Assembly (NCBI RefSeq): GCF_028330985.1
Contig: NZ_JAQMUE010000064.1
Coordinates: forward strand, 1 to 64,000
DNA length: 64,000 nt
Origin: Roseofilum reptotaenium CS-1145
Lineage (GTDB): Bacteria > Cyanobacteriota > Cyanobacteriia > Cyanobacteriales > Desertifilaceae
Direction: 5' to 3'
In this document: in pieces, positions 1 through 64,000 of the stretch
Numbering within the stretch: position 1 is the first letter of the stretch
Layout of the letters: every line of letters starts with the position of its first letter
Position numbers and translations under genes: made by a program
Notes under the pieces: generated by a model
Told to the model about the DNA's origin: nothing
What the model saw: the letters and a program-made list of their open reading frames with translations, nothing else
Databases searched by the model: none

Positions 1-135
1 CTCGATCAGCTAGAAGAAGTGTTGTACCAGCGCTGCCAAACCTTATTGAAACAGCCAGAATTAATTGGAGGGTTAACCGATTTTTACGGGTGGAGTGAAC
101 TCACTGCTATATCACAACTTATTCAACGGACTTGA
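1..135 (+). CDS. C-terminal end of a possible IS630-type transposase (partial)
   Basis: The frame is open from the left edge and stops at TGA 133-135, giving 44 residues. The tail (an E-x-x-L-Y-Q-R-C stretch, then PELIGGLTDFYGW near the end) reminds me of the C-terminal ends of IS630-family DDE transposases, which often finish with an aromatic motif after a short helix. The catalytic core lies outside the window, so this is recognition by general resemblance only. No inverted repeat was seen downstream. It could equally be the end of an unrelated protein. Confidence 0.35.
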   Translation, partial: LDQLEEVLYQRCQTLLKQPELIGGLTDFYGWSELTAISQLIQRT

Positions 136-198
136 TATCAAGTGTATGCTCAGAGTGTCCTATTTCGCTAAAATAAGAGAGAATATGGGAGGCCTCAG

Positions 199-381
199 AT
201 GTTAGAGATAATTGCGATCGTCATCTTTTCCGTTGCCACCTTTGCACTAGCCTATCTTCTAGGGTTAATTGGTATGGCCTTAACTGCTCTTTTTTTCATC
301 CTAGAAGATATCCCTGGATGGGTGTGGACAGCCGTTTTATTAGCCTTGACTGTAGCCACGTATCGTGGCTTAAGATACTAA
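199..381 (+). CDS. Small two-helix membrane protein, unknown function
   Basis: This 60-residue protein has two strongly hydrophobic segments (about residues 4-34 and 40-55) and a short basic C-terminus. That fits an integral membrane peptide with both segments spanning the membrane. The start is supported by a GGGAGG Shine-Dalgarno about 8 bases upstream. It stands alone, with a 60-base gap from the preceding reading frame and a convergent FecR-domain gene downstream. I do not recognise the family and infer no function. Confidence 0.6.
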   Translation: MLEIIAIVIFSVATFALAYLLGLIGMALTALFFILEDIPGWVWTAVLLALTVATYRGLRY

Positions 382-383
382 GA

Positions 384-414
384 TAGCGCGGAGCGCTAGG
401 CAATAGGCTTGCTT
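384..414. repeat. REP-like palindrome with shared tail
   Basis: TAGCGC-GGA-GCGCTA is a perfect 6-bp inverted repeat at 384-398. Its right arm continues into GCTAGGCAATAGGCTTGCTT (395-414), which recurs exactly at 29200-29219 beside another AGCGC palindrome. It lies between the convergent small membrane gene and the FecR gene, so it may also act as a bidirectional stem. Confidence 0.7.
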
Positions 415-435
415 GTATTACTTAGGGATTCATTG

Positions 436-1638
436 TTAATTGTTCGGTAAACAATTACTAATCGGAATATCTGGGTAAGCCTGGGTTTCTTCAATCTCTA
501 GACTTAGATCCCGTTCATCCATTGATAAATCATAGCGAATTTTTACCACTGCTTTTAACTCTAAATTCTCTACATTCACGTTATCCCCTAATGCTTGCAG
601 TCGCAGGGCTTCTAGGGGAATTGTTTCAGACATTGGGGGCAAACTCCCATTCTGATTATTAATTAATCTTGCTCCAGTATTGGTATACAAGGGAACCCAA
701 CGATTCTCCTGCAAAGCATAGATCTGATAAACGGCATTCGCATACCGAGTCAGAGGTTTATTGACAACATTAAGTTGAATCAGTAAGCCACCTTGTCTAG
801 CCGAAGTTAAGCGTGATAAACGCAGTTGAGTTGTCCAATCTTGCTGGGTTTGAACTGGAGAATAAGTCGCCACAAAATTAGAGGGACAACGGAAAGACTT
901 ATCGACAATCAGTTGGGCGAGGTAGGGTGGAAATAGTTGATCCGGGTATAAGGTTTCAAAGGTTTGTTTGATCTCAACCAGATTCGGTAAAGGTGTGGAG
1001 AACTCTCTCATTAATTCTCCTAACAGAATCTCTTCATAGGTAGTATGGGACAGAGGTTGAACGGGATTAAAACGACCATCCGCCTCAATGATGATTTCTT
1101 GCCCTTCCTGCACAGAAACTTCGGCTAAATTTGGTAATTTAGGATTGCTTAATTCAATTTCTCCCTCTAAAACGGCATAATGGGTTTTATTCTCTTCTAA
1201 TCTCTCGAGTAAATAGGTTGCGTCCCTGACGTTCGACTGAACACTGGAAGTACATCCACTACTGCCTCCATTAACTAACACTTGTCCCTGTTGGAGTTGA
1301 AAGCATTGGCTCCCCAGGACAAGAGCTGAATTGCTTCCCAAGCGGGCGATCGCCCCCGTGTTCAATTTCAGTTCGACTCTCGCTCCTGTCGTTTGAATCC
1401 GTTCCCCTAACTTCGCTTTCTCGTTTCTCCCCACCAGACGACGATTAATCAACACCTGTTGACCAACAATTTCGGCGATCGTTGCTTCCGTAATCCGAGC
1501 ACTTTGGGCAAGACTGGGAGATAAGGAAGGTTGGGAAATAATGGCTAAACTCACAGTTGCCAAAAATACCCAGATCCACCGAGATAAGCGCCCAGATTTT
1601 CTCAGTTGTCTAACCAACGCAAAAAGTTTACCGATCAT
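436..1638 (-). CDS. Secreted FecR-domain protein
   Basis: This 400-residue protein has a basic N-terminus followed by a hydrophobic segment (about 22-40) and an Ala-Gln cleavage-like site near residue 45, so it is probably exported or anchored. Residues about 55-165 read as a FecR-type beta domain: G-x-x-V-L-I-N-R-R, then K-L-G-E-R-I-x-T, L-x-T-G-A-I-A-R-L-G and a beta-rich run. Cyanobacterial proteins of this type are usually stand-alone envelope proteins and not anti-sigma factors, and no sigma factor gene is adjacent here. The C-terminal 200 residues carry no family I can name. The gene lies downstream of mtnP on the same strand, with a 149-base gap holding a hairpin and a dispersed repeat, so co-transcription is uncertain. 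Confidence 0.8.
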   Translation of the reverse strand: MIGKLFALVRQLRKSGRLSRWIWVFLATVSLAIISQPSLSPSLAQSARITEATIAEIVGQQVLINRRLVGRNEKAKLGERIQTTGARVELKLNTGAIARLGSNSALVLGSQCFQLQQGQVLVNGGSSGCTSSVQSNVRDATYLLERLEENKTHYAVLEGEIELSNPKLPNLAEVSVQEGQEIIIEADGRFNPVQPLSHTTYEEILLGELMREFSTPLPNLVEIKQTFETLYPDQLFPPYLAQLIVDKSFRCPSNFVATYSPVQTQQDWTTQLRLSRLTSARQGGLLIQLNVVNKPLTRYANAVYQIYALQENRWVPLYTNTGARLINNQNGSLPPMSETIPLEALRLQALGDNVNVENLELKAVVKIRYDLSMDERDLSLEIEETQAYPDIPISNCLPNN

Positions 1639-1719
1639 ATATTTGGGTTAATTGACATCTTGAACATCCTGGGTAATATCAAATCCTTAAATATTTGTAT
1701 CAATTTACCCTGGATAGGC

Positions 1720-1738
1720 AATTGGCTCTCAGCCAATT
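1720..1738. other. Hairpin in the mtnP-FecR gap
   Basis: AATTGGC-TCTCA-GCCAATT forms a perfect 7-bp stem followed by T residues on the plus strand. No plus-strand gene ends here, so its use as a terminator is doubtful. It sits just before a copy of the 17-base dispersed repeat at 1752-1768. Confidence 0.45.
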
Positions 1739-1751
1739 TTTAAATGCATGT

Positions 1752-1768
1752 TCATAGGGAAATGATAT
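1752..1768. repeat. 17-base dispersed repeat, copy 1
   Basis: TCATAGGGAAATGATAT is identical to 33127-33143. Flanking bases extend a weak inverted repeat (GTTCATA on the left, TATAAC on the right) around a GGGAAATGA loop. The second copy forms the inner stem of a terminator-like structure. Confidence 0.65.
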
Positions 1769-1787
1769 AACAACCTAAAGCAGACGA

Positions 1788-2693
1788 TCAACCCTCATCA
1801 AAGTTCCCCAAATACTTATCGATCAACAGTCCTAACTTTTTGCGTGTTGCTTCTGGCATCGCTCCGGGTTGAGTGACAATGGCATATTTTAAGGCAGAAT
1901 GGGCATCAGAAACGAAAGGATTCTCATGGAGCCTGCGTACAGTTTCTTGAATCACTTTTTGGGCATTTTCCGCGTTATGATGTAAGTTATCCAAAATCAT
2001 TTCAACGGTCACATGATCGTGATCTGGATGCCAACAATCATAATCAGTGACTAAATTCAGACTAGCATAGGCAATTTCTGCTTCTCTCGCCAGTTTTGCC
2101 TCTGGAATGTTGGTCATGCCAATGACTGTTGCGCCCCAACTGCGATAGAGTTCAGATTCGGCTTGAGTGGAAAAAGCCGGCCCTTCCATGCACAGATATG
2201 TACCCTTTTCATGTAGGGTAATGTCCGGTAAGTCTAAACTGCCAATCGCTTCTGCTAGAACTTGACTCAATTGGTTACAAACGGGATGGCCAAAGGCTAT
2301 ATGAGCCACAATTCCATCGCCGAAGAAGGTTGAGGTTCGATGTTTGGTGCGGTCAATAAATTGGTGGGAAATCACTAAATCACGGGGTTTTATTTCTGCT
2401 TTCAGAGAACCGACGGCTGAGGCGGAAATGAGATATTCAACCCCTAGTTTTTTCATCGCATAAATATTGGCTTCAAAAGGGACTTCGGAGGGCATCAAAT
2501 GATGACCTCGACTATGACGAGACAGAAACACGACCTGAGCGCCTGAAAGCTGACCAACAATCAGAGCATCCGATGGAGAACCAAAAGGGGTTTCGATTTC
2601 GATTTCTTGCACATTTTGCAGAGATTCCATCTGATAGAGTCCACTGCCACCAATAATGCCAATTTTAGCGCGAATTTCTGTTGAGTTAGTCAT
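1788..2693 (-). CDS. mtnP: S-methyl-5'-thioadenosine phosphorylase
   Basis: This cytosolic enzyme of methionine salvage cleaves methylthioadenosine, the by-product of polyamine synthesis and related reactions, with phosphate to adenine and methylthioribose-1-phosphate. The 301-residue product shows the family signatures. These are GIIGGSGLY near residue 12, the phosphate-binding R-H-S-R-G-H near 60, M-E-G-P-A-F-S-T-Q in the middle, M-T-N-I-P-E-A-x-L-A-R-E around 195, and the T-D-Y-D-C-W purine-pocket segment. Length matches the family. The start ATG gives the normal short N-terminus before the first beta strand. The FecR gene follows on the same strand and no other salvage gene is adjacent. 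Confidence 0.95.
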
Positions 2694-2800
2694 AGAAAAG
2701 AAGAGTCAAAAAAAGGACTTCTGACCTACCTTATCATCAAACTTGGATCATTTATAGTGCTTTACGCTAGGCAATCGCCAATAGAGGAGGAGCGCATTTT

Positions 2801-3205
2801 ATGTTACTCTGTAGTTCAAGTTATGATAAGCGTTCGCCAAGGGCGAAACGGAGTTTTATCGCTGTGACCCTCAATCCTCCTGATACCCTAAAACAAAAAC
2901 CACAAACTGCCCCCAAAGCCGGTCAACCTGCGACTCGGATTTTCCTATCTACGTTCATTACCATTTTCTTAGCCGAGATTGGGGATAAAACTCAAGTTAC
3001 AACCCTGCTGATGACCGCAGAATCCCATGCTCCTTGGATTGTTTTCCTGGGTGCGGGTAGTGCTTTAGTTTTAACCAGTTTCCTAGGGGTTTGGTTAGGT
3101 CAATGGTTAGCCTCCCATCTGACTCCCCGTTTGCTCGATACCTTGGCTGGAGGGGTTTTGTTGGTTATTTCCGTGGCTTTGTTGTGGGATATGTTACAGA
3201 TTTAA
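2801..3205 (+). CDS. TMEM165/GDT1 (UPF0016) family half-size cation transporter
   Basis: This 134-residue protein carries one copy of the family motif E-I-G-D-K-T-Q (about residues 60-66) and two further hydrophobic segments. The family exchanges Mn2+/Ca2+ for protons. Many bacteria encode it as two one-motif genes that pair, but no partner gene is adjacent here. An AGGAGG Shine-Dalgarno 8-10 bases upstream supports the ATG. The first 45 residues are polar and unlike the family: codons 10-17 run through a palindromic segment (TTCGCC-AAG-GGCGAA) that may be an absorbed repeat. An internal GTG at about 2864 would remove this extension. Confidence 0.8.
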   Translation: MLLCSSSYDKRSPRAKRSFIAVTLNPPDTLKQKPQTAPKAGQPATRIFLSTFITIFLAEIGDKTQVTTLLMTAESHAPWIVFLGAGSALVLTSFLGVWLGQWLASHLTPRLLDTLAGGVLLVISVALLWDMLQI

Positions 3206-3319
3206 GCGAAGAGAGAAGGGTTAATAAAAAGAAGGAAGGTAATCGCCGAAATTGACAAGTCAGTCCTTAAGTTTGTATTATAGTGTAGTATGATAAGAGG
3301 CTCCTCTATTTGAAGATTC

Positions 3320-3904
3320 ATGACTCCAAAACGTTTAATTAAGATCAGTAAATATCTGAGTAAACATCTGCGTCATCAACCTGAACGGATTGGATTAACC
3401 CTAGAATCGGGAGGCTGGGTAGAGGTGAATCAACTGCTCAAAGCTTGTCAAAACAACCAATTTCCCGTCTCTTTTCTAGAATTAGAGGAAGTCGTCAAAA
3501 CGAATGATAAAAAACGATTTTCTTTTAACGAAACCCAGACCAAAATTCGTGCCAATCAAGGTCATAGCTATCCCATTGACTTACAACTAGAGCCGATAGA
3601 ACCGCCGGACATCCTCTACCATGGCACTTACCAGAAAGCCATCCGATCGATTCTCAAACAAGGACTACTCAAACAGTCCAGGCATCACGTTCATCTGTCC
3701 TCAGAGATAGCAACCGCGATCCAAGTTGGTCAACGGCGAGGTAAACCCATTGTCTTAGAAATTGCAGCCCAAACCCTGCACGATCAAGGCTATTGCTTTT
3801 ACCAGTCGGAGAATGGGGTGTGGTTAGTAGACAGTGTACCACCAGAGTATCTCAAAATTATCCCCAACCCCAAGAAAGAGAAGCCGAAGCTGATAACCGT
3901 GTAA
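3320..3904 (+). CDS. kptA: RNA 2'-phosphotransferase (Tpt1/KptA family)
   Basis: The family transfers a 2'-phosphate from RNA to NAD+, releasing ADP-ribose 1'',2''-cyclic phosphate. In fungi this completes tRNA splicing, but the bacterial role is unsettled. All expected signatures are visible in 194 residues: S-K-H-L-R-H near the N-terminus, the winged-helix L-x-x-G-G-W-V-x-V-x-x-L-L, Y-H-G-T-Y-Q-K-A-x-x-S-I, H-V-H-L-S, V-G-Q-R-R-G-K-P-I-V-L-E-I and N-G-V-W-L-x-x-x-V-P-P-E-Y. The Arg, His and Arg residues of the known catalytic set are present, so the enzyme should be active. An AAA ATPase follows 40 bases downstream on the same strand, which suggests an operon. Confidence 0.92.
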   Translation: MTPKRLIKISKYLSKHLRHQPERIGLTLESGGWVEVNQLLKACQNNQFPVSFLELEEVVKTNDKKRFSFNETQTKIRANQGHSYPIDLQLEPIEPPDILYHGTYQKAIRSILKQGLLKQSRHHVHLSSEIATAIQVGQRRGKPIVLEIAAQTLHDQGYCFYQSENGVWLVDSVPPEYLKIIPNPKKEKPKLITV

Positions 3905-3944
3905 CGGTTGATTCTTGAGAAAACGCCTTTTTTACTCGTAAACT

Positions 3945-5204
3945 ATGGACTCTTTTTATTTCGATTATCCTCAAAGCTCTCCGAACTATAACAACCAAGC
4001 TCAAAGTCGAGGCTTATTAAGCAGTGGCTGGCGACCCTTAAATCGTCAATTTGATTGGGAGCATTTTTCCTATTTGCTGGCCAATGACTTTTGGGAACTC
4101 AACAACAAAACCATGGGCGCTATCAGTGACCTGGCTGATGCTCTAGGTCGCAACCAATATGCTTGGTGGGCTAATGTTTTTAATCTCTTTTCTGAAAACA
4201 CGCGCTATAACCTAGAAGAATATTGGGACTATATTACCCCCCAACCCCCGTTTCCCGACTATCGCTATAAAGACGTACTCATGACGGAAACCCCTGTAGT
4301 ACAATCGGTAAGTCGCGATCGCATTCCCATTGATTTTGTCCTCAACCGTCTACAAGAAATCACCGTCTTCAAAATCCTTGCTGTCCTCGACCAACCCAAC
4401 GTAATTACCCAATACTATCTTGACCGCTATTTCTACTATCCCATCAATCGCTTTAGCCAAAAAACCGGCATCAACTCCTCCTCTAGCCAATCCTCCAAAG
4501 ACTTTTGGGAGCGTCTAGAAATCCTAGGAACCGTCTATGCATGCTGGGAAAACGCTAAAGTATGGCTACAAATCGAAAACCTGGGACGAGGGAAACGGCG
4601 CTATACCCTGATTGCCGACAATATTGCCCCCCTTGTCAATAAAGCCACCTATAACCTTGCCGTGATGCTCAGTGGCTATCAAAGTCGAGTCGGACAAGTG
4701 CAAAGTCACTTTCCTATCCGCACCTTTCCCTCTGACATTCAAGGATTTACTGACCGCGTACAACAAAGCATCCTCGACCAAAAACAATTGGCTATCCTTG
4801 TCCATGGTGAACCCGGAACCGGGAAAACCGCATGGACACAAGCTGTAGCCAAAGAAATTCTCATGCCCCTAGGATACGTGATTTTCATTCTCGATCATGA
4901 TGCCGTAGAAAACTTTGTCCCTCCCACCTACCTCGAAAAAATTTGTCTGGTCATTAACGAAGCAGATAACCTTGCTCAAGACCGTGCTGTAACCGCCAAG
5001 CAAGACAACACCAAAACCGAACATATCTTGAGTTTATTAGATGGAACCCTCTATCAAAGTGTCATTGATGAAGACGGGATTCAACTACAACAACGCCTCG
5101 TGGTAATGATGACCTGCAATACCACAGAACGACTCGATCGCGCTATGCTCCGTAAAGGTCGAATCGATCTGATGCATCACTTTACCCATCATTTTGTCTC
5201 CTAG
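3945..5204 (+). CDS. AAA-type ATPase with unknown N-terminal region
   Basis: The 419-residue product has about 270 residues of unrecognised, Tyr/Trp/Phe-rich N-terminal sequence. A single AAA module follows: Walker A G-E-P-G-T-G-K-T near residue 288, a Walker B region reading L-V-I-N-E-A-D (about 332-338), sensor 1 M-M-T-C-N-T-T and an R-K-G-R-I-D segment near the end resembling the second region and Arg finger of BCS1-like ATPases. The Walker B aspartate is replaced by asparagine, while the catalytic Glu is kept. The protein ends shortly after the Arg region, so the small helical lid is short. It probably remodels a protein or RNA complex. Its place directly after kptA is the only functional hint. 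Confidence 0.75.
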   Translation: MDSFYFDYPQSSPNYNNQAQSRGLLSSGWRPLNRQFDWEHFSYLLANDFWELNNKTMGAISDLADALGRNQYAWWANVFNLFSENTRYNLEEYWDYITPQPPFPDYRYKDVLMTETPVVQSVSRDRIPIDFVLNRLQEITVFKILAVLDQPNVITQYYLDRYFYYPINRFSQKTGINSSSSQSSKDFWERLEILGTVYACWENAKVWLQIENLGRGKRRYTLIADNIAPLVNKATYNLAVMLSGYQSRVGQVQSHFPIRTFPSDIQGFTDRVQQSILDQKQLAILVHGEPGTGKTAWTQAVAKEILMPLGYVIFILDHDAVENFVPPTYLEKICLVINEADNLAQDRAVTAKQDNTKTEHILSLLDGTLYQSVIDEDGIQLQQRLVVMMTCNTTERLDRAMLRKGRIDLMHHFTHHFVS

Positions 5205-5267
5205 ATTTCTTACAGAAGTCAGGCAAAAGGCAAAAGGCAATTGAGTACAGTCTTGAATCCTTCAAAA

Positions 5268-5398
5268 CTTACAGCGCAAAGCGCTGTGATGGGGGGATAG
5301 AGGGAGCAAACAAAAGACTCGGTGGAGCTTTTAGCTGTTCTAGCTATCGCTAAAAACAGTCATTAATGTACCTCATAGCAGAGAAAAATGCTGTAAGT
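5268..5398 (+). repeat. Dispersed repeat family A, long copy
   Basis: A stretch beginning ACAGCGCAAAGCGCTGT and ending TACCTCATAGCAG...ATGCTGTAA is related over about 110 bases to 16840-16978, with blocks such as GCTGTTCTAGCTAT and GTCATTAATG in common. It fills most of the 213-base gap between the AAA ATPase and the TumE pair. No reading frame was seen in it. Confidence 0.75.
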
Positions 5399-5417
5399 AA
5401 TGAGTAATGAGTAAAAT

Positions 5418-5708
5418 ATGACAGAACTTAAAATTTTTTCAAAATCTCCTGATTTGCTAAAGAAAATTATTGAAACGGCTTTATCTGAAAGGTTACGAAG
5501 TGTTGAAAAGGGTATTGAGCAAACCCAAGAACGGATTAAAGTGTTTGAAAATCAGTATCAACTTTCAACAGAAGAATTTATCAAACGTTTTAATGATAAT
5601 GAATTGGCTCATAGCTTTGACTTTGATGAATGGGTGGGAGAATCTCGAATGCTAGAACATTTACAAACTACGAAAGAAATGTTAGAGGACGTTTATTTTG
5701 TTAATTGA
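5418..5708 (+). CDS. Putative antitoxin partner of TumE
   Basis: This acidic 96-residue protein, with a predicted helical and coiled middle (about residues 15-50), precedes a TumE-family toxin and overlaps it by 11 bases, the usual layout of a type II antitoxin. The C-terminal part (F-D-F-D-E-W-V-G-E-S-R-M-L-E-H-L) resembles the family of small proteins encoded beside TumE. No DNA-binding fold is obvious. Translation coupling to the toxin is likely because the toxin starts inside this frame. Confidence 0.7.
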   Translation: MTELKIFSKSPDLLKKIIETALSERLRSVEKGIEQTQERIKVFENQYQLSTEEFIKRFNDNELAHSFDFDEWVGESRMLEHLQTTKEMLEDVYFVN

Positions 5709-6093
5709 AGATTATGTTCAGGAGATTCAAGATTTAATCGATCAACTTTGCTCGGTTCTGTCCTGTCACATAGATTGGGACAAAAGGGGAATTTATGAAG
5801 GATTTATACGAGGTCAAATTCAATTTACCGATCATTCATTACTCCATTTACGAGAATTTGTTTATGTTGAAACTAGAATTGACAGGAAAATGTATAGCTA
5901 TCAATATATGAATCCAGCAAAATCAATTATTTTTCGTTATGACAACACTGACCATCATCGACAACTCAATCTTTCTAATTTTCCCCATCATAAACATGAT
6001 GGTAGTGAAGAGAATGTGGTGAGTTCAAGCGCTCCAACTATAGGAGATGTTTTGAAGGAAATCGAAACACTTTTGATGAGTGATGGGTGTTAG
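5698..6093 (+). CDS. tumE: TumE-family toxin (DUF6516)
   Basis: The 131-residue product has the family pattern: a beta-rich core (L-R-E-F-V-Y-V-E), Y-S-Y-Q-Y, I-F-R-Y-D-N, then H-H-R-Q-L and F-P-H-H-K-H, ending in a helix with V-L-K-E-I-E. TumE proteins are the toxin half of a bacterial type II toxin-antitoxin system. The start is TTG at 5698, inside the upstream antitoxin frame, and no better start lies nearby. The His-rich motif is complete, so the toxin looks intact. Base composition is AT-richer than the neighbouring housekeeping genes, as is common for mobile toxin-antitoxin pairs. Confidence 0.8.
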   Translation: MLIEDYVQEIQDLIDQLCSVLSCHIDWDKRGIYEGFIRGQIQFTDHSLLHLREFVYVETRIDRKMYSYQYMNPAKSIIFRYDNTDHHRQLNLSNFPHHKHDGSEENVVSSSAPTIGDVLKEIETLLMSDGC

Positions 6094-6102
6094 AATAAAG
6101 TT

Positions 6103-6378
6103 TTGTCTTACTCTGAAGACAATCGCTATGGAACTGGGCTTACACAAATGGGGCATAATTTGGGTTTACAGATTCCCCATCAATTGGCAGTGAATTGGGG
6201 TTTAGATAAAACTTCGGTGGTAGAAATTCTAGAAATAGAAGAGGGGCTACTCATTCGTAAAAAGTCTTCTCCACCTAGCCTTGATGATCTATTAGCAAGC
6301 ATTCCGCCAGAGTTTACTTATCCTGATGACGTTGCAGATTTTGTTAGGAATGAAACCAAGGGCAATGAGCTTCTTTAA
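6103..6378 (+). CDS. MazE/AbrB-type antitoxin, partner broken
   Basis: This 91-residue protein has an N-terminal swapped-hairpin DNA-binding domain of MazE type: M-G-H-N-L-G-L-Q-I-P, then L-A-x-x-W-G-L and V-V-E-I-L-E-I-E-E-G-L-L-I. The acidic C-terminal tail would wrap a MazF toxin. I use the TTG at 6103 because the ATG at 6148 would remove the first beta strand of the fold. It starts 9 bases after the tumE stop, so the two toxin-antitoxin units form a tandem. Downstream only the C-terminal end of a MazF-like toxin remains (6537-6743). Confidence 0.72.
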   Translation: MSYSEDNRYGTGLTQMGHNLGLQIPHQLAVNWGLDKTSVVEILEIEEGLLIRKKSSPPSLDDLLASIPPEFTYPDDVADFVRNETKGNELL

Positions 6379-6536
6379 CATCCTCTCAGAACCCCCTAAC
6401 CCTAGTTTTCAAGGGATTAATACCGAAGGCTTGATATTCGCTTTTCGGCACATACTCCTCTACTTTAACAATAAGAAATAAAGCCGTCCTTCTAGGACGG
6501 GGTTTCAGGCCCAAAATTTTCTATGATCCAGAATGA
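6379..6536. mobile_element. Insertion remnant with hairpin, between antitoxin and toxin fragment
   Basis: These 158 bases have no reading frame and replace the N-terminal half of the mazF-like gene. CCGTCCT-TCT-AGGACGG (6484-6500) is a perfect 7-bp stem flanked by AAAGC and GGTTTCAGG, a pattern I associate with the ends of IS200/IS605-type elements and their derived non-coding copies. No transposase gene or TnpB is present. The ends cannot be defined from this single copy. Confidence 0.4.
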
Positions 6537-6743
6537 GAACGAAAGAGTGTTACCAGTACGGTTAAACCAGAAATTCAAACCTTAATCCCCATTCCTGACC
6601 CTTATCGAATTAAGGGGTCGGTGATTGCGGAACAGTTGCGTATCGTGGATTTAAGTTCGCGGTGGTGGCGGAATACGGGGGAAATACTTTCTGCTGAATT
6701 TGTGGAACAGGTGGTTACTGTTCTGAAATTGATTATTGATTAG
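6537..6743 (+). pseudogene. C-terminal remnant of a MazF/PemK-type toxin
   Basis: From the TGA at 6534-6536 to the TAG at 6741-6743 the frame is open but has no plausible start. It encodes L-I-P-I-P-D-P-Y, G-S-V-I-A-E-Q-L-R-I-V-D-L-S and a final helix V-E-Q-V-V-T-V-L-K-L-I-I-D. This matches the C-terminal half of MazF toxins, where the E-Q-x-R-x-x-D strand and final amphipathic helix are hallmarks. The N-terminal half with the catalytic arginine is missing. Its position just after a MazE-like antitoxin confirms the identity. The toxin cannot be active. Confidence 0.65.
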
Positions 6744-6825
6744 GGTTTAATGAATATAGGGTATTTCCGGTTTCCGCAAGCGGACAGGAACACGAATCCA
6801 ATGAAAAAACTATCTCAACGACTCT

Positions 6826-7425
6826 ATGTTTAGTTTAGCCTTCCATACCACTAGCCCCCAACTCGGTTTAGCTCTCCAAGACCAAACCGGAAATACCCGC
6901 TTCCAAACCTGGAACCTCGGCCATGAAACCTCTAACCAACTACACCATTTACTCGGAACGTTCATTGAACCCTTAAATTGGCAAGACTTAAGCTGGTTAG
7001 CTGTCGCCAAAGGCCCTGGTGGCTTTACCGGGACTCGCCTAGGTATGGTCACGGCTCGTACCCTGGCCCAACAGCTTCATTTACCCTTGTTTGCTATTTC
7101 TTCCCTAGCTGCTGTCGCCTGGTTTCACCGAGAGCAACATCCAGTCATAGCTGTAGAAATGCCTGCGCAACGAGGGCAGCGGTTTGGTGCCATTTATCAG
7201 GTTAACACCTATCCCATTATCCCCCTCATTCCGGATCAAGTGTTTACCCCTGAAGGATGGGAAAAGACGTTGGAGCAGCATTCATATCCTTTAATTCAAA
7301 ACCCATCGGATTTGGGTCAAACGGTCATTAGCGTGTTAGAGTTGGCACACTTAGGATGGGAAGAAGGAGAACGGCACAGTTGGGTTGATGCCCTCCCTTT
7401 TTACGGACAACATCCAGTGCAGTAA
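6826..7425 (+). CDS. tsaB: tRNA threonylcarbamoyladenosine biosynthesis protein TsaB
   Basis: TsaB is the inactive-kinase-fold partner of TsaD in the complex that installs t6A at position 37 of ANN-decoding tRNAs. The 199-residue product keeps the diagnostic G-P-G-G-F-T-G-T-R-L-G segment (about 63-73) and the ASKHA-type N-terminus. The C-terminal part is shorter than in E. coli TsaB, as in other cyanobacteria. The M-F-S-L-A-F-H-T-T start places the first beta strand at the normal position. It stands alone, convergent with the PEP-CTERM gene. Confidence 0.9.
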   Translation: MFSLAFHTTSPQLGLALQDQTGNTRFQTWNLGHETSNQLHHLLGTFIEPLNWQDLSWLAVAKGPGGFTGTRLGMVTARTLAQQLHLPLFAISSLAAVAWFHREQHPVIAVEMPAQRGQRFGAIYQVNTYPIIPLIPDQVFTPEGWEKTLEQHSYPLIQNPSDLGQTVISVLELAHLGWEEGERHSWVDALPFYGQHPVQ

Positions 7426-7460
7426 TCTAGAGAAATATAGCGGTATTTAAAACATCTGTA

Positions 7461-7482
7461 GGGGTGAACAGCCGTTCACCCC
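7461..7482. terminator. Stem-loop between convergent genes
   Basis: GGGGTGAAC-AGCC-GTTCACCCC is a perfect 9-bp stem in the 108-base gap between convergent tsaB and the PEP-CTERM gene. It is positioned to end transcription from both sides, although the run of T after it is weak. The palindrome also resembles a GTAGGGG-type repeat common in cyanobacterial genomes. Confidence 0.6.
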
Positions 7483-7533
7483 CATATCTATCTCTGAATC
7501 TTTTTAGGGTCTAATTTTTAGATGGGTTTCAGA

Positions 7534-8616
7534 TTAAACCTCTTTCTTGCTTTTACGCAAACCGGTCATCCCTAATGCAGCTAATCCCAAAACGGCGGCA
7601 GTGCTGGAAGGTTCAGGAACTGAAACCATTGCTTCTCCAGTAACTCCGCGAACGGCAATCACTACATCATTGAAATCTCGGTCAGAAGAGCCACCCTCAT
7701 CCTTGTGGACTCCCCAGATATCTTCAAATCCCATGAGTACCCAATTTTCGTTTTCGTTGGTGAGCTGATTAAAATACTCATACTCATAGGCAATCACATG
7801 CTGGAGTTCATCACCGTTCAATGCAGCTTGAGCGCCAAAGATGTGACCATTCGGGTTACGTGCGCCATTGGCTCTAATCATGAAATTGAGTGAAGTTTCT
7901 CCCTCAAAGGTTCCTAAGCTGACTCCATCCCCTAAACTCATTGCACCGAGTCCATTGTTACCCAGAGTTTTCTCTCTATTTAGAAAGTCAGTTTTCCAGT
8001 TAATCGTATTCGTCAAACTGGTTATTTTATCAGCAACATCTTGTTCTGTAGCCGAAGCTAACCAGTTGAGTTCTTCATTGACTTTATCAAGGTCGCGATT
8101 ATATCGGTTCAAAACCCACCATTGATTAGAGGGGGTATTAGCTTTGTTTTGTTCGAGTTGAGCTTTCTGAGCTTTGAGGGAAGCAACGCGAGTGGCAACA
8201 CTTTGCTCTAGGTCTGATCTCGTCTTGGTGAGAGAGTCCAGTTCTCTCTGATAGCGATCGAGGTCAGCTTGATCCTCATTCATAATGCTCTCTGTGGAAG
8301 CAATATCATCAAAAATCATTTGCGCGTCTTCACCATTGGCAGAGAATAACAATTGATTCCGATACCAAGCGCCTTCATTGATAAAGAAAACATCAACTGA
8401 ATCTGCTCCTCCTGTCCAACGTAGGGTTTCTGGGTCGAGTTGCAGCATACTTGCAGAAGCATCATCGAGTCGTAAGGATTCCTGCCTGACTCTTGAGTTA
8501 AAGGTGTCAAACAAATCTTGGCGATCGGTCTTTAGGTTAAAACCATAGGCAGAGGTGGCAGATAATAAACCGGTAGCGGTTGCAGCAGCGAGGGCGAGAG
8601 TGGGGTTGAGTTTCAT
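7534..8616 (-). CDS. PEP-CTERM-sorted DUF4114 surface protein
   Basis: I take the ATG at 8614-8616, which gives 360 residues. It has a GGAG ribosome site and begins with a clean signal peptide (M-K-L-N-P-T-L-A-L-A-A-A, cleavage near A-Y-G). The frame continues 86 codons upstream without signal-like sequence. A coiled-coil region lies at about 95-180 (many K/Q/E/L). Then comes a DUF4114-type beta domain ending in G-F-E-D-I-W-G and D-R-D-F-N-D-V-V-I-A-V-R-G, and finally V-P-E-P-S-S, a hydrophobic helix and a basic tail. The ending is an exosortase sorting signal, so the protein should be processed at the membrane and released to the envelope or outside. Confidence 0.85.
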   Translation of the reverse strand: MKLNPTLALAAATATGLLSATSAYGFNLKTDRQDLFDTFNSRVRQESLRLDDASASMLQLDPETLRWTGGADSVDVFFINEGAWYRNQLLFSANGEDAQMIFDDIASTESIMNEDQADLDRYQRELDSLTKTRSDLEQSVATRVASLKAQKAQLEQNKANTPSNQWWVLNRYNRDLDKVNEELNWLASATEQDVADKITSLTNTINWKTDFLNREKTLGNNGLGAMSLGDGVSLGTFEGETSLNFMIRANGARNPNGHIFGAQAALNGDELQHVIAYEYEYFNQLTNENENWVLMGFEDIWGVHKDEGGSSDRDFNDVVIAVRGVTGEAMVSVPEPSSTAAVLGLAALGMTGLRKSKKEV

Positions 8617-9004
8617 AAAGTAAGCTCCGTTTCTGTGTGAAGTAAAATTAATTTTGTAGGGAAGAATTTGAATAAGATTTGAAGAACAGTGCAATTGTTG
8701 TGTTTCTTCCGCGCAACCCTGAGCAATTTGGCTATTACAATCCAGTTTAGGATCGACTATAAGGGTTTGTCTTCGGGAGCTTAACTGAATTTTGAGCCTC
8801 TCAATTATGAAGATTCTATGTGGCTCAGTATTCATGCTTAATGGACGAAAGGTTGCTGCGATCGCGACTTTCAAGGGAATTAGCGCTTCATTAGCATCTG
8901 TTTCATCCCTTCAGATTTTGACTGAATTTTGAGCAAAGCTATTTTGAAGATGGGGTAAATCTTGCGGTATTTATGGAGAATTGACATCAATAGAGAGGAT
9001 GATT
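8617..9004. promoter_or_regulatory. Divergent intergenic region with a 14-base direct repeat
   Basis: This 388-base gap between the divergent PEP-CTERM and CHAT genes has no convincing gene. ACTGAATTTTGAGC occurs twice in the same orientation (8784-8797 and 8921-8934), 137 bases apart. A HIP1-like GCGATCGCG lies near 8859. The region must hold both promoters, but I could not place their boxes with confidence. Confidence 0.5.
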
Positions 9005-11857
9005 ATGGGTTATACGTTCAAAAAAGTTTTTTTAGTTCTATTATCTACGGTTCTGGGCACTTATATCTGGAGCGACATTCTAGTCAGTAGCCCTTCCGTA
9101 GGTCGGGTTCGTTCTTTTGAGGATTGGTGCAAGGATCGGAGTATTTCTAATGCTCAAAAGTATACAGTTTCGGTGTTATTGAAGATGGCAGAAACTTCGG
9201 AATGTGGGGAAGCGCAGCAGGTTTTAGGGGAGTTGGTTAATCTGGATTTAGGAAATCGAGAGATCGAGGATATTGCCCCATTGTCGAGTTTGACGCATTT
9301 GAAGGGGCTGAATTTGAGTTTTAATCAGATTCGAGATATTACGCCTTTAGGAAATTTAAGTCAGCTCAGTTTTTTATTATTGTCGGGGAATAAAATTGAG
9401 AATATTTCACCTTTAGGGAGTTTAGTGAATCTCAGTTATGTAATTCTCGATCGCAACCAAATCCGCAATCTCCCCCCATCTTTCCCGAATTTACGCCAAT
9501 TGACGGCCTTAGATCTGCAAAATAACCCGTTGGTGGAGAAAAAGTGCCCGGTTACTCCAGCGACGGTGTGTTTATTCAGTAATGATGCCTTGGATGTTTT
9601 TGCTCAAGCGGAACAAGCGTATCAACAGGGGAACTTTGAGGAAGCGTTGGTGACGTTTGCCCAGGCTAGGGAAGTTTATCAAGAGAGTGGCGATCGCCGC
9701 AAGGAAGCCGATAGTCTGAATCGTATGGGGGATATCTATAGCCAACTGAGCGAATATGCAAAGTCAATTACCATCCGTCGCCAAGCGTTAACCATTCGTC
9801 AGTCTTTGCAAGATTTACCGGGAATTGGAGCATCCCTGACCAGTTTAGCGGATAGTTATGAGAAACTGGGACAATATCCCCAAGCGCGATCGGCTTTGCA
9901 AGCAGCGCTGGAGAATATGAAAGAGCAGGAACAAGGAGGTATTCCTCTGGAAGGAGGACTCTATGAGCTGCCCAAGGATCAAGGCGAATTGTATAACGCT
10001 TTGGCGCGGGTGCAGAATAAGATGGGAGAGCATCAAGAGGCGCTGAAGTCTGCACAGACGGCCTTAAAATATTACAACTTGCTCCCGGATGGCTATGAAG
10101 GGAAAGACTTTGGACTGGGTAATACCTTCGATCAAATTGGCATTACCTATAACTATTTGGGACAGGTGCAAGAGGCTCAATCTTTTCTCAATCAGGCGCT
10201 TGAGTTAGGACAACAAAGGGGCGATCGCGCGGTCATAGCCAATAGCTTAACCCATTTGGGTGAAGTTGCTAGCTCTCAAGGAGAAATGCCAACGGCTTTA
10301 GATTATTATCGCCAGGCGTTAGAAATACGGAAACAAATTGGCGATCGCGCCGGATCGGGTATAATTCTCAATCAAATTGGCGCACTCTATATCAGTCAAG
10401 AGGATTATCGCCGTGCTATTCCCCCACTGCAAGAAGCGATTACCCTTTGGGAATCTCTGCGCCCTGGGTTACGGGATGGGGATAAAGTATCTCTGTTTGA
10501 AACCCAAGTAACCACTTACGAACAATTACAACAAGCACTAATTGCTGAAGAGCAAGCTGAAGCTGCTCTAGAAATTGCTGAACGATCCAGAGCCAGGGCA
10601 TTTGTGGAATTACTCGCCGCTCGATTAAGTGGCAAGCCTTCAGAAATCTTTGATACTCCCGATCCACCCTCATTAGCGAAAATTCGTCGCATTGCTCAGG
10701 AACAGCAAGCCACGCTCGTGCAATATTCCATTGTGGGAGACACTCTATATATATGGGTAATTAAGCCCAATGGACTGATTGAGTTGCGATCGCAAAACTT
10801 AGAAGACTTAGGGATTACCCTAGAAGATGCCGCCGAACGTACCCGCGTTGCCGCAGTCACCGGCAGAAGTCGCGGCATTCAACGGGGAGTAAATCAGTGG
10901 GTACAAGCCACCCGCTCCGGAGTACAAGACAACCAGCTAGAACCGAGTACCCACACCCAGAAACGGCGCGTTAATCGTCGTTTAAAGAAAAGCTACGAAC
11001 TCCTGATTGAACCCATTGTCGATTTACTGCCCAGCACTCCCCAAGAACCAGTGATTTTCATACCGCACGGCAGTTTATTTTTAGTTCCCTTTCCCGCATT
11101 ACAAGATGAACAGGGCGTATATCTAATCGAGAAGCATACCTTACTCACTGCTCCTTCCATTCAAGTTTTGGGACTCGCTCGCCAACGGGCTAGGCAGTTA
11201 TCTTCAGATCTCACCCGTGCATTAGTCGTCGGCAACCCGCAAATGCCCAGCCTAGCCGAGTCTCTAGAAGCCGAACCAGAACCCCTTTCCCCCCTCCCCG
11301 GAGCCGAAGCCGAAGCCCTTGTCATCGCCGATTTACTGGGCACTGAAGCCCTCATTGGAACCGAAGCAACCGAGGAGAAGATTACCGAGCAGATGGAAAA
11401 AGCCTCTTTAATTCATTTAGCCACCCATGGGTTATTGGATGAACTGGAAGTGTTAGGATTTCGGACTCCTGGAGCCTTAGCCTTTACCTCTACTGGAAAC
11501 ACTCGTGCGACGGATGGATGGCTCACCTCCGAGGAAATCCTGGATCTGAATTTAACCGCTCAGTTGGTCGTTCTCAGTGCTTGTAATACGGGACGAGGAG
11601 AGATTACTGGAGATGGGATTATTGGCTTATCGCGCTCTTTAATTGCGGCTGGAACTCCTAGCGTATTGGTCTCCTTGTGGGCAGTTCCCGATGCTCCCAC
11701 CTCCGAGTTGATGCAAGCTTTTTATCGGGAACTACCGAAAACGAATAATCGAGCGGCAGCTTTGCGTCAAGCCATGTTAACCACCATGGAAACATTTCCT
11801 AATCCTAACGCTTGGGCGGCTTTTACCTTAGTGGGAGAAGGAAACGATCCCAATTAA
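9005..11857 (+). CDS. LRR-TPR-CHAT protein (caspase-like protease domain)
   Basis: I choose the ATG at 9005 (950 residues) because AGAGAGGA lies 5 bases upstream. TTG 8981 and ATG 8999 lack a usable spacing. The order is: membrane anchor or signal (about 8-25), four leucine-rich repeats (about 70-180, N-L-S-F-N-Q-I-R-D-I-T-P-L type), TPR units (about 195-490), then a CHAT domain (about 640-950). The caspase-like pair is present: His in H-L-A-T-H-G and Cys in L-S-A-C-N-T-G, followed by G-D-G-I-I-G-L-S-R. CHAT proteins cleave protein targets when a sensor region is triggered. Here LRR and TPR would be the sensor. The N-terminal hydrophobic stretch suggests membrane placement or export. No target gene is adjacent. 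Confidence 0.88.
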   Translation: MGYTFKKVFLVLLSTVLGTYIWSDILVSSPSVGRVRSFEDWCKDRSISNAQKYTVSVLLKMAETSECGEAQQVLGELVNLDLGNREIEDIAPLSSLTHLKGLNLSFNQIRDITPLGNLSQLSFLLLSGNKIENISPLGSLVNLSYVILDRNQIRNLPPSFPNLRQLTALDLQNNPLVEKKCPVTPATVCLFSNDALDVFAQAEQAYQQGNFEEALVTFAQAREVYQESGDRRKEADSLNRMGDIYSQLSEYAKSITIRRQALTIRQSLQDLPGIGASLTSLADSYEKLGQYPQARSALQAALENMKEQEQGGIPLEGGLYELPKDQGELYNALARVQNKMGEHQEALKSAQTALKYYNLLPDGYEGKDFGLGNTFDQIGITYNYLGQVQEAQSFLNQALELGQQRGDRAVIANSLTHLGEVASSQGEMPTALDYYRQALEIRKQIGDRAGSGIILNQIGALYISQEDYRRAIPPLQEAITLWESLRPGLRDGDKVSLFETQVTTYEQLQQALIAEEQAEAALEIAERSRARAFVELLAARLSGKPSEIFDTPDPPSLAKIRRIAQEQQATLVQYSIVGDTLYIWVIKPNGLIELRSQNLEDLGITLEDAAERTRVAAVTGRSRGIQRGVNQWVQATRSGVQDNQLEPSTHTQKRRVNRRLKKSYELLIEPIVDLLPSTPQEPVIFIPHGSLFLVPFPALQDEQGVYLIEKHTLLTAPSIQVLGLARQRARQLSSDLTRALVVGNPQMPSLAESLEAEPEPLSPLPGAEAEALVIADLLGTEALIGTEATEEKITEQMEKASLIHLATHGLLDELEVLGFRTPGALAFTSTGNTRATDGWLTSEEILDLNLTAQLVVLSACNTGRGEITGDGIIGLSRSLIAAGTPSVLVSLWAVPDAPTSELMQAFYRELPKTNNRAAALRQAMLTTMETFPNPNAWAAFTLVGEGNDPN

Positions 11858-11933
11858 AAATTAAACAATTAAAAATGGGTATGCGCTGCTACCATAATCT
11901 TATTATTGATTACCAGCGTGTAGTGCTATATCC

Positions 11934-12155
11934 ATGAAAGTGCCTAAATCTGAGAACCGACAACTATTAGAGCGCTTGATTTTTGACGATCAAATTCCTG
12001 AAGATTGGGCGAGGGATGTTTGGGATATGAGTCCCACGTTGGGTGAGACGGCGGCTAAGTTAGTGGATGGGTTTGCTGCCGTGATTGAGTGTTGCTCAGA
12101 TGAGAAGCTAGATAATTTGGTGCGATCGCTCTATCGTAATCAACTAGAAGAATAA
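11934..12155 (+). CDS. Small conserved hypothetical protein
   Basis: This 73-residue soluble, acidic and helical protein contains two Cys in a row (E-C-C-S-D) and ends in a basic-acidic helix. I recall similar short proteins only in cyanobacteria and do not know a function. It starts 76 bases after the CHAT gene and ends 20 bases before a membrane protein gene on the same strand, so it may be the first gene of a short operon with the EamA-like protein. Confidence 0.6.
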   Translation: MKVPKSENRQLLERLIFDDQIPEDWARDVWDMSPTLGETAAKLVDGFAAVIECCSDEKLDNLVRSLYRNQLEE

Positions 12156-12175
12156 TTGCGCTCACCCTACCCTAT

Positions 12176-12616
12176 ATGTCACCCCAACAACTCGGATTAA
12201 TTATTGGTGGACTCGTTCCGGCACTTTTGTATGGTGTTGCCGGGATATTTGCGAAAGTCAGCACTACTGCGGGAATGCCGGTAGGCGCTCATTTGATCTG
12301 CATTGGTGTCATGGTGAGTCTGGTGGGAGCCATCATGCAGCAAGTCTTACCTGCCCCCCTACCGTCAACTGGTGCAATGATTTCATCCTCTATGCTTGGC
12401 CTACTGTGGGGCTTAGGAACGGGGTTTGTAGCCCTGGGGTTAATCAAATATCAAGCTCCCCTGTCTAAGCTGGTTCCCCTCTACAACATGAATACTTTAA
12501 TTACGGTAGTGTTAGCTTTAATCATCTTTCTGGAATGGAAAACAGTCGATCCACTTAAACTCAGTGTGGGCGCAATTTTAGTGATTGTCGGTGGACTTTT
12601 AGTTTCTAAAGCCTAG
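12176..12616 (+). CDS. Half-size EamA/DMT-family membrane protein
   Basis: This 146-residue, five-helix protein resembles one repeat of the drug/metabolite transporter superfamily. Glycine-rich helices (G-L-I-I-G-G-L-V-P-A-L-L-Y-G), the central G-L-L-W-G-L-G-T-G and the last helix I-L-V-I-V-G-G-L-L-V fit one EamA repeat. Full DMT transporters have ten helices in two repeats, so this protein should work as a dimer or with another half. The substrate cannot be told. It lies 20 bases after the preceding small gene. Confidence 0.75.
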   Translation: MSPQQLGLIIGGLVPALLYGVAGIFAKVSTTAGMPVGAHLICIGVMVSLVGAIMQQVLPAPLPSTGAMISSSMLGLLWGLGTGFVALGLIKYQAPLSKLVPLYNMNTLITVVLALIIFLEWKTVDPLKLSVGAILVIVGGLLVSKA

Positions 12617-12680
12617 GTCAATTAATAATTGATTGAGTAAAACTGGGTTTTCCCTATTCCCTATTCCCTCTCTTCCAAAC

Positions 12681-13493
12681 ATGACTGAACTGAAAAACGC
12701 AACGATATTACTGACTGGTGCATCGGGAGGATTTGGTCAGGAGTTTATCAAACAACTGGTGAAGGCAGAAAGCCGATTAATTCTAACAGATATCGATCAA
12801 AAGGCGATCGCCAAAACACTGGAAACCCTGGATCTTCACTCGAGCGATCGAATTCTTGCTACTCTAGAGACCGATCTTACCTCTAGGGCGGGATGTGAGG
12901 ATCTTTATCAACAGGTCAAAGCGCTCAATCAGCCGATTGATATTCTGATTAATAATGCGGGTATTGCCCTATTTGGGCGCATTGATGAAATCCCGACCCA
13001 AAAATGGGAACAACTGATGGAGTTGAATTTGATTACTCCCATGCGCTTAACGACCCAATTTTTACCGGAAATGATTGAACGCAAAACCGGGCATATTGTC
13101 AATATTTCCTCGGTTGCCGGTTGGTGTGCGCCAGGGGGGTTAACCCATTATGCCACCAGTAAATTTGGCTTGCGCGGCTTTAGTGAGGGTCTGCGAGATG
13201 AGTTGAAACCCTACAATATCAAGGTTACGGCGGTATATCCCTATTTTAGCCGAACTCCAATTCTGCGATCGCCCCGCTATGGCACTCTAGCGACAACAGT
13301 TCCTGGTTTCCCCGAAAGTGAAGCCACGAATCCAGCAATGGTGATTGCCAATGTTCTCGAAGGAATTCTCAAGAATCGAGCCGCAGTTTTTCCCGATCCA
13401 ACGGCTAAAGCGATTCATGTAATTAAGCGCTATTCACCCGCCCTATTAGAGTGGCTGACTCAGCGATTAACGCAGAAAATTTCTCAAGGTTGA
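12681..13493 (+). CDS. Short-chain dehydrogenase/reductase
   Basis: The start is the ATG at 12681 (270 residues). The in-frame TTG at 12633 would translate through a CCCTATT tandem-like repeat. The Rossmann motif T-G-A-S-G-G-F-G is at about residues 12-19, N-N-A-G at about 92-95, the catalytic Ser in N-I-S-S-V-A-G and the Y-A-T-S-K pair near 158-162. It is therefore an active NAD(P)-dependent classical SDR. The C-terminal extension (P-Y-F-S-R-T-P-I) is like SDRs acting on lipophilic substrates. The substrate is unknown. Confidence 0.85.
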   Translation: MTELKNATILLTGASGGFGQEFIKQLVKAESRLILTDIDQKAIAKTLETLDLHSSDRILATLETDLTSRAGCEDLYQQVKALNQPIDILINNAGIALFGRIDEIPTQKWEQLMELNLITPMRLTTQFLPEMIERKTGHIVNISSVAGWCAPGGLTHYATSKFGLRGFSEGLRDELKPYNIKVTAVYPYFSRTPILRSPRYGTLATTVPGFPESEATNPAMVIANVLEGILKNRAAVFPDPTAKAIHVIKRYSPALLEWLTQRLTQKISQG

Positions 13494-13603
13494 ATGAACC
13501 CTGAATAAAGCGCTAGAGCAGAGAAAGAGTCGGTTAGGACAGCGTTCCATACTGAAACCTATTCCCCATTCCCTATTCCCTAGCACGCAGCGCTATAACT
13601 TCA

Positions 13604-15115
13604 TCAAGCTAAGAATAATTTATAGGCAGGATTATTGTTTTCGTCCCAATAGTGATAGCCTAAAGTTTCTAAAAACGCTTGCCATTCTGCCATTTCTTGG
13701 GGCGGGACTTGCATTCCCACGACAATACGCCCATAGTCTGCGCCGTTATTGCGATAGTGGAAGAGGCTAATATTCCAGTTGGGACTCATCGAGGCGACAA
13801 ATTTCATCAGTGCGCCAGGGCGTTCGGGAAATTCAAAGCGGTATAATAATTCATGTTCCGCTAGGGCAGAGCGCCCACCAACCATATGCCGCAGATGCAT
13901 TTTTGCCAGTTCATCATCGGTTAATTCTAGGGTTTTAAACCCTCTCTCTTGAAAGGTTTTGGCGATTTTAGCAGCATCTTCACGGTCTTTGATTTGCACG
14001 CCGACAAAGATATGGGCAGAAGTGCGATCGGCGATGCGATAGTTAAATTCAGTTAGGTTACGTGTACCTAAACAGTCACAGAAGCGGCGCAAACTTCCGG
14101 GTTTTTCGGGAATGGTGACGGCAAAAATGGCTTCTCGGCGTTCTCCAAACTCAGCTCGCTCGGCAACAAACCGCAGGCGATCGAAGTTCATATTGGCACC
14201 ACAGGCAACAGCAACGAGGGTTTGTCCTTGGATATTTTCGCGTTCTACATAGGCTTTAGCGCCGGCGATCGCCAATGCTCCCGCTGGTTCTACAATAGAG
14301 CGGGTATCTTCAAACATATCTTTGATGGCGGCACAAGTATCATCGGTTTCCACCACAATAATTTCATCCACATATTCTTGACAGAGGCGGAAGGTTTCTT
14401 CTCCCACTTCCCGCACCGCTACCCCATCGGCAAATAAGCCCACCTGCGGTAATCTCACCCGCTTCCCGGCTTTCAAAGATTGATTCATGGCATCGGAATC
14501 CACCGGTTCTACCCCAATAATTTTAGTTTCTGGATGCAGGCGTTTCACGTAAGCGCCAATGCCAGAAATGAGACCACCGCCACCAATCGCTACAAAAATT
14601 GCATGAATCGGTTGCTGATATTGGCGTAAAATTTCCATGCCAATGGTTCCTTGTCCAGCAATCACATCCGGATCGTTAAAGGGATGAATAAATGTTAACC
14701 CTTTCTGGGCTTCGAGTTCGCGGGCATGACCATAGGCTTCATCGTAGGTTTCACCATATAATACAACTTCTCCACCGTGCGATCGCACTGCGTCCACTTT
14801 CACCTGGGGTGTAGTCACCGGCATCACAATTAACGCACGAGTTCCCAAATGTCGTGCAGCCAGGGCAACCCCTTGAGCATGATTCCCCGCAGAAGAAGCA
14901 ATCACCCCTTGCGCTAACTGCTCTGGAGGCAGTTTTGCCATTCGGTTGTAAGCCCCCCGCAGCTTAAACGAAAATACGGATTGCATATCTTCCCGTTTCA
15001 GCAGCAAGCGATTCCCCAATCGCCGAGAAAGGTTTTTCGCCACTTCTAGGGGCGTTTCTTGGGCAACATCATACACGCGAGCGGTGAGAATTTGGACAAG
15101 ATAATCACAAAACAT
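13604..15115 (-). CDS. ilvA: Threonine ammonia-lyase (biosynthetic)
   Basis: This PLP enzyme deaminates threonine to 2-oxobutanoate, the first step to isoleucine. In the 503-residue product the PLP lysine is in S-F-K-L-R-G-A-Y-N-R-M (about 50), the glycine loop S-S-A-G-N-H-A-Q-G near 75, and G-G-G-G-L-I-S-G near 178. Two ACT-like regulatory domains follow from about residue 330 (P-E-K-P-G-S-L-R-R-F and F-P-E-R-P-G-A-L-M-K-F). These are the sites of isoleucine inhibition and valine activation in the long form, and their presence indicates feedback control. The gene is monocistronic. Confidence 0.95.
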   Translation of the reverse strand: MFCDYLVQILTARVYDVAQETPLEVAKNLSRRLGNRLLLKREDMQSVFSFKLRGAYNRMAKLPPEQLAQGVIASSAGNHAQGVALAARHLGTRALIVMPVTTPQVKVDAVRSHGGEVVLYGETYDEAYGHARELEAQKGLTFIHPFNDPDVIAGQGTIGMEILRQYQQPIHAIFVAIGGGGLISGIGAYVKRLHPETKIIGVEPVDSDAMNQSLKAGKRVRLPQVGLFADGVAVREVGEETFRLCQEYVDEIIVVETDDTCAAIKDMFEDTRSIVEPAGALAIAGAKAYVERENIQGQTLVAVACGANMNFDRLRFVAERAEFGERREAIFAVTIPEKPGSLRRFCDCLGTRNLTEFNYRIADRTSAHIFVGVQIKDREDAAKIAKTFQERGFKTLELTDDELAKMHLRHMVGGRSALAEHELLYRFEFPERPGALMKFVASMSPNWNISLFHYRNNGADYGRIVVGMQVPPQEMAEWQAFLETLGYHYWDENNNPAYKLFLA

Positions 15116-15257
15116 GGATTTGGGACACGGGCTGGAGGGTAAGGGTAGAATATTTCACTTTATCACGTTCCGATTCTCTGGGCAAAAGTGGCAACAAGGG
15201 TTAAGATTTTTAGGATAGCCCACAGTTTCCCTATTGGCCGTTGGTGGAAAAAAAGTA

Positions 15258-15290
15258 TTTAATTATTAACTATTAATTATTAATTATTGA
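15258..15290. repeat. AT-rich heptamer-like tandem repeat
   Basis: TTAATTATTAACTATTAATT continues in the same pattern to 15290, a short tandemly repeated sequence of about 7-bp period just upstream of the SDR gene at 15306. Similar runs stand at about 11855-11875 and 36721-36750. Such repeats are common in filamentous cyanobacteria. Confidence 0.6.
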
Positions 15291-15305
15291 GAGGTTCTCT
15301 AAACA

Positions 15306-16283
15306 ATGACATCCAAACCACTTGAGGGGAAAATTGCCCTAGTTACGGGAGCATCTCGTGGATTAGGAAAAGGTATTGCTATCGGATTAGCCGAAGCTGG
15401 CGCAACGGTTTATATTACTGGCAGAACTCTGCATACTTCCGAGGAAGGCATGGGGAGTTTAGAAGAAACCCAAAAAGAACTTGAAGCAGCAGGTGGGTTA
15501 GGTATTCCCGTACAAGTGGATCATGGTGAAGATGAGCAGGTGCGCCTGTTATTTGAGCGTATCGCTGATGAACAAAATGGACAGTTGGATCTATTGGTGA
15601 ACAATGCTTATTCTGCTGTCTCTATGCTTAAGGAAACCTATGGTGAACCCTTTTGGGAGTTAGAACCCAATTTGTGGGATCGGGTGAACCAAGTAGGACT
15701 GCGGGGACATTATATCGCCAGCGTGTATGCGGCAAGGATGATGGTTCCTCGGAAACAGGGACTCATCTGTACTCTATCCTCTTGGGGGGGATTGTTGCCG
15801 ATATTTGGGGTGCTGTATGGGGTGGGTAAAATGGCGTGCGATCGCCTGGCGCTAGAATTAGCTTTAGAACTTAAACCCCATAACATTACCTCCCTCTCCA
15901 TTTGGCCAGGAATTGTAGGTACAGAAAAATTCACCCAATTTGCCCAAGAGCAAGCATCAAGCGAAATACTACCAGAAAGAGGTAATCCGTTTGCCGATGG
16001 TTTTAACTGGGAAACTCCCTTATTAACTGGCCGCGTGATTGCCGGTTTAGCTGCTGATTCTCAGATCATAAAACGCACGGGAAAAGTACAAATTGTTGCT
16101 GAACAAGCCCGACGCTATGGTGTAGTAGATCGAGAGGGCAATCAACCCGCATCTTTGCGGTCTTTACAGTTTATTTTACCGATGATTCTCCCCCAATTAC
16201 GCGATTATTCTACTTGGGTTCCCAATATCTATGTTCCCTGGTGGATCTTGATGTCTGGAGTACTCAAATCTCCTCAAGCTTAA
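15306..16283 (+). CDS. SDR-family oxidoreductase (DHRS1-like)
   Basis: This 325-residue NAD(P)-dependent SDR has T-G-A-S-R-G-L-G-K-G at about 14-23, N-N-A-Y in place of the usual N-N-A-G, a Ser in T-L-S-S-W-G-G and Y-G-V-G-K as the catalytic Tyr/Lys pair. The extended C-terminus and the S-S-W-G-G motif match the DHRS1-like subfamily. A GAGAGG ribosome site supports the start. It is transcribed alone. The substrate is unknown. Confidence 0.88.
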   Translation: MTSKPLEGKIALVTGASRGLGKGIAIGLAEAGATVYITGRTLHTSEEGMGSLEETQKELEAAGGLGIPVQVDHGEDEQVRLLFERIADEQNGQLDLLVNNAYSAVSMLKETYGEPFWELEPNLWDRVNQVGLRGHYIASVYAARMMVPRKQGLICTLSSWGGLLPIFGVLYGVGKMACDRLALELALELKPHNITSLSIWPGIVGTEKFTQFAQEQASSEILPERGNPFADGFNWETPLLTGRVIAGLAADSQIIKRTGKVQIVAEQARRYGVVDREGNQPASLRSLQFILPMILPQLRDYSTWVPNIYVPWWILMSGVLKSPQA

Positions 16284-16414
16284 TTCCCAATTCCTAATAA
16301 TGTTTGTAATTGGGAATTTACAACACTTTTTGATGTTATGAGGTACAGTAATCGAAATTTTCCTTGAGAGTGCCTTCCCATGAAAAGCCTGAAAAATGGT
16401 TTTCCTATTACCGA

Positions 16415-16831
16415 TTACCCATTACCGCGCGAAGTGCTGTATAATTTAGCCATTAATCCTTCTACTCGTTCCTTAATTTCCCCACGCACTCGTCGAAAAG
16501 TTTCTAGAGGTTGACCATCGGGATCGTCGAGTTGCCAATCTTCAAAAATCTCTTGCAAAACCCAATCTTGGGGTAAGTTAACTCCACAGCCACAGAGGGA
16601 AATGACAGCATCATAATCTTCAGCTTGGAATTCACTAATGGGATTCGAGGTTTGATCGGTAATATCAATGCCTATTTCTTGCATAATTTCAATAGCTGTG
16701 GGATGGACTCGAGAAGCTTCTAAACCACAACTGGTCACTTGAATTTTCTCGTTGCCTAGAGTGCGAGCAAATCCTTCTGCCATTTGGGAACGACAGGAGT
16801 TTCTTTTACAGACAAACATGACTTTTTTCAT
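16415..16831 (-). CDS. arsC: Arsenate reductase, low-molecular-weight phosphatase type
   Basis: It reduces arsenate to arsenite in the cytosol. From the ATG at 16831 the protein has 138 residues, the family length. The P-loop C-K-R-N-S-C-R (C-x5-R) starts at residue 8, and L-C-G-C-G-V-N-L-P near 80 and D-D-P-D-G-Q-P follow. These match the cyanobacterial glutathione/glutaredoxin-dependent ArsC as I know it from Synechocystis. The frame extends 22 codons upstream, but that part lies in a dispersed repeat and lacks family sequence. No clear Shine-Dalgarno precedes the ATG. The gene follows the aquaporin on the same strand, separated by the repeat. Confidence 0.9.
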   Translation of the reverse strand: MKKVMFVCKRNSCRSQMAEGFARTLGNEKIQVTSCGLEASRVHPTAIEIMQEIGIDITDQTSNPISEFQAEDYDAVISLCGCGVNLPQDWVLQEIFEDWQLDDPDGQPLETFRRVRGEIKERVEGLMAKLYSTSRGNG

Positions 16832-16839
16832 GATGAATA

Positions 16840-16978
16840 CAGCGCCTTGCGTTCTGATAGGGGGATAAGGTGATGGGGAGATAGAGAGAGAAAACAATAG
16901 ACTGGGTCAAGCTTTTCGCTGTTCTAGCTATTGTTAAAAACGGTCATTAATGCACCTTGGAGCAGAGAAAAGTTTGTA
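16840..16978. repeat. Dispersed repeat family A, long copy between arsC and aquaporin
   Basis: This is related over about 110 bases to 5268-5398 (shared GCTGTTCTAGCTAT, TTAAAAAC, GTCATTAATG, GCAGAGAAAA). It fills the whole gap between the aquaporin stop and the arsC start, so arsC takes its upstream sequence from the repeat. Confidence 0.7.
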
Positions 16979-16986
16979 TCCCTCAG

Positions 16987-17658
16987 TTAATCATATTTGG
17001 GAGAGAGAGTGCGATAGACAATGACCGCAAGTTGGGCCCCAACAATGGGAGCGATCCAGTAGATTCCTTGGTAGTCCCAGAGACCAGAAACAAAAGCGGG
17101 GCCGAGAGATCGCGCGGGATTCATGCTTGCACCGGTAATCGGCCCCATAAACGCGGCTTCTAACCCCACGGTTAAGCCGATCGCCACTCCTGCAAACCCC
17201 GGATGAGCGCGACGGTCTAAACCGGAACCTAAAATTACGAACATCAAGATAAAGGTGAGAATGGTTTCTAAGACCAGCGATTGCATTGCATTACCGTTTA
17301 GGGGCTGGGTGGCTCCCAGATCGGCAACGAGACCGATGGTATAGCGTAATACACAGGATGCGGCGATCGCCCCCAAACATTGACTGATGACATAGGGTAA
17401 GACCTTTTTTCCCGGAAACGATCCCATTGTCCAAAAGCCCAAAGTCACCGCTGGATTAATATGGGCCTCACTAATATGGCCCGTGGCATAAATCATTGCC
17501 GCAACCACTGCACCGAAGACAAAACTAACCCCTAAATGGGTTAACGTACCCCCAGTTATGTCATTAACCATAACTGCACCTGTGCCAGCAAAAACAAGAA
17601 TAAATGTGCCTAATCCTTCAGTTAATGATTCCCGCCAATAAGGGGTTATTTTGGTCAT
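16987..17658 (-). CDS. Aquaporin/MIP-family channel
   Basis: This six-helix channel of 223 residues starts at ATG 17658; an in-frame TTG lies two codons earlier. It has both half-helix motifs, H-I-N-P-A-V (about 66) and S-M-N-P-A-R (about 184). The Arg of the selectivity filter is present. The position of the water-channel His is an Ala by alignment on N-P-A-R, so the pore should be wider than AqpZ and may pass glycerol-like or arsenite-like solutes. The start lies 6 bases after the pstS stop, so it is co-transcribed with pstS, and arsC follows. Confidence 0.9.
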   Translation of the reverse strand: MTKITPYWRESLTEGLGTFILVFAGTGAVMVNDITGGTLTHLGVSFVFGAVVAAMIYATGHISEAHINPAVTLGFWTMGSFPGKKVLPYVISQCLGAIAASCVLRYTIGLVADLGATQPLNGNAMQSLVLETILTFILMFVILGSGLDRRAHPGFAGVAIGLTVGLEAAFMGPITGASMNPARSLGPAFVSGLWDYQGIYWIAPIVGAQLAVIVYRTLSPKYD

Positions 17659-17664
17659 CTTCAA

Positions 17665-18693
17665 TTAATACTTAGCTTGCTTACGCATAAGCTCGGAAAT
17701 AGAGAGGCCAAACTGAGATTGACCTTCAAAAACCGTGCCTACTTCCCCTTGATTATAGGTCACTTCATTAATATGATAAGCTTCTTCTGGTAGAGGCACA
17801 TAACCCACTTCCTCAGCAATTCCTGGGGCTTGTTCTAAAAAGTAGTATACAAACTCTCTCATGGCTGGGTTGTTTTGAGCTGCCGTCAGATTAATATAGA
17901 TAAACAAAGGACGAGCTAGAGGCTGATATTCACTTTTCTCCACTGTTTCCCTAGATGGAAAAACTGGGCCCTGACCACTATCGACACTCAGGGCTTTTAA
18001 CTCATCTTTATTTTGTTCGTAATACGCTAATCCAAAATAGCCCAAACTATTGACATCTGAACTAACTTGTTGCTCAAGCAACCTATCATCTTCACTAGCA
18101 ATATAATCACTGCGGCTCGATCCAGCACTCCCCGTGACTGCTTCAGTGAAATAATCATAGGTTCCCGAATCTGTCCCCGGCCCATACAATTTCAAAGGAG
18201 CATTCGGCCAAGACGATCGAATTTGATTCCACCGAGTAATTTTCTGTTGGGCTTCCGGTTGCCAAATCTTTCGTAATTCATCAATCGTAATGTTTTGAAG
18301 CCAATTATTTTGGGGATTAATCACAACAGTAATGGCATCAAAAGCGATAGGAAGCTCAATATAAGAGACTTTTGCCTGTTTGCAAGCTTCCATTTCCGAT
18401 AAACTAATGGGTCTAGAGGCATTATTAACTTCTGTTTCTCCTGCACAAAATTTCCTAAAGCCTCCCCCTGTCCCCGAAAATCCTACAGTTACCTCTACGG
18501 GAACACTCTGGGTTTCGTTAAAGCGATCGGCAGCCGTTTTAGTAATCGGATAAACCGTACTTGAACCATCAATATTAATGGGTTGATAAGATTGAGGGTT
18601 AGAGGATTGACACCCATTTAATAAGGAGGTAGCAGCCAGAGCTAATATACAGAACCCTAGGAAGGGTTTAACTGTTTTAATAAAAAATTGCAT
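17665..18693 (-). CDS. pstS: Phosphate ABC transporter substrate-binding lipoprotein
   Basis: This 342-residue periplasmic phosphate-binding protein has a lipoprotein signal (hydrophobic 10-26, then L-L-N-G-C). The mature part has [20 protein letters not shown] and [12 protein letters not shown], the Ser/Thr/Asp loops that hold phosphate. GGGGGAAT precedes the ATG. A Pho box lies 60-90 bases upstream. No pstCAB follows. Instead an aquaporin starts 6 bases after the stop, so this is a satellite PstS or SphX-like protein. Confidence 0.92.
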
Positions 18694-18754
18694 AATTCCC
18701 CCACTCTACCGTTGGATACCCACTTTTCATCATTTCAAAAAATGGTCCAATGTC

Positions 18755-18799
18755 AAGTTAAGGTATGGTTAATTTGTCGTTAAAAAACAAATGTTAAAT
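18755..18799 (-). promoter_or_regulatory. Pho box (PhoB/SphR binding repeats)
   Basis: Read on the minus strand, TTAAC occurs three times at exact 11-base steps (plus-strand GTTAA at 18757, 18768 and 18779) and once more at 18793. Direct heptamers of [CT]TTAA[CT][CA] at 11-base spacing are the known binding pattern of the cyanobacterial phosphate-response regulator. The site is upstream of pstS in the right orientation. Confidence 0.8.
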
Positions 18800-18943
18800 T
18801 CTGTTTCATGATCCTTATAAATATTAACGTTTCCACATTCTCTGTAACATCAAGTATTCTACTGTCCTAAACCTGAAATGTTCTGGTCGAGAATGGGTCA
18901 TGGGTAAAGTAAGGAGGAATTGCTGACTCCTTGTTTAAAAACC

Positions 18944-20881
18944 TCATAGCGTTTCCAAAAATGGAGGAATGGGGCAATCTAAAAGAATGATAATTGTGCG
19001 TAACAATTCAGCTTGTTTAAGATTGACTTCGCGATCGTATAAAACGGTATGAGCACAAGCATCTACAATGCGCTGTTTTACTTTTGGTGTTGTGTTCATC
19101 AGTCTTTTAAGACTTCTACGAATACTGCTCAGATTCACCGGACTTAGTTGATTAGGAAGCGTTTTGCTAGACGCACCACGGAGTCGCTGCAATCCAGATT
19201 GAAATGCCTCAATAGCTTTTTGCTTATCCTTATGTCCCACCTTAGCTAATCCTGACAAAACGACCAGGCAATCGTTCCAAGTTTCATTGGTAGATGGGGG
19301 TTTTGAGGGATGGTAAGGATGGAAATGGGGCGCGAGACGATGGAATAAAACGGCTTGTAGAGTGTATTCTGATAAGGATAATTTTCCGCCAGTATTAATC
19401 AGGGTTTGCAGTTGTTGACTTAAATGTTGATAATGGTCAGTTGACAGATGTCTGAGTACGGGAATGGTTAAATCAATTAAAGGTAAACGGTAGCGAGGGT
19501 TTAAGTGTTCAAAACAGACAACAATCTGCCAAAGACGATTGAGGATTTCTGAAGGTTCGGTGGCTTTTAGGTGGGCAATTTGTTTCTGCCTAATCTCTCT
19601 GTTTTGTGAGTTTAAGAATAGTCCATAAATTATTGCCCGACAACCGCGATCGCCTGTGAGTGCTGTTTTGATCCGTTCTGGCAGTTGCCCCAGCAAGGAT
19701 TGGGCATAGTTGAGATGGGCGCTGTCCGTGTTGCCAATCTCCTCTACAATTGATGCTAGATCGACATGGATGGTTGTCTCTTGCAATCCACTTTGCAATC
19801 CACCTTGCAATCCACCTTGCAATCCACTAATTCCTGGAGTCTCTGGTGATTCTAGAGCGGCGGTTCGTTCCTGTGCGGGTGGGGGAACATCCCCTTGTAA
19901 TGTGCCCGCGGGCAAATTTTCCAAGCGTTCAATCCGCTCTGTCAGGGGGGGATGGGTGGCAAAGAGGCGGCTATCAAAGCTGCTGATGGCTTCTCCAAAA
20001 AATAAATGACTGGCTTCTTCGGCTCTGGGAGTTCTGATTTGAGATCCGTCTCTTAAGTCTCCAATTTTACGCAGAGCGTTGGCAAGTCCCTGGGGATTGC
20101 GGGTTAATTGGACGGCAGAAGCATCGGCTAAAAATTCTCGCTGACGAGAGATGGCGCTTTTAATCATTCGTCCGCAGATAAAGCCGATATATCCAATAGC
20201 TAAAATGGCGATACTGGCAATAATGATGAGACCTTGCTTTTTTCGATTCACTCTAGGGCCATTAGAAATCATGTATAATATTTGTCGCCCTATAATGTGA
20301 ATCAATAAAATCCCCTGGAGGACTCCTATCAGATATAAATTGAGGCGCATATCGCCATAAATAATATGGCTAAATTCATGGGCAATTACGCCTTGAAGTT
20401 CATCCCGCTCCAGTTCTGTTAAGCAGCCTTTGGTTACGCCAATGATGGCATCATTAACGGTAAACCCGGCAGCAAAGGCGTTGATACCGGATTCACGATC
20501 CATGATGTAGACGGGAGGAATGGAGTTTCCGGAGGCGATCGCCATTTCTTCAACGACATTGAGTAGTTGTCGCTCCAATTTATCGTGAGTGCCCGGATGA
20601 ACCAAACGCGCACCCAGACTAGAGGCAACGACTTTACCTCCACCTCGCAACTGAAGGATTTTTGTGCCACTACCCAACCCGACAATGAGCAATACATTGA
20701 AGGCAACGATTGATAAGATCTCTGGAGAAAAGAGCCATTGCCCGGTTTGCGATTCTATGTAGATAACGATCGCTACCACAGCATAGATTGCCAAAATCAT
20801 GCTGATAATGGCGATCGCAAATAGGAAAACCAGATAAACGGTTTTCCGCTGTGCCTGCTCTTGATGCTCAAAAAAGTTCAT
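18944..20881 (-). CDS. M48-family membrane zinc protease with long C-terminal domain
   Basis: The 645-residue protein has two N-terminal helices, then A-H-E-F-S-H (H-E-x-x-H, about 168), two more helices (about 180-250) and a downstream E-F-L-A-D zinc ligand, as in HtpX-like proteases. The active site should face the cytosol. A linker of G-L-Q-G-G-L-Q-type repeats (about 352-367, from a 12-bp DNA repeat) joins a 270-residue helical C-terminal region I do not recognise. LemA lies 6 bases upstream in the same operon, a pairing seen in many bacteria and linked to membrane protein quality control. Confidence 0.9.
   Translation of the reverse strand: MNFFEHQEQAQRKTVYLVFLFAIAIISMILAIYAVVAIVIYIESQTGQWLFSPEILSIVAFNVLLIVGLGSGTKILQLRGGGKVVASSLGARLVHPGTHDKLERQLLNVVEEMAIASGNSIPPVYIMDRESGINAFAAGFTVNDAIIGVTKGCLTELERDELQGVIAHEFSHIIYGDMRLNLYLIGVLQGILLIHIIGRQILYMISNGPRVNRKKQGLIIIASIAILAIGYIGFICGRMIKSAISRQREFLADASAVQLTRNPQGLANALRKIGDLRDGSQIRTPRAEEASHLFFGEAISSFDSRLFATHPPLTERIERLENLPAGTLQGDVPPPAQERTAALESPETPGISGLQGGLQGGLQSGLQETTIHVDLASIVEEIGNTDSAHLNYAQSLLGQLPERIKTALTGDRGCRAIIYGLFLNSQNREIRQKQIAHLKATEPSEILNRLWQIVVCFEHLNPRYRLPLIDLTIPVLRHLSTDHYQHLSQQLQTLINTGGKLSLSEYTLQAVLFHRLAPHFHPYHPSKPPSTNETWNDCLVVLSGLAKVGHKDKQKAIEAFQSGLQRLRGASSKTLPNQLSPVNLSSIRRSLKRLMNTTPKVKQRIVDACAHTVLYDREVNLKQAELLRTIIILLDCPIPPFLETL
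19781..19828. repeat. 12-bp tandem repeat, four copies, inside the M48 gene
   Basis: TTGCAATCCACT/C is repeated four times without gaps. On the coding strand it gives a four-residue G-L-Q-G/S unit in the linker between the protease and C-terminal parts. The copy number can vary by slippage without shifting the frame. Confidence 0.9.
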
Positions 20882-20887
20882 CGTTTT

Positions 20888-21487
20888 CTAAAACGAAATA
20901 GTTGGCGCATTCTTGACATTGGGATCGGTTTCTTTGAGCAACTGTGCTGCCCGAAAATTAAACAAATTGGCGATCGTATTACTGGGGAATTCCTCACGCT
21001 TGGTATTGTAGAGCGTCACCCCATCGTTAAACGCCTGGCGAGCAAAGGCAATTTTATTTTCCGTCGATCGCAATTCTTCCATCAACTGAGCCATATTTTG
21101 ATCTGCCTTCAGATCTGGGTAGGCTTCGGCTAGGGCAAACAACCGCCCCAACGATCCCGTCAGTGTTGCCTCTGCATTGCCCAACGTCTGCATCGCAGTC
21201 GGATCGCCTGGTGCTTGAGAAGCTTGGGATGTGGCACTTACCGCCGCGTTTCTAGCTTGAATCACAGTGTCTAAGGTTTCCCGCTCGTGCTTCATGTACC
21301 CCTTCACCGCTTCCACCAAATTGGGAATCAAATCATAACGGCGGCGCAACTGCACATCAATCTGGGCAAAAGCATTCTTATATCGATTGCGTAACTTAAC
21401 TAAAGAATTATATGAGCCAATGACGATGGACGCGAGAAGTGCCACCAACGTCCCTAGAACCGCTAGGGTTAGGAGTATTCTTACCAT
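20888..21487 (-). CDS. lemA: LemA family protein
   Basis: The 199-residue protein has one N-terminal membrane helix (about 5-27), then Y-N-x-L-V-x-L-R-N-R-Y-K-N-A-F-A-Q-I-D-V-Q-L-R-R-R (the family signature), and a four-helix bundle with A-F-N-D-G-V-T-L-Y-N near residue 155. LemA proteins sit in the membrane with the helical domain in the cytosol, or outside depending on topology. They commonly pair with M48 proteases, as here, 6 bases downstream. Their biochemical activity is not established. Confidence 0.93.
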   Translation of the reverse strand: MVRILLTLAVLGTLVALLASIVIGSYNSLVKLRNRYKNAFAQIDVQLRRRYDLIPNLVEAVKGYMKHERETLDTVIQARNAAVSATSQASQAPGDPTAMQTLGNAEATLTGSLGRLFALAEAYPDLKADQNMAQLMEELRSTENKIAFARQAFNDGVTLYNTKREEFPSNTIANLFNFRAAQLLKETDPNVKNAPTISF

Positions 21488-21657
21488 AACCTGACAACCC
21501 TTTAATATGGCTTAATTATACTACAGATAACATACTCTTTGCCTAGGGTAAATAGCGATCGCGTCAATCTAGTCGAGATCCTCCCATAATTTCCTCTGTT
21601 CGTTCTCAAAGTGATATGGCACTTCGCACTCTCGCCATAGCTTACGAAGCAGTCCGT

Positions 21658-23100
21658 TTAAACAATTTTCTTCAACTCCAATGCCACACCATTCAACTGT
21701 TGGATACCCTCACTAATCTGTGTCATAGAATTGGCATTATCCTTTGCCCCAGCATTGATGCTAGTAATCGACTCAATAAGCTGTTCGACCGCAATTAGCT
21801 GTTGTTTTAAGTTCAAGGTAATTTGCTGGTTACTATGAACTACATTTGTAACTGAATTGTTCACATGTTCAAACGTCTGGGTTGTGTTCTGAGCAATTCT
21901 AAAACAACTTTTCACACTCTCTTTACCTTGTTGAGTAATTTGAGTTGTTCCATGAATAGCTTTTTGAATTTCTATAACCAAATCATTGATGTTGACCGTA
22001 GATTCTCGACTTTGATCGGCCAGCTTACGAATTTCGACAGCAATGACGGAAAAGCCCTTCCCACTATCTCCAGCTCTTACCGCTTCCACAGAAGCATTTA
22101 ACGCCAACATATTCGTTTGATCGGCAATACTGCGAACCACATCCGAAACCTCGCCAATTTGATCGATTTGCTTAGTCAATTCCATGATTTTATTGGCCAT
22201 TAGTTCCACCTGTTCCTGAACATTTATCACTTCTAGGCGAATGTTCTCCACAGCATTTTTACCTGTTTCTAATATGGTGAGTGTTTCTTGAGCTGACGTA
22301 TTTGCCAGCTCTGACTGCTCTGCTGACTGAGTGTAAGATACCCCCAATTCATTAGCAGTTGTAGTTGTGTCATTGATAAAAATCGCTCGTTGTTGAGCAA
22401 TTTTCTCCTGTTCTTCAATACTCCTAGAAATTTGACTTGAAGAATTGGCAATGTTATTCGATATTTTACTGATCGGATCTACTGCAATTTTATTCATCCA
22501 AATAATAGTCGCAACCCCCATCAGTAGGACAATAACTAAAGTTCCTACATGGAGTAAATCAATAAGTTGATAAGCAATAGATAACTGTTTTAACCTTTCA
22601 TCAAGAATTTGATTTTCAATATCGATCATATTCTCTAGATCCGCTCGGATTAAATCCATAATTATTTTGCCTTTTTTTGATTTCACTAAACGCAACAGTT
22701 CCTCTTCTTGATCGTCTCTTTTGAGTTGAATGGTTTGCGCTAGTTCATCTAGTTTTTCTTGAGAGATATTTCTGATATTTTGTAGATTAATGACTTGCTC
22801 TGAGTTGTCAGAAATCAGATCTTCTAAGATATCAAAGTTTGTACTTAACGTTTGAGTGGCCAGTTTGTAGGGTTCTAAAAAAGTTTCGTCATCAGTATAG
22901 ATAAATCCCCTTTGACCAGTTTCTGCATCGACGAGACTTTTCTCAATCCCTTTTAGTCGCAGTTGAACATCGTAAGTATGGACGACCCAATCCTCAGTAT
23001 CCCGTAAAAACCCTTGCATATAAACTGAGACAATAGTGCTAACCCCAACAGTACTGAGAATGATTCCAAAGCCAATAACTAAAACTTGCTTAATATTCAT
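21658..23100 (-). CDS. Methyl-accepting chemotaxis protein with CHASE3 sensor
   Basis: This 480-residue membrane receptor has helices at about 7-29 and 178-200 that enclose an extracytoplasmic CHASE3-type helical domain ([13 protein letters not shown] near residue 58). The cytoplasmic part is an MCP signalling coiled coil with the hairpin [20 protein letters not shown] (about 327-346). There is no obvious HAMP between helix 2 and the coil. CHASE3 ligands are unknown. No che genes lie nearby, so it probably feeds a phototaxis or motility pathway encoded elsewhere. Confidence 0.92.
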
Positions 23101-23285
23101 CGAACAAAAACTTTAATGTTTTCGGATTTACCTGCGTAAGCGTATATATTAATCATATATCTGAATAAAAAGATCCAACTCTATTTTACCCGATCGCCAT
23201 CTGTACCCGTTAAAATCAAAGTATCAATTAAAAAGGATGTGTCATTATACCTAACAGTGATGGATTTAATTTGGAGAATACTCAA

Positions 23286-23804
23286 ATGTTGCCCATACCC
23301 AAACCGGCTTGGTTTCTTACCCTCGGCAGTCTAACCTTAAGCAGCCTAATCTTTAACCCTTCAGCCTCAGCGCAAACCCTAGGGTTTTCCTGCCGGGATA
23401 ACCAAATTTGTCCTGTGTTCAATATCTTGCTGCAAACGACAGAGGTTTTCACCCGGACTTGTCCACCGACTTCTGATAATCCCCAAGACTATGCTAATTA
23501 TTTAGGCCAATGGATCGATCGGATTCCCCAAATTCAAGCTCAGGTTAATGCTTTAAACAGAAATAATTCGTATACTCCTACATTGCCTTCTTCACCCAAT
23601 CAAGTGGTGAATTTTCTCAATACTTGGGTGGATATTGCTAGGATTGCTCAAACTCAAGCTAATCGGATTGAGCAAACTCTGGATCATTGCCCTTCTCGTC
23701 TCCCTATTCTTCCGGATGGTTCGACGTTGCCTTCTATTTCTATGGAGACTGAATTTCCTAAAGTGTGTCAGTTCGATCCGAATACATTAACTTGGAAGTG
23801 TTAA
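23286..23804 (+). CDS. Secreted hypothetical protein with conserved-looking cysteines
   Basis: I start at ATG 23286, preceded by GGAG 11 bases upstream; the TTG at 23271 adds five residues. The 172-residue product has a signal peptide (hydrophobic about 9-27, cleavage after A-S-A). Its mature part has six Cys (C-R-D-N-Q-I-C, T-C-P, H-C-P, V-C-Q and a terminal Cys), so disulfides in the periplasm are likely. Three short helices (Q-I-Q-A-Q-V-N-A-L and similar) fill the middle. No family recognised. Confidence 0.7.
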   Translation: MLPIPKPAWFLTLGSLTLSSLIFNPSASAQTLGFSCRDNQICPVFNILLQTTEVFTRTCPPTSDNPQDYANYLGQWIDRIPQIQAQVNALNRNNSYTPTLPSSPNQVVNFLNTWVDIARIAQTQANRIEQTLDHCPSRLPILPDGSTLPSISMETEFPKVCQFDPNTLTWKC

Positions 23805-23851
23805 TGTTAGGGAATTAGTGCTTCGCTCTATATGCCCCTGTTCCCCATTCC

Positions 23852-26800
23852 CTATTCCCCAGCGCTTCGCGCGATAAGATGGGGAATTTTGGATCGGGAG
23901 CGATAGAGTAAGAGATGGACTGAGGGAATATAGTATAAGGCGAGTAGGGTTGCACCGCCTAATCCCCCGGCGATCGCGATCGCTAAGGGCGGCCAAAATC
24001 CAGTAGGATCGAGTAACAGGGGTATGAATCCCACTATGGTCGTTAACGTGGTGGCAATCACATGGCGTGTGGCTTTGAAGACGACTGAAACCGTGGCTTT
24101 ACGATTACCATAGCGAGCTTCTGGATGTTCTCTCAAGGCGGCTAAAACGACGATGGAATCGTTAATTGCGAGACCAATTAATCCTAATGTACCTAAAATT
24201 GCGGTAAATCCGAATAGGGCATTAAATGCCCAGAGTGCAGATAGGGCTAATCCTACCGCAGCGATCGCCACGGTTCCAATGACGAGGGCTAACCGAAAGG
24301 AGTTAAAGGATAATATCAGGGTGGCTGACATCAGAATTGCCAAAACGCCTACTGTTGAGAATAAATTGGCGATCGCGGTTCCCCGTGCATCGGCTTCGCC
24401 TCCATAGCTGATTCGATACCCAGGAGGAAGTTGAAAGTTAATCTCCTTCAGATGGTTTTCAAATCGCTGTAATACAGTATCAGGTAAGGCTCCAGCCGTA
24501 ATAAACCCTTGCACTGTGTTAATCCGTTCTCCATTGTAACGGGCAATCGTGGCTACATCCGGCACAAAGTTCACTGTCGCCACACTATCGAGGGGAAGGG
24601 TTTCACCCGTTTGAGGAGCCACCAAATTCAACGCCGACACCCGATCTAGATTTCCTCTAGTGCTATTGGATACCCGTACCCGTACCGGAATATCCTCCGT
24701 TGCTTCCAGGATCGAACCGCCGACAGAACCCTGCAAACTGCTATCGAGTTGTTGGGCGATCGCCTGATTATCCAAGCCTACCCGACGCGCTTGTACTTCA
24801 TCAACGGTTAGCGCCAATTTGGGTAAGGCTTCCGTTAAATCTGCACTGGTATGAATTACATCTTCAATTTGGCTTAACTCCGCCCTCAATTGATTCCCCC
24901 ACCGTCTCAACTCCCCTAAATCTGAGCCATACAAGCGCAACTCGATCGGCGCATCAAAGGGCGGTCCCTGTTCTAATTGTTTTACGAGAACCTGTGCTTC
25001 TGGAAACGTGGCATCGAGATCCTGTTGCAACTGTTGAATCGTTTGCCGTAAATTTTCCGTCGAGTTTAACTGTACAATCCCTTGGGCATACTGGGACGCA
25101 TTTTCCCGATTGGCAACCACATTATAGAAAAAAGTTGGGGCGCTTTTACCGAGAAACCATTGCACCTCATCAATTTGAGGATAGGTCAAAATTAAATCTC
25201 GCGCCCTCAGAATTTGCCTCTGGGTTTCGGCGATCGCCGTTTGCGAAGGTAACTCAAACTCAATATGGAACTGATTACGGTTCGTCGGGGGAAAAAATTG
25301 CTGCTCTAACGTCGCAAAGTGGGAAAAGCCCCAAATGGGCAAAATCATCGCCAAACCAATCGTCAACCAGGGGAAGCGAAACAGTTGATTTAAAGTTATC
25401 GTATAAACCTTATCCAACCATGGATGGCTAAACCCATGTTGCAACCAACCCCAGTTTTGCGGGAGAGGCTGCCAATAGTGCAACCGCCCCACCAGAGTTA
25501 CGATCGCTGTTAAAGATAAAAAGAGAGAACTAATAATCGCTAAAATTACGGTCATGCCGATTGCCCCAATAAACTCCCCTGTCCCCCCCGGAGAAGTCGC
25601 GATGGGTACAAACGCTAACACCGTCGTCAGAGTAGAAGCCAGCAGAGGAATAAACAAATGGTTCACCGTTTCTTGCACAGCTTTACCGGGTGCTTTTCCT
25701 TCCTGCAAGCGGATCTGTACCTCATCTACCACCACAATCGCATTATCAATCAGCAACCCCAAGGCAATGATAATCCCGGTTATGGACATCTGATGTAAGG
25801 GAATCTCTAAAATCTTCATACACCCAAACACCATTAATGTCGCCAGGGGTAAAGCTGAACCAACAATTAAGGCTGATTTCCAACCCAAGATCGCCAGAGA
25901 GACAAGAATAACCAGAGAAGATCCGAGGATCAAGTTACGGATCACACCATCTAAGCGCTGTTGCACGTATTTACTTTGATCCAAAATGGTCACCCAACCG
26001 ATGCCATCGGATAGGTTATCCTGATAACTTTGCAACCGAGTCAGAGCATCTTCTGTCCAAAGATCGACACGATAATCAGATTCCACTTTTGCCGCCACAG
26101 AAACTCCAGGATAACCATTAATGATCGCTAATTCTGTGGGCGGATCTTCTAATCCTTTGGTCACTTGGGCAAGATCTCCAAGTCGGGTAATTTGCCCTTG
26201 ATTGCCCAATTGAATGGGAATTTGCCGAATCCGTTCTAAGGAGTCTAATTCACTATCGACTTCAAATAATAATTCCGTTTCACTGCTGCGAAATTGTCCG
26301 GCTGAAACCTTCGCATCACTGGCTAGAATTTGTTGAGCTAATTCTTGAGGAGTCAAGCCCAATTGTGTCAAGTCTACTGCATTAACATCCACCTGAATTT
26401 CTTCTTCGGCCACACCGAAAATATCCACTGTATCCGTTCCCGGAATAGTCCGTAATTCGTCTTCTAGTCCTTCAGCTAGGCGACGTAAAATTGTATAATT
26501 CGGTTCGGTCTCAAGTTCCCAGGTTAATCCCAAAATTAAGGCATTAGCAGAAGGATCGGTATCTTGATATTCTGGATCGCTCGCCCCTGCTGGTAACTCC
26601 ACAGAAACATCTTCTAGTTTACTCCGTACTTTTGACCAAACGGGATCGACATCGATAATGTTTTCTTTGAGGTCAATCTTGATAAAGGATAAACCGGTAG
26701 TTGAGGTGGATTCTAAAGTATCAATTTCTTCAATTTCTTGCAGTTCCTGTTCTATTTTTTCAGTGACTAAGGATTCAACTCTTTGGGGTGTAGCTCCGGG

Positions 26801-26941
26801 CAAGAAAGTGGTCACCGATCCAAACCGTTGAACAAGTTGAGGGTCTTCCATTCGCGGTAAGGTAAAGAACGAAGAAATCCCCCAAACAATGATGAGGATT
26901 AAGGAGAGGATGAGGAGTTGTTTATTGCGATAGAAAATCAT
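23852..26941 (-). CDS. RND-family efflux transporter, inner membrane pump
   Basis: The start is the ATG at 26941, M-I-F-Y-R-N-K-Q (1029 residues); the frame upstream runs through a GGGGAATGG repeat. There are twelve membrane helices with two large periplasmic loops. Helix 4 carries G-L-L-I-D-N-A-I-V-V-V-D-E and helix 10 G-L-A-I-N-D-S-I-V-V-L-A, placing it in the HAE1/AcrB-like proton-driven branch. The adaptor gene is 112 bases upstream on the same strand and a PadR regulator is divergent from it. No TolC-like gene is adjacent. The substrate is unknown; drugs or lipophilic compounds are typical. Confidence 0.92.
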   Translation of the reverse strand: MIFYRNKQLLILSLILIIVWGISSFFTLPRMEDPQLVQRFGSVTTFLPGATPQRVESLVTEKIEQELQEIEEIDTLESTSTTGLSFIKIDLKENIIDVDPVWSKVRSKLEDVSVELPAGASDPEYQDTDPSANALILGLTWELETEPNYTILRRLAEGLEDELRTIPGTDTVDIFGVAEEEIQVDVNAVDLTQLGLTPQELAQQILASDAKVSAGQFRSSETELLFEVDSELDSLERIRQIPIQLGNQGQITRLGDLAQVTKGLEDPPTELAIINGYPGVSVAAKVESDYRVDLWTEDALTRLQSYQDNLSDGIGWVTILDQSKYVQQRLDGVIRNLILGSSLVILVSLAILGWKSALIVGSALPLATLMVFGCMKILEIPLHQMSITGIIIALGLLIDNAIVVVDEVQIRLQEGKAPGKAVQETVNHLFIPLLASTLTTVLAFVPIATSPGGTGEFIGAIGMTVILAIISSLFLSLTAIVTLVGRLHYWQPLPQNWGWLQHGFSHPWLDKVYTITLNQLFRFPWLTIGLAMILPIWGFSHFATLEQQFFPPTNRNQFHIEFELPSQTAIAETQRQILRARDLILTYPQIDEVQWFLGKSAPTFFYNVVANRENASQYAQGIVQLNSTENLRQTIQQLQQDLDATFPEAQVLVKQLEQGPPFDAPIELRLYGSDLGELRRWGNQLRAELSQIEDVIHTSADLTEALPKLALTVDEVQARRVGLDNQAIAQQLDSSLQGSVGGSILEATEDIPVRVRVSNSTRGNLDRVSALNLVAPQTGETLPLDSVATVNFVPDVATIARYNGERINTVQGFITAGALPDTVLQRFENHLKEINFQLPPGYRISYGGEADARGTAIANLFSTVGVLAILMSATLILSFNSFRLALVIGTVAIAAVGLALSALWAFNALFGFTAILGTLGLIGLAINDSIVVLAALREHPEARYGNRKATVSVVFKATRHVIATTLTTIVGFIPLLLDPTGFWPPLAIAIAGGLGGATLLALYYIPSVHLLLYRSRSKIPHLIARSAGE

Positions 26942-27053
26942 GGGGAAGTGGGGGAGGGAATGGGGAATGGGGCAGACGCGGGGACACTCCAGACACGGGG
27001 ATGGGATGTTGAACAACAGAAAGCCTATTGCCTATTGCCTGTTCCCCGAATTC

Positions 27054-28430
27054 TTAATTGATACTCACTTTTTGTCCGGAGACGATGCGATGGGTTCCAC
27101 TGGTGATGATTCGATCTCCGCTTTGCAGGGTTCCGCGAACAAGGGTGCGATCGCCTTCGGTATGCAGAACTTCGATATCTCGACGAGCCACCCTGTAAAG
27201 ATTATTTCCTTGCGATTCACCAAGGACGTAAATTGACCATAATCCGCGATCGCCAGGTAGCAGTGCAGTGGAAGGAACCCAAAAGCCTTGTATGGGTTGG
27301 GTTTCATTCCAGAGCAATTGGGCAGTTTCGCCTACTCTAAGGTCAAAATTGGGGGAAAATTCGAGAACCGCAGTAGCTGTGCGACTGGCGCTATCGAGTT
27401 CTGGAAGTAGGGTGGTGAGGGTGGCAGGATAGGATTGGTTCGCGACTTGAATGGGATAGTTTGCACCAATTCTGAGTTCATTGGCGGTGTTGCTGGGAAC
27501 CCCAATGCGCGCTTCTAAGCTACCTTGTTCGATCAGTGCAATAACCGGAGTTCCGGGACTAACTACGCTTCCTTCGTCCATGAAGCGATCGCTCACTCGT
27601 CCATCAAAGGGAGCGCGAATCACACTTTTACTCACCTCTACCTCTAAACTTTGCAAACTGGCTTCTAACTGTTGCACTCGCGCCACTTGAGCGGCTATTT
27701 GTTCTGTCCGAGTTCCAGCTAACAGAGCATCTAGATCGCTTTGCGCTTGATTGAGGCGATAGCTTAAAGCTGAAGCATTAGACTCTTCTAAATCGAAATC
27801 TTCGCGGGAAATTGCCCCTTCTAAATATAGTTCTCTACGTCGTTCGGTTTTACGTTGGGCGAGGAACAGTTGTTGTTCAATTTCAGACAAAGCAGCGCGG
27901 GCAGCAGCAATATCTTCCGCTCGCGCACCGTTGCGAAGTTCTTGCAGAGTAGCTCTGGCTTCTGCTTTCTGAGCCAGGAGTTGTTGACGCTCGGCTTCTA
28001 GGGTACGGATATCTAACTGGGCTATTTCTTGATCAGTACTGATGCGATCGCCTTCATCAACAAACAGGTTAATTACCGTTCCCGATCGCTCAAAACCCAA
28101 TTCACTCCGGCGACGGGCGACAATTTCACCGGTATAACTTCGTTTAATAGTATAGCTAGAAATCAGTTCTGCACTTTCGGTTTGTACAGGTAGTGATTGT
28201 TTTTCTTCAATGATCGGTTCTGCCTGGCTGACTGGAGAACGATTTAAGAGCGATCGCCCTAAAAACACCCCTAAAGGCAAGAGTAACAAGACGATTAACC
28301 ATCGCCACCGCTTGGGTGGTGGGCGATCTACTGTGGCGATACCATCCTCAGAATCTTTATTGTGTTCAGCCGTTATTAATACAACTGACTCTGATAAGCT
28401 CTTCGATGAATCGGAAAAATCAGCACTCAT
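27054..28430 (-). CDS. RND efflux periplasmic adaptor (membrane fusion protein)
   Basis: From ATG 28430 with a GGGAGG site upstream, the protein is 458 residues. It has a short cytosolic N-terminus, one helix (R-W-L-I-V-L-L-L-L-P-L-G-V-F-L-G), a lipoyl-like half (I-V-A-R-R-R-S-E-L-G-F), a long Q/A/E-rich coiled coil (about 140-260), the second lipoyl half (I-R-A-P-F-D-G-R-V-S) and a beta-barrel. The adaptor links the pump to an outer-membrane channel. An upstream ATG at 28472 adds 14 residues without support. Confidence 0.92.
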   Translation of the reverse strand: MSADFSDSSKSLSESVVLITAEHNKDSEDGIATVDRPPPKRWRWLIVLLLLPLGVFLGRSLLNRSPVSQAEPIIEEKQSLPVQTESAELISSYTIKRSYTGEIVARRRSELGFERSGTVINLFVDEGDRISTDQEIAQLDIRTLEAERQQLLAQKAEARATLQELRNGARAEDIAAARAALSEIEQQLFLAQRKTERRRELYLEGAISREDFDLEESNASALSYRLNQAQSDLDALLAGTRTEQIAAQVARVQQLEASLQSLEVEVSKSVIRAPFDGRVSDRFMDEGSVVSPGTPVIALIEQGSLEARIGVPSNTANELRIGANYPIQVANQSYPATLTTLLPELDSASRTATAVLEFSPNFDLRVGETAQLLWNETQPIQGFWVPSTALLPGDRGLWSIYVLGESQGNNLYRVARRDIEVLHTEGDRTLVRGTLQSGDRIITSGTHRIVSGQKVSIN

Positions 28431-28464
28431 GTTCGCCTCCCATCCTCTTCTGTACAACAAAGTG

Positions 28465-28512
28465 ATATTCAACTTGTTGCCTATTCTCTTTCAGGTTATA
28501 CTCAACTTATTG
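28465..28512. promoter_or_regulatory. Two direct repeats between adaptor and PadR genes (probable operator)
   Basis: ATATTCAACTTGTTG (28465-28479) and ATACTCAACTTATTG (28498-28512) differ at two positions and are 33 bases apart, three helical turns. Each contains a CAAC-TT-(G/A)TTG inverted half. They lie in the 102-base divergent gap and are a natural binding site for the adjacent PadR regulator. Confidence 0.6.
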
Positions 28513-28532
28513 GATATGTCAATGCGAAATTT

Positions 28533-29081
28533 ATGGCCCTTGCTCACACAATTTTGACCGTGCTTGCCCATGCTCCTCAAAGTGGTTACGACATCAGTAA
28601 ACAATTTGACGAGCAAGTGAGTTGTTTTTGGAAAGCCAGTCAACAGCAAATTTATCGGGAACTGAGCAAAATGGAGGATCAAGGTTGGGTTAATTATGAA
28701 ACTATTATCCAACCTGGAAAACCGGATAAGAAAGTGTATCACCTCACGGCTGAAGGGAAAGTGCAGTTATTACGCTGGTTTGCAGAACCGACGACTCCGA
28801 CACCCATTCGAGAAGATTTACTGGTGAAAGTGTTAGCTGGACCTTATGGTAATCGCAAATTACTTATCCGTGAAATAAAGCATCGCAAGGAGATTCACGA
28901 GCTTCAATTAAAACATTATTTAGAAAAAGAAATCCTCTATCAAGATTGCCAGAATCCTTCTGTCGGCGATCGCTTCCGCTATCTTACCTTACGCCGAGGT
29001 ATCCGTTACGAGCGAGAATGGGTGGAATGGTGCGATGAAGTCATGGAGTTTCTGGAACAGATGGTACAAGATTATAATTAA
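28533..29081 (+). CDS. PadR-family transcriptional regulator
   Basis: The 182-residue protein has an N-terminal winged helix (H-T-I-L-T-V-L-A, S-G-Y-D-I-S-K-Q-F, Q-Q-Q-I-Y-R-E-L-S-K-M-E-D-Q-G-W-V, then the wing K-K-V-Y-H-L-T-A-E-G). A helical C-terminal Vir-alpha-like dimer domain follows, with Y-E-R-E-W-V-E-W-C. The family represses nearby genes until it binds a small molecule. It is divergent from the RND operon and likely controls it and itself. Confidence 0.9.
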   Translation: MALAHTILTVLAHAPQSGYDISKQFDEQVSCFWKASQQQIYRELSKMEDQGWVNYETIIQPGKPDKKVYHLTAEGKVQLLRWFAEPTTPTPIREDLLVKVLAGPYGNRKLLIREIKHRKEIHELQLKHYLEKEILYQDCQNPSVGDRFRYLTLRRGIRYEREWVEWCDEVMEFLEQMVQDYN

Positions 29082-29188
29082 TCCGATCTATTCTCTAGAG
29101 TGGTATCTGGTAGTTATTGAATGACACCTGCAATACCGGAGTTATCTTGCCCGTGCTGCCTCATAGATACTTAGATGTATAGTATGTA

Positions 29189-29287
29189 TAGCGCTTCGCG
29201 CTAGGCAATAGGCTTGCTTTGCAATAGCTTGTATGGCTTAGGTTCTAAGGCTTCAAGCTGTACCTCATAGAAGAGAGAAATGCTGTA
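29189..29287. repeat. REP palindrome plus family A tail
   Basis: TAGCGC-TTC-GCGCTA (29189-29203) is followed by GCTAGGCAATAGGCTTGCTT (29200-29219), identical to 395-414. The block TACCTCATAG...ATGCTGTA (29261-29287) matches the family A tail at 5369-5396. The repeat reaches into the next gene and supplies its ATG. Confidence 0.7.
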
Positions 29288-29663
29288 CAAGATCTTCATA
29301 AATGAGCAAGAAATTGGAACTTCCCTTCTTGAATCAGGCGATCCTCCGATGGGTGTTGCATCTGGTCTGATTCGATTGAATAACATTTCCATTCGAGTGC
29401 TCGAATCAAGGCTGCTCCAGATAGAATCAACCCAATCAACTGATGGTGTAACAAACTGTCATGAACCTGGGGTGGTTAGGGTAATTCATCCAGACGGTTT
29501 TGAATTATCAGGGCAGGGATCGGTGATTGAAAACTGCTTAGAACTTGAAGAGTGCTATGTTACAATCCTCGGAATTCACCATGAAATGTATGAAAAGCTG
29601 TTCCTACATCACATTGAAAAATATCGAAATAATTTCAAATACGTACATCGAACTAAGCGATGA
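29280..29663 (+). CDS. Hypothetical small beta-rich protein
   Basis: This 127-residue protein is not recognised. The sequence alternates short hydrophobic strands (I-G-T-S-L-L-E, L-I-R-L-N-N-I-S-I-R-V-L-E) with acidic loops and has a basic C-terminus. The ATG lies inside the dispersed family A repeat with a GAAGAGAG segment just before it, so the true start may differ. A 22-codon frame overlaps the stop by ATGA. Together with the next genes this looks like an accessory pocket of small orphan proteins, possibly immunity-type. That is a guess from context only. Confidence 0.5.
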   Translation: MLYKIFINEQEIGTSLLESGDPPMGVASGLIRLNNISIRVLESRLLQIESTQSTDGVTNCHEPGVVRVIHPDGFELSGQGSVIENCLELEECYVTILGIHHEMYEKLFLHHIEKYRNNFKYVHRTKR

Positions 29664-29728
29664 ATCTTGACAAACCCTTCGGCTTTGCCAGTTATCTGGA
29701 TCGTTGGATATCAGAAATTATTGAATAA
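29660..29728 (+). CDS. Possible 22-residue peptide overlapping the upstream stop
   Basis: The ATGA overlap (29660-29663) couples a frame encoding M-N-L-D-K-P-F-G-F-A-S-Y-L-D-R-W and a short helix to the preceding gene. It is too short to recognise. It could be a coupled peptide or the remnant of a longer gene. Confidence 0.25.
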   Translation: MNLDKPFGFASYLDRWISEIIE

Positions 29729-29746
29729 GATTAGGGTAAAGATATT

Positions 29747-30043
29747 ATGGGTAGATATATCAATTGCAAGGTTAATGATGATTATAAAATTGTCTGGAAA
29801 TATGGATTGGGTACTCAAGCCTCAGAAATGTACAGAATTAGTACTGAGTTGGGAATTGGCGAGTATCATATGATTCGATATGTTGAGAATGAGACAGGAG
29901 AAAACTATGAATATATAAATTTCAATATAAGTATAAATAATTCGCCTGGAGATGTGCTTATATTAACTAGAGATGACATTGACAAGATAGATCGTCAAAT
30001 ACAACTCCTAAAAAAATCCGATAAGCATGGCGATAATAAGTGA
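29747..30043 (+). CDS. Hypothetical small protein
   Basis: This 98-residue, AT-rich gene product is mostly beta (Y-I-N-C-K-V, Y-K-I-V-W-K-Y, Y-E-Y-I-N-F-N-I-S-I) followed by a helix (D-D-I-D-K-I-D-R-Q-I-Q-L-L). I do not recognise it. AGGGTAAAG lies about 8 bases upstream of the ATG. The low GC content, small size and orphan neighbours suggest recent acquisition. Confidence 0.5.
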   Translation: MGRYINCKVNDDYKIVWKYGLGTQASEMYRISTELGIGEYHMIRYVENETGENYEYINFNISINNSPGDVLILTRDDIDKIDRQIQLLKKSDKHGDNK

Positions 30044-30052
30044 TTTATTGCC

Positions 30053-30127
30053 ATGCTAGAAGCTATTCGAGATTTCATGCTTGAAAATTCAGAGCAGGAA
30101 AAATTCATCCCTGAAGGTGAATTTTAG
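30053..30127 (+). CDS. Possible 24-residue peptide or gene remnant
   Basis: The frame starts at an ATG 10 bases after the preceding stop and encodes a helical peptide M-L-E-A-I-R-D-F-M-L-E-N. It is probably the remnant of a longer gene or a non-coding coincidence. Confidence 0.2.
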   Translation: MLEAIRDFMLENSEQEKFIPEGEF

Positions 30128-30153
30128 CGTAGATTGGATTTAAGCAAAGCGCT

Positions 30154-31242
30154 CTAGGGAGCCGCTGGATAGTCAATATAGCCAATTTCAGCCCCATCAA
30201 CTCCCCGACCATAGAATGTTTTAGGATCGGGTTCATTCAAATCAGCATCATGTTTAAAGCGATAGGGCAAATCAGGATTAGCAATAAATAATTTGCCAAA
30301 CGAAACTAAGTCCGCCTGGTTAGACTTAATGACCGCATCACCAGACTCTTTAGTATAGCCCCCATTCGTGATTAAATAGCCTTTATACACTGGCCGAAAC
30401 ATAGGTAGAACAGGATTTAAAACCTCGCGAGTTTGCAAATCAATCTCATTTGGCTCCATCAAATGAACATAAGCTAGGGCATAGTCGTTAAGAGCCTCTA
30501 AGACATGAGTAAAAGTACGCTTTGGATCGGAATCTAACATTCCATAGAATGTGTTGCTTGGTGAGAGTTTAATCCCTACCTTATTATCTCCCCAGACTTT
30601 TGTCGTTGCATCAACTACTTCTAAGAGAAAACGGGCACGATTTTCGATCGATCCCCCATATTGATCACTCCGTTGGTTAGAGCCATCTTGTAAGAATTGA
30701 TCGATCAAATAACCAAATGCAGCATGAAGTTCAACCCCATCAAATCCCGCTTGTTGAGCGTATTCGGCTCCCTGGCGAAATTGTTCGATAAGGTTAGAAA
30801 TTTCTTCTGTTTTAAGCGCCCGTGGTTTTTCAAAAGCAACCTTGCCAATGGGGGTATGGAGTGTTCCTCTGGCGGCGATAGCGCTGGGGGCAATCGGTGT
30901 TTCTCCGTTTAATAGCGAGGGATGAGCGACTCGTCCACTATGCCATAACTGTAGAAATATTTGACCTCCTTTGGCATGAACAGCTTCTGTAATTTGTTTC
31001 CAAGCTTCAACTTGCTGTAAAGAATAGATGCCAGGACAATTGATGTATCCATTGCTCAATGGAGAAACCATCGTGCATTCAGTGACAATTAAACCAGCCG
31101 AAGCTCTTTGGGCATAATACTCTGCCATCAAAGGTGTTGGAATTGAGTTGATAGCCCGTAGACGAGTCATGGGAGCCATCACCATTCGATTATTGAGGGT
31201 ATATTGACCCAGTTGGAACGGGGAGAGCAAATCAATAAACAT
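30154..31242 (-). CDS. Old yellow enzyme family alkene reductase
   Basis: This FMN-dependent NAD(P)H oxidoreductase reduces activated C=C bonds. The 362-residue (beta/alpha)8 barrel starts at ATG 31242. It shows M-A-P-M-T-R-L-R-A, Q-L-W-H-S-G-R-V-A-H-P, the substrate-binding H-A-A-F-G-Y-L-I-D-Q-F-L, the N-x-R-x-D-x-Y-G-G-S-I-E-N-R-A-R-F signature and G-K-L-F-I-A-N-P-D-L-P. It lies 123 bases downstream of an isochorismatase-like gene on the same strand. An AraC regulator is divergent from that gene, so the three probably form one stress- or electrophile-responsive unit. Confidence 0.94.
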   Translation of the reverse strand: MFIDLLSPFQLGQYTLNNRMVMAPMTRLRAINSIPTPLMAEYYAQRASAGLIVTECTMVSPLSNGYINCPGIYSLQQVEAWKQITEAVHAKGGQIFLQLWHSGRVAHPSLLNGETPIAPSAIAARGTLHTPIGKVAFEKPRALKTEEISNLIEQFRQGAEYAQQAGFDGVELHAAFGYLIDQFLQDGSNQRSDQYGGSIENRARFLLEVVDATTKVWGDNKVGIKLSPSNTFYGMLDSDPKRTFTHVLEALNDYALAYVHLMEPNEIDLQTREVLNPVLPMFRPVYKGYLITNGGYTKESGDAVIKSNQADLVSFGKLFIANPDLPYRFKHDADLNEPDPKTFYGRGVDGAEIGYIDYPAAP

Positions 31243-31365
31243 GATATCAAGGGTCACTTCACAGGTAGACAATTATTGATGGGCATTGATTGAGCATTAA
31301 AAACAGCCTCTGAATTTATGGGCTGGTGTTTTATCTATTACATTCTCATTCGGTTCGATCGGATC

Positions 31366-32043
31366 TTATCTGGCCGTATTCCGTGCTTCATCTAACTGCG
31401 ATTGCACTAGATCGGCTGTTTTAGAAGTTGTAACAAAGTTATTCCAAGCACCCTGGTAGCTGCCAGTATGTTCCGCCAGTAAATCAGCAATATGAAAACC
31501 ATTCTTAACGGTGTTATTCGCCAGTTCAGCTAACACCGGAACCCAAGTGGTGACGACTACACCGGCAGCAGACATCCGCATCATCGCCGCCTGTTGATTT
31601 AACAGATCAAAGGTTGAAGATGCATCCACTACAGCATAGACATCGTAACCTTGTTGCACACCATAAATGGCTGCAAAAGCAAGACAAGTGGTCGTATCTA
31701 GGGCTGCAATAATTAACTTCTGACGATTCATCTTTTCAATGGCAGCAACAGAAGGAGCATGATCCCAAAATTTTACCGTATCGCGATCGATAATTTCCTG
31801 ATCTGGAAATAGGTCAACCAACTCTGGCATAGTTGGACCGTTAGGGCCTTGAGGCCAACTGGTGGTTAACAAGGTGGGTAAGCTAAAACGCTTGGCAACT
31901 TTAGCAAGTGCAATAATATTATTTTTTAGCTTAAGTGGCTCCACCGAAGGCAGAAACTGGAAAAGACCGACTTGATGATCAATCAAGATCATTGCCGCAT
32001 TATCAGGGGTCAACGGTTCGGCAAAAGCGTTATGGATAGTCAT
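31366..32043 (-). CDS. Isochorismatase-family cysteine hydrolase (YcaC-like)
   Basis: The 225-residue protein has the Asp-Lys-Cys triad: Asp in I-L-I-D-H-Q-V-G-L, Lys in D-T-V-K-F-W, and Cys in A-L-D-T-T-T-C-L-A-F. The long insertion-free C-terminus and the Q-A-A-M-M-R-M segment match YcaC-like hydrolases, whose natural substrates are mostly unknown. It precedes the old yellow enzyme gene and is divergent from an AraC regulator. Confidence 0.88.
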   Translation of the reverse strand: MTIHNAFAEPLTPDNAAMILIDHQVGLFQFLPSVEPLKLKNNIIALAKVAKRFSLPTLLTTSWPQGPNGPTMPELVDLFPDQEIIDRDTVKFWDHAPSVAAIEKMNRQKLIIAALDTTTCLAFAAIYGVQQGYDVYAVVDASSTFDLLNQQAAMMRMSAAGVVVTTWVPVLAELANNTVKNGFHIADLLAEHTGSYQGAWNNFVTTSKTADLVQSQLDEARNTAR

Positions 32044-32154
32044 ACTTAGGGATCTCTCTAAGAAATGAGTGATATCTATGTCAAATACAAACTTACGATT
32101 AAGAAAAATCTTTGTCTTTCAAAAAAGCACGACAATCATAGTGAGTTTTTGTAA

Positions 32155-33057
32155 ATGCCTACCATGTCAGCATCCGACTTGATCTCAATTCAGCAATTTA
32201 TCCACCAAGTTCCTCACACTCCAGCTCAAAATAGTGAATTAGCAGGTTGGCAAGACATTACTTTGCTCAAATTTTCTTTACCACCCGGAGGAGAAGTCGA
32301 TGTACCTGGGTTAGCTGAGAATATTCTCTTTATGAGTTTATGTCCCAAGATTCAGTATGAAAGCCGGCAGGACAACTATCCTAAGCAACGGGTTTTATAC
32401 CAAGGTGATATTGCAATTACGCCCGCAGGTTATTCACGCCATTGGCGATGGCTGAGTCTTTTTTCCGCAGCCAATCTATTTATTCCTCCTTCATTAATCA
32501 AGGAATGCAGCCAAGATCTTGTGAAAGGCGATCCAGATTCTGTCTATTTGATTGAACATAAAGTATTGAGTATACCTTTTCTCTCTTCGGTAGTAACAGA
32601 ATTGTTGGCAGAGTTAGAATCCGGTTCACCCTATGCCAGAACCTATATTGATACCTTAACTCATAGTTTGGCGATGTATTTAGTGATGCATCACTCAAGT
32701 GCAAAGCTTAGAGAAACGACAACACTTCTGAAACCTGACAATGCCTATGTTTCTTGTGCGATTGATTTTATTCAAGATAACTTGGGTGAAGACTTGCGTT
32801 TAGCGGCGATTGCTTCTGCTTGTAATGTCAGTATTAATCATTTATGTCTGATGTTCAAGCAGTCTGTTGGTCAATCTGTTCATCAGTTTGTCATTGAGCA
32901 AAGACTTGAGAGAGCAAAGAGCTTATTGAAAAATTCTAAGAAACCATTAGTCGATATTGCTCAAGAGACGGGTTTTTCTAATCAAGCTCATTTCACAAAT
33001 AGTTTTCGGAAAACCCATGGGATTCCCCCCGATCAATATCGTAAAAAAATCAACTAA
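32155..33057 (+). CDS. AraC-family transcriptional regulator
   Basis: The 300-residue protein has about 190 residues of effector domain with no name I can give. The C-terminal double HTH reads L-A-A-I-A-S-A-C-N-V-S-I-N-H-L-C-L-M-F, then V-D-I-A-Q-E-T-G-F-S-N-Q-A-H-F and F-R-K-T-H-G-I-P-P-D-Q-Y-R. It is divergent from the isochorismatase-OYE pair across a 111-base gap and likely activates it. Confidence 0.92.
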   Translation: MPTMSASDLISIQQFIHQVPHTPAQNSELAGWQDITLLKFSLPPGGEVDVPGLAENILFMSLCPKIQYESRQDNYPKQRVLYQGDIAITPAGYSRHWRWLSLFSAANLFIPPSLIKECSQDLVKGDPDSVYLIEHKVLSIPFLSSVVTELLAELESGSPYARTYIDTLTHSLAMYLVMHHSSAKLRETTTLLKPDNAYVSCAIDFIQDNLGEDLRLAAIASACNVSINHLCLMFKQSVGQSVHQFVIEQRLERAKSLLKNSKKPLVDIAQETGFSNQAHFTNSFRKTHGIPPDQYRKKIN

Positions 33058-33101
33058 TTTCCATCCTAACGATTTCAGAGTATACAGCAGGAGAAGATTT
33101 A

Positions 33102-33166
33102 GGGAGTCTGGCGATGAAGTGCAGGCTCATAGGGAAATGATATGAGCATCAGACTCCCTTTTTTTT
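33102..33166 (+). terminator. Nested stem-loop terminator after the AraC gene
   Basis: An outer 9-bp stem GGGAGTCTG / CAGACTCCC (33102-33110 with 33150-33158) is followed by eight Ts. Inside it GCTCATA / TATGAGC (33125-33131 with 33141-33147) makes a second stem that contains the 17-base dispersed repeat also found at 1752. It ends the AraC gene and abuts the convergent glmM. Confidence 0.75.
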
Positions 33167-34615
33167 CTATACTAAATGGCGCTGTACGGCTTGCACCAAG
33201 TTGTCTGTCCAATGGAGGGCTAAATTATCTTGAATCGCTTCCACCATTACCCGAACGACGGGTTCAGTCCCGGAGGCTCGAACCAGGATTCGGCCTTGGT
33301 TTCCCAGGGCTTCAGTCGCGTGGGCGATCGCCTCTTGCAGGGGTTGGCACGTGTGCCAATTCAAACGAGTATGGCGGTCTTCCACCCGTACATTTTTAAG
33401 CAGTTGGGGATAGGGTTGGAAACTTTGGTTGACCAAGTCAGTGAGGCTCGTTCCCGACTGACGGACAATGGCAGATAGGTGCAGGGCGGTTTGTAGACCA
33501 TCTCCGGTTAAACTGTAATGGTGGCAAAGAATATGACCGGATTGTTCGCCACCGAGCATGGCCCCACTTTTTACCATTTCTGCATGAACATGCTGATCTC
33601 CCACCGCAGTCCGTACGAGTTTACCCCCCAGTTTTGCCCAAGCATTTTCAAAGCCTAAATTCGCCATCACAGTGGAGATAATGGTTTGGTTGGGGAGTTG
33701 TTGGGCATGATGCAGAGTACATCCCCAGAGATAGAGAATATAATCGCCGTCTACCGGTCTGCCCTCGGAGTCTACGGCAATCACCCGGTCAGCATCCCCA
33801 TCAAAGGCAAATCCCAGGTCAGCGTTATGTTCTTGAACCGCTGCTTGCAGGGAAGCCAGATGAGTCGAACCACAGTTAACATTAATGCGATCGCCGTCTG
33901 CTCGGTTGTGTAAACAGATCACCTCTGCTCCCAAATCTTCAAATACCCCAGGCGCAACGGGAACCGCAGCCCCCCACGCTAAATCTAAAACGACTCGCAT
34001 TCCCTGTAAATCCAGGGTGTTGACCAACGGTTGATGTAAAGCAGTTGCGTACTGTTTGAGCAATTCAGGGCGATGATAATGTTGTCCCCAGTGAGGAGTG
34101 CTGGTATGGGGGTGTGATTGTCCTCTGAGCGCCGCCTCAATGTGTCCCTGAACCGTTTGAGATAATTTTGTACCATCTGAGCCAAAAAACTTGATACCGT
34201 TGTCTTCGGGGGGATTATGGCTGGCTGAGATCATAATACCGGCGATCGCCTCTGTCTCTGCCGTCAGATAGGCAACACAAGGAGTCGGACACAATCCAAC
34301 ATTCCAGACCTCTAGCCCTGCTGCCGTCAATCCGGCGGACAGGGACATGGCCAACATATCACTAGAATTCCGTGAATCTTGGCCTAAAATCACAATGCCA
34401 GAACTGATCCCTTGAGGACGCAAAACGTGTCCCGCCCAAAATCCCAACTGAAGTGCAAAGGGAGCATTGAGCAAGTCCCCAGCTTTTCCCCGAATGCCAT
34501 CCGTCCCAAATAGGCGAGAAGGAGGTAAATTGAGCGGGTTCCAGAGGGGATTGAGGGGTGAAATTTCTGGACTACTGGCGATCGGCGTTTGAGGTTTGGA
34601 TAAAGATTGAACCAT
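33167..34615 (-). CDS. glmM: Phosphoglucosamine mutase
   Basis: It converts glucosamine-6-phosphate to glucosamine-1-phosphate for UDP-GlcNAc, and so serves peptidoglycan and lipopolysaccharide. From the ATG at 34615 (GGAG 12 bases upstream) it has 482 residues. [10 protein letters not shown] opens the fold, the phosphoserine loop is [12 protein letters not shown], the metal loop D-G-D-A-D-R, and the sugar loop G-G-E-Q-S-G-H. The phosphate-binding [11 protein letters not shown] is near the C-terminus. The 30-residue N-terminal extension is common in cyanobacterial GlmM. Confidence 0.95.
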
Positions 34616-34755
34616 TTTTAAGAACACTCCACACAACACACTATCATTGGAGAATATCATAGGCGCTTTTGCTCTGCTTATGGGTCATGGATAACCCGTA
34701 ATCTTAAAAGCGCTTTTTCTGCCCGGTTTAGGTTTGCCCTATTCTCTCACGCTCC

Positions 34756-34953
34756 CTAACCTAGGCCTAGATACTTAGTTTTTTTCTTCACTGGCAGACG
34801 GAAAAATCCGGATCGAGCGAGTCCAGAAGCTGATTTTTGTGACTGATTCGGTTCCTGGCAGAAGTCAGTCCATGGGTATGAGTCACCTGCTAAGGGGGTA
34901 AGCAAGTTGTGGAGGGCAGACAAAAGTGCGATCGCCAAAATCAATTGGTACAT
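34756..34953 (-). CDS. Possible small secreted protein
   Basis: The 65-residue frame has a hydrophobic N-terminus (L-I-L-A-I-A-L-L-S-A-L) that could be a signal, then a polar basic tail. There is no clear Shine-Dalgarno and no recognised family. It is divergent from the S8 peptidase gene. Confidence 0.3.
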   Translation of the reverse strand: MYQLILAIALLSALHNLLTPLAGDSYPWTDFCQEPNQSQKSASGLARSGFFRLPVKKKTKYLGLG

Positions 34954-35006
34954 TAGGGATTAACCATCAAAAAAGCCACACTACCCATCCATAGGAGTCA
35001 TAACCG

Positions 35007-36635
35007 ATGATCCACAAGCTAAGATTCGTACTATTTACCCTAGCGATTTCTGGGTTGGGCATTCCGGTCTTTGCTTTTCCCCTGCTGCGATCCTCAGTGG
35101 GAGATGCAGGAATTGAGGCTCAAAACTTGCATGATTTACCATATAACTTAACGGGGAAAAAGATCGCCATTGGTCAAGTGGAAATCGGTCGTCCTGGGAT
35201 GTTTGGCATCGATAAGAAAATTGACTCGAATCAGCCCATCAGCCCCATGCGGGTGTTTTTTCGAGATGCCTTTGCCGAACACAATAAGCATGTTGACCCC
35301 CATGCCCAAAATGTAGCCAGTGTGATGATTAGCTCGAATAAACAGTATCCTGGAGTAGCTCCGGATGCGCGGCTGTATTCCACGGCTGTCGGTTCTTTAC
35401 GACGCAGCGGCCAAGCAGAGGAATGCCTCGCTTCTCAACATCTGGCGATGCAAAATAGTGGCGATTTGCGGGCAATTAATTTTAGTTTTGGAGAATCTTT
35501 GAATCAAGACCCCCGGCCGAATCCTCTACTGGATGGGAATGCACTGTTAACCCAATGTATTGATTGGTCGGCACGCGTGCATAATGTGTTTTATGTGATT
35601 GCCGGGAATCAGGGTCGAGGAGGCATTTCCATTCCTACGGATACCTACAATGGGGTGACGGTGGCATTCTCGAAGCTTTACAACGATCGCTATTCTAAAA
35701 TAGATTTTGCCAATATTGGCGATCCAAGTTTGGGTAATCCCAGTCGGATTATTGGCTACGAAACCAATACGAATAATCGGCGCTCCATTGGTTTGGTTGC
35801 TCCAGGTCATCAGGTTCCTTTAATTAATTTAGATGGTACAGTAGGGTATTCGAGTGGCACGAGTTTTGCCGCTCCCCATGCAACAGCAACGGTAGCATTA
35901 TTACAAGAATATGGCGATCGCCAATTGGCTCAGGTGAAAGCCGATCCCTTAAAATCCGAACTTAGTTCCCCATGGACAATCGACGCTCGTCAGCAAGAGG
36001 TCATGAAAGCCGTATTACTCAATAGTGCCGATAAGATTCAAGATTTGGGCAATGGCTTCAATCTGGGCATGTCACGCACCTTGTACAATCAACAGCATCA
36101 GTCTTGGCTCACTTCAGAAGCCTATCATGATGCCCGCATTCCCCTGGATATTCAAATGGGTGCAGGTCATTTAAATGCCAGTCGTGCTTATGAACAGTTT
36201 AGTGCGGGTCAGTGGACTCCAGAGAATCCAGTTCCGGCAATGGGTTGGAATTATGACCAAATTGAGAACGCTGGCAGCTATCAGGATTATATTTTGCAAG
36301 AACCCTTACAACAGGGGAGTATGCTCAGTGTTACCCTCGCTTGGAATCGTTTAGTAGAACTTCAAGACCACAATCAAAATGAGGCGTATGATATTGGAGA
36401 AACCTTTGAAGACCGGGGACTGAATAATTTAGATGTATTTCTGATGCCCGCTGAGTCTACGGATGTACGCGATAGTATTTGGTCTTCGATCAGTGAGGTT
36501 GATAGTGTAGAACATGTATTTTATCGCATTCCCCACGCAGGCAAGTATAAAATTCGCGTCTACTATCGTCAGCAGGTGAATGAGGCAGCGCAACCCTATG
36601 CGATCGCCTGGTGGACCACACCGGCTAACAACTAA
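35007..36635 (+). CDS. Secreted S8 (subtilisin-like) serine peptidase with altered Asp
   Basis: The 542-residue protein has a signal peptide (about 8-24, cleavage after V-F-A). The Ser of the triad is in S-S-G-T-S-F-A-A-P-H (about 285), the oxyanion Asn in V-I-A-G-N-Q-G (about 198), and the His in D-P-H-A-Q-N-V-A-S-V (about 100). The position of the catalytic Asp reads I-G-Q-V-E-I-G, so Glu replaces Asp. A beta-rich C-terminal domain of about 140 residues follows and resembles a P-like or pre-peptidase C-terminal fold. AGGAG precedes the ATG. Activity is plausible but should not be assumed. Confidence 0.85.
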   Translation: MIHKLRFVLFTLAISGLGIPVFAFPLLRSSVGDAGIEAQNLHDLPYNLTGKKIAIGQVEIGRPGMFGIDKKIDSNQPISPMRVFFRDAFAEHNKHVDPHAQNVASVMISSNKQYPGVAPDARLYSTAVGSLRRSGQAEECLASQHLAMQNSGDLRAINFSFGESLNQDPRPNPLLDGNALLTQCIDWSARVHNVFYVIAGNQGRGGISIPTDTYNGVTVAFSKLYNDRYSKIDFANIGDPSLGNPSRIIGYETNTNNRRSIGLVAPGHQVPLINLDGTVGYSSGTSFAAPHATATVALLQEYGDRQLAQVKADPLKSELSSPWTIDARQQEVMKAVLLNSADKIQDLGNGFNLGMSRTLYNQQHQSWLTSEAYHDARIPLDIQMGAGHLNASRAYEQFSAGQWTPENPVPAMGWNYDQIENAGSYQDYILQEPLQQGSMLSVTLAWNRLVELQDHNQNEAYDIGETFEDRGLNNLDVFLMPAESTDVRDSIWSSISEVDSVEHVFYRIPHAGKYKIRVYYRQQVNEAAQPYAIAWWTTPANN

Positions 36636-36752
36636 GTCAATCATTGTAGGGTGGGCAGGGTAAGGGTTTTAGACGTTGAATAATATGGCTTCTTCTCCTG
36701 CCCACCAACGACCCAGACCCTTTTTTAATTTTTAATTGAATTTTTAATTGAT

Positions 36753-37376
36753 ATGACTTCCCTGGCTCCCCCTAGAGAATTAATTCACTTGTCCGGTATT
36801 AGTTGGCAGACTTACGATCGCTTACTGCAAGAATTGAGCGATCGCCGTTTACGGCTAACATACTATCACGGCAGATTGCAAATCATGGCTCCTTCCCTCG
36901 AACATGAACGGTACAAACGAGTTATCGGCAGGTTTGTAGAAACTCTAGCCGAAGAGTTAACCCTGAACATCGAACCCCTGGGTTCAATCACCTTAAAACA
37001 CCCAGATGTTAGTGGTGCAGAACCAGATGAGTGCTTTTATATCCAAAACTTAAGCACTATCGAGGGGAAAAATCGGATTGATTTGGCGATCGATCCTCCG
37101 CCAGATTTAGTCATTGAAATTGACATCACCAGCAGTTCCATGAACCGTCTACCCATTTATGCTCAATTAGGAGTCTCCGAGATTTGGCGTTATGATGGTG
37201 AGTCCTTTGAGATTTATGTATTGAGCGATCGCCAGTATCAGTTAACCCAAGAAAGTTTAGCCTTTCCTGGTATTGATATGACTGAAATCAGCCAATTTTT
37301 AGCCCAAGTGGGTAACCAAGCATATTTAGACCTCATCCAAGATTTCCGCCGTTGGATTCAACGCCAACTCGGTTAG
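36753..37376 (+). CDS. Uma2-family (DUF820) restriction-fold nuclease
   Basis: The 207-residue protein shows the family layout: L-S-G-I-S-W-x-T-Y-D at the N-terminus, L-T-Y-Y-H-G-R-L-Q-I-M-A-P, H-E-R-Y-K, the P-D-E-C-F-Y-I segment and P-P-D-L-V-I-E-I-D-I-T-S-S-S, the PD-(D/E)xK-like core. Cyanobacteria carry tens of copies per genome and the role is not established. It is monocistronic, preceded by an AT-rich tandem-like tract. Confidence 0.92.
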   Translation: MTSLAPPRELIHLSGISWQTYDRLLQELSDRRLRLTYYHGRLQIMAPSLEHERYKRVIGRFVETLAEELTLNIEPLGSITLKHPDVSGAEPDECFYIQNLSTIEGKNRIDLAIDPPPDLVIEIDITSSSMNRLPIYAQLGVSEIWRYDGESFEIYVLSDRQYQLTQESLAFPGIDMTEISQFLAQVGNQAYLDLIQDFRRWIQRQLG

Positions 37377-37378
37377 AA

Positions 37379-37409
37379 TTACAGCACTTTCTTCTGCTAT
37401 GATGTACCT
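37379..37409 (-). repeat. Dispersed repeat family A tail, inverted copy
   Basis: The reverse complement reads GGTACATCATAGCAGAAG, continues with GAAAG and ends in TGCTGTAA, matching the tails at 5369-5396 and 29261-29287. A GATCCCCCTAAATCTC-type palindromic repeat follows directly at about 37411-37475. Confidence 0.65.
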
Positions 37410-37520
37410 TTCGATCCCCCTAAATCTCACTTTTTCTGGCTATCGCCAACTCAAAAAAGTGAGGTTGGGAGATCTCTTGTCGCCGAAATTGCTGTCTCTA
37501 TTGTGCAATTGGGGTAATCA

Positions 37521-37916
37521 ATGAAAATTATACAATCTTTGCATACCGCTATTTTAGTATCTGACTTAGACAAAGCCGAACATTTTTATAGTAGCGTTCT
37601 CGGTTTAACCAAAATCGATCGGCAACTGAAATTCCCCGGTATTTGGTATCAGATTGGACACTATCAACTGCACTTAATGATGCACCCTGACGTAGAAATT
37701 ACCCGATGGAATCCGGAAAAATGGGGGCGCAATGCCCATATTGCCTTTGAAATTGATTCCCTAGAGGAAGTGAAGCAACAATTAATCGCCTATGGGTGTA
37801 ACTTTAAACTGAGTTCATCCGGACGATCCGCCCTATTTACCCAAGATCCGGATGGCAATATTCTAGAGTTACAACAAATTTCGAGATTGTCCTGGGATGG
37901 AGAGATAGAGAGATAA
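37521..37916 (+). CDS. VOC-superfamily metalloprotein (glyoxalase/dioxygenase fold)
   Basis: The 131-residue protein has two beta-alpha-beta-beta-beta repeats. Metal ligand candidates are His in S-L-H-T-A-I-L-V-S-D (about 7), Glu or His in H-Y-Q-L-H-L-M (about 50), His in A-H-I-A-F-E and Glu in G-N-I-L-E-L. The D-P-D-G-N-I-L-E-L ending is diagnostic of the superfamily. Reactions range from glyoxalase I to extradiol cleavage and antibiotic binding, so the substrate is unknown. It is transcribed alone. Confidence 0.85.
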   Translation: MKIIQSLHTAILVSDLDKAEHFYSSVLGLTKIDRQLKFPGIWYQIGHYQLHLMMHPDVEITRWNPEKWGRNAHIAFEIDSLEEVKQQLIAYGCNFKLSSSGRSALFTQDPDGNILELQQISRLSWDGEIER

Positions 37917-38060
37917 GGAAGATGAAGACGAGATGGGGAAGGAAACAATCCTGCTGTAGCTGAGGGGGTATTCCCCTACTCCTTTACGGGATTCTATTAA
38001 GTATAACTTACTTACAGCATAAAGCGCTGTATCTTGAATTCTCTCAGATTCTTCCTCAAT

Positions 38061-38867
38061 ATGATGATCGCGCCCCTACCCATGATGCAATCAATTCTTT
38101 CCCAATTGCCTTCAGAAGCCCGGCAATGGACTGAAGGCTTGTCTTGGCAACAGAGAAGATATGTATTATCTCTGTGTCATCTATTACTATCTGCCCCATC
38201 AGAAGTGCAAGCCGAATTTTTAGATGAATATACGGCTGATGGTATTGTCGCTAAATTAGTTCAAGATCAAAAAACCAAAGAAAAAGTTGAACATTATTTA
38301 CAGATCTTTCAAATTCCTAGAGTCTTGAATGAAAAACAATTAAGGATTTATATCCGGCAATTTTATATTCATTCTGCTCACGATTTGCGGTGTGAACCGC
38401 AAATATTTCTCGAATCTGTATTGCAACTGGTTGTCGATCCACAGGAAAAGAAGAATGTATTCACTTACACTCTTGGATTTGAACTTTTGTTGATGATATT
38501 TCGCATGAGTTGGCTACAGCATGAACGACTTTATTTGATGCAAATCAATCAAGAGTGGTTCCTTCAGACGTATATTAAACCAATTCAATATACCCATAAA
38601 ATCAACCATATTATTACGCCCAAAGATGAGCGTCTATTTTTTGCCAAGCGGAACTTTTTTGTCCAAAAGCCAGAAGTTTCGGATAAGAAAGCATGGGAGT
38701 TAGTTATGGCGACATTTAAGACTGAAACAGTCACGAACTTAGGATTTTCTGTCATTCGTCATCACAATGCTTTTATCTTTGACTCCGATTATATTTTCAG
38801 TGAAGAAGAAGAGATAGAAACTCCCTTAATGTCGGATTTATCTCTAAGAGAAAGCCGTAGCTTGTAA
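38061..38867 (+). CDS. Conserved hypothetical protein, helical
   Basis: I start at ATG 38061; the TTG at 38034 adds nine residues beginning in a repeat. The 268-residue protein is helical in its first half (W-Q-Q-R-R-Y-V-L-S-L-C-H-L-L-L) and more mixed later, with an acidic E-E-E-E-I-E stretch before the end. Its last 24 bases overlap the end of the convergent HAD gene. I recognise no domain. Confidence 0.6.
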   Translation: MMIAPLPMMQSILSQLPSEARQWTEGLSWQQRRYVLSLCHLLLSAPSEVQAEFLDEYTADGIVAKLVQDQKTKEKVEHYLQIFQIPRVLNEKQLRIYIRQFYIHSAHDLRCEPQIFLESVLQLVVDPQEKKNVFTYTLGFELLLMIFRMSWLQHERLYLMQINQEWFLQTYIKPIQYTHKINHIITPKDERLFFAKRNFFVQKPEVSDKKAWELVMATFKTETVTNLGFSVIRHHNAFIFDSDYIFSEEEEIETPLMSDLSLRESRSL

Positions 38868-39560
38868 CCCTGACCAAACCTTGCCTTTCGCCACCTTAAA
38901 TAATTCTGGATGTTGGGATTGACGTTGCAGCCAAATAGGGGAAAAACCCGCTTCAATTGCACCCAGATAATCATCTTCGTAACTATCGCCAATATGCCAA
39001 GCTTGGTGCGGTTTATAACCATGTTTAGCGAGGGCAGTATGGAAAATTTTGGAGTTCGGTTTAGCTACACTAACCTCTGTAGAAATGGTAATCGATTGAA
39101 AGAAATGCTGTAGACCTAGAGCATTGAGAACCTTATGTAAACGAGAATCAAAGTTAGAAATCACCCCCAATTCAATATTTTGATTTTTCCAGCTTAAGAG
39201 GGCAATTTTCACATCCGGATAAACAAACCAGGGATAGAAGGTAGAGAAATAATGATAGAGTTCATTGAAAAACCGATCAAAATCAGTAAACTGATCTATG
39301 ACCTCAGATTGTTCAAAGGTGGCAAAGGCGATCGCCTTCCACCAGTCGAATTCATGGGACTGTAGCTCTTGACGATCGATGTCTGGAAAGGCGGCTGGTG
39401 GAGCCTTTTTAAAACTCTCGAAAAACGTGTGATCGATCAGATCGGCAGAAACTTGAACTCCAAATCCTTGTGCGAATTGGCTATAAATTTCTCCTACACT
39501 GCCGCGTACTCCAAAGAGCGTACCCACAGCATCTAAAAAGATAACCTTTGGTTTTGACAT
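38844..39560 (-). CDS. HAD-superfamily hydrolase (REG-2/HDHD3-like)
   Basis: The 238-residue protein has motif I F-L-D-A-V-G-T-L-F-G. This is D-x-x-G-T-L with Ala-Val at the usual A/V-x positions, so the second Asp of D-x-D is Val. Motif II is V-I-S-N-F-D, and motif III/IV is K-P-N-S-K-I-F with H-I-G-D-S-Y-E-D-D. Missing the second Asp suggests phosphatase activity is weak or altered, as in the REG-2-like group. It starts 18 bases after the NDH-2-like gene in the same operon. Confidence 0.85.
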   Translation of the reverse strand: MSKPKVIFLDAVGTLFGVRGSVGEIYSQFAQGFGVQVSADLIDHTFFESFKKAPPAAFPDIDRQELQSHEFDWWKAIAFATFEQSEVIDQFTDFDRFFNELYHYFSTFYPWFVYPDVKIALLSWKNQNIELGVISNFDSRLHKVLNALGLQHFFQSITISTEVSVAKPNSKIFHTALAKHGYKPHQAWHIGDSYEDDYLGAIEAGFSPIWLQRQSQHPELFKVAKGKVWSGLQATAFS

Positions 39561-39578
39561 AGTGATGCCTTTGATGAT

Positions 39579-40790
39579 CTAATTTAACATTATCTCTTGT
39601 AAGGGTTGGGTAAGCCAGTTAAAGGCGACTTTTAATTGATGGTTTAGGGTGGGCAGACGATAGAGATAAACGAGACGACGGGCAACATGGGCCAGGGGGC
39701 CATCGAGCTGAAGTCCTAAACCGGTTAAGGTGGCATTATCGATACCAAGAGCCATCATTTCACCGAGGTGAGAATAGCGGACTGGGAGCAGGGGCCGATC
39801 GCATAAAGAGGCCCATATATTCCAGGCACAATAATCTGCCTGTTGAATGGCTGCTTGGGCAGTTTTCGGTAAGACTTGACCCTCAGCATCGCAGCAGTCG
39901 GAAAGGTCACCCAGAATAAAATAATGGGGATAGTCGATCGCCTGTAGGGTGGCTGTCGTGGTAATCTGGCCGCGAGGATTCTTTTTCAGCTCTAGACCTT
40001 GGATACTCGGCGGAATTTGGGTTCCCACTGTCCACAACAACATATTGACGGGAATCGTATCTTCTTGACCTTTATACAATAGGGAAATGGAATCAGGGGC
40101 GATCGCTTCAATGGTGGTTTCTAAATCAATCCACACTCCTTTTTGTTTTAGGGCGGCTTCGGCTGCTTTGCGGTTAAACTCTGGAGAGTTGGCTAAAATG
40201 CAATCCCCTTTTTCAATTAAACGAATACGTCCGCGCTCACCCAAGCGATCGGCTAATTTACAAGCTAATTCTACGCCACTGTAGCCCCCACCCGCGATCG
40301 CCACCCGAATAACCTCTTCTTCCGATGCGATCAAAGTACCCAAACAGGCTTCTAGGCGATAGACATCTTCGAGCGTCCGAAAGGGAATGGCATATTCCTG
40401 ACATCCAGGAACCCAAGTTAGGGGGGTTTCTCCGCCCAACGCTAACACAATGCGATCGCCGTGCAGAACCTGTCCTGAGTCTAGGGTAACGTCTTGAGTC
40501 TCCAAATTAATTTGACTGACCTCTGCTTGGATGAACCTGACTCCAGTGTCTGCCAACAGCTCTGCATAAGGGGGAGCAATTTCCCAAGTCTGCATTTCGC
40601 CCGTAATCAATTCATACAATAGGGGCATAAACAAAAATCGGTCTTGGCGATCGATCAAAACGATCTCTGGTTTTTCCTGTCCCTCCCAAGACAACTCACT
40701 CAAACGTAGGGCAGTATACAACCCGCCAAAACCACCACCGAGGATACAAATGCGTGTAGATTGTTGTGACATAACAGAAGACTCGGACAT
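39579..40790 (-). CDS. Type II NAD(P)H dehydrogenase-like flavoprotein
   Basis: The 403-residue two-dinucleotide-binding-domain protein has FAD site G-G-G-F-G-G-L-Y-T-A near the N-terminus, the NAD(P) site I-A-G-G-G-Y-S-G-V-E-L-A (about 164-175), and F-I-L-G-D-L-S-D in the FAD domain. The C-terminal amphipathic stretch (L-V-Y-L-Y-R-L-P-T-L-N) would attach it to the membrane. Cyanobacterial enzymes of this group include NdbB, which reduces demethylphylloquinone in vitamin K1 synthesis. I cannot tell which member this is. The HAD gene follows after 18 bases. Confidence 0.88.
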   Translation of the reverse strand: MSESSVMSQQSTRICILGGGFGGLYTALRLSELSWEGQEKPEIVLIDRQDRFLFMPLLYELITGEMQTWEIAPPYAELLADTGVRFIQAEVSQINLETQDVTLDSGQVLHGDRIVLALGGETPLTWVPGCQEYAIPFRTLEDVYRLEACLGTLIASEEEVIRVAIAGGGYSGVELACKLADRLGERGRIRLIEKGDCILANSPEFNRKAAEAALKQKGVWIDLETTIEAIAPDSISLLYKGQEDTIPVNMLLWTVGTQIPPSIQGLELKKNPRGQITTTATLQAIDYPHYFILGDLSDCCDAEGQVLPKTAQAAIQQADYCAWNIWASLCDRPLLPVRYSHLGEMMALGIDNATLTGLGLQLDGPLAHVARRLVYLYRLPTLNHQLKVAFNWLTQPLQEIMLN

Positions 40791-40816
40791 CTACAAGAGA
40801 ACTTCTTACAGGATAC

Positions 40817-40829
40817 AGCGCTTCGCGCT
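40817..40829. repeat. REP-like AGCGC palindrome
   Basis: AGCGC-TTC-GCGCT in the gap between ndh and argD belongs to the same family as 384-398 and 29189-29203; a close copy is at 23861-23872. Sequence downstream differs. Confidence 0.65.
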
Positions 40830-40946
40830 AGAGAATAGAGCAGATAGGTTGCAATACATGGGTGCATGAGCATTAGACTGTATTACAACTGATTTTCTGC
40901 CCACTTATGCAAAAGATCTAACCCAATTATAGATAATGCGCATGTT

Positions 40947-40976
40947 GTAGGGGCTTTCCAGCCAGAAAGTCCCTAC
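40947..40976. terminator. Stem-loop after argD
   Basis: GTAGGGGCTTTC-CAGCCA-GAAAGTCCCTAC pairs over 12 bases with one mismatch, ending 13 bases before the argD stop. It can end argD transcription (minus strand), though no clear T run follows, and it has the form of a common cyanobacterial dispersed palindrome. Confidence 0.55.
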
Positions 40977-40988
40977 AGGAAATTCCGC

Positions 40989-42287
40989 TTATGCAAGGCT
41001 GGCGATCGCTTTGTCTACCTCAGCAACTGCCCGATCTACTTCCTCCGCAGACACAATTAACGGAGGCACAAAGCGCACTACTTTCGGCCCTGCGGGAACC
41101 AATAAAACGCCTTGTTCCATAGCTGTTTTGACAATTTCAATCGAGGTTAAAGGACTTTCTGCTTGCAGTTCCATGCCGTTAATTAAGCCCCATCCGCGCA
41201 CCTCTGCAATGAGTTGGGGATATTTAGCGGCGATCGCCCTTAAGCCTTTCCGCAGTTGCTCGCCCCGCTCTTGCACATTTTGAATTAACCGCTCTTGCTC
41301 CAGAGTTTGGCAGACTGTTAGTGCTGCGGCACAAGCAAAGGGGTTACCGCCAAACGTACTGGCATGGTTTCCCGGTTCAAACACATCGCAGAACTGCTTA
41401 CAGAGCAGAGCACCAATGGGAATACCACCGGCTAACCCCTTGGCTAAGGTAAAGATATCCGGTTCGATACCCAAATTCTCATATCCCCACAGTTTTCCCG
41501 TACGTCCCATTCCCACTTGCACCTCATCCAGAATCAGCAAAATTCCGGTCCGATCGCACAACTGGCGCAAGCGCAGGAAATACTCCAATTCTCCAGGACG
41601 CACCCCTCCTTCACCTTGCAAAGGTTCCAGTAAAATGGCAGCTACACGCCGTTCTGAGGTATCTAGGGAGGCGATCGCCTCTTTTACGGCTTCAAAATCG
41701 TTATAGGGCACATAGGCAAATCCAGGAACCAGGGGACTAAACCCTTTTTGATATTTAGCTTGACCGGTTGCGGTAATAGTGGCTAGGGTACGACCATGAA
41801 AACTCGCTTTTGCTGTCAGGATAATCGGATCTTCAATCTGCAATACCGTATGGGCATATTTGCGCGCTAATTTAATCGCACCTTCATTGGCTTCCGCACC
41901 AGAATTACAGAAAAAAGCGCGATCGGCACAAGAATGCTCAACTAACCATTGGGCTAATGCCCCTTGTTCAGGAATATAGTACAGATTCGAGACATGGTGC
42001 AACTTGCTAATCTGTTGTACTACTGTTTCCACTAAAGCTGGATGAGCATGACCGAGGGTGCAGGTGGCAATTCCCGCCACAAAATCTAAATACTCTCGAT
42101 CTTGAGTATCCCAAACCAGGCAACCTTTTCCTTGTTTTAGGGCGATCGGAAACCGCCCATAAGTAGACATTACATACTGATTAAACTCTGATGGATCATA
42201 AGCCTTTTCTGAAACTGGGGGGGCATCGGTCGGGGTTAAAATTTCTGGACTCACAGTTAGTTCCTCTAGATCAAAAGGACACAGCAT
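40989..42287 (-). CDS. argD: Acetylornithine aminotransferase
   Basis: This PLP enzyme makes N-acetylornithine from the semialdehyde in arginine synthesis and may also serve succinyl-diaminopimelate transfer. The ATG at 42287 gives 432 residues; a TTG two codons earlier is the alternative. F-C-N-S-G-A-E-A-N-E-G-A-I-K-L-A-R is the PLP phosphate loop, L-L-I-L-D-E-V-Q-V-G-M-G-R-T-G the pyridine-binding Asp, and T-L-A-K-G-L-A-G-G the Schiff-base Lys. The first 35 residues are an extension common in cyanobacteria. It is divergent from the PKS operon. Confidence 0.95.
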   Translation of the reverse strand: MLCPFDLEELTVSPEILTPTDAPPVSEKAYDPSEFNQYVMSTYGRFPIALKQGKGCLVWDTQDREYLDFVAGIATCTLGHAHPALVETVVQQISKLHHVSNLYYIPEQGALAQWLVEHSCADRAFFCNSGAEANEGAIKLARKYAHTVLQIEDPIILTAKASFHGRTLATITATGQAKYQKGFSPLVPGFAYVPYNDFEAVKEAIASLDTSERRVAAILLEPLQGEGGVRPGELEYFLRLRQLCDRTGILLILDEVQVGMGRTGKLWGYENLGIEPDIFTLAKGLAGGIPIGALLCKQFCDVFEPGNHASTFGGNPFACAAALTVCQTLEQERLIQNVQERGEQLRKGLRAIAAKYPQLIAEVRGWGLINGMELQAESPLTSIEIVKTAMEQGVLLVPAGPKVVRFVPPLIVSAEEVDRAVAEVDKAIASLA

Positions 42288-42373
42288 TATCAAGGGATTT
42301 GCAGTAACTTCAGTGCCCTAAAGCTAATCCCAAATACTCCATGGTAGCCTTGAAATTAAGTAATCTCGAGTTT

Positions 42374-42420
42374 TTGTCAACACTTCTTGACAATCAATTG
42401 TTAATTTTCGTTAAGAAGTG
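42374..42420. promoter_or_regulatory. Nested inverted repeats upstream of the PKS operon
   Basis: TTGTCAA-CACTTC-TTGACAA (42374-42393) is a perfect 7-bp inverted repeat. TTGACAAT-CA-ATTGTTAA overlaps it with one mismatch. CACTTCTT (42381-42388) pairs perfectly with AAGAAGTG (42413-42420). TTGACA could also be a -35 box. The structures overlap, so they are alternatives: operator, or attenuator-like hairpins in the leader. Confidence 0.5.
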
Positions 42421-42437
42421 AGGAGAAAGGGCTTCTT

Positions 42438-42482
42438 ATGTTACAGTGTCTCAAGATCCAGAATACAATTGCAACTCAATAG
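42438..42482 (+). CDS. Possible 14-codon leader peptide before the PKS operon
   Basis: The ATG at 42438 has AAGG 7 bases upstream inside AGGAGAAAGG, a better ribosome site than that of the PKS itself. It encodes M-L-Q-C-L-K-I-Q-N-T-I-A-T-Q and stops at 42480-42482, 101 bases before the PKS1 ATG. It lies just after the inverted repeats at 42374-42420. No codon run suggestive of a specific amino acid signal was seen. Confidence 0.35.
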   Translation: MLQCLKIQNTIATQ

Positions 42483-42583
42483 CGAAGCTATCCTATAGTT
42501 ATCATTGTATTGTTGGCTCTTCTAATGTGGATCGAAAATTAAATCAAAACGTTTTTCCAGTGCATCAGGAATCAGTTGAGTTT

Positions 42584-45500
42584 ATGAAATATTCCATTGA
42601 ACAGAAGAATGGTGCTGATATTGCAATTATTGGTATGGCTTGTCGGTTTCCTGGAGCTGATGACTACAACCAATATTGGGAAAATTTGGAAAAAGGAGTC
42701 AATAGTATAAGTGAAATTCCGCCCCAAAGGTGGGACGTAGAAAAGCATTATTCTCCTATTCCTAATCAACCGAATAAGACAATCAGTAAGTGGGGCGGAT
42801 TAGTTGAAGGGATAGATGAGTTTGATGCTGAGTTTTTTAGTATTTCTCCCCGAGAAGCAGGAAAAGTAGACCCACAACATAGAATTATGTTGGAATTGAC
42901 CTGGTCTTGTATCGAAGATGCAGGTTACTCCCTCTCCCAAGTTTCAGGAAAAGATATCGGTGTTTTTATCGGGGCGTGCAACTATGACTCTATTCTGTTG
43001 ATGAACCAAGATCAACAGAATGTAGAAGGTCATAGTGGAACAGGTACTTGGACTTGTATGATTCCCAACCGCATCTCTTCATTTTTTAACCTACATGGCC
43101 CAAGTATTCCGATAGATACAGCCTGTTCAAGCTCACTGGTTGCTCTTCATTACGCCCTGAAATCTCTCAAAGAATCAGAATGTGACATGGCATTGGTCGG
43201 TGGACTGAGCGTGTTATTTACTTCAACAACCTACATCCAGATGAGTCAACTGGGCATGTTATCGCCCACAGGACAATGTAGAACATTTAGTAGTGATGCG
43301 GATGGTTATGTTAGGGGAGAAGGTGCAGGAGTCGTTTTATTAAAACCTCTCACCAAAGCTATAGAAGATGGCGATCGCATTTATGGTGTCATTCAAGGAA
43401 GTGCGATTAATCACGGAGGACAAGCCAGAACGATCACATCCCCCAATGTCTATGCCCAAGCTCAAGTCATTCGTTCAGCCCATAGCAGAGCCAATATTTC
43501 TCCCAATACAGTATCTTACATAGAATCTCATGGAACAGGAACACCATTGGGAGATCCGATAGAAATTAATGCCCTGAAAAGAGCCTACAGACAACTTTAT
43601 CAACAGTATGGAGTTAAAAAAACGGAGAAACCCTACTGTGGGATAGGAGCAGTAAAAAGCAATATTGGGCATTTAGAAGGAGCAGCAGGAATTGCGGGAT
43701 TAATCAAAGTCCTATTAGCAATGAAGCACAAAAAACTGCCCCGCATAGTGAACTTCAAAGCCTTAAATCCACGCATTAACCTTAAAGATACTCCGTTCTA
43801 TATGCTAGAGGAAAATCAAGCGTGGAAGCGATTAAAAAATGAATCGGGAGAAGAGATCCCGATACGTGCTGGCTTAAGTTCTTTTGGGATCGGTGGCGTT
43901 AATGCTCATGTTGTATTGGAAGAATACCGAGAAGCAGTCAAAGTTGATAGCCATCTCGAACGTCCAAAACAGATTTTGTCCTTATCAGCACAGACAGAGC
44001 CAGCCCTGAGAGATCTGGCAACAAAATACCAAACTCATTTAGAATTAAAGCCTGAAGAATCACTACAAAGCATCTGCTTCAGTGCCAATACGGGGCGGAC
44101 ACATTTTGCAGAAAAATTAGCCATAGTAGCAGATTCAAACAGCGATTTACAGGAGAAAATAGCCGATTTCCTTCAGAATCATGAAAGAACTGGTGTGGTA
44201 AGAGGAAAGGCAGAAAGCCAGGAGAAAGAGATTGCTTTTCTGTTTACTGGGCAGGGGTCTCAATATGTGGATATGGGACGACAGTTATATGAGACTCAAC
44301 CCCTATTTCGGGAAAGTTTAGACCAATGCAATGAAATTCTAAAAGAATATCTAGAAATCCCTCTATTAGAAGTTATATATTCTCAGTCAAGCGCTTCTTT
44401 ATTAGATCAAACGGCTTATACGCAACCCGCTTTATTTTCTCTGGAATACGCCCTAGCTAAGTTATGGGAATCTTGGGGGATTAAACCCAATGCAGTCATG
44501 GGACATAGTGTGGGAGAATATGTGGCAGCAACAGTGGCAGGCGTTTTTAGTTTAGAAGAGGGTCTAAAATTAATTGCCATGCGGGGAAGGTTGATGCAAC
44601 AGTTACCCCGTGGTGGAGAGATGGTGGCAGTGATGGCATCAGAATCTCAAGTTAGGGAGGCGATCGCACAATCGAATTCCCAAGTAACAATAGCAGCCAT
44701 AAATGGGGCGGAAAGTATAGTGATTTCTGGGGAGAGTGGGGCGATCGCAACCCTCTCTAGTAAATTGAAATCACAAGGCGTTAAAACCAAGCCTTTACAA
44801 GTATCCCATGCTTTCCATTCCCCACTAATGGAGCCTATGTTGGCACAGTTTGAAGCAGTCGCTCAGGAAGTCACCTATAGTCAGCCTCGGATACCCGTCA
44901 TATCAAATGTCACTGGTCAAAAAGTCGATGCAGACATGGCAACTGCTCAATATTGGGTCAATCATGTCCGACAACCTGTGAAATTTGCCCAGAGTATAAA
45001 AACTCTCCATGAAGAAGGGTATAAAGTTTTCTTAGAAATTGGTCCCAAACCCATATTGTTAGGAATGGGAAGACAATGTTTACCAGAAGATGTGGGAGTA
45101 TGGTTGCCCTCGTTACGTCCTGGAGTAGAAGAATGGCAGCAAATGCTATTAAGCTTAGGACAATTGTATGTCAAAGGTTTCAAGGTGGATTGGTCTGGGT
45201 TTAATCAAGATTATACGAATCAGAAAGTTGCGTTGCCCACCTACCCATTCCAGCGAGAAAGATATTGGATAGATCCTTCTGAGAATCAAGATCGGAATAT
45301 GACTGATCAAAGTTCAAATTCACTTCTTGAACTCATTAGTCGAGGGGATTCAGAGGAATTAATTCAAGAGCTGAAGTTATCGGAAGAATTAACAGAAGAT
45401 GAAGAAAAAGTATTACCTAAGTTGTTAAGTATTTTGAAAGCTAAGTATCAAAAGCACCTGCAAGACCAGGGTGATGTAGTGGGTGACTTTTATGATGAGT

Positions 45501-48328
45501 TAGCTTCGTTGACAGATGAAGAAGCAATTTTGAACTACATTCCTTTGCCAGGGATTATCAAAGGATTTTCATGGGTTCTATTTTTTGCCAAACTAAAAAT
45601 ACAAGAAAGATATCACAAATTAGCATCAACAGCCCAGCAAGAGATTAGAAATATAGCTTGGCAGAAAGTCGATTTTTCTGCTTGTCGTAAAGTTCTAGAT
45701 ATTGGTTGTGGCCATGGAACTGATTTAATGACTTTAGGTCAGAAGTATAATCACTTAGAGCTTTGTGGCTATACAATATCAGAAGGGCAAGTAGAATTAG
45801 GAAACAAAAAAATCCGTGAATTAAACCTAGAAGAACGGGCAAGAATTGTTAATGGAGATAGTTCTCAGGATGAGTTTCCAGATCATTACGATTTGATATA
45901 TGGATTTGAAGTTATTTGTCACATCAAGAAGAAAAAGGAACTCTTTGTAAATATCAAGAATCACTTAAATGACAAGGGTCATTTCGTAATATCAGACTTT
46001 ATCTCTAATGCCTCATTTAACATTGATTATGATGCTCATTCATCTTATCTGATCGCTCAACAAGAGTGGCTGTATCTATTATCAGAAAGTCATATTAAAA
46101 TCATCCGTTATGTAGATATTAGTCATGAGATGGCTAATGGTTTAGACGATCCTAATTTCCCAGAGAATCTCGACTATGTATGTAGAAAAAGTAATTTAAA
46201 CGAGAATGCCAGAGTCGGGCTGCAATCTTATGACAACCTCTACAAGATGTTGCGTAAGGGGCTAGTCAGCTATGTAGTCATGACAGCCCAAAAGCAAGAT
46301 TCATTGTCAGTAGACGAAATTTACCAGTGGAACCAAGAAATTCTACAGAACCCCCTACGTTACTCTGATGTTTCATTACAACAATTTTTCTATGGCATAG
46401 AATGGCAAAAAGTAGGCGCTCGGCAACAGCAGAAAAAAAGACCGCAGCCAAGAACTTGGATCATCTTCAGCACTTCGGCTTCGCTCAGTGACCACGATAA
46501 AGAGGGTGTAGGGGAAAGACTGAAAAATAGCTTGGAAGAAAGAGGCGATCGCTGTTTGACGGTATTTATGGGGGAAACCTATAATCCAAAGGAAACCGGA
46601 AGTTGGGAGCTAAACCCATCTAATCCAGCCGATTTTGAGCGTTTTTGCCAAGAGGCAAAGGTTGGGGAAAGTCCGAGAATCATTCACTTGTGGAGTCTGG
46701 AAACTACACCTTCTCAACAACTCACGCAGTCAGCTTTAGAGTCAGGACAAAAGAATGGTTGTGGTAGCGTCTTGCATCTGGTGCAAGCTATGGAAAAACA
46801 CTGGAACTCATCCTCACCTCAACTGTGGTTAATGACTCAAGGTTCCCAGTCAATCCTGCCTTCCGAAGAAGTGGCAATAGCCCAAACCCCACTTTGGGGA
46901 CTCGGAAAAGTCTTATCTTTGGAACATCCTCAATTATGGGGAGGATTAATAGACTTAGATCGCCAATCTTCCACAAGTGAAGCAGAAATCCTACTACAAG
47001 TTCTAGAAGAGGAAGCAGAAGAAGATCAACTGGCGATTCGGAATGGAGAAATCTATGTAGCTCGTTTAGAAAGACAACTTTTAGCAGAGTCTAAACCCGT
47101 ATCCTTGAGTGAGGAAGGAAGTTATTTAATTACTGGGGGCACAGGCGCATTAGGATTGAGTGTAGGTCAATGGCTGGTAGAGAAGGGATGTCAACATCTA
47201 ATGTTAATCAGTCGCTCTCAGCCATCAGAGCAAGCACAATTGAGAATTGAGAGTTTACGCAAGCAAGGAGCAGAGGTAGTTGTAACTCAAGCCGATGTAT
47301 CTGTGCAAAAAGATATGGAGAAGGTATTCAAGCAAGTGAAAGAAACAATGCCACCTCTCAAAGGAGTAATTCATGCAGCAGGACTTGTAGGATTTAACCT
47401 GCTTAAGGAGATGGAAATTTCTCAACTTGAAGCCATATTGCGTCCCAAAGTAGTAGGAGGATGGGTACTACATCAATTAACTCAGAAGCTTGAGCTAGAC
47501 TTTTTTGTGAATTTCTCCTCCATTGCCTCAGTATGGGGTTCTAAAGGCCAAGCTCATTATGCAGCAGCTAACCATTTTCTGGATGGATTAACCGATTATC
47601 GCCAATCTCTGGGATTACCAACCTATAGCATCAATTGGGGGCCTTGGTCAGGAGGCGGAATGGCAGCAGGAGAGTCCATGGATTGGTTAAACCAAATGGG
47701 CGTAAAACCTCTAGAGCCAGAAAGAGCGATCGCCGCTTTGGAGAAAGTCTTAGCCAGCAATAGTCCTCAAACCGTAGTCGCAGATATCAATTGGGATTTA
47801 TTTAAGGATCTCTATGAACTCGGAGGTAAACGGTCATTTCTGTCCGAAATTTCCCTGGACTCAGAAGCAACAGATAGAGAACGCTCTTCGGAACAGAAAT
47901 CCGAAGTGTTACAACAACTTTATGAAGTTCCAGAAAGCGAACGGCTCGAAATACTGATCGAGCATCTGCAAACTGATGTCGCTAAGATTATCGGGTTATC
48001 GAAATCCAAACTTCCCGATCCCGAATTAGGATTTTTCCGAATGGGGATGGATTCCTTGATGGCGGTTGAGTTAAGAAATCGGTTGACGGCTACTTTTAGG
48101 TTCTCGATCAGCACAGCCACCTTGTTTGAAAAGTCTAATATTAAAGACTTAGCTGAATACTTGATTGAAGAAATTTTCTCTGAAGAGCCAGAGGAAGAAA
48201 TTGGGGTTGAAGAGATTGACAATATCGCTCCTCCCCAGAAGATAGAAACGGAGTTTGAAGGAGAAATTGATAGTGAGCTTGCTTCAGAGTTAGAAGAAAT
48301 TCAAGCTTTACTGAAGGAGGAAAGCTAA
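42584..48328 (+). CDS. Type I PKS, KS-AT-MT-KR-ACP
   Basis: First enzyme of the cluster, 1914 residues from ATG 42584; the frame is open back to GTG 42446 but that part has no PKS sequence. KS 10-440 has Cys in D-T-A-C-S-S-S (about 180), His in I-E-S-H-G-T-G and in N-I-G-H-L, so it can condense. AT 549-845 has G-H-S-V-G-E and H-A-F-H, which indicates malonyl-CoA. A methyltransferase of about 300 residues (D-I-G-C-G-H-G near 1036) follows, then KR (T-G-G-T-G-A-L-G near 1516, without the L-D-D motif) and ACP (M-D-S-L near 1821). DH and ER are absent, so it would leave a beta-hydroxyl. The acidic C-terminal tail (E-E-I-G-V-E-E) may be a docking element. The next PKS starts 1 base after the stop. 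Confidence 0.9.
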   Translation: MKYSIEQKNGADIAIIGMACRFPGADDYNQYWENLEKGVNSISEIPPQRWDVEKHYSPIPNQPNKTISKWGGLVEGIDEFDAEFFSISPREAGKVDPQHRIMLELTWSCIEDAGYSLSQVSGKDIGVFIGACNYDSILLMNQDQQNVEGHSGTGTWTCMIPNRISSFFNLHGPSIPIDTACSSSLVALHYALKSLKESECDMALVGGLSVLFTSTTYIQMSQLGMLSPTGQCRTFSSDADGYVRGEGAGVVLLKPLTKAIEDGDRIYGVIQGSAINHGGQARTITSPNVYAQAQVIRSAHSRANISPNTVSYIESHGTGTPLGDPIEINALKRAYRQLYQQYGVKKTEKPYCGIGAVKSNIGHLEGAAGIAGLIKVLLAMKHKKLPRIVNFKALNPRINLKDTPFYMLEENQAWKRLKNESGEEIPIRAGLSSFGIGGVNAHVVLEEYREAVKVDSHLERPKQILSLSAQTEPALRDLATKYQTHLELKPEESLQSICFSANTGRTHFAEKLAIVADSNSDLQEKIADFLQNHERTGVVRGKAESQEKEIAFLFTGQGSQYVDMGRQLYETQPLFRESLDQCNEILKEYLEIPLLEVIYSQSSASLLDQTAYTQPALFSLEYALAKLWESWGIKPNAVMGHSVGEYVAATVAGVFSLEEGLKLIAMRGRLMQQLPRGGEMVAVMASESQVREAIAQSNSQVTIAAINGAESIVISGESGAIATLSSKLKSQGVKTKPLQVSHAFHSPLMEPMLAQFEAVAQEVTYSQPRIPVISNVTGQKVDADMATAQYWVNHVRQPVKFAQSIKTLHEEGYKVFLEIGPKPILLGMGRQCLPEDVGVWLPSLRPGVEEWQQMLLSLGQLYVKGFKVDWSGFNQDYTNQKVALPTYPFQRERYWIDPSENQDRNMTDQSSNSLLELISRGDSEELIQELKLSEELTEDEEKVLPKLLSILKAKYQKHLQDQGDVVGDFYDELASLTDEEAILNYIPLPGIIKGFSWVLFFAKLKIQERYHKLASTAQQEIRNIAWQKVDFSACRKVLDIGCGHGTDLMTLGQKYNHLELCGYTISEGQVELGNKKIRELNLEERARIVNGDSSQDEFPDHYDLIYGFEVICHIKKKKELFVNIKNHLNDKGHFVISDFISNASFNIDYDAHSSYLIAQQEWLYLLSESHIKIIRYVDISHEMANGLDDPNFPENLDYVCRKSNLNENARVGLQSYDNLYKMLRKGLVSYVVMTAQKQDSLSVDEIYQWNQEILQNPLRYSDVSLQQFFYGIEWQKVGARQQQKKRPQPRTWIIFSTSASLSDHDKEGVGERLKNSLEERGDRCLTVFMGETYNPKETGSWELNPSNPADFERFCQEAKVGESPRIIHLWSLETTPSQQLTQSALESGQKNGCGSVLHLVQAMEKHWNSSSPQLWLMTQGSQSILPSEEVAIAQTPLWGLGKVLSLEHPQLWGGLIDLDRQSSTSEAEILLQVLEEEAEEDQLAIRNGEIYVARLERQLLAESKPVSLSEEGSYLITGGTGALGLSVGQWLVEKGCQHLMLISRSQPSEQAQLRIESLRKQGAEVVVTQADVSVQKDMEKVFKQVKETMPPLKGVIHAAGLVGFNLLKEMEISQLEAILRPKVVGGWVLHQLTQKLELDFFVNFSSIASVWGSKGQAHYAAANHFLDGLTDYRQSLGLPTYSINWGPWSGGGMAAGESMDWLNQMGVKPLEPERAIAALEKVLASNSPQTVVADINWDLFKDLYELGGKRSFLSEISLDSEATDRERSSEQKSEVLQQLYEVPESERLEILIEHLQTDVAKIIGLSKSKLPDPELGFFRMGMDSLMAVELRNRLTATFRFSISTATLFEKSNIKDLAEYLIEEIFSEEPEEEIGVEEIDNIAPPQKIETEFEGEIDSELASELEEIQALLKEES
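46471..46493 (+). repeat. CACTTCG...CTCAGTG palindromic repeat inside PKS1
   Basis: CACTTCGGCTTCGCTCAGTG plus ACC, with CACT/AGTG ends, is related to 49697-49719 and 54753-54775. Here it is translated in frame (S-A-S-L-S-D-H) in the region before the KR Rossmann domain. Confidence 0.75.
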
Positions 48329-48329
48329 A

Positions 48330-51300
48330 ATGAGCATATCCAAAGAAGTGCTTCAAACTTTGAAGGAAATGCGGGGTAAGCTTGAAGCGGTCAATAAAGC
48401 CAAAACCGAACCGATCGCCATTGTGGGAATGGCCTGCCGATTTCCTGGAGGAGCGACTGACCCCTCAAAATACTGGAGTTTGTTGCATGATGGCATAGAT
48501 GCCATTACCCCCGTTCCTGGCGATCGCTGGGATGTCAGTGCTTATTACGATCCCGATCCAGAAGTTCTAGGGAAAACTTACACCAAAGAAGGGGGATTTA
48601 TTGAGCAAGTTGACCAGTTCGATCCCCTATTTTTTGGCATCTCTCCCAGAGAAGCCGCGAGTTTAGACCCTCAGTACAGATTACTTTTAGAAGTCACTTG
48701 GGAAGCACTGGAAAATTCTGGGCAAACCTGGACAAACCTGAAGAATAGTCAGACCAGTGTCTTCATGGGGATCTCCACAGATGACTATTCTTCCGTCATT
48801 TTCAACGAAGCCAAAAGTTACCCGACTCTGGGAAGTAATAGAAGTATTGGAGTCGGTCGTATTTCTCATCTCTTGGGTTTGCAAGGGTCTAATATACAGG
48901 TCGATACCGCTTGTTCGAGTTCTTTAGTGGCGGCCCATTTAGCTTGTCAGAGTTTGCGATCGGGAGAATCCAACTTAGCCTTAGTGGGTGGAGTGAATTT
49001 AATCTTATCGCCCTTCAGCACGATTGGTCGTTGCCAACTGAGGGCACTAGCCCCTGATGGTCGTTGCAAGACGTTTGATGCGTCTGCAAATGGTTATGGT
49101 CAGGGAGAAGGATGTGGTGTTCTGGTTTTGAAACGCTTGTCTGATGCAGTGAGTGATGGGGATCTAATTTCAGCCGTGATTCGAGGTTCTGCGGTTAATC
49201 ATGATGGGCCCAGTAGTGGGATGACCGTTCCCAATAGAATGGCTCAGAAAAAGGTGATTCAACAAGCTTTGAGCAATGCCAAGTTAGAACCCGATCAAAT
49301 TAGCTATTTGGAAGCTCACGGTACAGGAACGTCTTTAGGAGACCCCATTGAGATAGAAGCTCTGGCAGAAGTATATGGCAAAAAACGTCCAGTAGATGAC
49401 CCTCTAATTGTGGGGTCAGTCAAGACGAATCTTGGGCATTTGGAAGCAGCAGCCGGTGTATCATCGTTGATGAAGGTGATTTTAGCCCTTAAACATCAGG
49501 AAATCCCCCCTCATTTGCATTTAAAAGAACCGAATCCCCATGTAGATTGGGATCGATTACCCATCAAAATTCCGACTTCATTAATGCCTTGGTCTGACGA
49601 GGGCAAACCCAGAATAGCAGGGGTGAGTTCCTTTGGGATGGGCGGGACTAATGCTCATATCGTTTTAGAAGAAGCACCAAGAGAAGGCAATAGGCACACT
49701 TCGACTGCGCTCAGTGACCAAACTTCGACTGCGCTCAGTGACCAAGGCAACAGTGAAGATCAGTTAGAACGTTCGCTGCACATCTTGACTCTCTCAGGTA
49801 AAACAGAAAAAGCTTTAGAAGATTTAGTTAGTCGTTATCAAAAGCATTTAGAAACGAATCCCGATGTGGCAATAGCAGAGGTTTGTTATACAGCTAATAC
49901 GGGAAGGCAACATTTTCAGCATCGACTAGCCGTGATTGCTTCTGACCCAAAGGAATTAGCTGAAAAGCTATTGGGTTGGAAAAGAGGACAGGAAGTCGTT
50001 GGCCTCTCTTGTGGACAATTCGATCGGGGTAGCGCAAGCTCTAAAATAGCTTTCCTATTCACCGGGCAAGCTTCCCAGTATGTGGATATGGGTAAGCAAT
50101 TGTATGAAAGTCAGCCAACTTTTCGCCAAGCTTTAGATCGATGCGACCAAATTTTACAGCCCTATCTAGACTATCCTTTATTAGAAGTTCTCTACCCGAA
50201 AGAAGAACAAAAGTCAAGCTCTAGTTTGTTAGACCAAACCGCTTATACCCAACCGGCTTTGTTTGCGGTTGAATACGCTTTGTTCAAGTTATGGGAATCT
50301 TGGGGAATTAAACCCAATGTAGTCATGGGTCACAGTGTCGGAGAATATGTAGCAGCAACTGTGGCAGGAGTGTTCAGTTTAGAAGAGGGTCTGAAGTTAG
50401 TTGCTGCGCGGGGACGGTTGATGCAACAGTTACCCCCTGGTGGAGAGATGGTGGCAGCGATCGCATCGGAATCGGTGGTGCAAGAGGAGATCGGCGACGA
50501 TGCTTCAAAAGTTACGATAGCAGCAATTAATGGGCCGGAAAGTACGGTGATTTCTGGGGAGAGTGGGGCGATCGCCAGCATTTGCACTAAATTAGAAGCA
50601 CAAGGCATTAAAACCAAACCTCTACAGGTATCCCATGCTTTTCATTCCCCACTAATGGAGCCAATGTTAGCCGAATTTGCAGCAGTCGCTCAGGAAGTGA
50701 CCTATCGTCAACCGAAAATAAAGTTCGTATCCAATGTAACTGGACAAAAAGCGGGAAATGAAGTCACTAAAGCAGAATATTGGGTCAATCATATCCGACA
50801 ACCCGTACAGTTTTATCAAAGTATAAAAACGTTGCACGAGCAGGGAAATGAACTCTTCTTGGAAATAGGGCCGAAACCCATTTTGCTCGGCATGGGGTCT
50901 CGATGTCTACCAGATGTAGGAGTATGGTTGCCATCCTTACGTCCTGGTGTAGCAGAATGGCAACCAATGCTATCAAGTTTAGGACAGTTGTATGTCAAAG
51001 GCATAACCGTGAATTGGTCAGGATTTGACCAAGATTATACTCGTCAGAAAGTAGCATTGCCAACCTATCCATTCCAAAGAGAATGCTGCTGGGTAGAAAT
51101 AAATAAACAGAAGGAACCTCAAACATCCGGGGGAATTACCGAGACTTCAATCGTAAAATTACTCAGTCAAGGAAAAACAGAGGCGATCGCTCAACAACTG
51201 GAAAGATCCGTAAACCTTTCACCCGAACAGCGTAAACTTTTACCCGAACTCTTAGAGGCATTAGCTAAACAACATCAGGAACAATTAGCCGCAGCAGCGA

Positions 51301-53321
51301 TCGCAAATTGGTTCTATGAAATTCAATGGAAACCTTTAAATCGATCTGGCTCTCCAAACAATATGCAACCGAGTCATTGGTTGATTTTTGCCGATCGCAC
51401 AGGCATAGCTGAAAAATTCGCCCAAAAATTACAACAACAGGGCCATCAATACAGCTTAGTTTATCGGGGAAAGAGTTATCAAAAACCAGAAGCAGGAAAA
51501 TATCAGCTCAATCCTTCCATTCCTGAAGAATTTGATCAACTGTATCAAGAAATTCAAGACGGGAATCAACTGCCCTTGTCAAGGTTAATTCATTTGTGGA
51601 GTTTAGACGCTCCAGAATCTAAAGACTTAACCCTTGATGCTTTACAAGAAACCCAATTATGGGGATGTGGCAGCGTGATGCACCTGGTACAAACTTTGCT
51701 TAAAAACGCCAGCCTCTCCCCACTGTGGTTAGTAACTCGTGGCTCTCAGTCCGTATTATCTCAAGAGAAAAATATACCAGGATTAGCAGCCTCGACCCTG
51801 TGGGGATTAGGTCGAGCCATATCCCTAGAACATCCCCAATTATGGGGAGGATTAGTAGATCTAGACCCACAAGCTTCAGTAGAAGACGAAATAGAAATGC
51901 TGTGGCAATTATTAGGGAATGAGCAAGAAGAAGATAATTTAGCCTTACGGGGAGAACAGAGCTATGTCGCTCGTCTAGCAAACCAAGAACCTCCAGAATT
52001 TCCTCAATCCCTATCCTTATCATCAGATGGGAGTTACCTAATAACCGGAGGGTTAGGAGCTTTAGGACTACATACCGCAGAATGGTTGGTAGAAAAGGGA
52101 GCTAAAAATATTATCTTAACGGGTCGCCGCCCTCCTTCAGAAAAAGTCCAAGAATCCATACAGCAGTTAGAACAAGCAGGATGCCAAGTCAAGGTGTTAT
52201 TAGGAGATGTTTCTATTGAAGAACAGATCGCCCAAATTCTGGAGCAAATTCAGACCTCAATGCCAGGACTTAAAGGAATTATTCATACAGCAGGAGTGCT
52301 GGATGATGGAACCCTACAACAGATGAATTGGGAGCGTTTTTCTCAAGTCATGTCGCCCAAGGTTACAGGAACTTGGAACTTACATCAATTAACTCAAAAT
52401 CTGCCCTTAGATTTCTTTGTCTGTTTCTCCTCAATAGCTTCCTTAATCGGTTCCCCCGGTCAAGGAAATTATGCGGCGGCCAATGCATTTATGGATGCTT
52501 TCGCGGGTTATCGTCGGAGCATAGGATTATCAGGACTAGCGATTAATTGGGGAGCCTGGGCATCTGAGGGAATGGCGGCTCGTTTAGCAGTGGAACATCA
52601 AAATCGCATCCAGAGCAGTGGGGTAAGTGAGATTGCCCTCAAAGAAGGAATGTATGCCTTGGAGTTACTGTTAGGAAATCAAATTGCAGATCCCCCTCCA
52701 GTCCCCCTTAGAAAGGGGGAAGTTAGAGAATGCTGCGCTGTTCCTGGTCAGGTCGGCGTAATACCCGTAGAGTGGTCGGTATTGGCAGAGCATTGGAGTG
52801 GTCTGCAAAAAAGTTCGTTACTACGAGAATTATTAGAGCAGGAGGAATTGGCAGAACGAGATACACTGAAGCAGAAAGTCAAAGCCGAAATTTTAGCAAA
52901 ATTAGAGGCAGCATCACCAGAGGAACGTCAAGAAATTTTAATTGAACATATTCGAGGGCAAGTCGTTCAGGTGCTAGGTTTAAGTTCATCCCAGTTACCA
53001 GAAATGAATGTAGGGTTTATGGAAATGGGCATGGATTCTTTAATGGCAGTGGAATTAAAAAATCGACTGCAAAATCAACTGGGAACTCATTTACCTGAGA
53101 CCCTAGCGATGGAATATCCCACAATTGCCAAATTGTCCTTATATGTAGAGGAGTTAATGGAATGGAAGACAACCGAAAATGGTACATTCTCTGATAAACT
53201 GAGTCCAACTGATGAATCGGAAATAGAGGGCGATATATTGCCAGATATTGAAGATATTTCAGAAGAAGATTTTGAAGCCCTAGCCGCTCAACAACTCGAA
53301 AAACTAAAGAATATGCTCTAA
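48330..53321 (+). CDS. Type I PKS, KS-AT-KR-ACP
   Basis: The 1663-residue second module is read after AAGGAGG with a 1-base gap from PKS1, so it is translationally linked. A short N-terminal helix (about 1-22) may dock onto PKS1. KS 24-445 has D-T-A-C-S-S-S, E-A-H-G-T-G and N-L-G-H-L. AT 573-870 has G-H-S-V-G-E and H-A-F-H, which points to malonyl-CoA. KR (T-G-G-L-G-A-L-G near 1240) contains the L-D-D motif of B-type reductases, predicting a D-configured beta-hydroxyl. ACP M-D-S-L is near 1568. There is no DH, ER or MT. Two dispersed repeats are translated within it, one in the KS-AT linker and one in the KR-ACP linker. Confidence 0.92.
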   Translation: MSISKEVLQTLKEMRGKLEAVNKAKTEPIAIVGMACRFPGGATDPSKYWSLLHDGIDAITPVPGDRWDVSAYYDPDPEVLGKTYTKEGGFIEQVDQFDPLFFGISPREAASLDPQYRLLLEVTWEALENSGQTWTNLKNSQTSVFMGISTDDYSSVIFNEAKSYPTLGSNRSIGVGRISHLLGLQGSNIQVDTACSSSLVAAHLACQSLRSGESNLALVGGVNLILSPFSTIGRCQLRALAPDGRCKTFDASANGYGQGEGCGVLVLKRLSDAVSDGDLISAVIRGSAVNHDGPSSGMTVPNRMAQKKVIQQALSNAKLEPDQISYLEAHGTGTSLGDPIEIEALAEVYGKKRPVDDPLIVGSVKTNLGHLEAAAGVSSLMKVILALKHQEIPPHLHLKEPNPHVDWDRLPIKIPTSLMPWSDEGKPRIAGVSSFGMGGTNAHIVLEEAPREGNRHTSTALSDQTSTALSDQGNSEDQLERSLHILTLSGKTEKALEDLVSRYQKHLETNPDVAIAEVCYTANTGRQHFQHRLAVIASDPKELAEKLLGWKRGQEVVGLSCGQFDRGSASSKIAFLFTGQASQYVDMGKQLYESQPTFRQALDRCDQILQPYLDYPLLEVLYPKEEQKSSSSLLDQTAYTQPALFAVEYALFKLWESWGIKPNVVMGHSVGEYVAATVAGVFSLEEGLKLVAARGRLMQQLPPGGEMVAAIASESVVQEEIGDDASKVTIAAINGPESTVISGESGAIASICTKLEAQGIKTKPLQVSHAFHSPLMEPMLAEFAAVAQEVTYRQPKIKFVSNVTGQKAGNEVTKAEYWVNHIRQPVQFYQSIKTLHEQGNELFLEIGPKPILLGMGSRCLPDVGVWLPSLRPGVAEWQPMLSSLGQLYVKGITVNWSGFDQDYTRQKVALPTYPFQRECCWVEINKQKEPQTSGGITETSIVKLLSQGKTEAIAQQLERSVNLSPEQRKLLPELLEALAKQHQEQLAAAAIANWFYEIQWKPLNRSGSPNNMQPSHWLIFADRTGIAEKFAQKLQQQGHQYSLVYRGKSYQKPEAGKYQLNPSIPEEFDQLYQEIQDGNQLPLSRLIHLWSLDAPESKDLTLDALQETQLWGCGSVMHLVQTLLKNASLSPLWLVTRGSQSVLSQEKNIPGLAASTLWGLGRAISLEHPQLWGGLVDLDPQASVEDEIEMLWQLLGNEQEEDNLALRGEQSYVARLANQEPPEFPQSLSLSSDGSYLITGGLGALGLHTAEWLVEKGAKNIILTGRRPPSEKVQESIQQLEQAGCQVKVLLGDVSIEEQIAQILEQIQTSMPGLKGIIHTAGVLDDGTLQQMNWERFSQVMSPKVTGTWNLHQLTQNLPLDFFVCFSSIASLIGSPGQGNYAAANAFMDAFAGYRRSIGLSGLAINWGAWASEGMAARLAVEHQNRIQSSGVSEIALKEGMYALELLLGNQIADPPPVPLRKGEVRECCAVPGQVGVIPVEWSVLAEHWSGLQKSSLLRELLEQEELAERDTLKQKVKAEILAKLEAASPEERQEILIEHIRGQVVQVLGLSSSQLPEMNVGFMEMGMDSLMAVELKNRLQNQLGTHLPETLAMEYPTIAKLSLYVEELMEWKTTENGTFSDKLSPTDESEIEGDILPDIEDISEEDFEALAAQQLEKLKNML
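49697..49745 (+). repeat. Tandem 24-bp repeat from the CACTTCG palindrome inside PKS2
   Basis: The unit starting ACTTCGACTGCGCTCAG occurs twice with a 24-base period (49698-49721, 49722-49745). It is read in frame as T-S-T-A-L-S-D-Q twice, in the linker between KS and AT. The first base context completes the palindromic element also found in PKS1 and PKS3. Confidence 0.9.
52689..52721 (+). repeat. CCCCCTT palindromic repeat inside PKS2
   Basis: GATCCCCCTCCAG then TCCCCCTT-AGA-AAGGGGGA (52702-52720) has an 8-bp perfect stem. It is translated in frame as D-P-P-P-V-P-L-R-K-G-E in the KR-ACP linker. Similar GATCCCCCT elements occur near 37411. Confidence 0.8.
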
Positions 53322-53352
53322 AATTAACCCTATAAGTTAAGGCTAAAATTTT

Positions 53353-56300
53353 ATGGAACCGACTACCAAAAAAGAGGATCTCTCATTATCCAAACAGATG
53401 TTTTTAGCTTTAAAACAAGCTGAAGCTAAATTGGAGAGGATGGAGCGCTCAAAAAGTGAGGCGATCGCAATTATCGGTATCGGTTGTCGGTTTCCTGGAA
53501 ATGCCAACACACCAGAGCTATTCTGGGACTTGTTATCAAAGGGTCAAGACGCGGTTAGAGAGATTCCCTTAGAACGTTGGGATATAGAGTCTTACTATGA
53601 CCCCAACCCTGAGACTCCAGGGAAAATGTATATCCGGCACGCAGCATTAGTGGAGCAGGTCGATCAGTTCGATCCGCAATTTTTTGGTATCTCTGGCAAA
53701 GAAGCACACAGCCTTGACCCACAGCAACGTTTTATTTTAGAAGTAACTTGGGAAGCTCTAGAAAGAGCGGGTATTAATCCCCAGGACTTAGAAAACACTC
53801 AGACTGGAGTGTTTATGGGGATCGGTCAAAATGATTATGCGAACTTGGGGTTGAGCCAAGTTGAAAAGATTAGCCCTTACGATGCAACCGGAAATGGATT
53901 TTGTTTTGCAGCCGGTCGGTTATCTTACTTTTTAGGGTTGCAAGGCCCCTCCATGGCAATAGATACAGCGTGTTCATCCTCTTTGGTCGCTATCCATGAA
54001 GCTTGTCAGAGTCTGCGTCAGGGTGAGTCTAATCTAGCTTTAGCTGGAGGGGTTCAACTGATTCTCTCTCCTCAAGTGACCACTGCACTCTCAAAATTAA
54101 AGGCTCTATCACCCGATGGCAAGTGCAAAACGTTTGATGCTGCTGCTGATGGTTATGGTCGGGGAGAGGGATGTGGCATCATGGTGCTGAAGCGTTTGTC
54201 GGATGCACTCAAGGATGGGGACAATATCCAGGCAGTCATTCGGGGTTCAGCCGTTAATCATGATGGGCCGAGTAGCGGACTGACTGTACCGAATAAACTC
54301 GCTCAGGAAAAACTGATTCAGCAAGCTCTGAAAGCAGCTAAATTAGAACCGGATCGCGTGAGCTATGTGGAAGCACATGGTACAGGAACGTCCCTGGGAG
54401 ACCCGATGGAAGTGAGAGCATTAAGTAGCGTGTTTGGGCCGGGACGAGATCGCCAAAACCCATTGCACATTGCTTCAGTTAAAACCAATATCGGTCATCT
54501 AGAAGCTGCTGCTGGAATTGCTGGTGCGATCAAGGTCGTTTTGCAACTACAACATCAAAAAATTACCCCTAATCTGCATTTTACTAATCCTAGTCCCTAT
54601 ATTGATTGGGAGAATATACCTTTAAAAGTTCCAACTCAACTGACCCCTTGGCTCTCATCAGGGGAGAAAAGAGTAGCAGGCGTAAGTTCTTTTGCGATTA
54701 GTGGTACCAATGCTCATATTATTTTAGAAGAAGCACCCAAAGAAGACAGGCACACTTCGACTCCGCTCAGTGACCAAGGCAAGAGTGAAGATGACTTGAA
54801 AGGTTCGGTTCATCTCTTAACTCTCTCAGCTAAAACAGAACAAGCGTTAGAAGATGTAGTCAGTCGTTATCACAACTATTTAGAAAATCATCCAGAGTTA
54901 CCCCTAGCAGATATTTGTTATACAGCTAATGCAGGCAGAGCGCATTTTAATCATCGACTCGGTGTTATTGCTTCTGAGCCAAAGGAATTAACAGAAAAAC
55001 TGGTGGACTGGAAAACGAAGAAAGAAGTCGTAGGGGTATATTCTGGACAACTCGATGGAAGTAGCCAAAGTCCAAAAATAGCGTTCCTCTTCACAGGTCA
55101 AGGTTCCCAATATGTGAATATGGGAAGGAAACTGTATGAAACTCAGCCAAGTTTCCGTCAAGCTTTAGACCGATGCGACCAAATTTTACACGCCTATCTA
55201 GAAGTCCCTCTATTAGAAATTCTCTACCCTAAAGATGCACAAAACTCAACGGTATTAGACCAAACCGCTTATACTCAACCGGCTTTGTTTTCTATAGAAT
55301 ACGCCCTAGCCAAGTTATGGGAATCTTGGGGAATTAAACCCAATGCGCTCATGGGTCATAGTGTGGGCGAATATGTGGCAGCAACTGTAGCAGGAGTATT
55401 CAGTTTAGAAGAGGGTCTCAAATTAATTGCTATGCGGGGAAGGTTGATGCAACAGTTACCTCCGGGTGGTGAAATGGTGTCTTTGTTAGCATCAGAATCT
55501 CAAGTCAGAGAAGCTATAGGTGAGGATGTTTCCAAAGTAACAATTGCAGCTATAAATGGGCCGGAGAGTGTCGTAATTTCCGGGGAGAGTGGGGCGATCG
55601 CCACCCTTTGCAGTAAATTAGCCTCACAAGGTATTAAAACCAAGCCGTTACAAGTATCCCATGCTTTCCATTCCCCATTGATGGAGCCAATGTTAGCAGA
55701 GTTTGAAGCAGTCGCTCAGGAAGTCACCTATAGTCAGCCTCGGATACCCATCATCTCCAATGTCACCGGTCAAAAAGTAGGTTCAGACATGGCTACAGCT
55801 CAATATTGGGTCAATCATGTCCGACAACCCGTAAAATTTGCCCAGAGTATGAACACTCTAAAGGAGCAAGGGTATGAATTATTCCTAGAAATTGGTCCTA
55901 AACCCATATTACTGGGAATGGGTCGTCAATGTTTACCAGAAGATGTAGGAGTCTGGTTACCTTCTCTACGTCCTGGAGTGGATGAATGGCAACAGCTCCT
56001 CTCAAGTTTAGGACAGTTATATGTACGGGGGACTCAAGTAGACTGGTCAGGGTTTAACCCAGATTATCGCTACCAGAAAGTAATCTTGCCCACTTATCCA
56101 TTTCAGCGGGAAAGGTATTGGGTAGAAACCGGAAGTTCTCAAGCTATCTCTACACCTAAACTTCATCCTCTAATTAATCGGAAATTTCAATCTCCGTTAT
56201 CAAAAGATATCTTTTTTGAGTCCGAATTTAGCACCTATGCTCTACCCTTTTTAGCCGATCACCGAATCTATGAAAAAGTAGTTGTGCCTGGTGCCAACCA

Positions 56301-59300
56301 CATTTCCCTATTGTTAGGAAGTGCCTCTCTAACCTTTGCTGCAACTAGATGTCAACTGGAGGATATTCTGTTCCCCCAAGCCTTAGCGATTCCCGAAGAA
56401 GGAATCCGAACGGTTCAGGTCGCCTTAACTCCACAGGAGAGCGACTATTCATTTCAAGTGATTAGTTTAGATAGCTCTAAGGAGAGTAATTCTTGGGCTG
56501 TTCATGCTACCGGGAAAATCCATCCGACCCATATTGAGTCGCAGCAGTCTATAGAAACCATCGCCGAAATTCAAGCTCGTTGTCCTCAAAACATTGAAAG
56601 CACAGAAATTTACCAGAATCTATGGGATAGACAGGTTCAATTAAGGGAGCGTTTTAGATGGATCGATCGAGTCTGGTTAGGAGAAGGGGAAATCCTGTGC
56701 CAAATGAAAGTACCAGAGACGATCTTAGATGCAAAAGATTATCAAATACATCCCGCATTAATTGACTCCTGCTTTCAGTCAGTGGCTGCACTTAACCTCA
56801 GTCTTTCTGAGGATCAAACTGAAACGTTTGTTCCGTTCAATATCAAGAGATTTACGTTTTATCAGCGCCCTGAGAACGGTTCGCTTTGGTGTTATACCCG
56901 TGGATTGAAAGAAGGAGAATCAGAGGATAAACTGCTCAAAGCCGAAATACAATTATTTGACCAAACGGGGAAATTAGTAGCTGAAGTCAATGGTTTTGAG
57001 GGTAGGAAAGCAACACCGGAAACCTTACTCAAGAGTCTAGATTCCGATTTAAGTGATTGGTATTATGAAATTAGCTGGGAAGCTCAACCTTTAACCGAAA
57101 CTGCACAATCTAGTGAAAATGCTGGTCAATGGTTAGTCTTTGCATTGACCGATCAATTTACAGAGTCTATAGGGCAGTATTTACAAGCAAGAGGACAGAA
57201 CTATATCGGGATATCCCCAGGCTCAGATTATCAGCAGCTAGATGCTCAACATTATCAAATTAATCCCACTGTTGCCGAACACTTCCGCAAACTGCTGCAA
57301 GAGAATTCTGACATTAAAGGTATTTTGCACTTATGGGGTATCAATGAAACTGAGGATTTACAAATAGCTCAAGAACTCGGTTGTGCAACAGCTCTACATT
57401 TAGTGCAAGCTTTAACGGAAGCTGGACTCAGTCATGCCCTACCGATGTGGTTAGTGACTCAAGGGACTCAGAAGATATGGGACGAAGCAGAAGTAGTCCA
57501 ACCCCAACAAGGAAGTTTATGGGGACTAGGGCGTGTAATTCGTCTAGAACACCCAGAATTAAAATGTTGCCGAATAGATTTAGACCCCAAATCGAGTCTT
57601 TCTGAAATGCTCCCTAGTTTAGTCGATGAACTCTTGGCGAAGAGTAATGAAGACCAGATTGCAATTCGTCAGGGAATTCGTTATGTAGCTCGCTTAATCC
57701 GACAACAAAAACCGCAAATTAGCTCAGAAGAAAACTTAGGATTAGAACGTCAACCCCTAGAGTTGAAGTTGTCTGAATATGGACTGATAGATAACCTCAA
57801 CTGGCAGGTCATGCAGCGCCGTTCTCCACAAGCAAATGAAGTAGAGATTGAAGTCAAAGCCGCAGGTTTAAACTTCCGAGATGTACTCAATTCTTTGGGT
57901 TTACTGAAAGACTATTATGCTCAGGTATTGGGGATTACTGACGTAGCTCAACTTAACTTTGGCTTAGAATGTGTCGGTGTTATTGCCTCTGTGGGAGACA
58001 ATGTGTCTCAGTGGCAGGTGGGAGATGAAGTCATGGCGATCGTTCACAATGGCTTTAGTAGTTTTGTTACTACTCCTGCTGAGTTAGTTATGGCTAAACC
58101 GAAACATCTGAGCTTTACGGAAGCAGCCACCTTACCCTTAACTTTTGCTACAGCTTACTATGGATTACAATACTTAGCTAAAATTCAGCCCGGCGATCGC
58201 GTATTAATTCATGCTGCGGCAGGAGGGGTAGGGCAAGCGGCAGTTCAAATTGCACTCCAACTAGGAGCGGAAGTCTTTGCTACAGCGAGTCCTCCCAAGT
58301 GGGAGTTTCTCAAGTCTATGGGGGTCAAACACATCATGAATTCCCGGACTTTAGAGTTTGCCGATGAAATAATGAGTCTTACTGGGGGGAAAGGTGTAGA
58401 TATCGTCTTAAATAGTCTGAATGGGGACTTCATTGATCGGAGTTTTGCGGTTTTAGGGAACAAAGGACGATTTGTAGAAATTGGCAAAATCGGAATTTGG
58501 GACAAACAAAAGGTAATGGAGACGCGGCCAGATGCTGAATACTTGCCTTTTGATATTGGAGTGACGATCCAACAACAACCCGGTTTAATTGCGGAATTTT
58601 CAGAAGCATTAAACCAACAATGTTCATCAGGAACACTGAAGCCATTGTCTTATAAAGTATTCCCCAGTACACAAGTGCAAGCGGCTTTCCGATATATGCA
58701 ACAGGGTAAGCATATCGGGAAAGTGGTTGTTTCTCTGCCAGAAACTGGAGAAGACAAAACATCGATCAAACCAGACGCAAGTTATCTAATTACAGGAGGT
58801 TTAGGGGCTTTAGGTTTGGAAGTCGCCCAATGGATGGTATCCGAAGGAGCCAAGCATATCGTATTAACGGGGCGAAGAAGTCCGAATGAAACGGCACAAA
58901 ACGCGATCGAGCAGTTAGAAGCAGCAGGAGCATCGGTCAGTGTTTTATTAGGGGATATTTCTACTCAAGAGTCTGTAATGAACATCTTAGAAGAAATATC
59001 GACTTCGCTACCTCCGCTCAAAGGAGTGATTCATGCTGCTGGGGTGTTGGATGATGGGGTATTACAAAAGATGAGCTGGGAGAAATTTATGAACGTGATG
59101 GCTCCCAAGATGTCAGGAACCTGGTATTTACATGAACTGACTCAGAATTTACCTTTAGATTTCTTTGTGTGTTTCTCGTCAATGGCTTCGATGTTGGGCA
59201 ATTTTGGCCAAGGCAATTATGCTGCGGCGAATGGTTTTATGGATGCAATCGCTCACTATCGCCAAGGTCAGGGTTTACCCGGATTGAGTATTAACTGGGG

Positions 59301-59916
59301 AGCCTGGGCAACAGCAGGAATGGCGGCTCGTTTGGCCAGGGAACATCAAAATCGAATGCACAGTAGCGGAGTAGTGGCAATTAAACCGGAATTAGGAATG
59401 CAAGCATTGGGTTCATTGTTGTCAGGATCTCAAAGCCAAGTCGGGGTGTTTCCGGTGAATTGGCAGGAGTTTTTTAGACAGATGCCAGGATTGGCAAAAC
59501 TCCCATTTTTAGAAGCGTTTACCACAAAATCAGGAGAACCGGATCAGAACTCTCGGATTTTAGAACAGCTCGATCTTGCTTCCGATCGTGAACAAGAAAC
59601 AGTATTGACCGCTTATCTCCAAACCAAAATTGCTCATATTATGGGGATGACGGTTTCTCAAATAGAGTTACAAAAATCTCTAACTATGATGGGACTTGAT
59701 TCATTGATGGCTGTGGAATTGCGAAATCAGGTTCAAACTGAGCTTTTAGTCGATATTCCAGCGACCCGATTTATGGAAGGAATTACGATTGAGCTTCTAG
59801 CAACTGAGATTCAGCAACAACGGATTCAAACAGATAACCAGCCAAGGATTGAATCGAGTAAGGAAGAGCAACCGGATGAAAATAAAGAGAGTAATTGGAT
59901 AGAGGTGGAACTATGA
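53353..59916 (+). CDS. Type I PKS, KS-AT-DH-ER-KR-ACP (fully reducing)
   Basis: The 2187-residue third module starts 31 bases after PKS2. The N-terminal helix (about 5-33) looks like a docking coil. KS about 35-465 has D-T-A-C-S-S-S, A-H-G-T-G and N-I-G-H-L. AT about 576-870 has G-H-S-V-G-E and H-A-F-H (malonyl). DH (about 945-1235) has H-R-I-Y-E-K-V-V-V-P, with Glu in place of the motif Gly, and D-S-C-F-Q. ER (about 1490-1790) has the NADPH loop A-A-A-G-G-V-G. KR has T-G-G-L-G-A-L-G near 1814 and L-D-D. ACP L-D-S-L is near 2114. It would add two fully reduced carbons. Its stop overlaps the NRPS start by ATGA. Confidence 0.93.
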   Translation: MEPTTKKEDLSLSKQMFLALKQAEAKLERMERSKSEAIAIIGIGCRFPGNANTPELFWDLLSKGQDAVREIPLERWDIESYYDPNPETPGKMYIRHAALVEQVDQFDPQFFGISGKEAHSLDPQQRFILEVTWEALERAGINPQDLENTQTGVFMGIGQNDYANLGLSQVEKISPYDATGNGFCFAAGRLSYFLGLQGPSMAIDTACSSSLVAIHEACQSLRQGESNLALAGGVQLILSPQVTTALSKLKALSPDGKCKTFDAAADGYGRGEGCGIMVLKRLSDALKDGDNIQAVIRGSAVNHDGPSSGLTVPNKLAQEKLIQQALKAAKLEPDRVSYVEAHGTGTSLGDPMEVRALSSVFGPGRDRQNPLHIASVKTNIGHLEAAAGIAGAIKVVLQLQHQKITPNLHFTNPSPYIDWENIPLKVPTQLTPWLSSGEKRVAGVSSFAISGTNAHIILEEAPKEDRHTSTPLSDQGKSEDDLKGSVHLLTLSAKTEQALEDVVSRYHNYLENHPELPLADICYTANAGRAHFNHRLGVIASEPKELTEKLVDWKTKKEVVGVYSGQLDGSSQSPKIAFLFTGQGSQYVNMGRKLYETQPSFRQALDRCDQILHAYLEVPLLEILYPKDAQNSTVLDQTAYTQPALFSIEYALAKLWESWGIKPNALMGHSVGEYVAATVAGVFSLEEGLKLIAMRGRLMQQLPPGGEMVSLLASESQVREAIGEDVSKVTIAAINGPESVVISGESGAIATLCSKLASQGIKTKPLQVSHAFHSPLMEPMLAEFEAVAQEVTYSQPRIPIISNVTGQKVGSDMATAQYWVNHVRQPVKFAQSMNTLKEQGYELFLEIGPKPILLGMGRQCLPEDVGVWLPSLRPGVDEWQQLLSSLGQLYVRGTQVDWSGFNPDYRYQKVILPTYPFQRERYWVETGSSQAISTPKLHPLINRKFQSPLSKDIFFESEFSTYALPFLADHRIYEKVVVPGANHISLLLGSASLTFAATRCQLEDILFPQALAIPEEGIRTVQVALTPQESDYSFQVISLDSSKESNSWAVHATGKIHPTHIESQQSIETIAEIQARCPQNIESTEIYQNLWDRQVQLRERFRWIDRVWLGEGEILCQMKVPETILDAKDYQIHPALIDSCFQSVAALNLSLSEDQTETFVPFNIKRFTFYQRPENGSLWCYTRGLKEGESEDKLLKAEIQLFDQTGKLVAEVNGFEGRKATPETLLKSLDSDLSDWYYEISWEAQPLTETAQSSENAGQWLVFALTDQFTESIGQYLQARGQNYIGISPGSDYQQLDAQHYQINPTVAEHFRKLLQENSDIKGILHLWGINETEDLQIAQELGCATALHLVQALTEAGLSHALPMWLVTQGTQKIWDEAEVVQPQQGSLWGLGRVIRLEHPELKCCRIDLDPKSSLSEMLPSLVDELLAKSNEDQIAIRQGIRYVARLIRQQKPQISSEENLGLERQPLELKLSEYGLIDNLNWQVMQRRSPQANEVEIEVKAAGLNFRDVLNSLGLLKDYYAQVLGITDVAQLNFGLECVGVIASVGDNVSQWQVGDEVMAIVHNGFSSFVTTPAELVMAKPKHLSFTEAATLPLTFATAYYGLQYLAKIQPGDRVLIHAAAGGVGQAAVQIALQLGAEVFATASPPKWEFLKSMGVKHIMNSRTLEFADEIMSLTGGKGVDIVLNSLNGDFIDRSFAVLGNKGRFVEIGKIGIWDKQKVMETRPDAEYLPFDIGVTIQQQPGLIAEFSEALNQQCSSGTLKPLSYKVFPSTQVQAAFRYMQQGKHIGKVVVSLPETGEDKTSIKPDASYLITGGLGALGLEVAQWMVSEGAKHIVLTGRRSPNETAQNAIEQLEAAGASVSVLLGDISTQESVMNILEEISTSLPPLKGVIHAAGVLDDGVLQKMSWEKFMNVMAPKMSGTWYLHELTQNLPLDFFVCFSSMASMLGNFGQGNYAAANGFMDAIAHYRQGQGLPGLSINWGAWATAGMAARLAREHQNRMHSSGVVAIKPELGMQALGSLLSGSQSQVGVFPVNWQEFFRQMPGLAKLPFLEAFTTKSGEPDQNSRILEQLDLASDREQETVLTAYLQTKIAHIMGMTVSQIELQKSLTMMGLDSLMAVELRNQVQTELLVDIPATRFMEGITIELLATEIQQQRIQTDNQPRIESSKEEQPDENKESNWIEVEL
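54753..54775 (+). repeat. CACTTCG palindromic repeat inside PKS3
   Basis: A single copy starting CACTTCGACTCCGCTCAG is read in frame as T-S-T-P-L-S-D-Q in the KS-AT linker, the same site as the tandem copies in PKS2. It differs from them by one base in the core. Confidence 0.85.
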
Positions 59917-62900
59917 ACTTAGTGGAGTTTTTACAAGATCTATCTCTCAAAGGGGTCAAGTTATGGTGTGCTGGTGACAAACTGCGTACTGGAGGTTCCC
60001 AAGAGGTATTAACCCCTGATGTTATTGCTCAACTGAAGCAGTACAAAACTCAAATTGTGCAGTTATTGCGGGAACAGCCCAATTTATTGCAGGTCTATCC
60101 TCTATCTTACGGTCAAAGAGGTCTCAGATTTTTATGGGAACTTGCCCCACAAAGCTATACTTACAATTTGTCATTTGCGGTTCGTATTTATTCTCCGGTA
60201 GATCTGGCTATTTTGCAGCAAACTTTTGAGGGATTAAGACACCGCCATCCCATGCTGCAAAGTACGTTCCCCAAATTGGCTCAAGACATGGTTCGACAAG
60301 TCCATCACAATCAATCCTTAGATTTCTTGGAGATTGATGCTTCGAGTTGGAATGAGGATGAGTTGTATGCAAACGTTCTTCAAACTCATCGTCAACCCTT
60401 CGATCTGGAGACCAAACCCGTCATGCGAATCAGGTGGTTTAGCCACTCGCCACAAGACTCTATCCTGTTGTTGACCATACATCATATTGCTTGGGATGGT
60501 TGGTCAATGAGTTCTATTGTCAAAGAGCTACCAGAACTGTACGAAGCTCAACAGACAGGTGTTGAAATATCTCTGCCTTCAATAGATAACTCTTACCAAG
60601 ATTATGTGAGTTGGCAAAGGGATTTATTAGCTGGAACTGAAGGAGAGCGCCTCTGGAGTTATTGGCAACAAAAACTGGGAGGGGATTTGCCGGTCTTGAA
60701 TTTACTGACCGATAAACCGCGACCTCCCATACAAACCTATAACGGTGCTGCTTATCCTTTCAATTTGCCTCAAGAACTGACTGAAAACCTGAAAGCACTC
60801 GCTCAGGAGGAAGGGGCGACTCTTTATATGGTTCTCTTGGCCGCTTTTCAAATTCTTCTATCTCGTTACACCAGTCAAGAAGATATTTTGGTCGGCTCTC
60901 CTACTTTTGGTCGGTCTAAACCTGAGTTTGTACCGATTGTTGGGTACTTTGTCGATCAAGTTGTGATGAGGGGAAGTCTTTCCGGAAATCCTTGTTTCAA
61001 AGACTTCCTGTCTCAGGTGCGCCAAACGGTTATTGAGGCCTTAGCTCATCAAGATTATCCTTTTTCTTTGTTAGTCCAGCGATTAAATGTAGAGCAAGAT
61101 TCGAGTCGCTCCCCTCTTTTTCAAGCTTACTTTATGCTGCAAAATTTTCAAGGCGCTCAAACGGTACAAAAGCTGTTATCTAGCCGAAAGAAAACTGTAG
61201 TCAATTGGGGAAAATGGAACGTGGAGCCGTTTGCATTGGCTCAGTATGAAAGTCTGTTTGATTTGACTTTAGAAATGATTGAGGAAGATTCATCTATGAT
61301 GGGATTCTTCAAATACAATACAGATCTATTTGATGAGCAAACGATTGTGAGGATGGCTAGCCATTATCAGGCGTTGTTAGCTGGAATTGTTCATCATCCC
61401 GAGCAAAATGTGGGGCAACTGCCTTTGTTGCCGGAGGCACAACAGCACCTGTTACTTGAGCAATGGAATAACACGGCTACGGAATATCCACAGGATCGCT
61501 GTATTCATCAGTTGTTTGAAGAGCAGGTTAAGCGCACTCCGGATGCTGTGGCAGTGATTTTTGGCGATCGCCGGTTGACTTATCAAGATTTGAATGAACG
61601 CGCTAATCAGTTAGCCCATTATCTGCAAAGTTTGGACGTAAGAGCAGAAGTCCTAGTCGGTTTATGTATCGATCGCTCTATAGAAATGTTAGTGGGACTT
61701 TTGGGGATACTGAAGGCTGGAGGCGCTTATGTCCCAATCGATCCGAGTTATCCGCAGCAACGGTTAGCTTATATGTTAGAAGATTCTGCTGTGCCGGTTT
61801 TGCTAACCACTGAGTCATTGTTAGAGCTTATACCAGAACATCAGGCTAAAATGGTCTGTTTGGATAGGGATTGGCCGGCGATCGCATCATATCCTGAGCA
61901 AAATCCCACCAGCGCAGTGGCTCCAGAGAATCGAGCTTATGTTATTTATACTTCTGGCTCGACAGGTAAACCTAAAGGAGTTCAAATCTGTCATCAGTCT
62001 CTCGTCAATTTCCTCGTATCCATGAACCATTATCTGGAATTGACAAGAGTCGATACGTTTAACGCCATTACAACCATCTCATTTGATATTGCAGCATTAG
62101 AACTTTATCTGCCCCTCATCGTAGGCGCATCAGTCGTATTAGTTCCCCGTGAAATTGCCATAGATGGCAACAGGCTCTTACCCCAGTTATTAGAATCTGG
62201 AGCCACAGTGATGCAGGCAACCCCTGCTACTTGGAAAATGCTATTAATGGCAGGTTTAGCCAATCACAAGCTGGACGCGAAATTATTGTCTGGAGGTGAA
62301 GCTTTACCTGCCCAATTGGCGGATCAACTCCGAGAGATAGCTAAGGAAGTCTGGAATCTTTATGGTCCTACGGAAACGACAATCTGGTCAACCATTTATA
62401 AGGTAGGCGATCGGCTAAAGCCAACAGAAGAGAGTTCGGTGATTACACCCATTGGTTGTCCCATTGGTAATACCGAAATTTATATCCTAGACAGTTATCA
62501 CCAACCTACCCCTATTGGTGTACCGGGGGAACTCCATATCGGTGGAGTCGGTTTGGCTCGTGGCTATCTTAACCGCCCCGAATTAACTCAAGAGAAATTT
62601 ATTCCTAACCCTTTTGAGGGTTTGCACATTCACAATCAAAGCTCAAGATTGTATAAAACCGGCGATTTAGCTCGATATTTACCGGATGGAACTATTGATT
62701 ATCTAGGTCGAATAGATAACCAAGTCAAGATTCGAGGGTTCCGTATTGAACTCGGAGAAATTGAATCAACCTTGACTCAGCACCCAGAGGTGCAAGAAGC
62801 AGTCGTCATTACCGATCGCGATCGCTTGAGTGACAAGCCCTTGATCGCCTATATTGTTCCCAACTTCCAAGGTCAAGACCCAAGTTCTCGTGACTCTATC

Positions 62901-64000
62901 AATCAAGCTCACCGCGATCGCATATTACAATGGCAACAACTCAGGAATAATATCTATCAACAGACCACCATTGATGGAGCCTCAAATTTCAACCCTCTGA
63001 TTTGGAGAGATAGTTATACTGGTCAGCCCATCCCTGAACAAGAGATGTCTCAATGGTTAAATTATACCATTGAGCGCATCCTCGATTTCAAACCCGATCG
63101 CATCCTAGAGATCGGTTGTGGTACGGGTCTGTTGCTCTTTAAGATTGCTCCCCACACTTCCAACTATTGTGCTACCGATATTTCCGACAAAGCGATTTCT
63201 TATATTGAACAGCACTTGGAAACCCTAGAGGGCAATGGGTCTCATGTTAAACTCTACAACCAACCTGCCCATGATTTTCAATCCGTGGAGCAAGAATCCT
63301 TCGATGCTGTAATCCTTAACTCAGTTATCCAATATTTTCCCAGTATTGAATACTTAGTAGAAGTATTAGAAAATGCAATCAAATTAGTCGAACCTGGGGG
63401 TCAAATCTTTATCGGAGATGTGCGAAGTCTACGACTACTAGAAACCTTCCATACTGATATATTATTGAGCCAAGCTGCTGACGATCTAACCCTAGAAGAT
63501 TTATGGGATCGAGTACAAAAAAAATTAAAAGAAGAAGAGGAATTGGTAATCGATCCAACCTTTTTCCAAGCGCTACAGCAGCATTTACCCCAGATTAGTC
63601 AGGTAGAGATTCAACTCAAGCGCGGTCGTACCCATAATGAAATGACCACGTTTCGCTATGATGTGATTCTTCATATAGAAAAGGACGTTTTGTCCTCCAG
63701 TAGCGGCCCTCAATTGCTCAATTGGCAACAGGAGCAACTAACCTTACCCTCTATCGAGCACATTTTGGCACAAAAGCAGCCAGAGATGCTGATCGTCAAA
63801 AATGTTCCCAATGCACGCCTCCAATCTCCAATCAAGCTCAAGCAACTCTTGACCAGAAAAGATCAATTGATTAAGGTCGGAGAACTCCGAAAAACCTTAG
63901 AAAAAAACACTCTAGAAACAGGAATAGATCCTGAAGATTTTTGGAGCTTGAGTGATGAGTTAGATTATCGCATCTACATTACGTGGTCAGATCTTGAGAC
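59913..64000 (+). CDS. Nonribosomal peptide synthetase, TubC docking-C-A-NMT (partial at window end)
   Basis: Starts at ATG 59913 overlapping the PKS3 stop (ATGA) and stays open to the right edge (1362 residues seen). Residues 1-55 are a TubC-type N-terminal docking domain (L-K-G-V-K-L-W-C-A-G-D-K-L-R). C domain about 65-500 has H-H-I-A-W-D-G near 190. A domain about 530-1000 has Y-T-S-G-S-T-G-K-P-K-G near 680. Pocket residues read D, I, L, Q, L, G, L, I, W, which I recall as the glycine code. An N-methyltransferase (L-E-I-G-C-G-T-G near 1063, followed by L-K-R-G-R-x-H-N-E-M) is inserted after A8. The predicted unit is N-methylglycine. The carrier domain and any later modules lie outside the window. 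Confidence 0.92.
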   Translation, partial: MNLVEFLQDLSLKGVKLWCAGDKLRTGGSQEVLTPDVIAQLKQYKTQIVQLLREQPNLLQVYPLSYGQRGLRFLWELAPQSYTYNLSFAVRIYSPVDLAILQQTFEGLRHRHPMLQSTFPKLAQDMVRQVHHNQSLDFLEIDASSWNEDELYANVLQTHRQPFDLETKPVMRIRWFSHSPQDSILLLTIHHIAWDGWSMSSIVKELPELYEAQQTGVEISLPSIDNSYQDYVSWQRDLLAGTEGERLWSYWQQKLGGDLPVLNLLTDKPRPPIQTYNGAAYPFNLPQELTENLKALAQEEGATLYMVLLAAFQILLSRYTSQEDILVGSPTFGRSKPEFVPIVGYFVDQVVMRGSLSGNPCFKDFLSQVRQTVIEALAHQDYPFSLLVQRLNVEQDSSRSPLFQAYFMLQNFQGAQTVQKLLSSRKKTVVNWGKWNVEPFALAQYESLFDLTLEMIEEDSSMMGFFKYNTDLFDEQTIVRMASHYQALLAGIVHHPEQNVGQLPLLPEAQQHLLLEQWNNTATEYPQDRCIHQLFEEQVKRTPDAVAVIFGDRRLTYQDLNERANQLAHYLQSLDVRAEVLVGLCIDRSIEMLVGLLGILKAGGAYVPIDPSYPQQRLAYMLEDSAVPVLLTTESLLELIPEHQAKMVCLDRDWPAIASYPEQNPTSAVAPENRAYVIYTSGSTGKPKGVQICHQSLVNFLVSMNHYLELTRVDTFNAITTISFDIAALELYLPLIVGASVVLVPREIAIDGNRLLPQLLESGATVMQATPATWKMLLMAGLANHKLDAKLLSGGEALPAQLADQLREIAKEVWNLYGPTETTIWSTIYKVGDRLKPTEESSVITPIGCPIGNTEIYILDSYHQPTPIGVPGELHIGGVGLARGYLNRPELTQEKFIPNPFEGLHIHNQSSRLYKTGDLARYLPDGTIDYLGRIDNQVKIRGFRIELGEIESTLTQHPEVQEAVVITDRDRLSDKPLIAYIVPNFQGQDPSSRDSINQAHRDRILQWQQLRNNIYQQTTIDGASNFNPLIWRDSYTGQPIPEQEMSQWLNYTIERILDFKPDRILEIGCGTGLLLFKIAPHTSNYCATDISDKAISYIEQHLETLEGNGSHVKLYNQPAHDFQSVEQESFDAVILNSVIQYFPSIEYLVEVLENAIKLVEPGGQIFIGDVRSLRLLETFHTDILLSQAADDLTLEDLWDRVQKKLKEEEELVIDPTFFQALQQHLPQISQVEIQLKRGRTHNEMTTFRYDVILHIEKDVLSSSSGPQLLNWQQEQLTLPSIEHILAQKQPEMLIVKNVPNARLQSPIKLKQLLTRKDQLIKVGELRKTLEKNTLETGIDPEDFWSLSDELDYRIYITWSDLE

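Follow-up and report, generated by a model that had tools for sequence, protein, structure and literature searches.

Which natural product is assembled by the hybrid polyketide synthase (PKS)-nonribosomal peptide synthetase (NRPS) genes at the right-hand end of a 64,000-nucleotide stretch of Roseofilum reptotaenium CS-1145 DNA (hereafter the window; positions 1-64000 of contig C64, NZ_JAQMUE010000064.1, which is 132,636 bp long in a genome of 5.67 Mb)? The original prediction matched them to no named natural product, but the four genes that the window holds are 79-84% identical to those of a malyngamide cluster in Okeania hirsuta, a close known relative across all four. We consider it highly probable that the locus is a type A malyngamide-like line of a 2'-methoxy variant, its ORF5/ORF6 region having arisen by block replacement and its starter, ring closure and product being predicted from the genes.

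Within the window, ORF calls gave four co-directional genes on the plus strand (ORF1-ORF4) with intergenic gaps of 1, 31 and -4 bases, and Pfam recovered their domains with E-values as low as 1e-104, so both the arrangement and the domain strings stand as first read (Table 1). ORF1 begins at an in-frame ATG, the same start position as in its Roseofilum homologues. The cluster does extend past the right edge, as had been anticipated; the PCP of ORF4 lies just beyond it and the assembly line ends at contig position 85,067, where the C-terminus of ORF7, like that of its Okeania counterpart, is a terminal reductase (NAD_binding_4). The whole line therefore has seven modules with a terminal reductase, and the initial reading as four modules holds for the four-gene part only. 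On the left it is bordered by an acetylornithine-type aminotransferase gene (argD), which is conserved as the border in three Roseofilum species and is not part of the malyngamide pathway, and on the right by a divergent gltD/gltB pair 3' of ORF7 (named by eye from the sequence). The argD-gltD interval is the complete line except for the loading module.

Table 1. Features of the Roseofilum line; positions of features outside the window are those of the contig.
Feature	Position	Strand	Content	Evidence or remark
argD, acetylornithine-type aminotransferase gene	40989..42293	-	left border	93-95% identity beside homologous clusters
ORF1	42584..48328 (frame open from 42446)	+	KS-AT-oMT-KR-ACP	Pfam; homologues
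Source-like copy of duplicated unit	45127..49678	+	post-AT linker-oMT-KR-ACP-docking-next-module KS	
ORF1 predicted O-methyltransferase domain	45503..46450	+	StiE type	Pfam; PDB matches; tree
ORF1 KR core	47117..47650	+	Ser/Tyr/Asn and GGTGALG intact, no LDD	
ORF2	48330..53321	+	KS-AT-KR-ACP	Pfam; homologues
ORF3	53353..59916	+	KS-AT-DH-ER-KR-ACP	Pfam; homologues
ORF4	59913-64667 (window part 59913..64000)	+	TubC-C-A-NMT-PCP	Pfam; Okeania NRPS
ORF4 adenylation domain	61515..62570	+	code DILQLGLIWK	Pfam; code by eye
ORF4 N-methyltransferase core	63105..63404	+	Methyltransf_12, embedded in A domain	Pfam
ORF5	64734-70508 (outside window)		KS-AT-oMT-KR-ACP	Pfam
Related copy of duplicated unit	67319-71901 (outside window)			78.5% nucleotide identity over 4,620 bp
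ORF6	70514-77308 (outside window)		KS-AT-DH-cMT-KR0-ACP	Pfam
ORF7	77358-85067 (outside window)		KS-AT-DH-ER-KR-ACP-TD	Pfam

The seven proteins follow the same order as those of the Okeania hirsuta PAB10Feb10-1 cluster, the type A malyngamide (malyngamide I / C acetate) line, and are alike over their whole length (ORF1, 81% identity; ORF2, 79%; ORF3, 84%; ORF4, 81%; ORF6, 71%; ORF7, 78%), with ORF3 being 84% identical over its full length to both Okeania and R. halophilum, whereas the match of ORF5 is confined to its KS-AT half (79%). The two lines have the same order and domains in ORF1-ORF4 and ORF7, and also have in common the KS-AT of ORF5, the AT-DH-cMT-KR0-ACP of ORF6 and the terminal reductase. 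The lyngbic-acid front of three modules found in type A malyngamide clusters (oMT-KR; KR; DH-ER-KR) is present, followed by a glycine NRPS module with an NMT as in the malyngamide I line, and the penultimate module carries a C-MT and an inactive-looking KR. The Okeania cluster additionally contains a LipM-like gene, a KS decarboxylase-like protein, HMGS, a PhyH-ACP protein, ECH and two P450s. In contrast, the Roseofilum line is without the beta-branching/halogenase block and has an oMT-KR-ACP unit and an ORF2-type KS instead; no vinyl-chloride beta-branching/halogenation cassette was found in the cluster, with no HMGS, ECH or halogenase between argD and gltD, and no P450 adjoins it. A looekeyolide line, which was considered because of the genus, was rejected for this locus, which gene by gene matches the malyngamide cluster.

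Malyngamide biosynthesis in Okeania hirsuta was reportedly described by Moss et al. 2018 in ACS Chem Biol 13:3385 ('Ketoreductase domain dysfunction expands chemodiversity'), where octanoate is said to be loaded by a LipM homologue and the penultimate KR is said to be inactive, the ketone thus being kept so that the head ring can close (Knoevenagel). The sequence features that we checked agree with this pathway except for the location of LipM. No starter-loading gene was found beside the Roseofilum cluster; a LipM-like gene on contig C19 shares 57% identity with the one that adjoins the Okeania cluster, and may be just a housekeeping gene. A larger PF03099 match on contig C84 was rejected as LipM, since it reads like a BirA biotin ligase.

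The best PDB matches of the ORF1 methyltransferase are the O-methyltransferases StiE (210 bits) and StiD (178 bits), which the ORF5 domain also matches (for both domains, about 210 bits to StiE and 180 to StiD); the similarity of both covers the full domain in the AT-MT-KR setting (E about 1e-61), although StiE and StiD, from the stigmatellin PKS, differ in host pathway and partner domains. The ORF1 domain appears to belong with StiE/StiD as a beta-hydroxyl O-methyltransferase, and C-methylation by ORF1 was rejected because the match is not to CurJ-type C-MTs. A methoxyl would therefore be expected where the original prediction placed a C-methyl group and a hydroxyl. The ORF6 methyltransferase matches the C-MT of CurJ (658 bits). 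With O-type domains in ORF1 and ORF5 and a C-type domain in ORF6, the product is predicted to carry two O-methyl groups, one C-methyl and one N-methyl. The N-methyl would come from ORF4, whose adenylation code we take to be that of glycine in the signature tables, and all but one of its pocket residues are shared with the Okeania homologue. The assignment of ORF4 as an N-methylglycine module is thus supported, the glycine call coming from the by-eye code and orthology; a search of the literature for an N-methylglycine PKS found nothing.

Five of the six KRs of the line keep the nucleotide motif and the catalytic Ser/Tyr/Asn. In the KR of ORF6, Tyr has become His, Asn has become Ser and the GxGxxG glycines are lost (it reads TEGMGDLG and GNHAVAS), and this domain is predicted to be dead. 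The Okeania ORF6 KR has a broken nucleotide motif (TEGISSLG) with the Tyr kept, while the ORF6 equivalents of R. halophilum and R. acuticapitatum are just 1,712 aa long, and that of R. halophilum has neither cMT nor KR. As the KR appears dead (here and in Okeania) or is missing (R. halophilum), a ketone would be expected at the ORF6 position in all of them.

Between the ATs of ORF5 and ORF6 the two lines part: Okeania has tandem ACPs, beta-branching enzymes, an ECH and a KS, whereas Roseofilum has oMT-KR-ACP, docking parts and a different KS, related to the unit that spans ORF1 and ORF2 (Table 1). Nucleotide identity to Okeania is 83% over the left flank (contig 64734-67244) and 82% to its ORF6 over the right flank (contig 71825 onward), the end points of the swap being the AT end and just past the KS; an amino-acid window comparison recovered the same exchange. 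In the KS tree, the ORF5 KS falls with the Okeania beta-branching KS (100/97) and the ORF6 KS with the ORF2-KS clade (100/99), while the DH and KR of ORF6 still group with their counterparts in Okeania ORF6. Forcing the ORF6 KS to its positional orthologues (p-AU 1e-84) or the ORF5 KS to the ORF1 KS (p-AU 1.5e-6) was rejected; the constrained groups were chosen after the tree was seen, which makes these p-values optimistic, but the likelihood gaps are still large (382 and 447). An assembly error was also rejected as the source of the chimera: it lies in one contig, the two copies differ by 21%, and the same junctions occur in a second Roseofilum species (G394), which has the same arrangement across three contigs at 88-95% identity, with the KS-AT-oMT junction of ORF5 inside one contig and the junction from the ORF5 end through the ORF6 KS to the ORF6 AT likewise inside one contig. 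In the KR part of the G394 line, contig ends give a bare hint of gene conversion.

The ORF5 oMT lies near those of ORF1 from Roseofilum and Okeania and is probably sister to them (modest support), suggesting that the copied unit is probably older than the divergence of today's ORF1/ORF2 lineages and did not come from a recent tandem duplication. The other KSs of the ORF5 clade all belong to beta-branching modules where the gene was inspected (Okeania, R. halophilum), and replacement of beta-branching by the oMT would hence be the simpler direction. We think it likely that, within one natural line, the beta-branching/chlorination block was replaced by a copy of an upstream unit, with its two ends after the AT and after the KS of the next protein (an 'updated' PKS module that crosses a protein-protein junction with docking parts), converting a vinyl-chloride malyngamide line into a 2'-methoxy one and giving the first genetic basis for heads of the malyngamide U/W type.

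Related loci are known from the genus: malyngamide-annotated clusters have been reported from nine Roseofilum metagenome-assembled genomes, often with several per genome, and antiSMASH assigns clusters of this genus to malyngamide C acetate or I (PMC9967302). ORF1 is 86% identical to its homologue in R. halophilum and ORF2 88% to that in R. acuticapitatum; among 386 genomes of the phylum, the ORF1 methyltransferase occurs at this identity in Roseofilum only, and loci with its close relatives were found in two Roseofilum and three Okeania genomes. The malyngamide-like clusters of R. halophilum and R. acuticapitatum have the same argD border, ORF1-ORF3 at 84-88% and ORF7 at 80%, but differ in having another NRPS module and in keeping the HMGS/ECH cassette. 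A malyngamide-type locus in Roseofilum, including the four-gene part first left unmatched, is therefore already known, and the novelty lies beyond the window in ORF5/ORF6: we found no description of the swap in the main texts of the literature searched.

The proposed pathway would start from an octanoyl-type unit, to which ORF1 would add the first extension, with its beta-hydroxyl then O-methylated (C7-OMe), ORF2 the second, bearing a hydroxyl later dehydrated as the precursor of the 4E alkene, and ORF3 the third, fully reduced to CH2-CH2, which would end the lyngbic-acid part (7-methoxytetradec-4-enoyl). ORF4 would condense this acyl chain with glycine and N-methylate it, and ORF5 would extend the glycine carboxyl, reduce it and O-methylate it to give N-CH2-CH(OMe)-. 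A C2 unit would then be added and C-methylated by ORF6, its ketone remaining because the ORF6 KR appears dead, before a saturated C2 unit is added by ORF7, whose terminal reductase would release the chain as an aldehyde. Ring closure onto this aldehyde by the carbon that lies between C2' and the kept ketone would give a methylated cyclohexenone. In the numbering of PMC5742827, our carbon count makes C1 the NCH2, C2 the glycine carboxyl, C4/C5 the ORF5 unit, C6 (with the methyl) and C7 the ORF6 unit and C8/C9 the ORF7 unit, so that C4 closing on C9 would form a six-membered ring; by the same count the predicted core is C26H45NO4 ([M+H]+ 436.342) before tailoring. C2 bears =CHCl in the chlorinated family and would bear OMe here, as the replacement of the block by an oMT-KR-ACP unit leads us to expect a 2'-methoxy head like that of malyngamides U and W. 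Malyngamide I is N-methylated, judging from the name N-demethyl-isomalyngamide I, and a methionine origin is expected for its ring methyl (PMC5742827). As synthesized, malyngamides U and W have a CH(OMe) between the N-CH2 and the ring, W carrying lyngbic acid (PMC5803146). These compounds, 2'-methoxylated and free of vinyl chloride, are alike in head to the predicted N-CH2-CH(OMe)-cyclohexanone/enone, but were synthesized from amides without N-methyl and have an extra ring oxygen, whereas the Roseofilum line carries an NMT and so predicts an N-methyl relative of them. No gene cluster for malyngamides U/W was found in the literature searched. The ORF5/ORF6 region itself would derive from a malyngamide I-like line whose beta-branching/chlorination block gave way to a copy of the ORF1-ORF2 oMT-KR-ACP/KS unit.

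A classical chlorinated product (malyngamide C acetate or I), made with beta-branching enzymes that act in trans and are encoded elsewhere in the genome, would accord with the orthology of the ORF5 KS-AT to the Okeania beta-branching module and with the antiSMASH labels (PMC9967302). We regard it as very improbable, as ORF5 has a single ACP with oMT-KR where Okeania has tandem ACPs, the interval between argD and gltD is devoid of HMGS, ECH and halogenase, and an active KR would leave HMGS without the ketone it requires. The domain strings alone would permit a polyketide with a C-methyl and a hydroxyl, joined to N-methylglycine and unrelated to known families, a reading rendered scarcely credible by the StiE/StiD-type, not CurJ-type, methyltransferase of ORF1 and by the seven-gene collinearity with the malyngamide cluster.

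There is also a small chance that the line is non-functional or yields mixed or truncated products, as the C-terminus of ORF5 and the N-terminus of ORF6 are copies of the C-terminus of ORF1 and the N-terminus of ORF2, and the duplicated docking parts and KS could let ORF1 pass its chain to ORF6, or ORF5 to ORF2. Against such mis-docking, the docking tails have drifted apart, the catalytic motifs are intact everywhere but in the ORF6 KR, and the line is retained in two species.

According to a review (PMC11596561), lyngbic acid is reportedly plentiful in black band disease of corals, in which Roseofilum dominates, and inhibits quorum sensing in Vibrio. PKS engineers have argued for cutting modules after the KS, since the KS co-migrates with the upstream processing domains (PMC10402262), and the end points of the replaced unit agree with this 'updated module boundary'. 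The locus appears to be a natural instance of the post-KS cut, made across a protein boundary and in a pathway of known product type. Its source and recipient lines are directly comparable, and the change from a chlorine-bearing branch to a methoxyl is a simple mass-spectrometric prediction. It would be a first candidate cluster for the 2'-methoxy malyngamides.

The DH domain of ORF6, with its His/Asp pair intact, shares its module with a dead KR and should therefore be without a substrate there; the domain is retained across all of the species compared. In G394, the second Roseofilum species with the same swapped arrangement, the ends of three contigs (C153, C190 and C79) fall at equivalent points of both oMT-KR copies, and the intervening 1.5 kb was not found on the G394 contigs examined. 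Because the contigs stop at matching points with this stretch absent between them, the two KR copies of G394 may be nearly identical across the missing 1.5 kb, as would follow gene conversion.

Features of contig C64 (NZ_JAQMUE010000064.1)
Feature	Position	Strand	Remark
LRR-TPR-CHAT protease-like protein	8981-11857	+	
AcrB-type RND pump and HlyD-type adaptor pair	23852-28472	-	~14 kb upstream of the cluster
G394 contig end points (both oMT-KR copies)	near 46213/68405 and 47766/69945		equivalent C64 positions
ORF6 DH domain	~73310-74180		His/Asp intact

Elsewhere in the genome of CS-1145, contig C111 (~8000-57000) holds a further large PKS/NRPS line, possibly the looekeyolide line, which carries two more StiE-like oMT-KR modules whose MTs are 56% and 40% identical to that of ORF1. 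In both Okeania genomes searched (2/2) the sole LipM-like gene is near the malyngamide cluster, and in this genome it lies apart from the cluster, on contig C19, where it may have a part in lipoate metabolism as well as in that of malyngamides. Upstream of the cluster, an export role for the RND pump and its adaptor is only a guess. The protease-like protein is of a type known from cyanobacterial caspase-like systems.

The sister clusters of R. halophilum and R. acuticapitatum have ORF1-3 and ORF7 in common with that of CS-1145 but differ from it in the NRPS module and in retaining HMGS/ECH, and the ORF6 equivalent of the R. halophilum copy has lost the cMT-KR (Pfam). On this comparison, reshuffling of the head half of the assembly line is ongoing inside a single genus, Roseofilum.

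Follow-up and report, generated by a model that had tools for sequence, protein, structure and literature searches.

The window, a stretch of 64,000 nucleotides from Roseofilum reptotaenium CS-1145, contains three polyketide synthase (PKS) open reading frames (ORFs), here called PKS1, PKS2 and PKS3 (Table 1). A search of the window for ACTTCGACTSCGCTCAGTGACCA with up to three mismatches returned four matches, at 46472-46494 (two mismatches), 49698-49720, 49722-49744 and 54754-54776, all on the plus strand and in frame, and shuffled sequence returned none. An earlier note, made from the sequence alone, had described a dispersed palindromic repeat absorbed in frame into all three PKS proteins, with copies at 46471, 49697 (in tandem) and 54753; the observation holds, and its coordinates are correct to within 1 bp. 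The copies are read as FSTSASLSD in PKS1, HTSTALSDQTSTALSDQ in PKS2 and HTSTPLSDQ in PKS3.

Table 1. PKS genes and repeat-related features of the window.
Feature	Position	Strand	Description
PKS1 ORF	42446..48328	+	1960 aa; KS-AT-cMT (methyltransferase)-KR-ACP (Pfam)
PKS1 insertion	46472..46495	+	24 bp, one repeat copy; adjoins first strand of KR structural subdomain
PKS2 ORF	48330..53321	+	1663 aa; KS-AT-KR-ACP (Pfam)
PKS2 KS-AT linker	49644..49805	+	54 residues vs 34 in empty orthologues
Left 10-bp direct repeat at PKS2 insertion, AAGGCAAYAG	49684..49693	+	Read from sequence and alignment
First 26-bp repeat unit, PKS2	49694..49719	+	6-nt arm, 14-nt loop, 6-nt arm
Exact tandem duplication, PKS2	49698..49745	+	2 x 24 bp; TRF 100% match, period 24
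Right 10-bp direct repeat at PKS2 insertion, AAGGCAACAG	49744..49753	+	Read from sequence and alignment
PKS3 ORF	53353..59916	+	2187 aa; KS-AT-DH-ER-KR-ACP (Pfam)
PKS3 26-bp repeat unit in KS-AT linker	54750..54775	+	Read HTSTPLSD

The copies in PKS2 and PKS3 occupy the identical position between KS and AT, as the note had stated. Its placement of the PKS1 copy in an interdomain linker did not stand. This copy (approximately residues 1342-1349) comes after the strand WIIF, on the margin of the KR structural subdomain; the PF21394 match begins at residue 1355 and profile position 12. The PKS2 insert forms a low-confidence loop between two strands of the structure model (residues 426-450, pLDDT below 50) and is modelled as disordered. 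The PKS2 pair is a 24-bp tandem duplication, and the doubled form adds exactly 24 bp in the alignment and thus eight residues, as proposed. The 10-bp direct repeat that flanks it is possibly a target duplication or a heptamer remnant; at this copy, AAGGCAAYAG resembles the (GGCAACA)n arrays in linkers of Okeania and Moorena. The word palindromic suits the family better than these members of it, as the window copies have eroded stems of 2-3 bp and a folding energy no better than that of shuffles (z 0.45-0.64).

The Roseofilum genome carries 54 copies of the repeat core, and the reversed control none. The unit is 26 nt long (6+14+6), with a conserved 14-nt loop, TTCGACTNCGCTCA, within a stem of about 6 bp. 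The stem covaries over the 54 copies: pair 1 is complementary in 52 (29.1 expected), pair 3 in 34 (23.1 expected) and pair 4 in 31 (18.3 expected), and the mean stem is 4.74 bp, against 2.48 in permuted copies (maximum 3.33 over 2000 permutations). Copies nested within copies are found at loci L030, L035 and L045. All five other Roseofilum genomes carry the repeat, with 22-141 copies, and four genomes from other genera of the family carry 0-2. Across the phylum Cyanobacteriota the core is present in 71 of 292 genomes, in agreement with the earlier suggestion that it is scattered through many cyanobacterial genomes; at least 10 copies were counted by hand from the table in 20 genomes, 18 of them from the order of the window. 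One congeneric set includes a genome with 117 copies, against 0, 0 and 1 in the others, as would be expected of a burst. None of the six core variants searched for is printed in the papers searched. Rfam gave sub-threshold miRNA models alone, on a long hairpin in locus L014, and these were rejected as matches of shape.

ORFs contain 27-31 of the 54 copies, which are read there in five frames; the count is a range because four of them (L005, L009, L019 at position 3167, and L035) fall in the first 12 codons of the open frame, so that the true start may lie downstream of the copy. This supplies the whole-genome count of genic and intergenic copies that the note had proposed. At 31 of 54, against 37.7 expected, the share in ORFs gives p = 0.054. 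About twenty ORFs carry copies, including tRNA synthetases and enzymes of central metabolism (GltB, CarB, PheT, GltX, ValS, PlsY and PFOR among the proteins), and some of these are probably essential. The net insert at genic sites measures 18-36 bp, in multiples of three, and adds 6 to 12 residues.

Orthologues without the insert were found at 12 of the 13 genic sites aligned, a test that covered 10 of the 20 copy-bearing ORFs outside the window and set squalene-hopene cyclase aside as unclear. The PKS1 insert is present in the window and in R. halophilum, and missing from R. acuticapitatum and three Okeania, a comparison that leaves out UBA2566, whose contig gave no alignment at the site. The PKS2 and PKS3 inserts are present in UBA2566 and missing from R. 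halophilum and R. acuticapitatum; the UBA2566 PKS2 gene bears a single repeat copy within an insertion of 36 bp (10 + 26). Orthologous PKSs of close relatives can therefore be filled or empty at the same sites, the comparison that the note had also put forward. The inserts of GltB and GltX are missing in a sister genome that differs by 2.9% in amino acids. Filled sites in PheT, ValS and the L010 gene conflict with the species tree, and recombination, loss or parallel insertion must therefore be invoked. Direct repeats accompany the insertions at PKS2 (10 bp) and GltX (9 bp). No target-site duplication is evident at PKS1, CarB or PFOR, and none is constant over the 13 alignments, a difference from MITEs, which combine terminal inverted repeats with a constant target-site duplication.

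The simplest alternative is that the copies are ordinary low-complexity linker DNA which encodes a serine- and threonine-rich peptide by chance, with no mobile element involved. KS-AT linkers are indeed variable and tolerant, but unrelated proteins read the same DNA in five different frames, and this DNA occurs 54 times against none in the reversed control and is missing from orthologues as a discrete block. The empty sites and the copies in other frames refute this alternative, to which we attach practically no credence. Conservation of the peptide in distant PKS homologues, which the note had said would mark it as ordinary linker sequence, is not observed in distant PKSs, nor in the structures of CurL and DEBS that were aligned. 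Since 12 of the 13 aligned sites have empty orthologues, these copies represent recent insertions and not a conserved linker peptide.

We consider it highly probable that the element belongs to the small dispersed repeats, being about 26 bp long, mobile but non-autonomous, with a conserved loop in a covarying stem. The evidence for its mobility comes throughout from sequence comparison. A hairpin intermediate, of DNA or RNA, would be the source of new copies and would be inserted by machinery supplied in trans, largely without regard to coding. Selection would then retain in-frame insertions in surface or disordered loops. The KS-AT linker of PKSs may be one such loop, lengthening and shortening by heptamer repeats. 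No mobilising enzyme was identified. The peptides that the repeat encodes are in all likelihood neutral passengers.

The copies might instead have originated and spread mainly through template switching during replication and through gene conversion at quasi-palindromes, with stem covariation as a by-product of fold-back copying. In favour of this, the copy in squalene-hopene cyclase has a perfect 22-bp stem where the sister genome has a short-stem version, the GltX target was similar to the 5' part of the element beforehand, and 24-bp tandem duplications occur. However, this process does not readily explain how dozens of unrelated loci came to have one and the same 14-nt loop, and we judge it unlikely to be the main route.

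By description, the mobile element is akin to the Nostoc small dispersed repeats and not to REP/RAYT elements. SDR1-8 of Nostoc punctiforme and its relatives, which Elhai and co-workers reportedly described in 2008 (Genome Res 18:1484), are said to be dispersed stem-loops of 21-27 nt with compensatory changes, to be nested, to be associated with tandem heptamers and to be concentrated in one cyanobacterial subgroup. The 26-nt unit, the 54 dispersed copies, the covarying stem-loop, the nested copies and the concentration in one cyanobacterial subgroup all agree with this description; the Roseofilum host, and the placement of about half of the copies in ORFs, likely essential genes included, do not. 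SDR5 inserts inside HIP1, according to PMC4390886.

A REP or REPIN element moved by a RAYT (Y1) transposase would also be a short hairpin in high copy number, and PMC3733652 describes GTAG/CGTC REPs as small palindromes that occur within ORFs, where they hit DNA-repair and tRNA-synthetase genes among others, although most are intergenic. The Roseofilum repeat is likewise a small palindrome inside ORFs, including tRNA-synthetase genes, and Y1_Tnp domains are present in five of six Roseofilum genomes. In contrast to the REPs of that text, it has 31 of 54 copies in ORFs (37.7 expected), column counts over the 54 copies reveal no invariant GTAG/CGTC beside the core, and the copies include only one close opposite-strand pair (L025). 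Furthermore, one Roseofilum genome (G003) holds 107 copies with no Y1_Tnp match, all nine Y1 matches in the repeat's own genome are over 5 kb away from any copy, and loci L096-L099 are free of copies. With neither the tag nor a linked Y1 transposase, membership of this group was rejected and is very improbable.

The mobile repeat has entered KS-AT linkers that also receive other repeats. In 372 kb of related PKS ORFs these linkers make up about 1.9% (1.85%) of the sequence and hold 23 of 36 repeat matches, of four unrelated kinds, although the 36 are partly non-independent, as both ends of some GTAG palindromes, orthologous loci and contigs from the same genome are counted. Heptamer repeats occur in the same linkers of Okeania, Moorena and others, as well as in a further module (L152) of the cluster to which the window belongs. 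These tandem repeats, which we take to be of the STRR type, are a different kind, expanding by 7 bp and staying in frame in threes; two groups of linker lengths stand out, at 34 and 41 residues, a step of three heptamers. A small second sample (L043-L058) was weaker, with only one of four heptamer arrays in a recognised linker and five linkers recognised in 17 ORFs. The set labelled non-cyanobacterial in that second scan mistakenly included two cyanobacteria, L090 and L091, and both of its heptamer arrays are in L091. The idea that linkers act as tolerant landing sites is thus supported for the KS-AT linker, also for unrelated repeats, but not as an exclusive property, given the second sample. 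The PKS1 site, for its part, is a loop on a subdomain margin. The KS-AT linker appears to gather small repeats repeatedly because it is such a loop and was already changing length by heptamers.

The PKS3 insertion may not be independent, a single insertion in PKS2 or PKS3 having been copied across by gene conversion between modules. The position and flanks are shared by both paralogues in both filled species, and in the 150-column bin around the linker the PKS2-PKS3 nucleotide identity reaches 0.79 where the sites are filled (two species), compared with 0.69-0.70 where they are empty (two species); yet the shared element itself lifts local identity, and each of the filled species has G at core position 8 in PKS2 but C in PKS3. 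We regard the question as evenly balanced. Such conversion is compatible with the mobile element and concerns the history of these two copies only. In all four species compared, PKS2-PKS3 nucleotide identity is 0.45-0.73 across KS and rises to 0.67-0.88 in the stretch that begins with the linker and closes with AT. A broader, rather doubtful proposal is that the KS-AT linkers in modular PKSs of cyanobacteria serve as repeat nurseries, which would change length by seven residues (three heptamers) at a time, take up unrelated mobile hairpins and, through shared repeats, offer a crossover point for AT exchange or homogenisation between modules.

Palindromic repeats taken up in frame have precedents in Rickettsia and in a few REP families. 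The Rickettsia palindromic elements (RPE; Ogata et al. 2000) are, according to PMC2229807, protein-coding palindromes of 105-146 bp inserted in frame in many genes, conserved ones included. The Roseofilum repeat shares the in-frame insertion in protein genes with the elements described there, but is only about 26 bp long, adds 6-12 residues and is read in several frames. Here, a 26-nt repeat lies in ORFs of a free-living cyanobacterium whose sister species have empty orthologues. The filled and empty genes form a natural catalogue of insertion tolerances, and the element is a datable, very small mobile element, probably recently active. Additionally, a PKS loop that repeatedly receives foreign peptide bears on module evolution and on the choice of sites for cutting and joining modules.

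Stem length shows no clear difference between genic and non-genic copies (Mann-Whitney p = 0.14). With the two copies of neither stem subtype left aside, the A-T subtype is commoner in genic copies, at 14 of 29 against 3 of 23 (nominal Fisher p = 0.009).

All four copies of a short palindromic repeat that the earlier note had located in the three PKS ORFs lie where it placed them, and all are read in frame; chance supplies none. The element is a dispersed, covarying hairpin, which has been inserted in frame into genes whose orthologues are empty at the same site, and which also occurs in nested and tandem copies. The genome holding the window comprises 5.67 Mb in 113 contigs, the window being part of contig 64. 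Within this genome, the dispersal presumed in the earlier note is found, the core TTCGNCTNCGCTCAG having 54 matches versus 0 for the reversed pattern.

Structurally, an alignment of all 54 copies shows a conserved loop of 14 nt, flanked by a stem which varies in sequence from copy to copy while keeping its complementarity. At stem pair 1, 35 copies have C-G and 16 have A-T; complementarity holds in 52/54, where 29.1 would be expected. Pairs 3 and 4 likewise covary. Past pair 6, no clear covariation signal is seen among the 54 copies; the 14-nt loop and a stem signal ending at pair 6 thus put the unit at about 26 bp. Outside the PKSs the GCTCCC..GGGAGC type is frequent. Copies in the PKSs belong to the ..CAC..GTGACC type; their stem is down to 2-3 bp, and single-stranded folding is no better for them than for shuffled sequence. 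A copy nested within the loop of another is found at two loci (L030, L035) and, in another Roseofilum genome, in a PKS linker (L045). At the squalene-hopene cyclase site, the sister genome carries a short-stem version of the repeat, and the window-genome copy has grown longer.

Coordinates of repeat copies and neighbouring repeat features
Feature	Location	Position	Observation
Single copy	PKS1, window	46472	edge of KR structural subdomain
Tandem pair	PKS2, window	49698, 49722 (49698..49745)	KS-AT linker
Single copy	PKS3, window	54754	KS-AT linker
Palindrome CCCCCTTAGAAAGGGGG	PKS2, window	52703-52719 (+)	3' of KR; read in frame as PPVPLRKGE
12-bp unit CTTGCAATCCAC	window	19780-19827	four tandem copies within a minus-strand ORF
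Four in-frame copies	L013, contig 54 of the same genome	1602-1741	one 1174-codon ORF; 140 bp; three different frames
Long-stem copy	L014, contig 54 of the same genome	3021-3078	perfect 22-bp stem inside the conserved squalene-hopene cyclase gene
Inverted copy pair	L025, RND efflux permease	3053-3090	both in one loop
Three tandem copies	L151, contig 1 of a second genome (G005)	2417-2479	24-bp spacing; in frame; TSTPLSDR x3
(TGGCAAC)3 heptamers	L152, another PKS of the same cluster	within C64:64001-83900	KS-AT linker

A codon-usage ORF caller places 31 of the 54 copies inside 23 ORFs. Because ORFs make up 70% of the DNA examined, 37.7 genic copies were expected, and the deficit is marginal (p = 0.054). 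Four of the 31 lie at most 12 codons from the start of the open frame. Genic copies are translated in both directions and in five frames, as TSTPLSD/STPLR, FDSAQG, LRLRSG, SLSGVEG and TERSR. The host proteins include glutamate synthase, CarB, PheT, PlsY, pyruvate:ferredoxin oxidoreductase (PFOR), GltX, ValS and an RND permease. Pfam adds a TRCF-type helicase, an alpha-2-macroglobulin and an AMP-binding enzyme; some of these hosts are probably essential. The triple copy of L151 stands directly upstream of the motif LIVDDHWENR, which we take to open a response-regulator receiver domain. The RND permease of two other Roseofilum genomes (L139, L149) bears extra insertions, among them a C5..G5-type block.

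Comparable elements have been described, with passages of PMC3733652 treating REPs within ORFs and passages of PMC2229807 Rickettsia RPEs fused in frame. Among the papers searched, titles and abstract openings gave no account of the core sequence, of KS-AT-linker repeats or of cyanobacterial intragenic palindromes like these, nor, for SDR and heptamers, any report of this element, which does not prove absence from print.

Orthologues were compared in six Roseofilum genomes for 10 of the 20 copy-bearing ORFs outside the window and for the three PKS sites. The block, regarded in the earlier note as absorbed into its hosts, is missing from at least one Roseofilum orthologue at 12 of these 13 sites, PKS sites included; the squalene-hopene cyclase site is ambiguous. 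At the aligned sites, net insert lengths are multiples of three, being 24 bp in PKS1, GltB and GltX, 18 bp in CarB and PFOR, and 36 bp for both the L010 gene and the PKS2 of the MAG UBA2566. Among named genomes, those closest to the window genome are Roseofilum acuticapitatum, R. halophilum and UBA2566. The last is its sister, 2.9% apart in a tree built on 2342 aligned residues. The GltB and GltX inserts occur in the window genome only, and those of CarB, PFOR, PKS2 and PKS3 are common to both sisters. The PKS2 pair is an exact 24-bp tandem duplication peculiar to the window, UBA2566 having a single copy. Judged from these alignments, the patterns of PheT, ValS, the L010 gene and PKS1 (the last without UBA2566) require recombination, loss or parallel insertion.

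We propose that a hairpin intermediate would be inserted by host or other machinery acting in trans, and that selection would then act on reading frame and loop position. At PKS2, the 10-bp direct repeat AAGGCAAYAG stands at both ends of the insertion; it may have arisen by target duplication (10 + 26 = 36 bp) or be left over from older heptamers. In GltX, the 24-bp insertion is bracketed by the 9-bp repeat CCTTCGACT, and the empty allele is already similar to the start of the element. No flanking direct repeat is evident in the orthologue alignments of PKS1, CarB and PFOR. HIP1 appears as an insertion site of SDR5 in a passage of PMC4390886.

The KS-AT linker, bounded by NAHIVLEEAP upstream and LERP.HLLTLS downstream, holds other repeats in related PKSs of other genera, namely GGCAACA heptamers, AAAGTCA-type heptamers, the GTAGGGGCGAAYGGCC palindrome and a CCCCCC..GGGGGG palindrome. 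Genome-wide, the GTAG form of the linker palindrome has 198 and 167 matches in two Okeania genomes, and the triple heptamer 271, 195 and 63 in two Okeania and one Moorena, with overlapping matches per array counted separately. In a set of 65 PKS ORFs totalling 371,889 bp, 57 linkers were recognised; they occupy 6,894 bp, or 1.85%, and contain 23 of 36 repeat matches, not all independent: 10/10 heptamer arrays, 5/7 GTAG, 5/8 element and 3/11 C5..G5 matches. The tolerant landing site suggested in the earlier note thus stands as a hotspot, but not as the sole site, since recognised linkers held only 1/4 heptamer arrays of a second, smaller sample. The commonest linker lengths are 34 (21/57) and 41 residues (17/57), with none of the 57 at 38-40, and the best period is 7 bp in 15 of 17 distinct 41-residue linkers. 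The 7-residue step is 21 bp, or three heptamers, the smallest in-frame step. In an AlphaFold2 model of the PKS2 KS-AT (mean pLDDT 85.9), the insert is predicted as a loop (residues 426-450, pLDDT below 50) flanked by two confident strands. The CCCCCTTAGAAAGGGGG palindrome of PKS2 is also present in the Roseofilum orthologues L059 and L060, and similar C5..G5 palindromes occur in Okeania PKSs.

All five other Roseofilum genomes carry the core (22-141 copies), and the count is 0-2 in four genomes from the family's other genera. Across the phylum it is matched in 71 of 292 genomes; 20 have at least 10 copies, 18 of them from the window's order by our table count. The core is absent from four genomes of Okeania and Moorena; it occurs 14 times in Nostoc NIES-2108 and 11 times in a MAG that bears the label Deltaproteobacteria. 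Within one genus, a single genome (G108) holds 117 copies versus 0-1 in three congeners (G015, G104, G121), two of them lacking it entirely, which is a burst worth dating.
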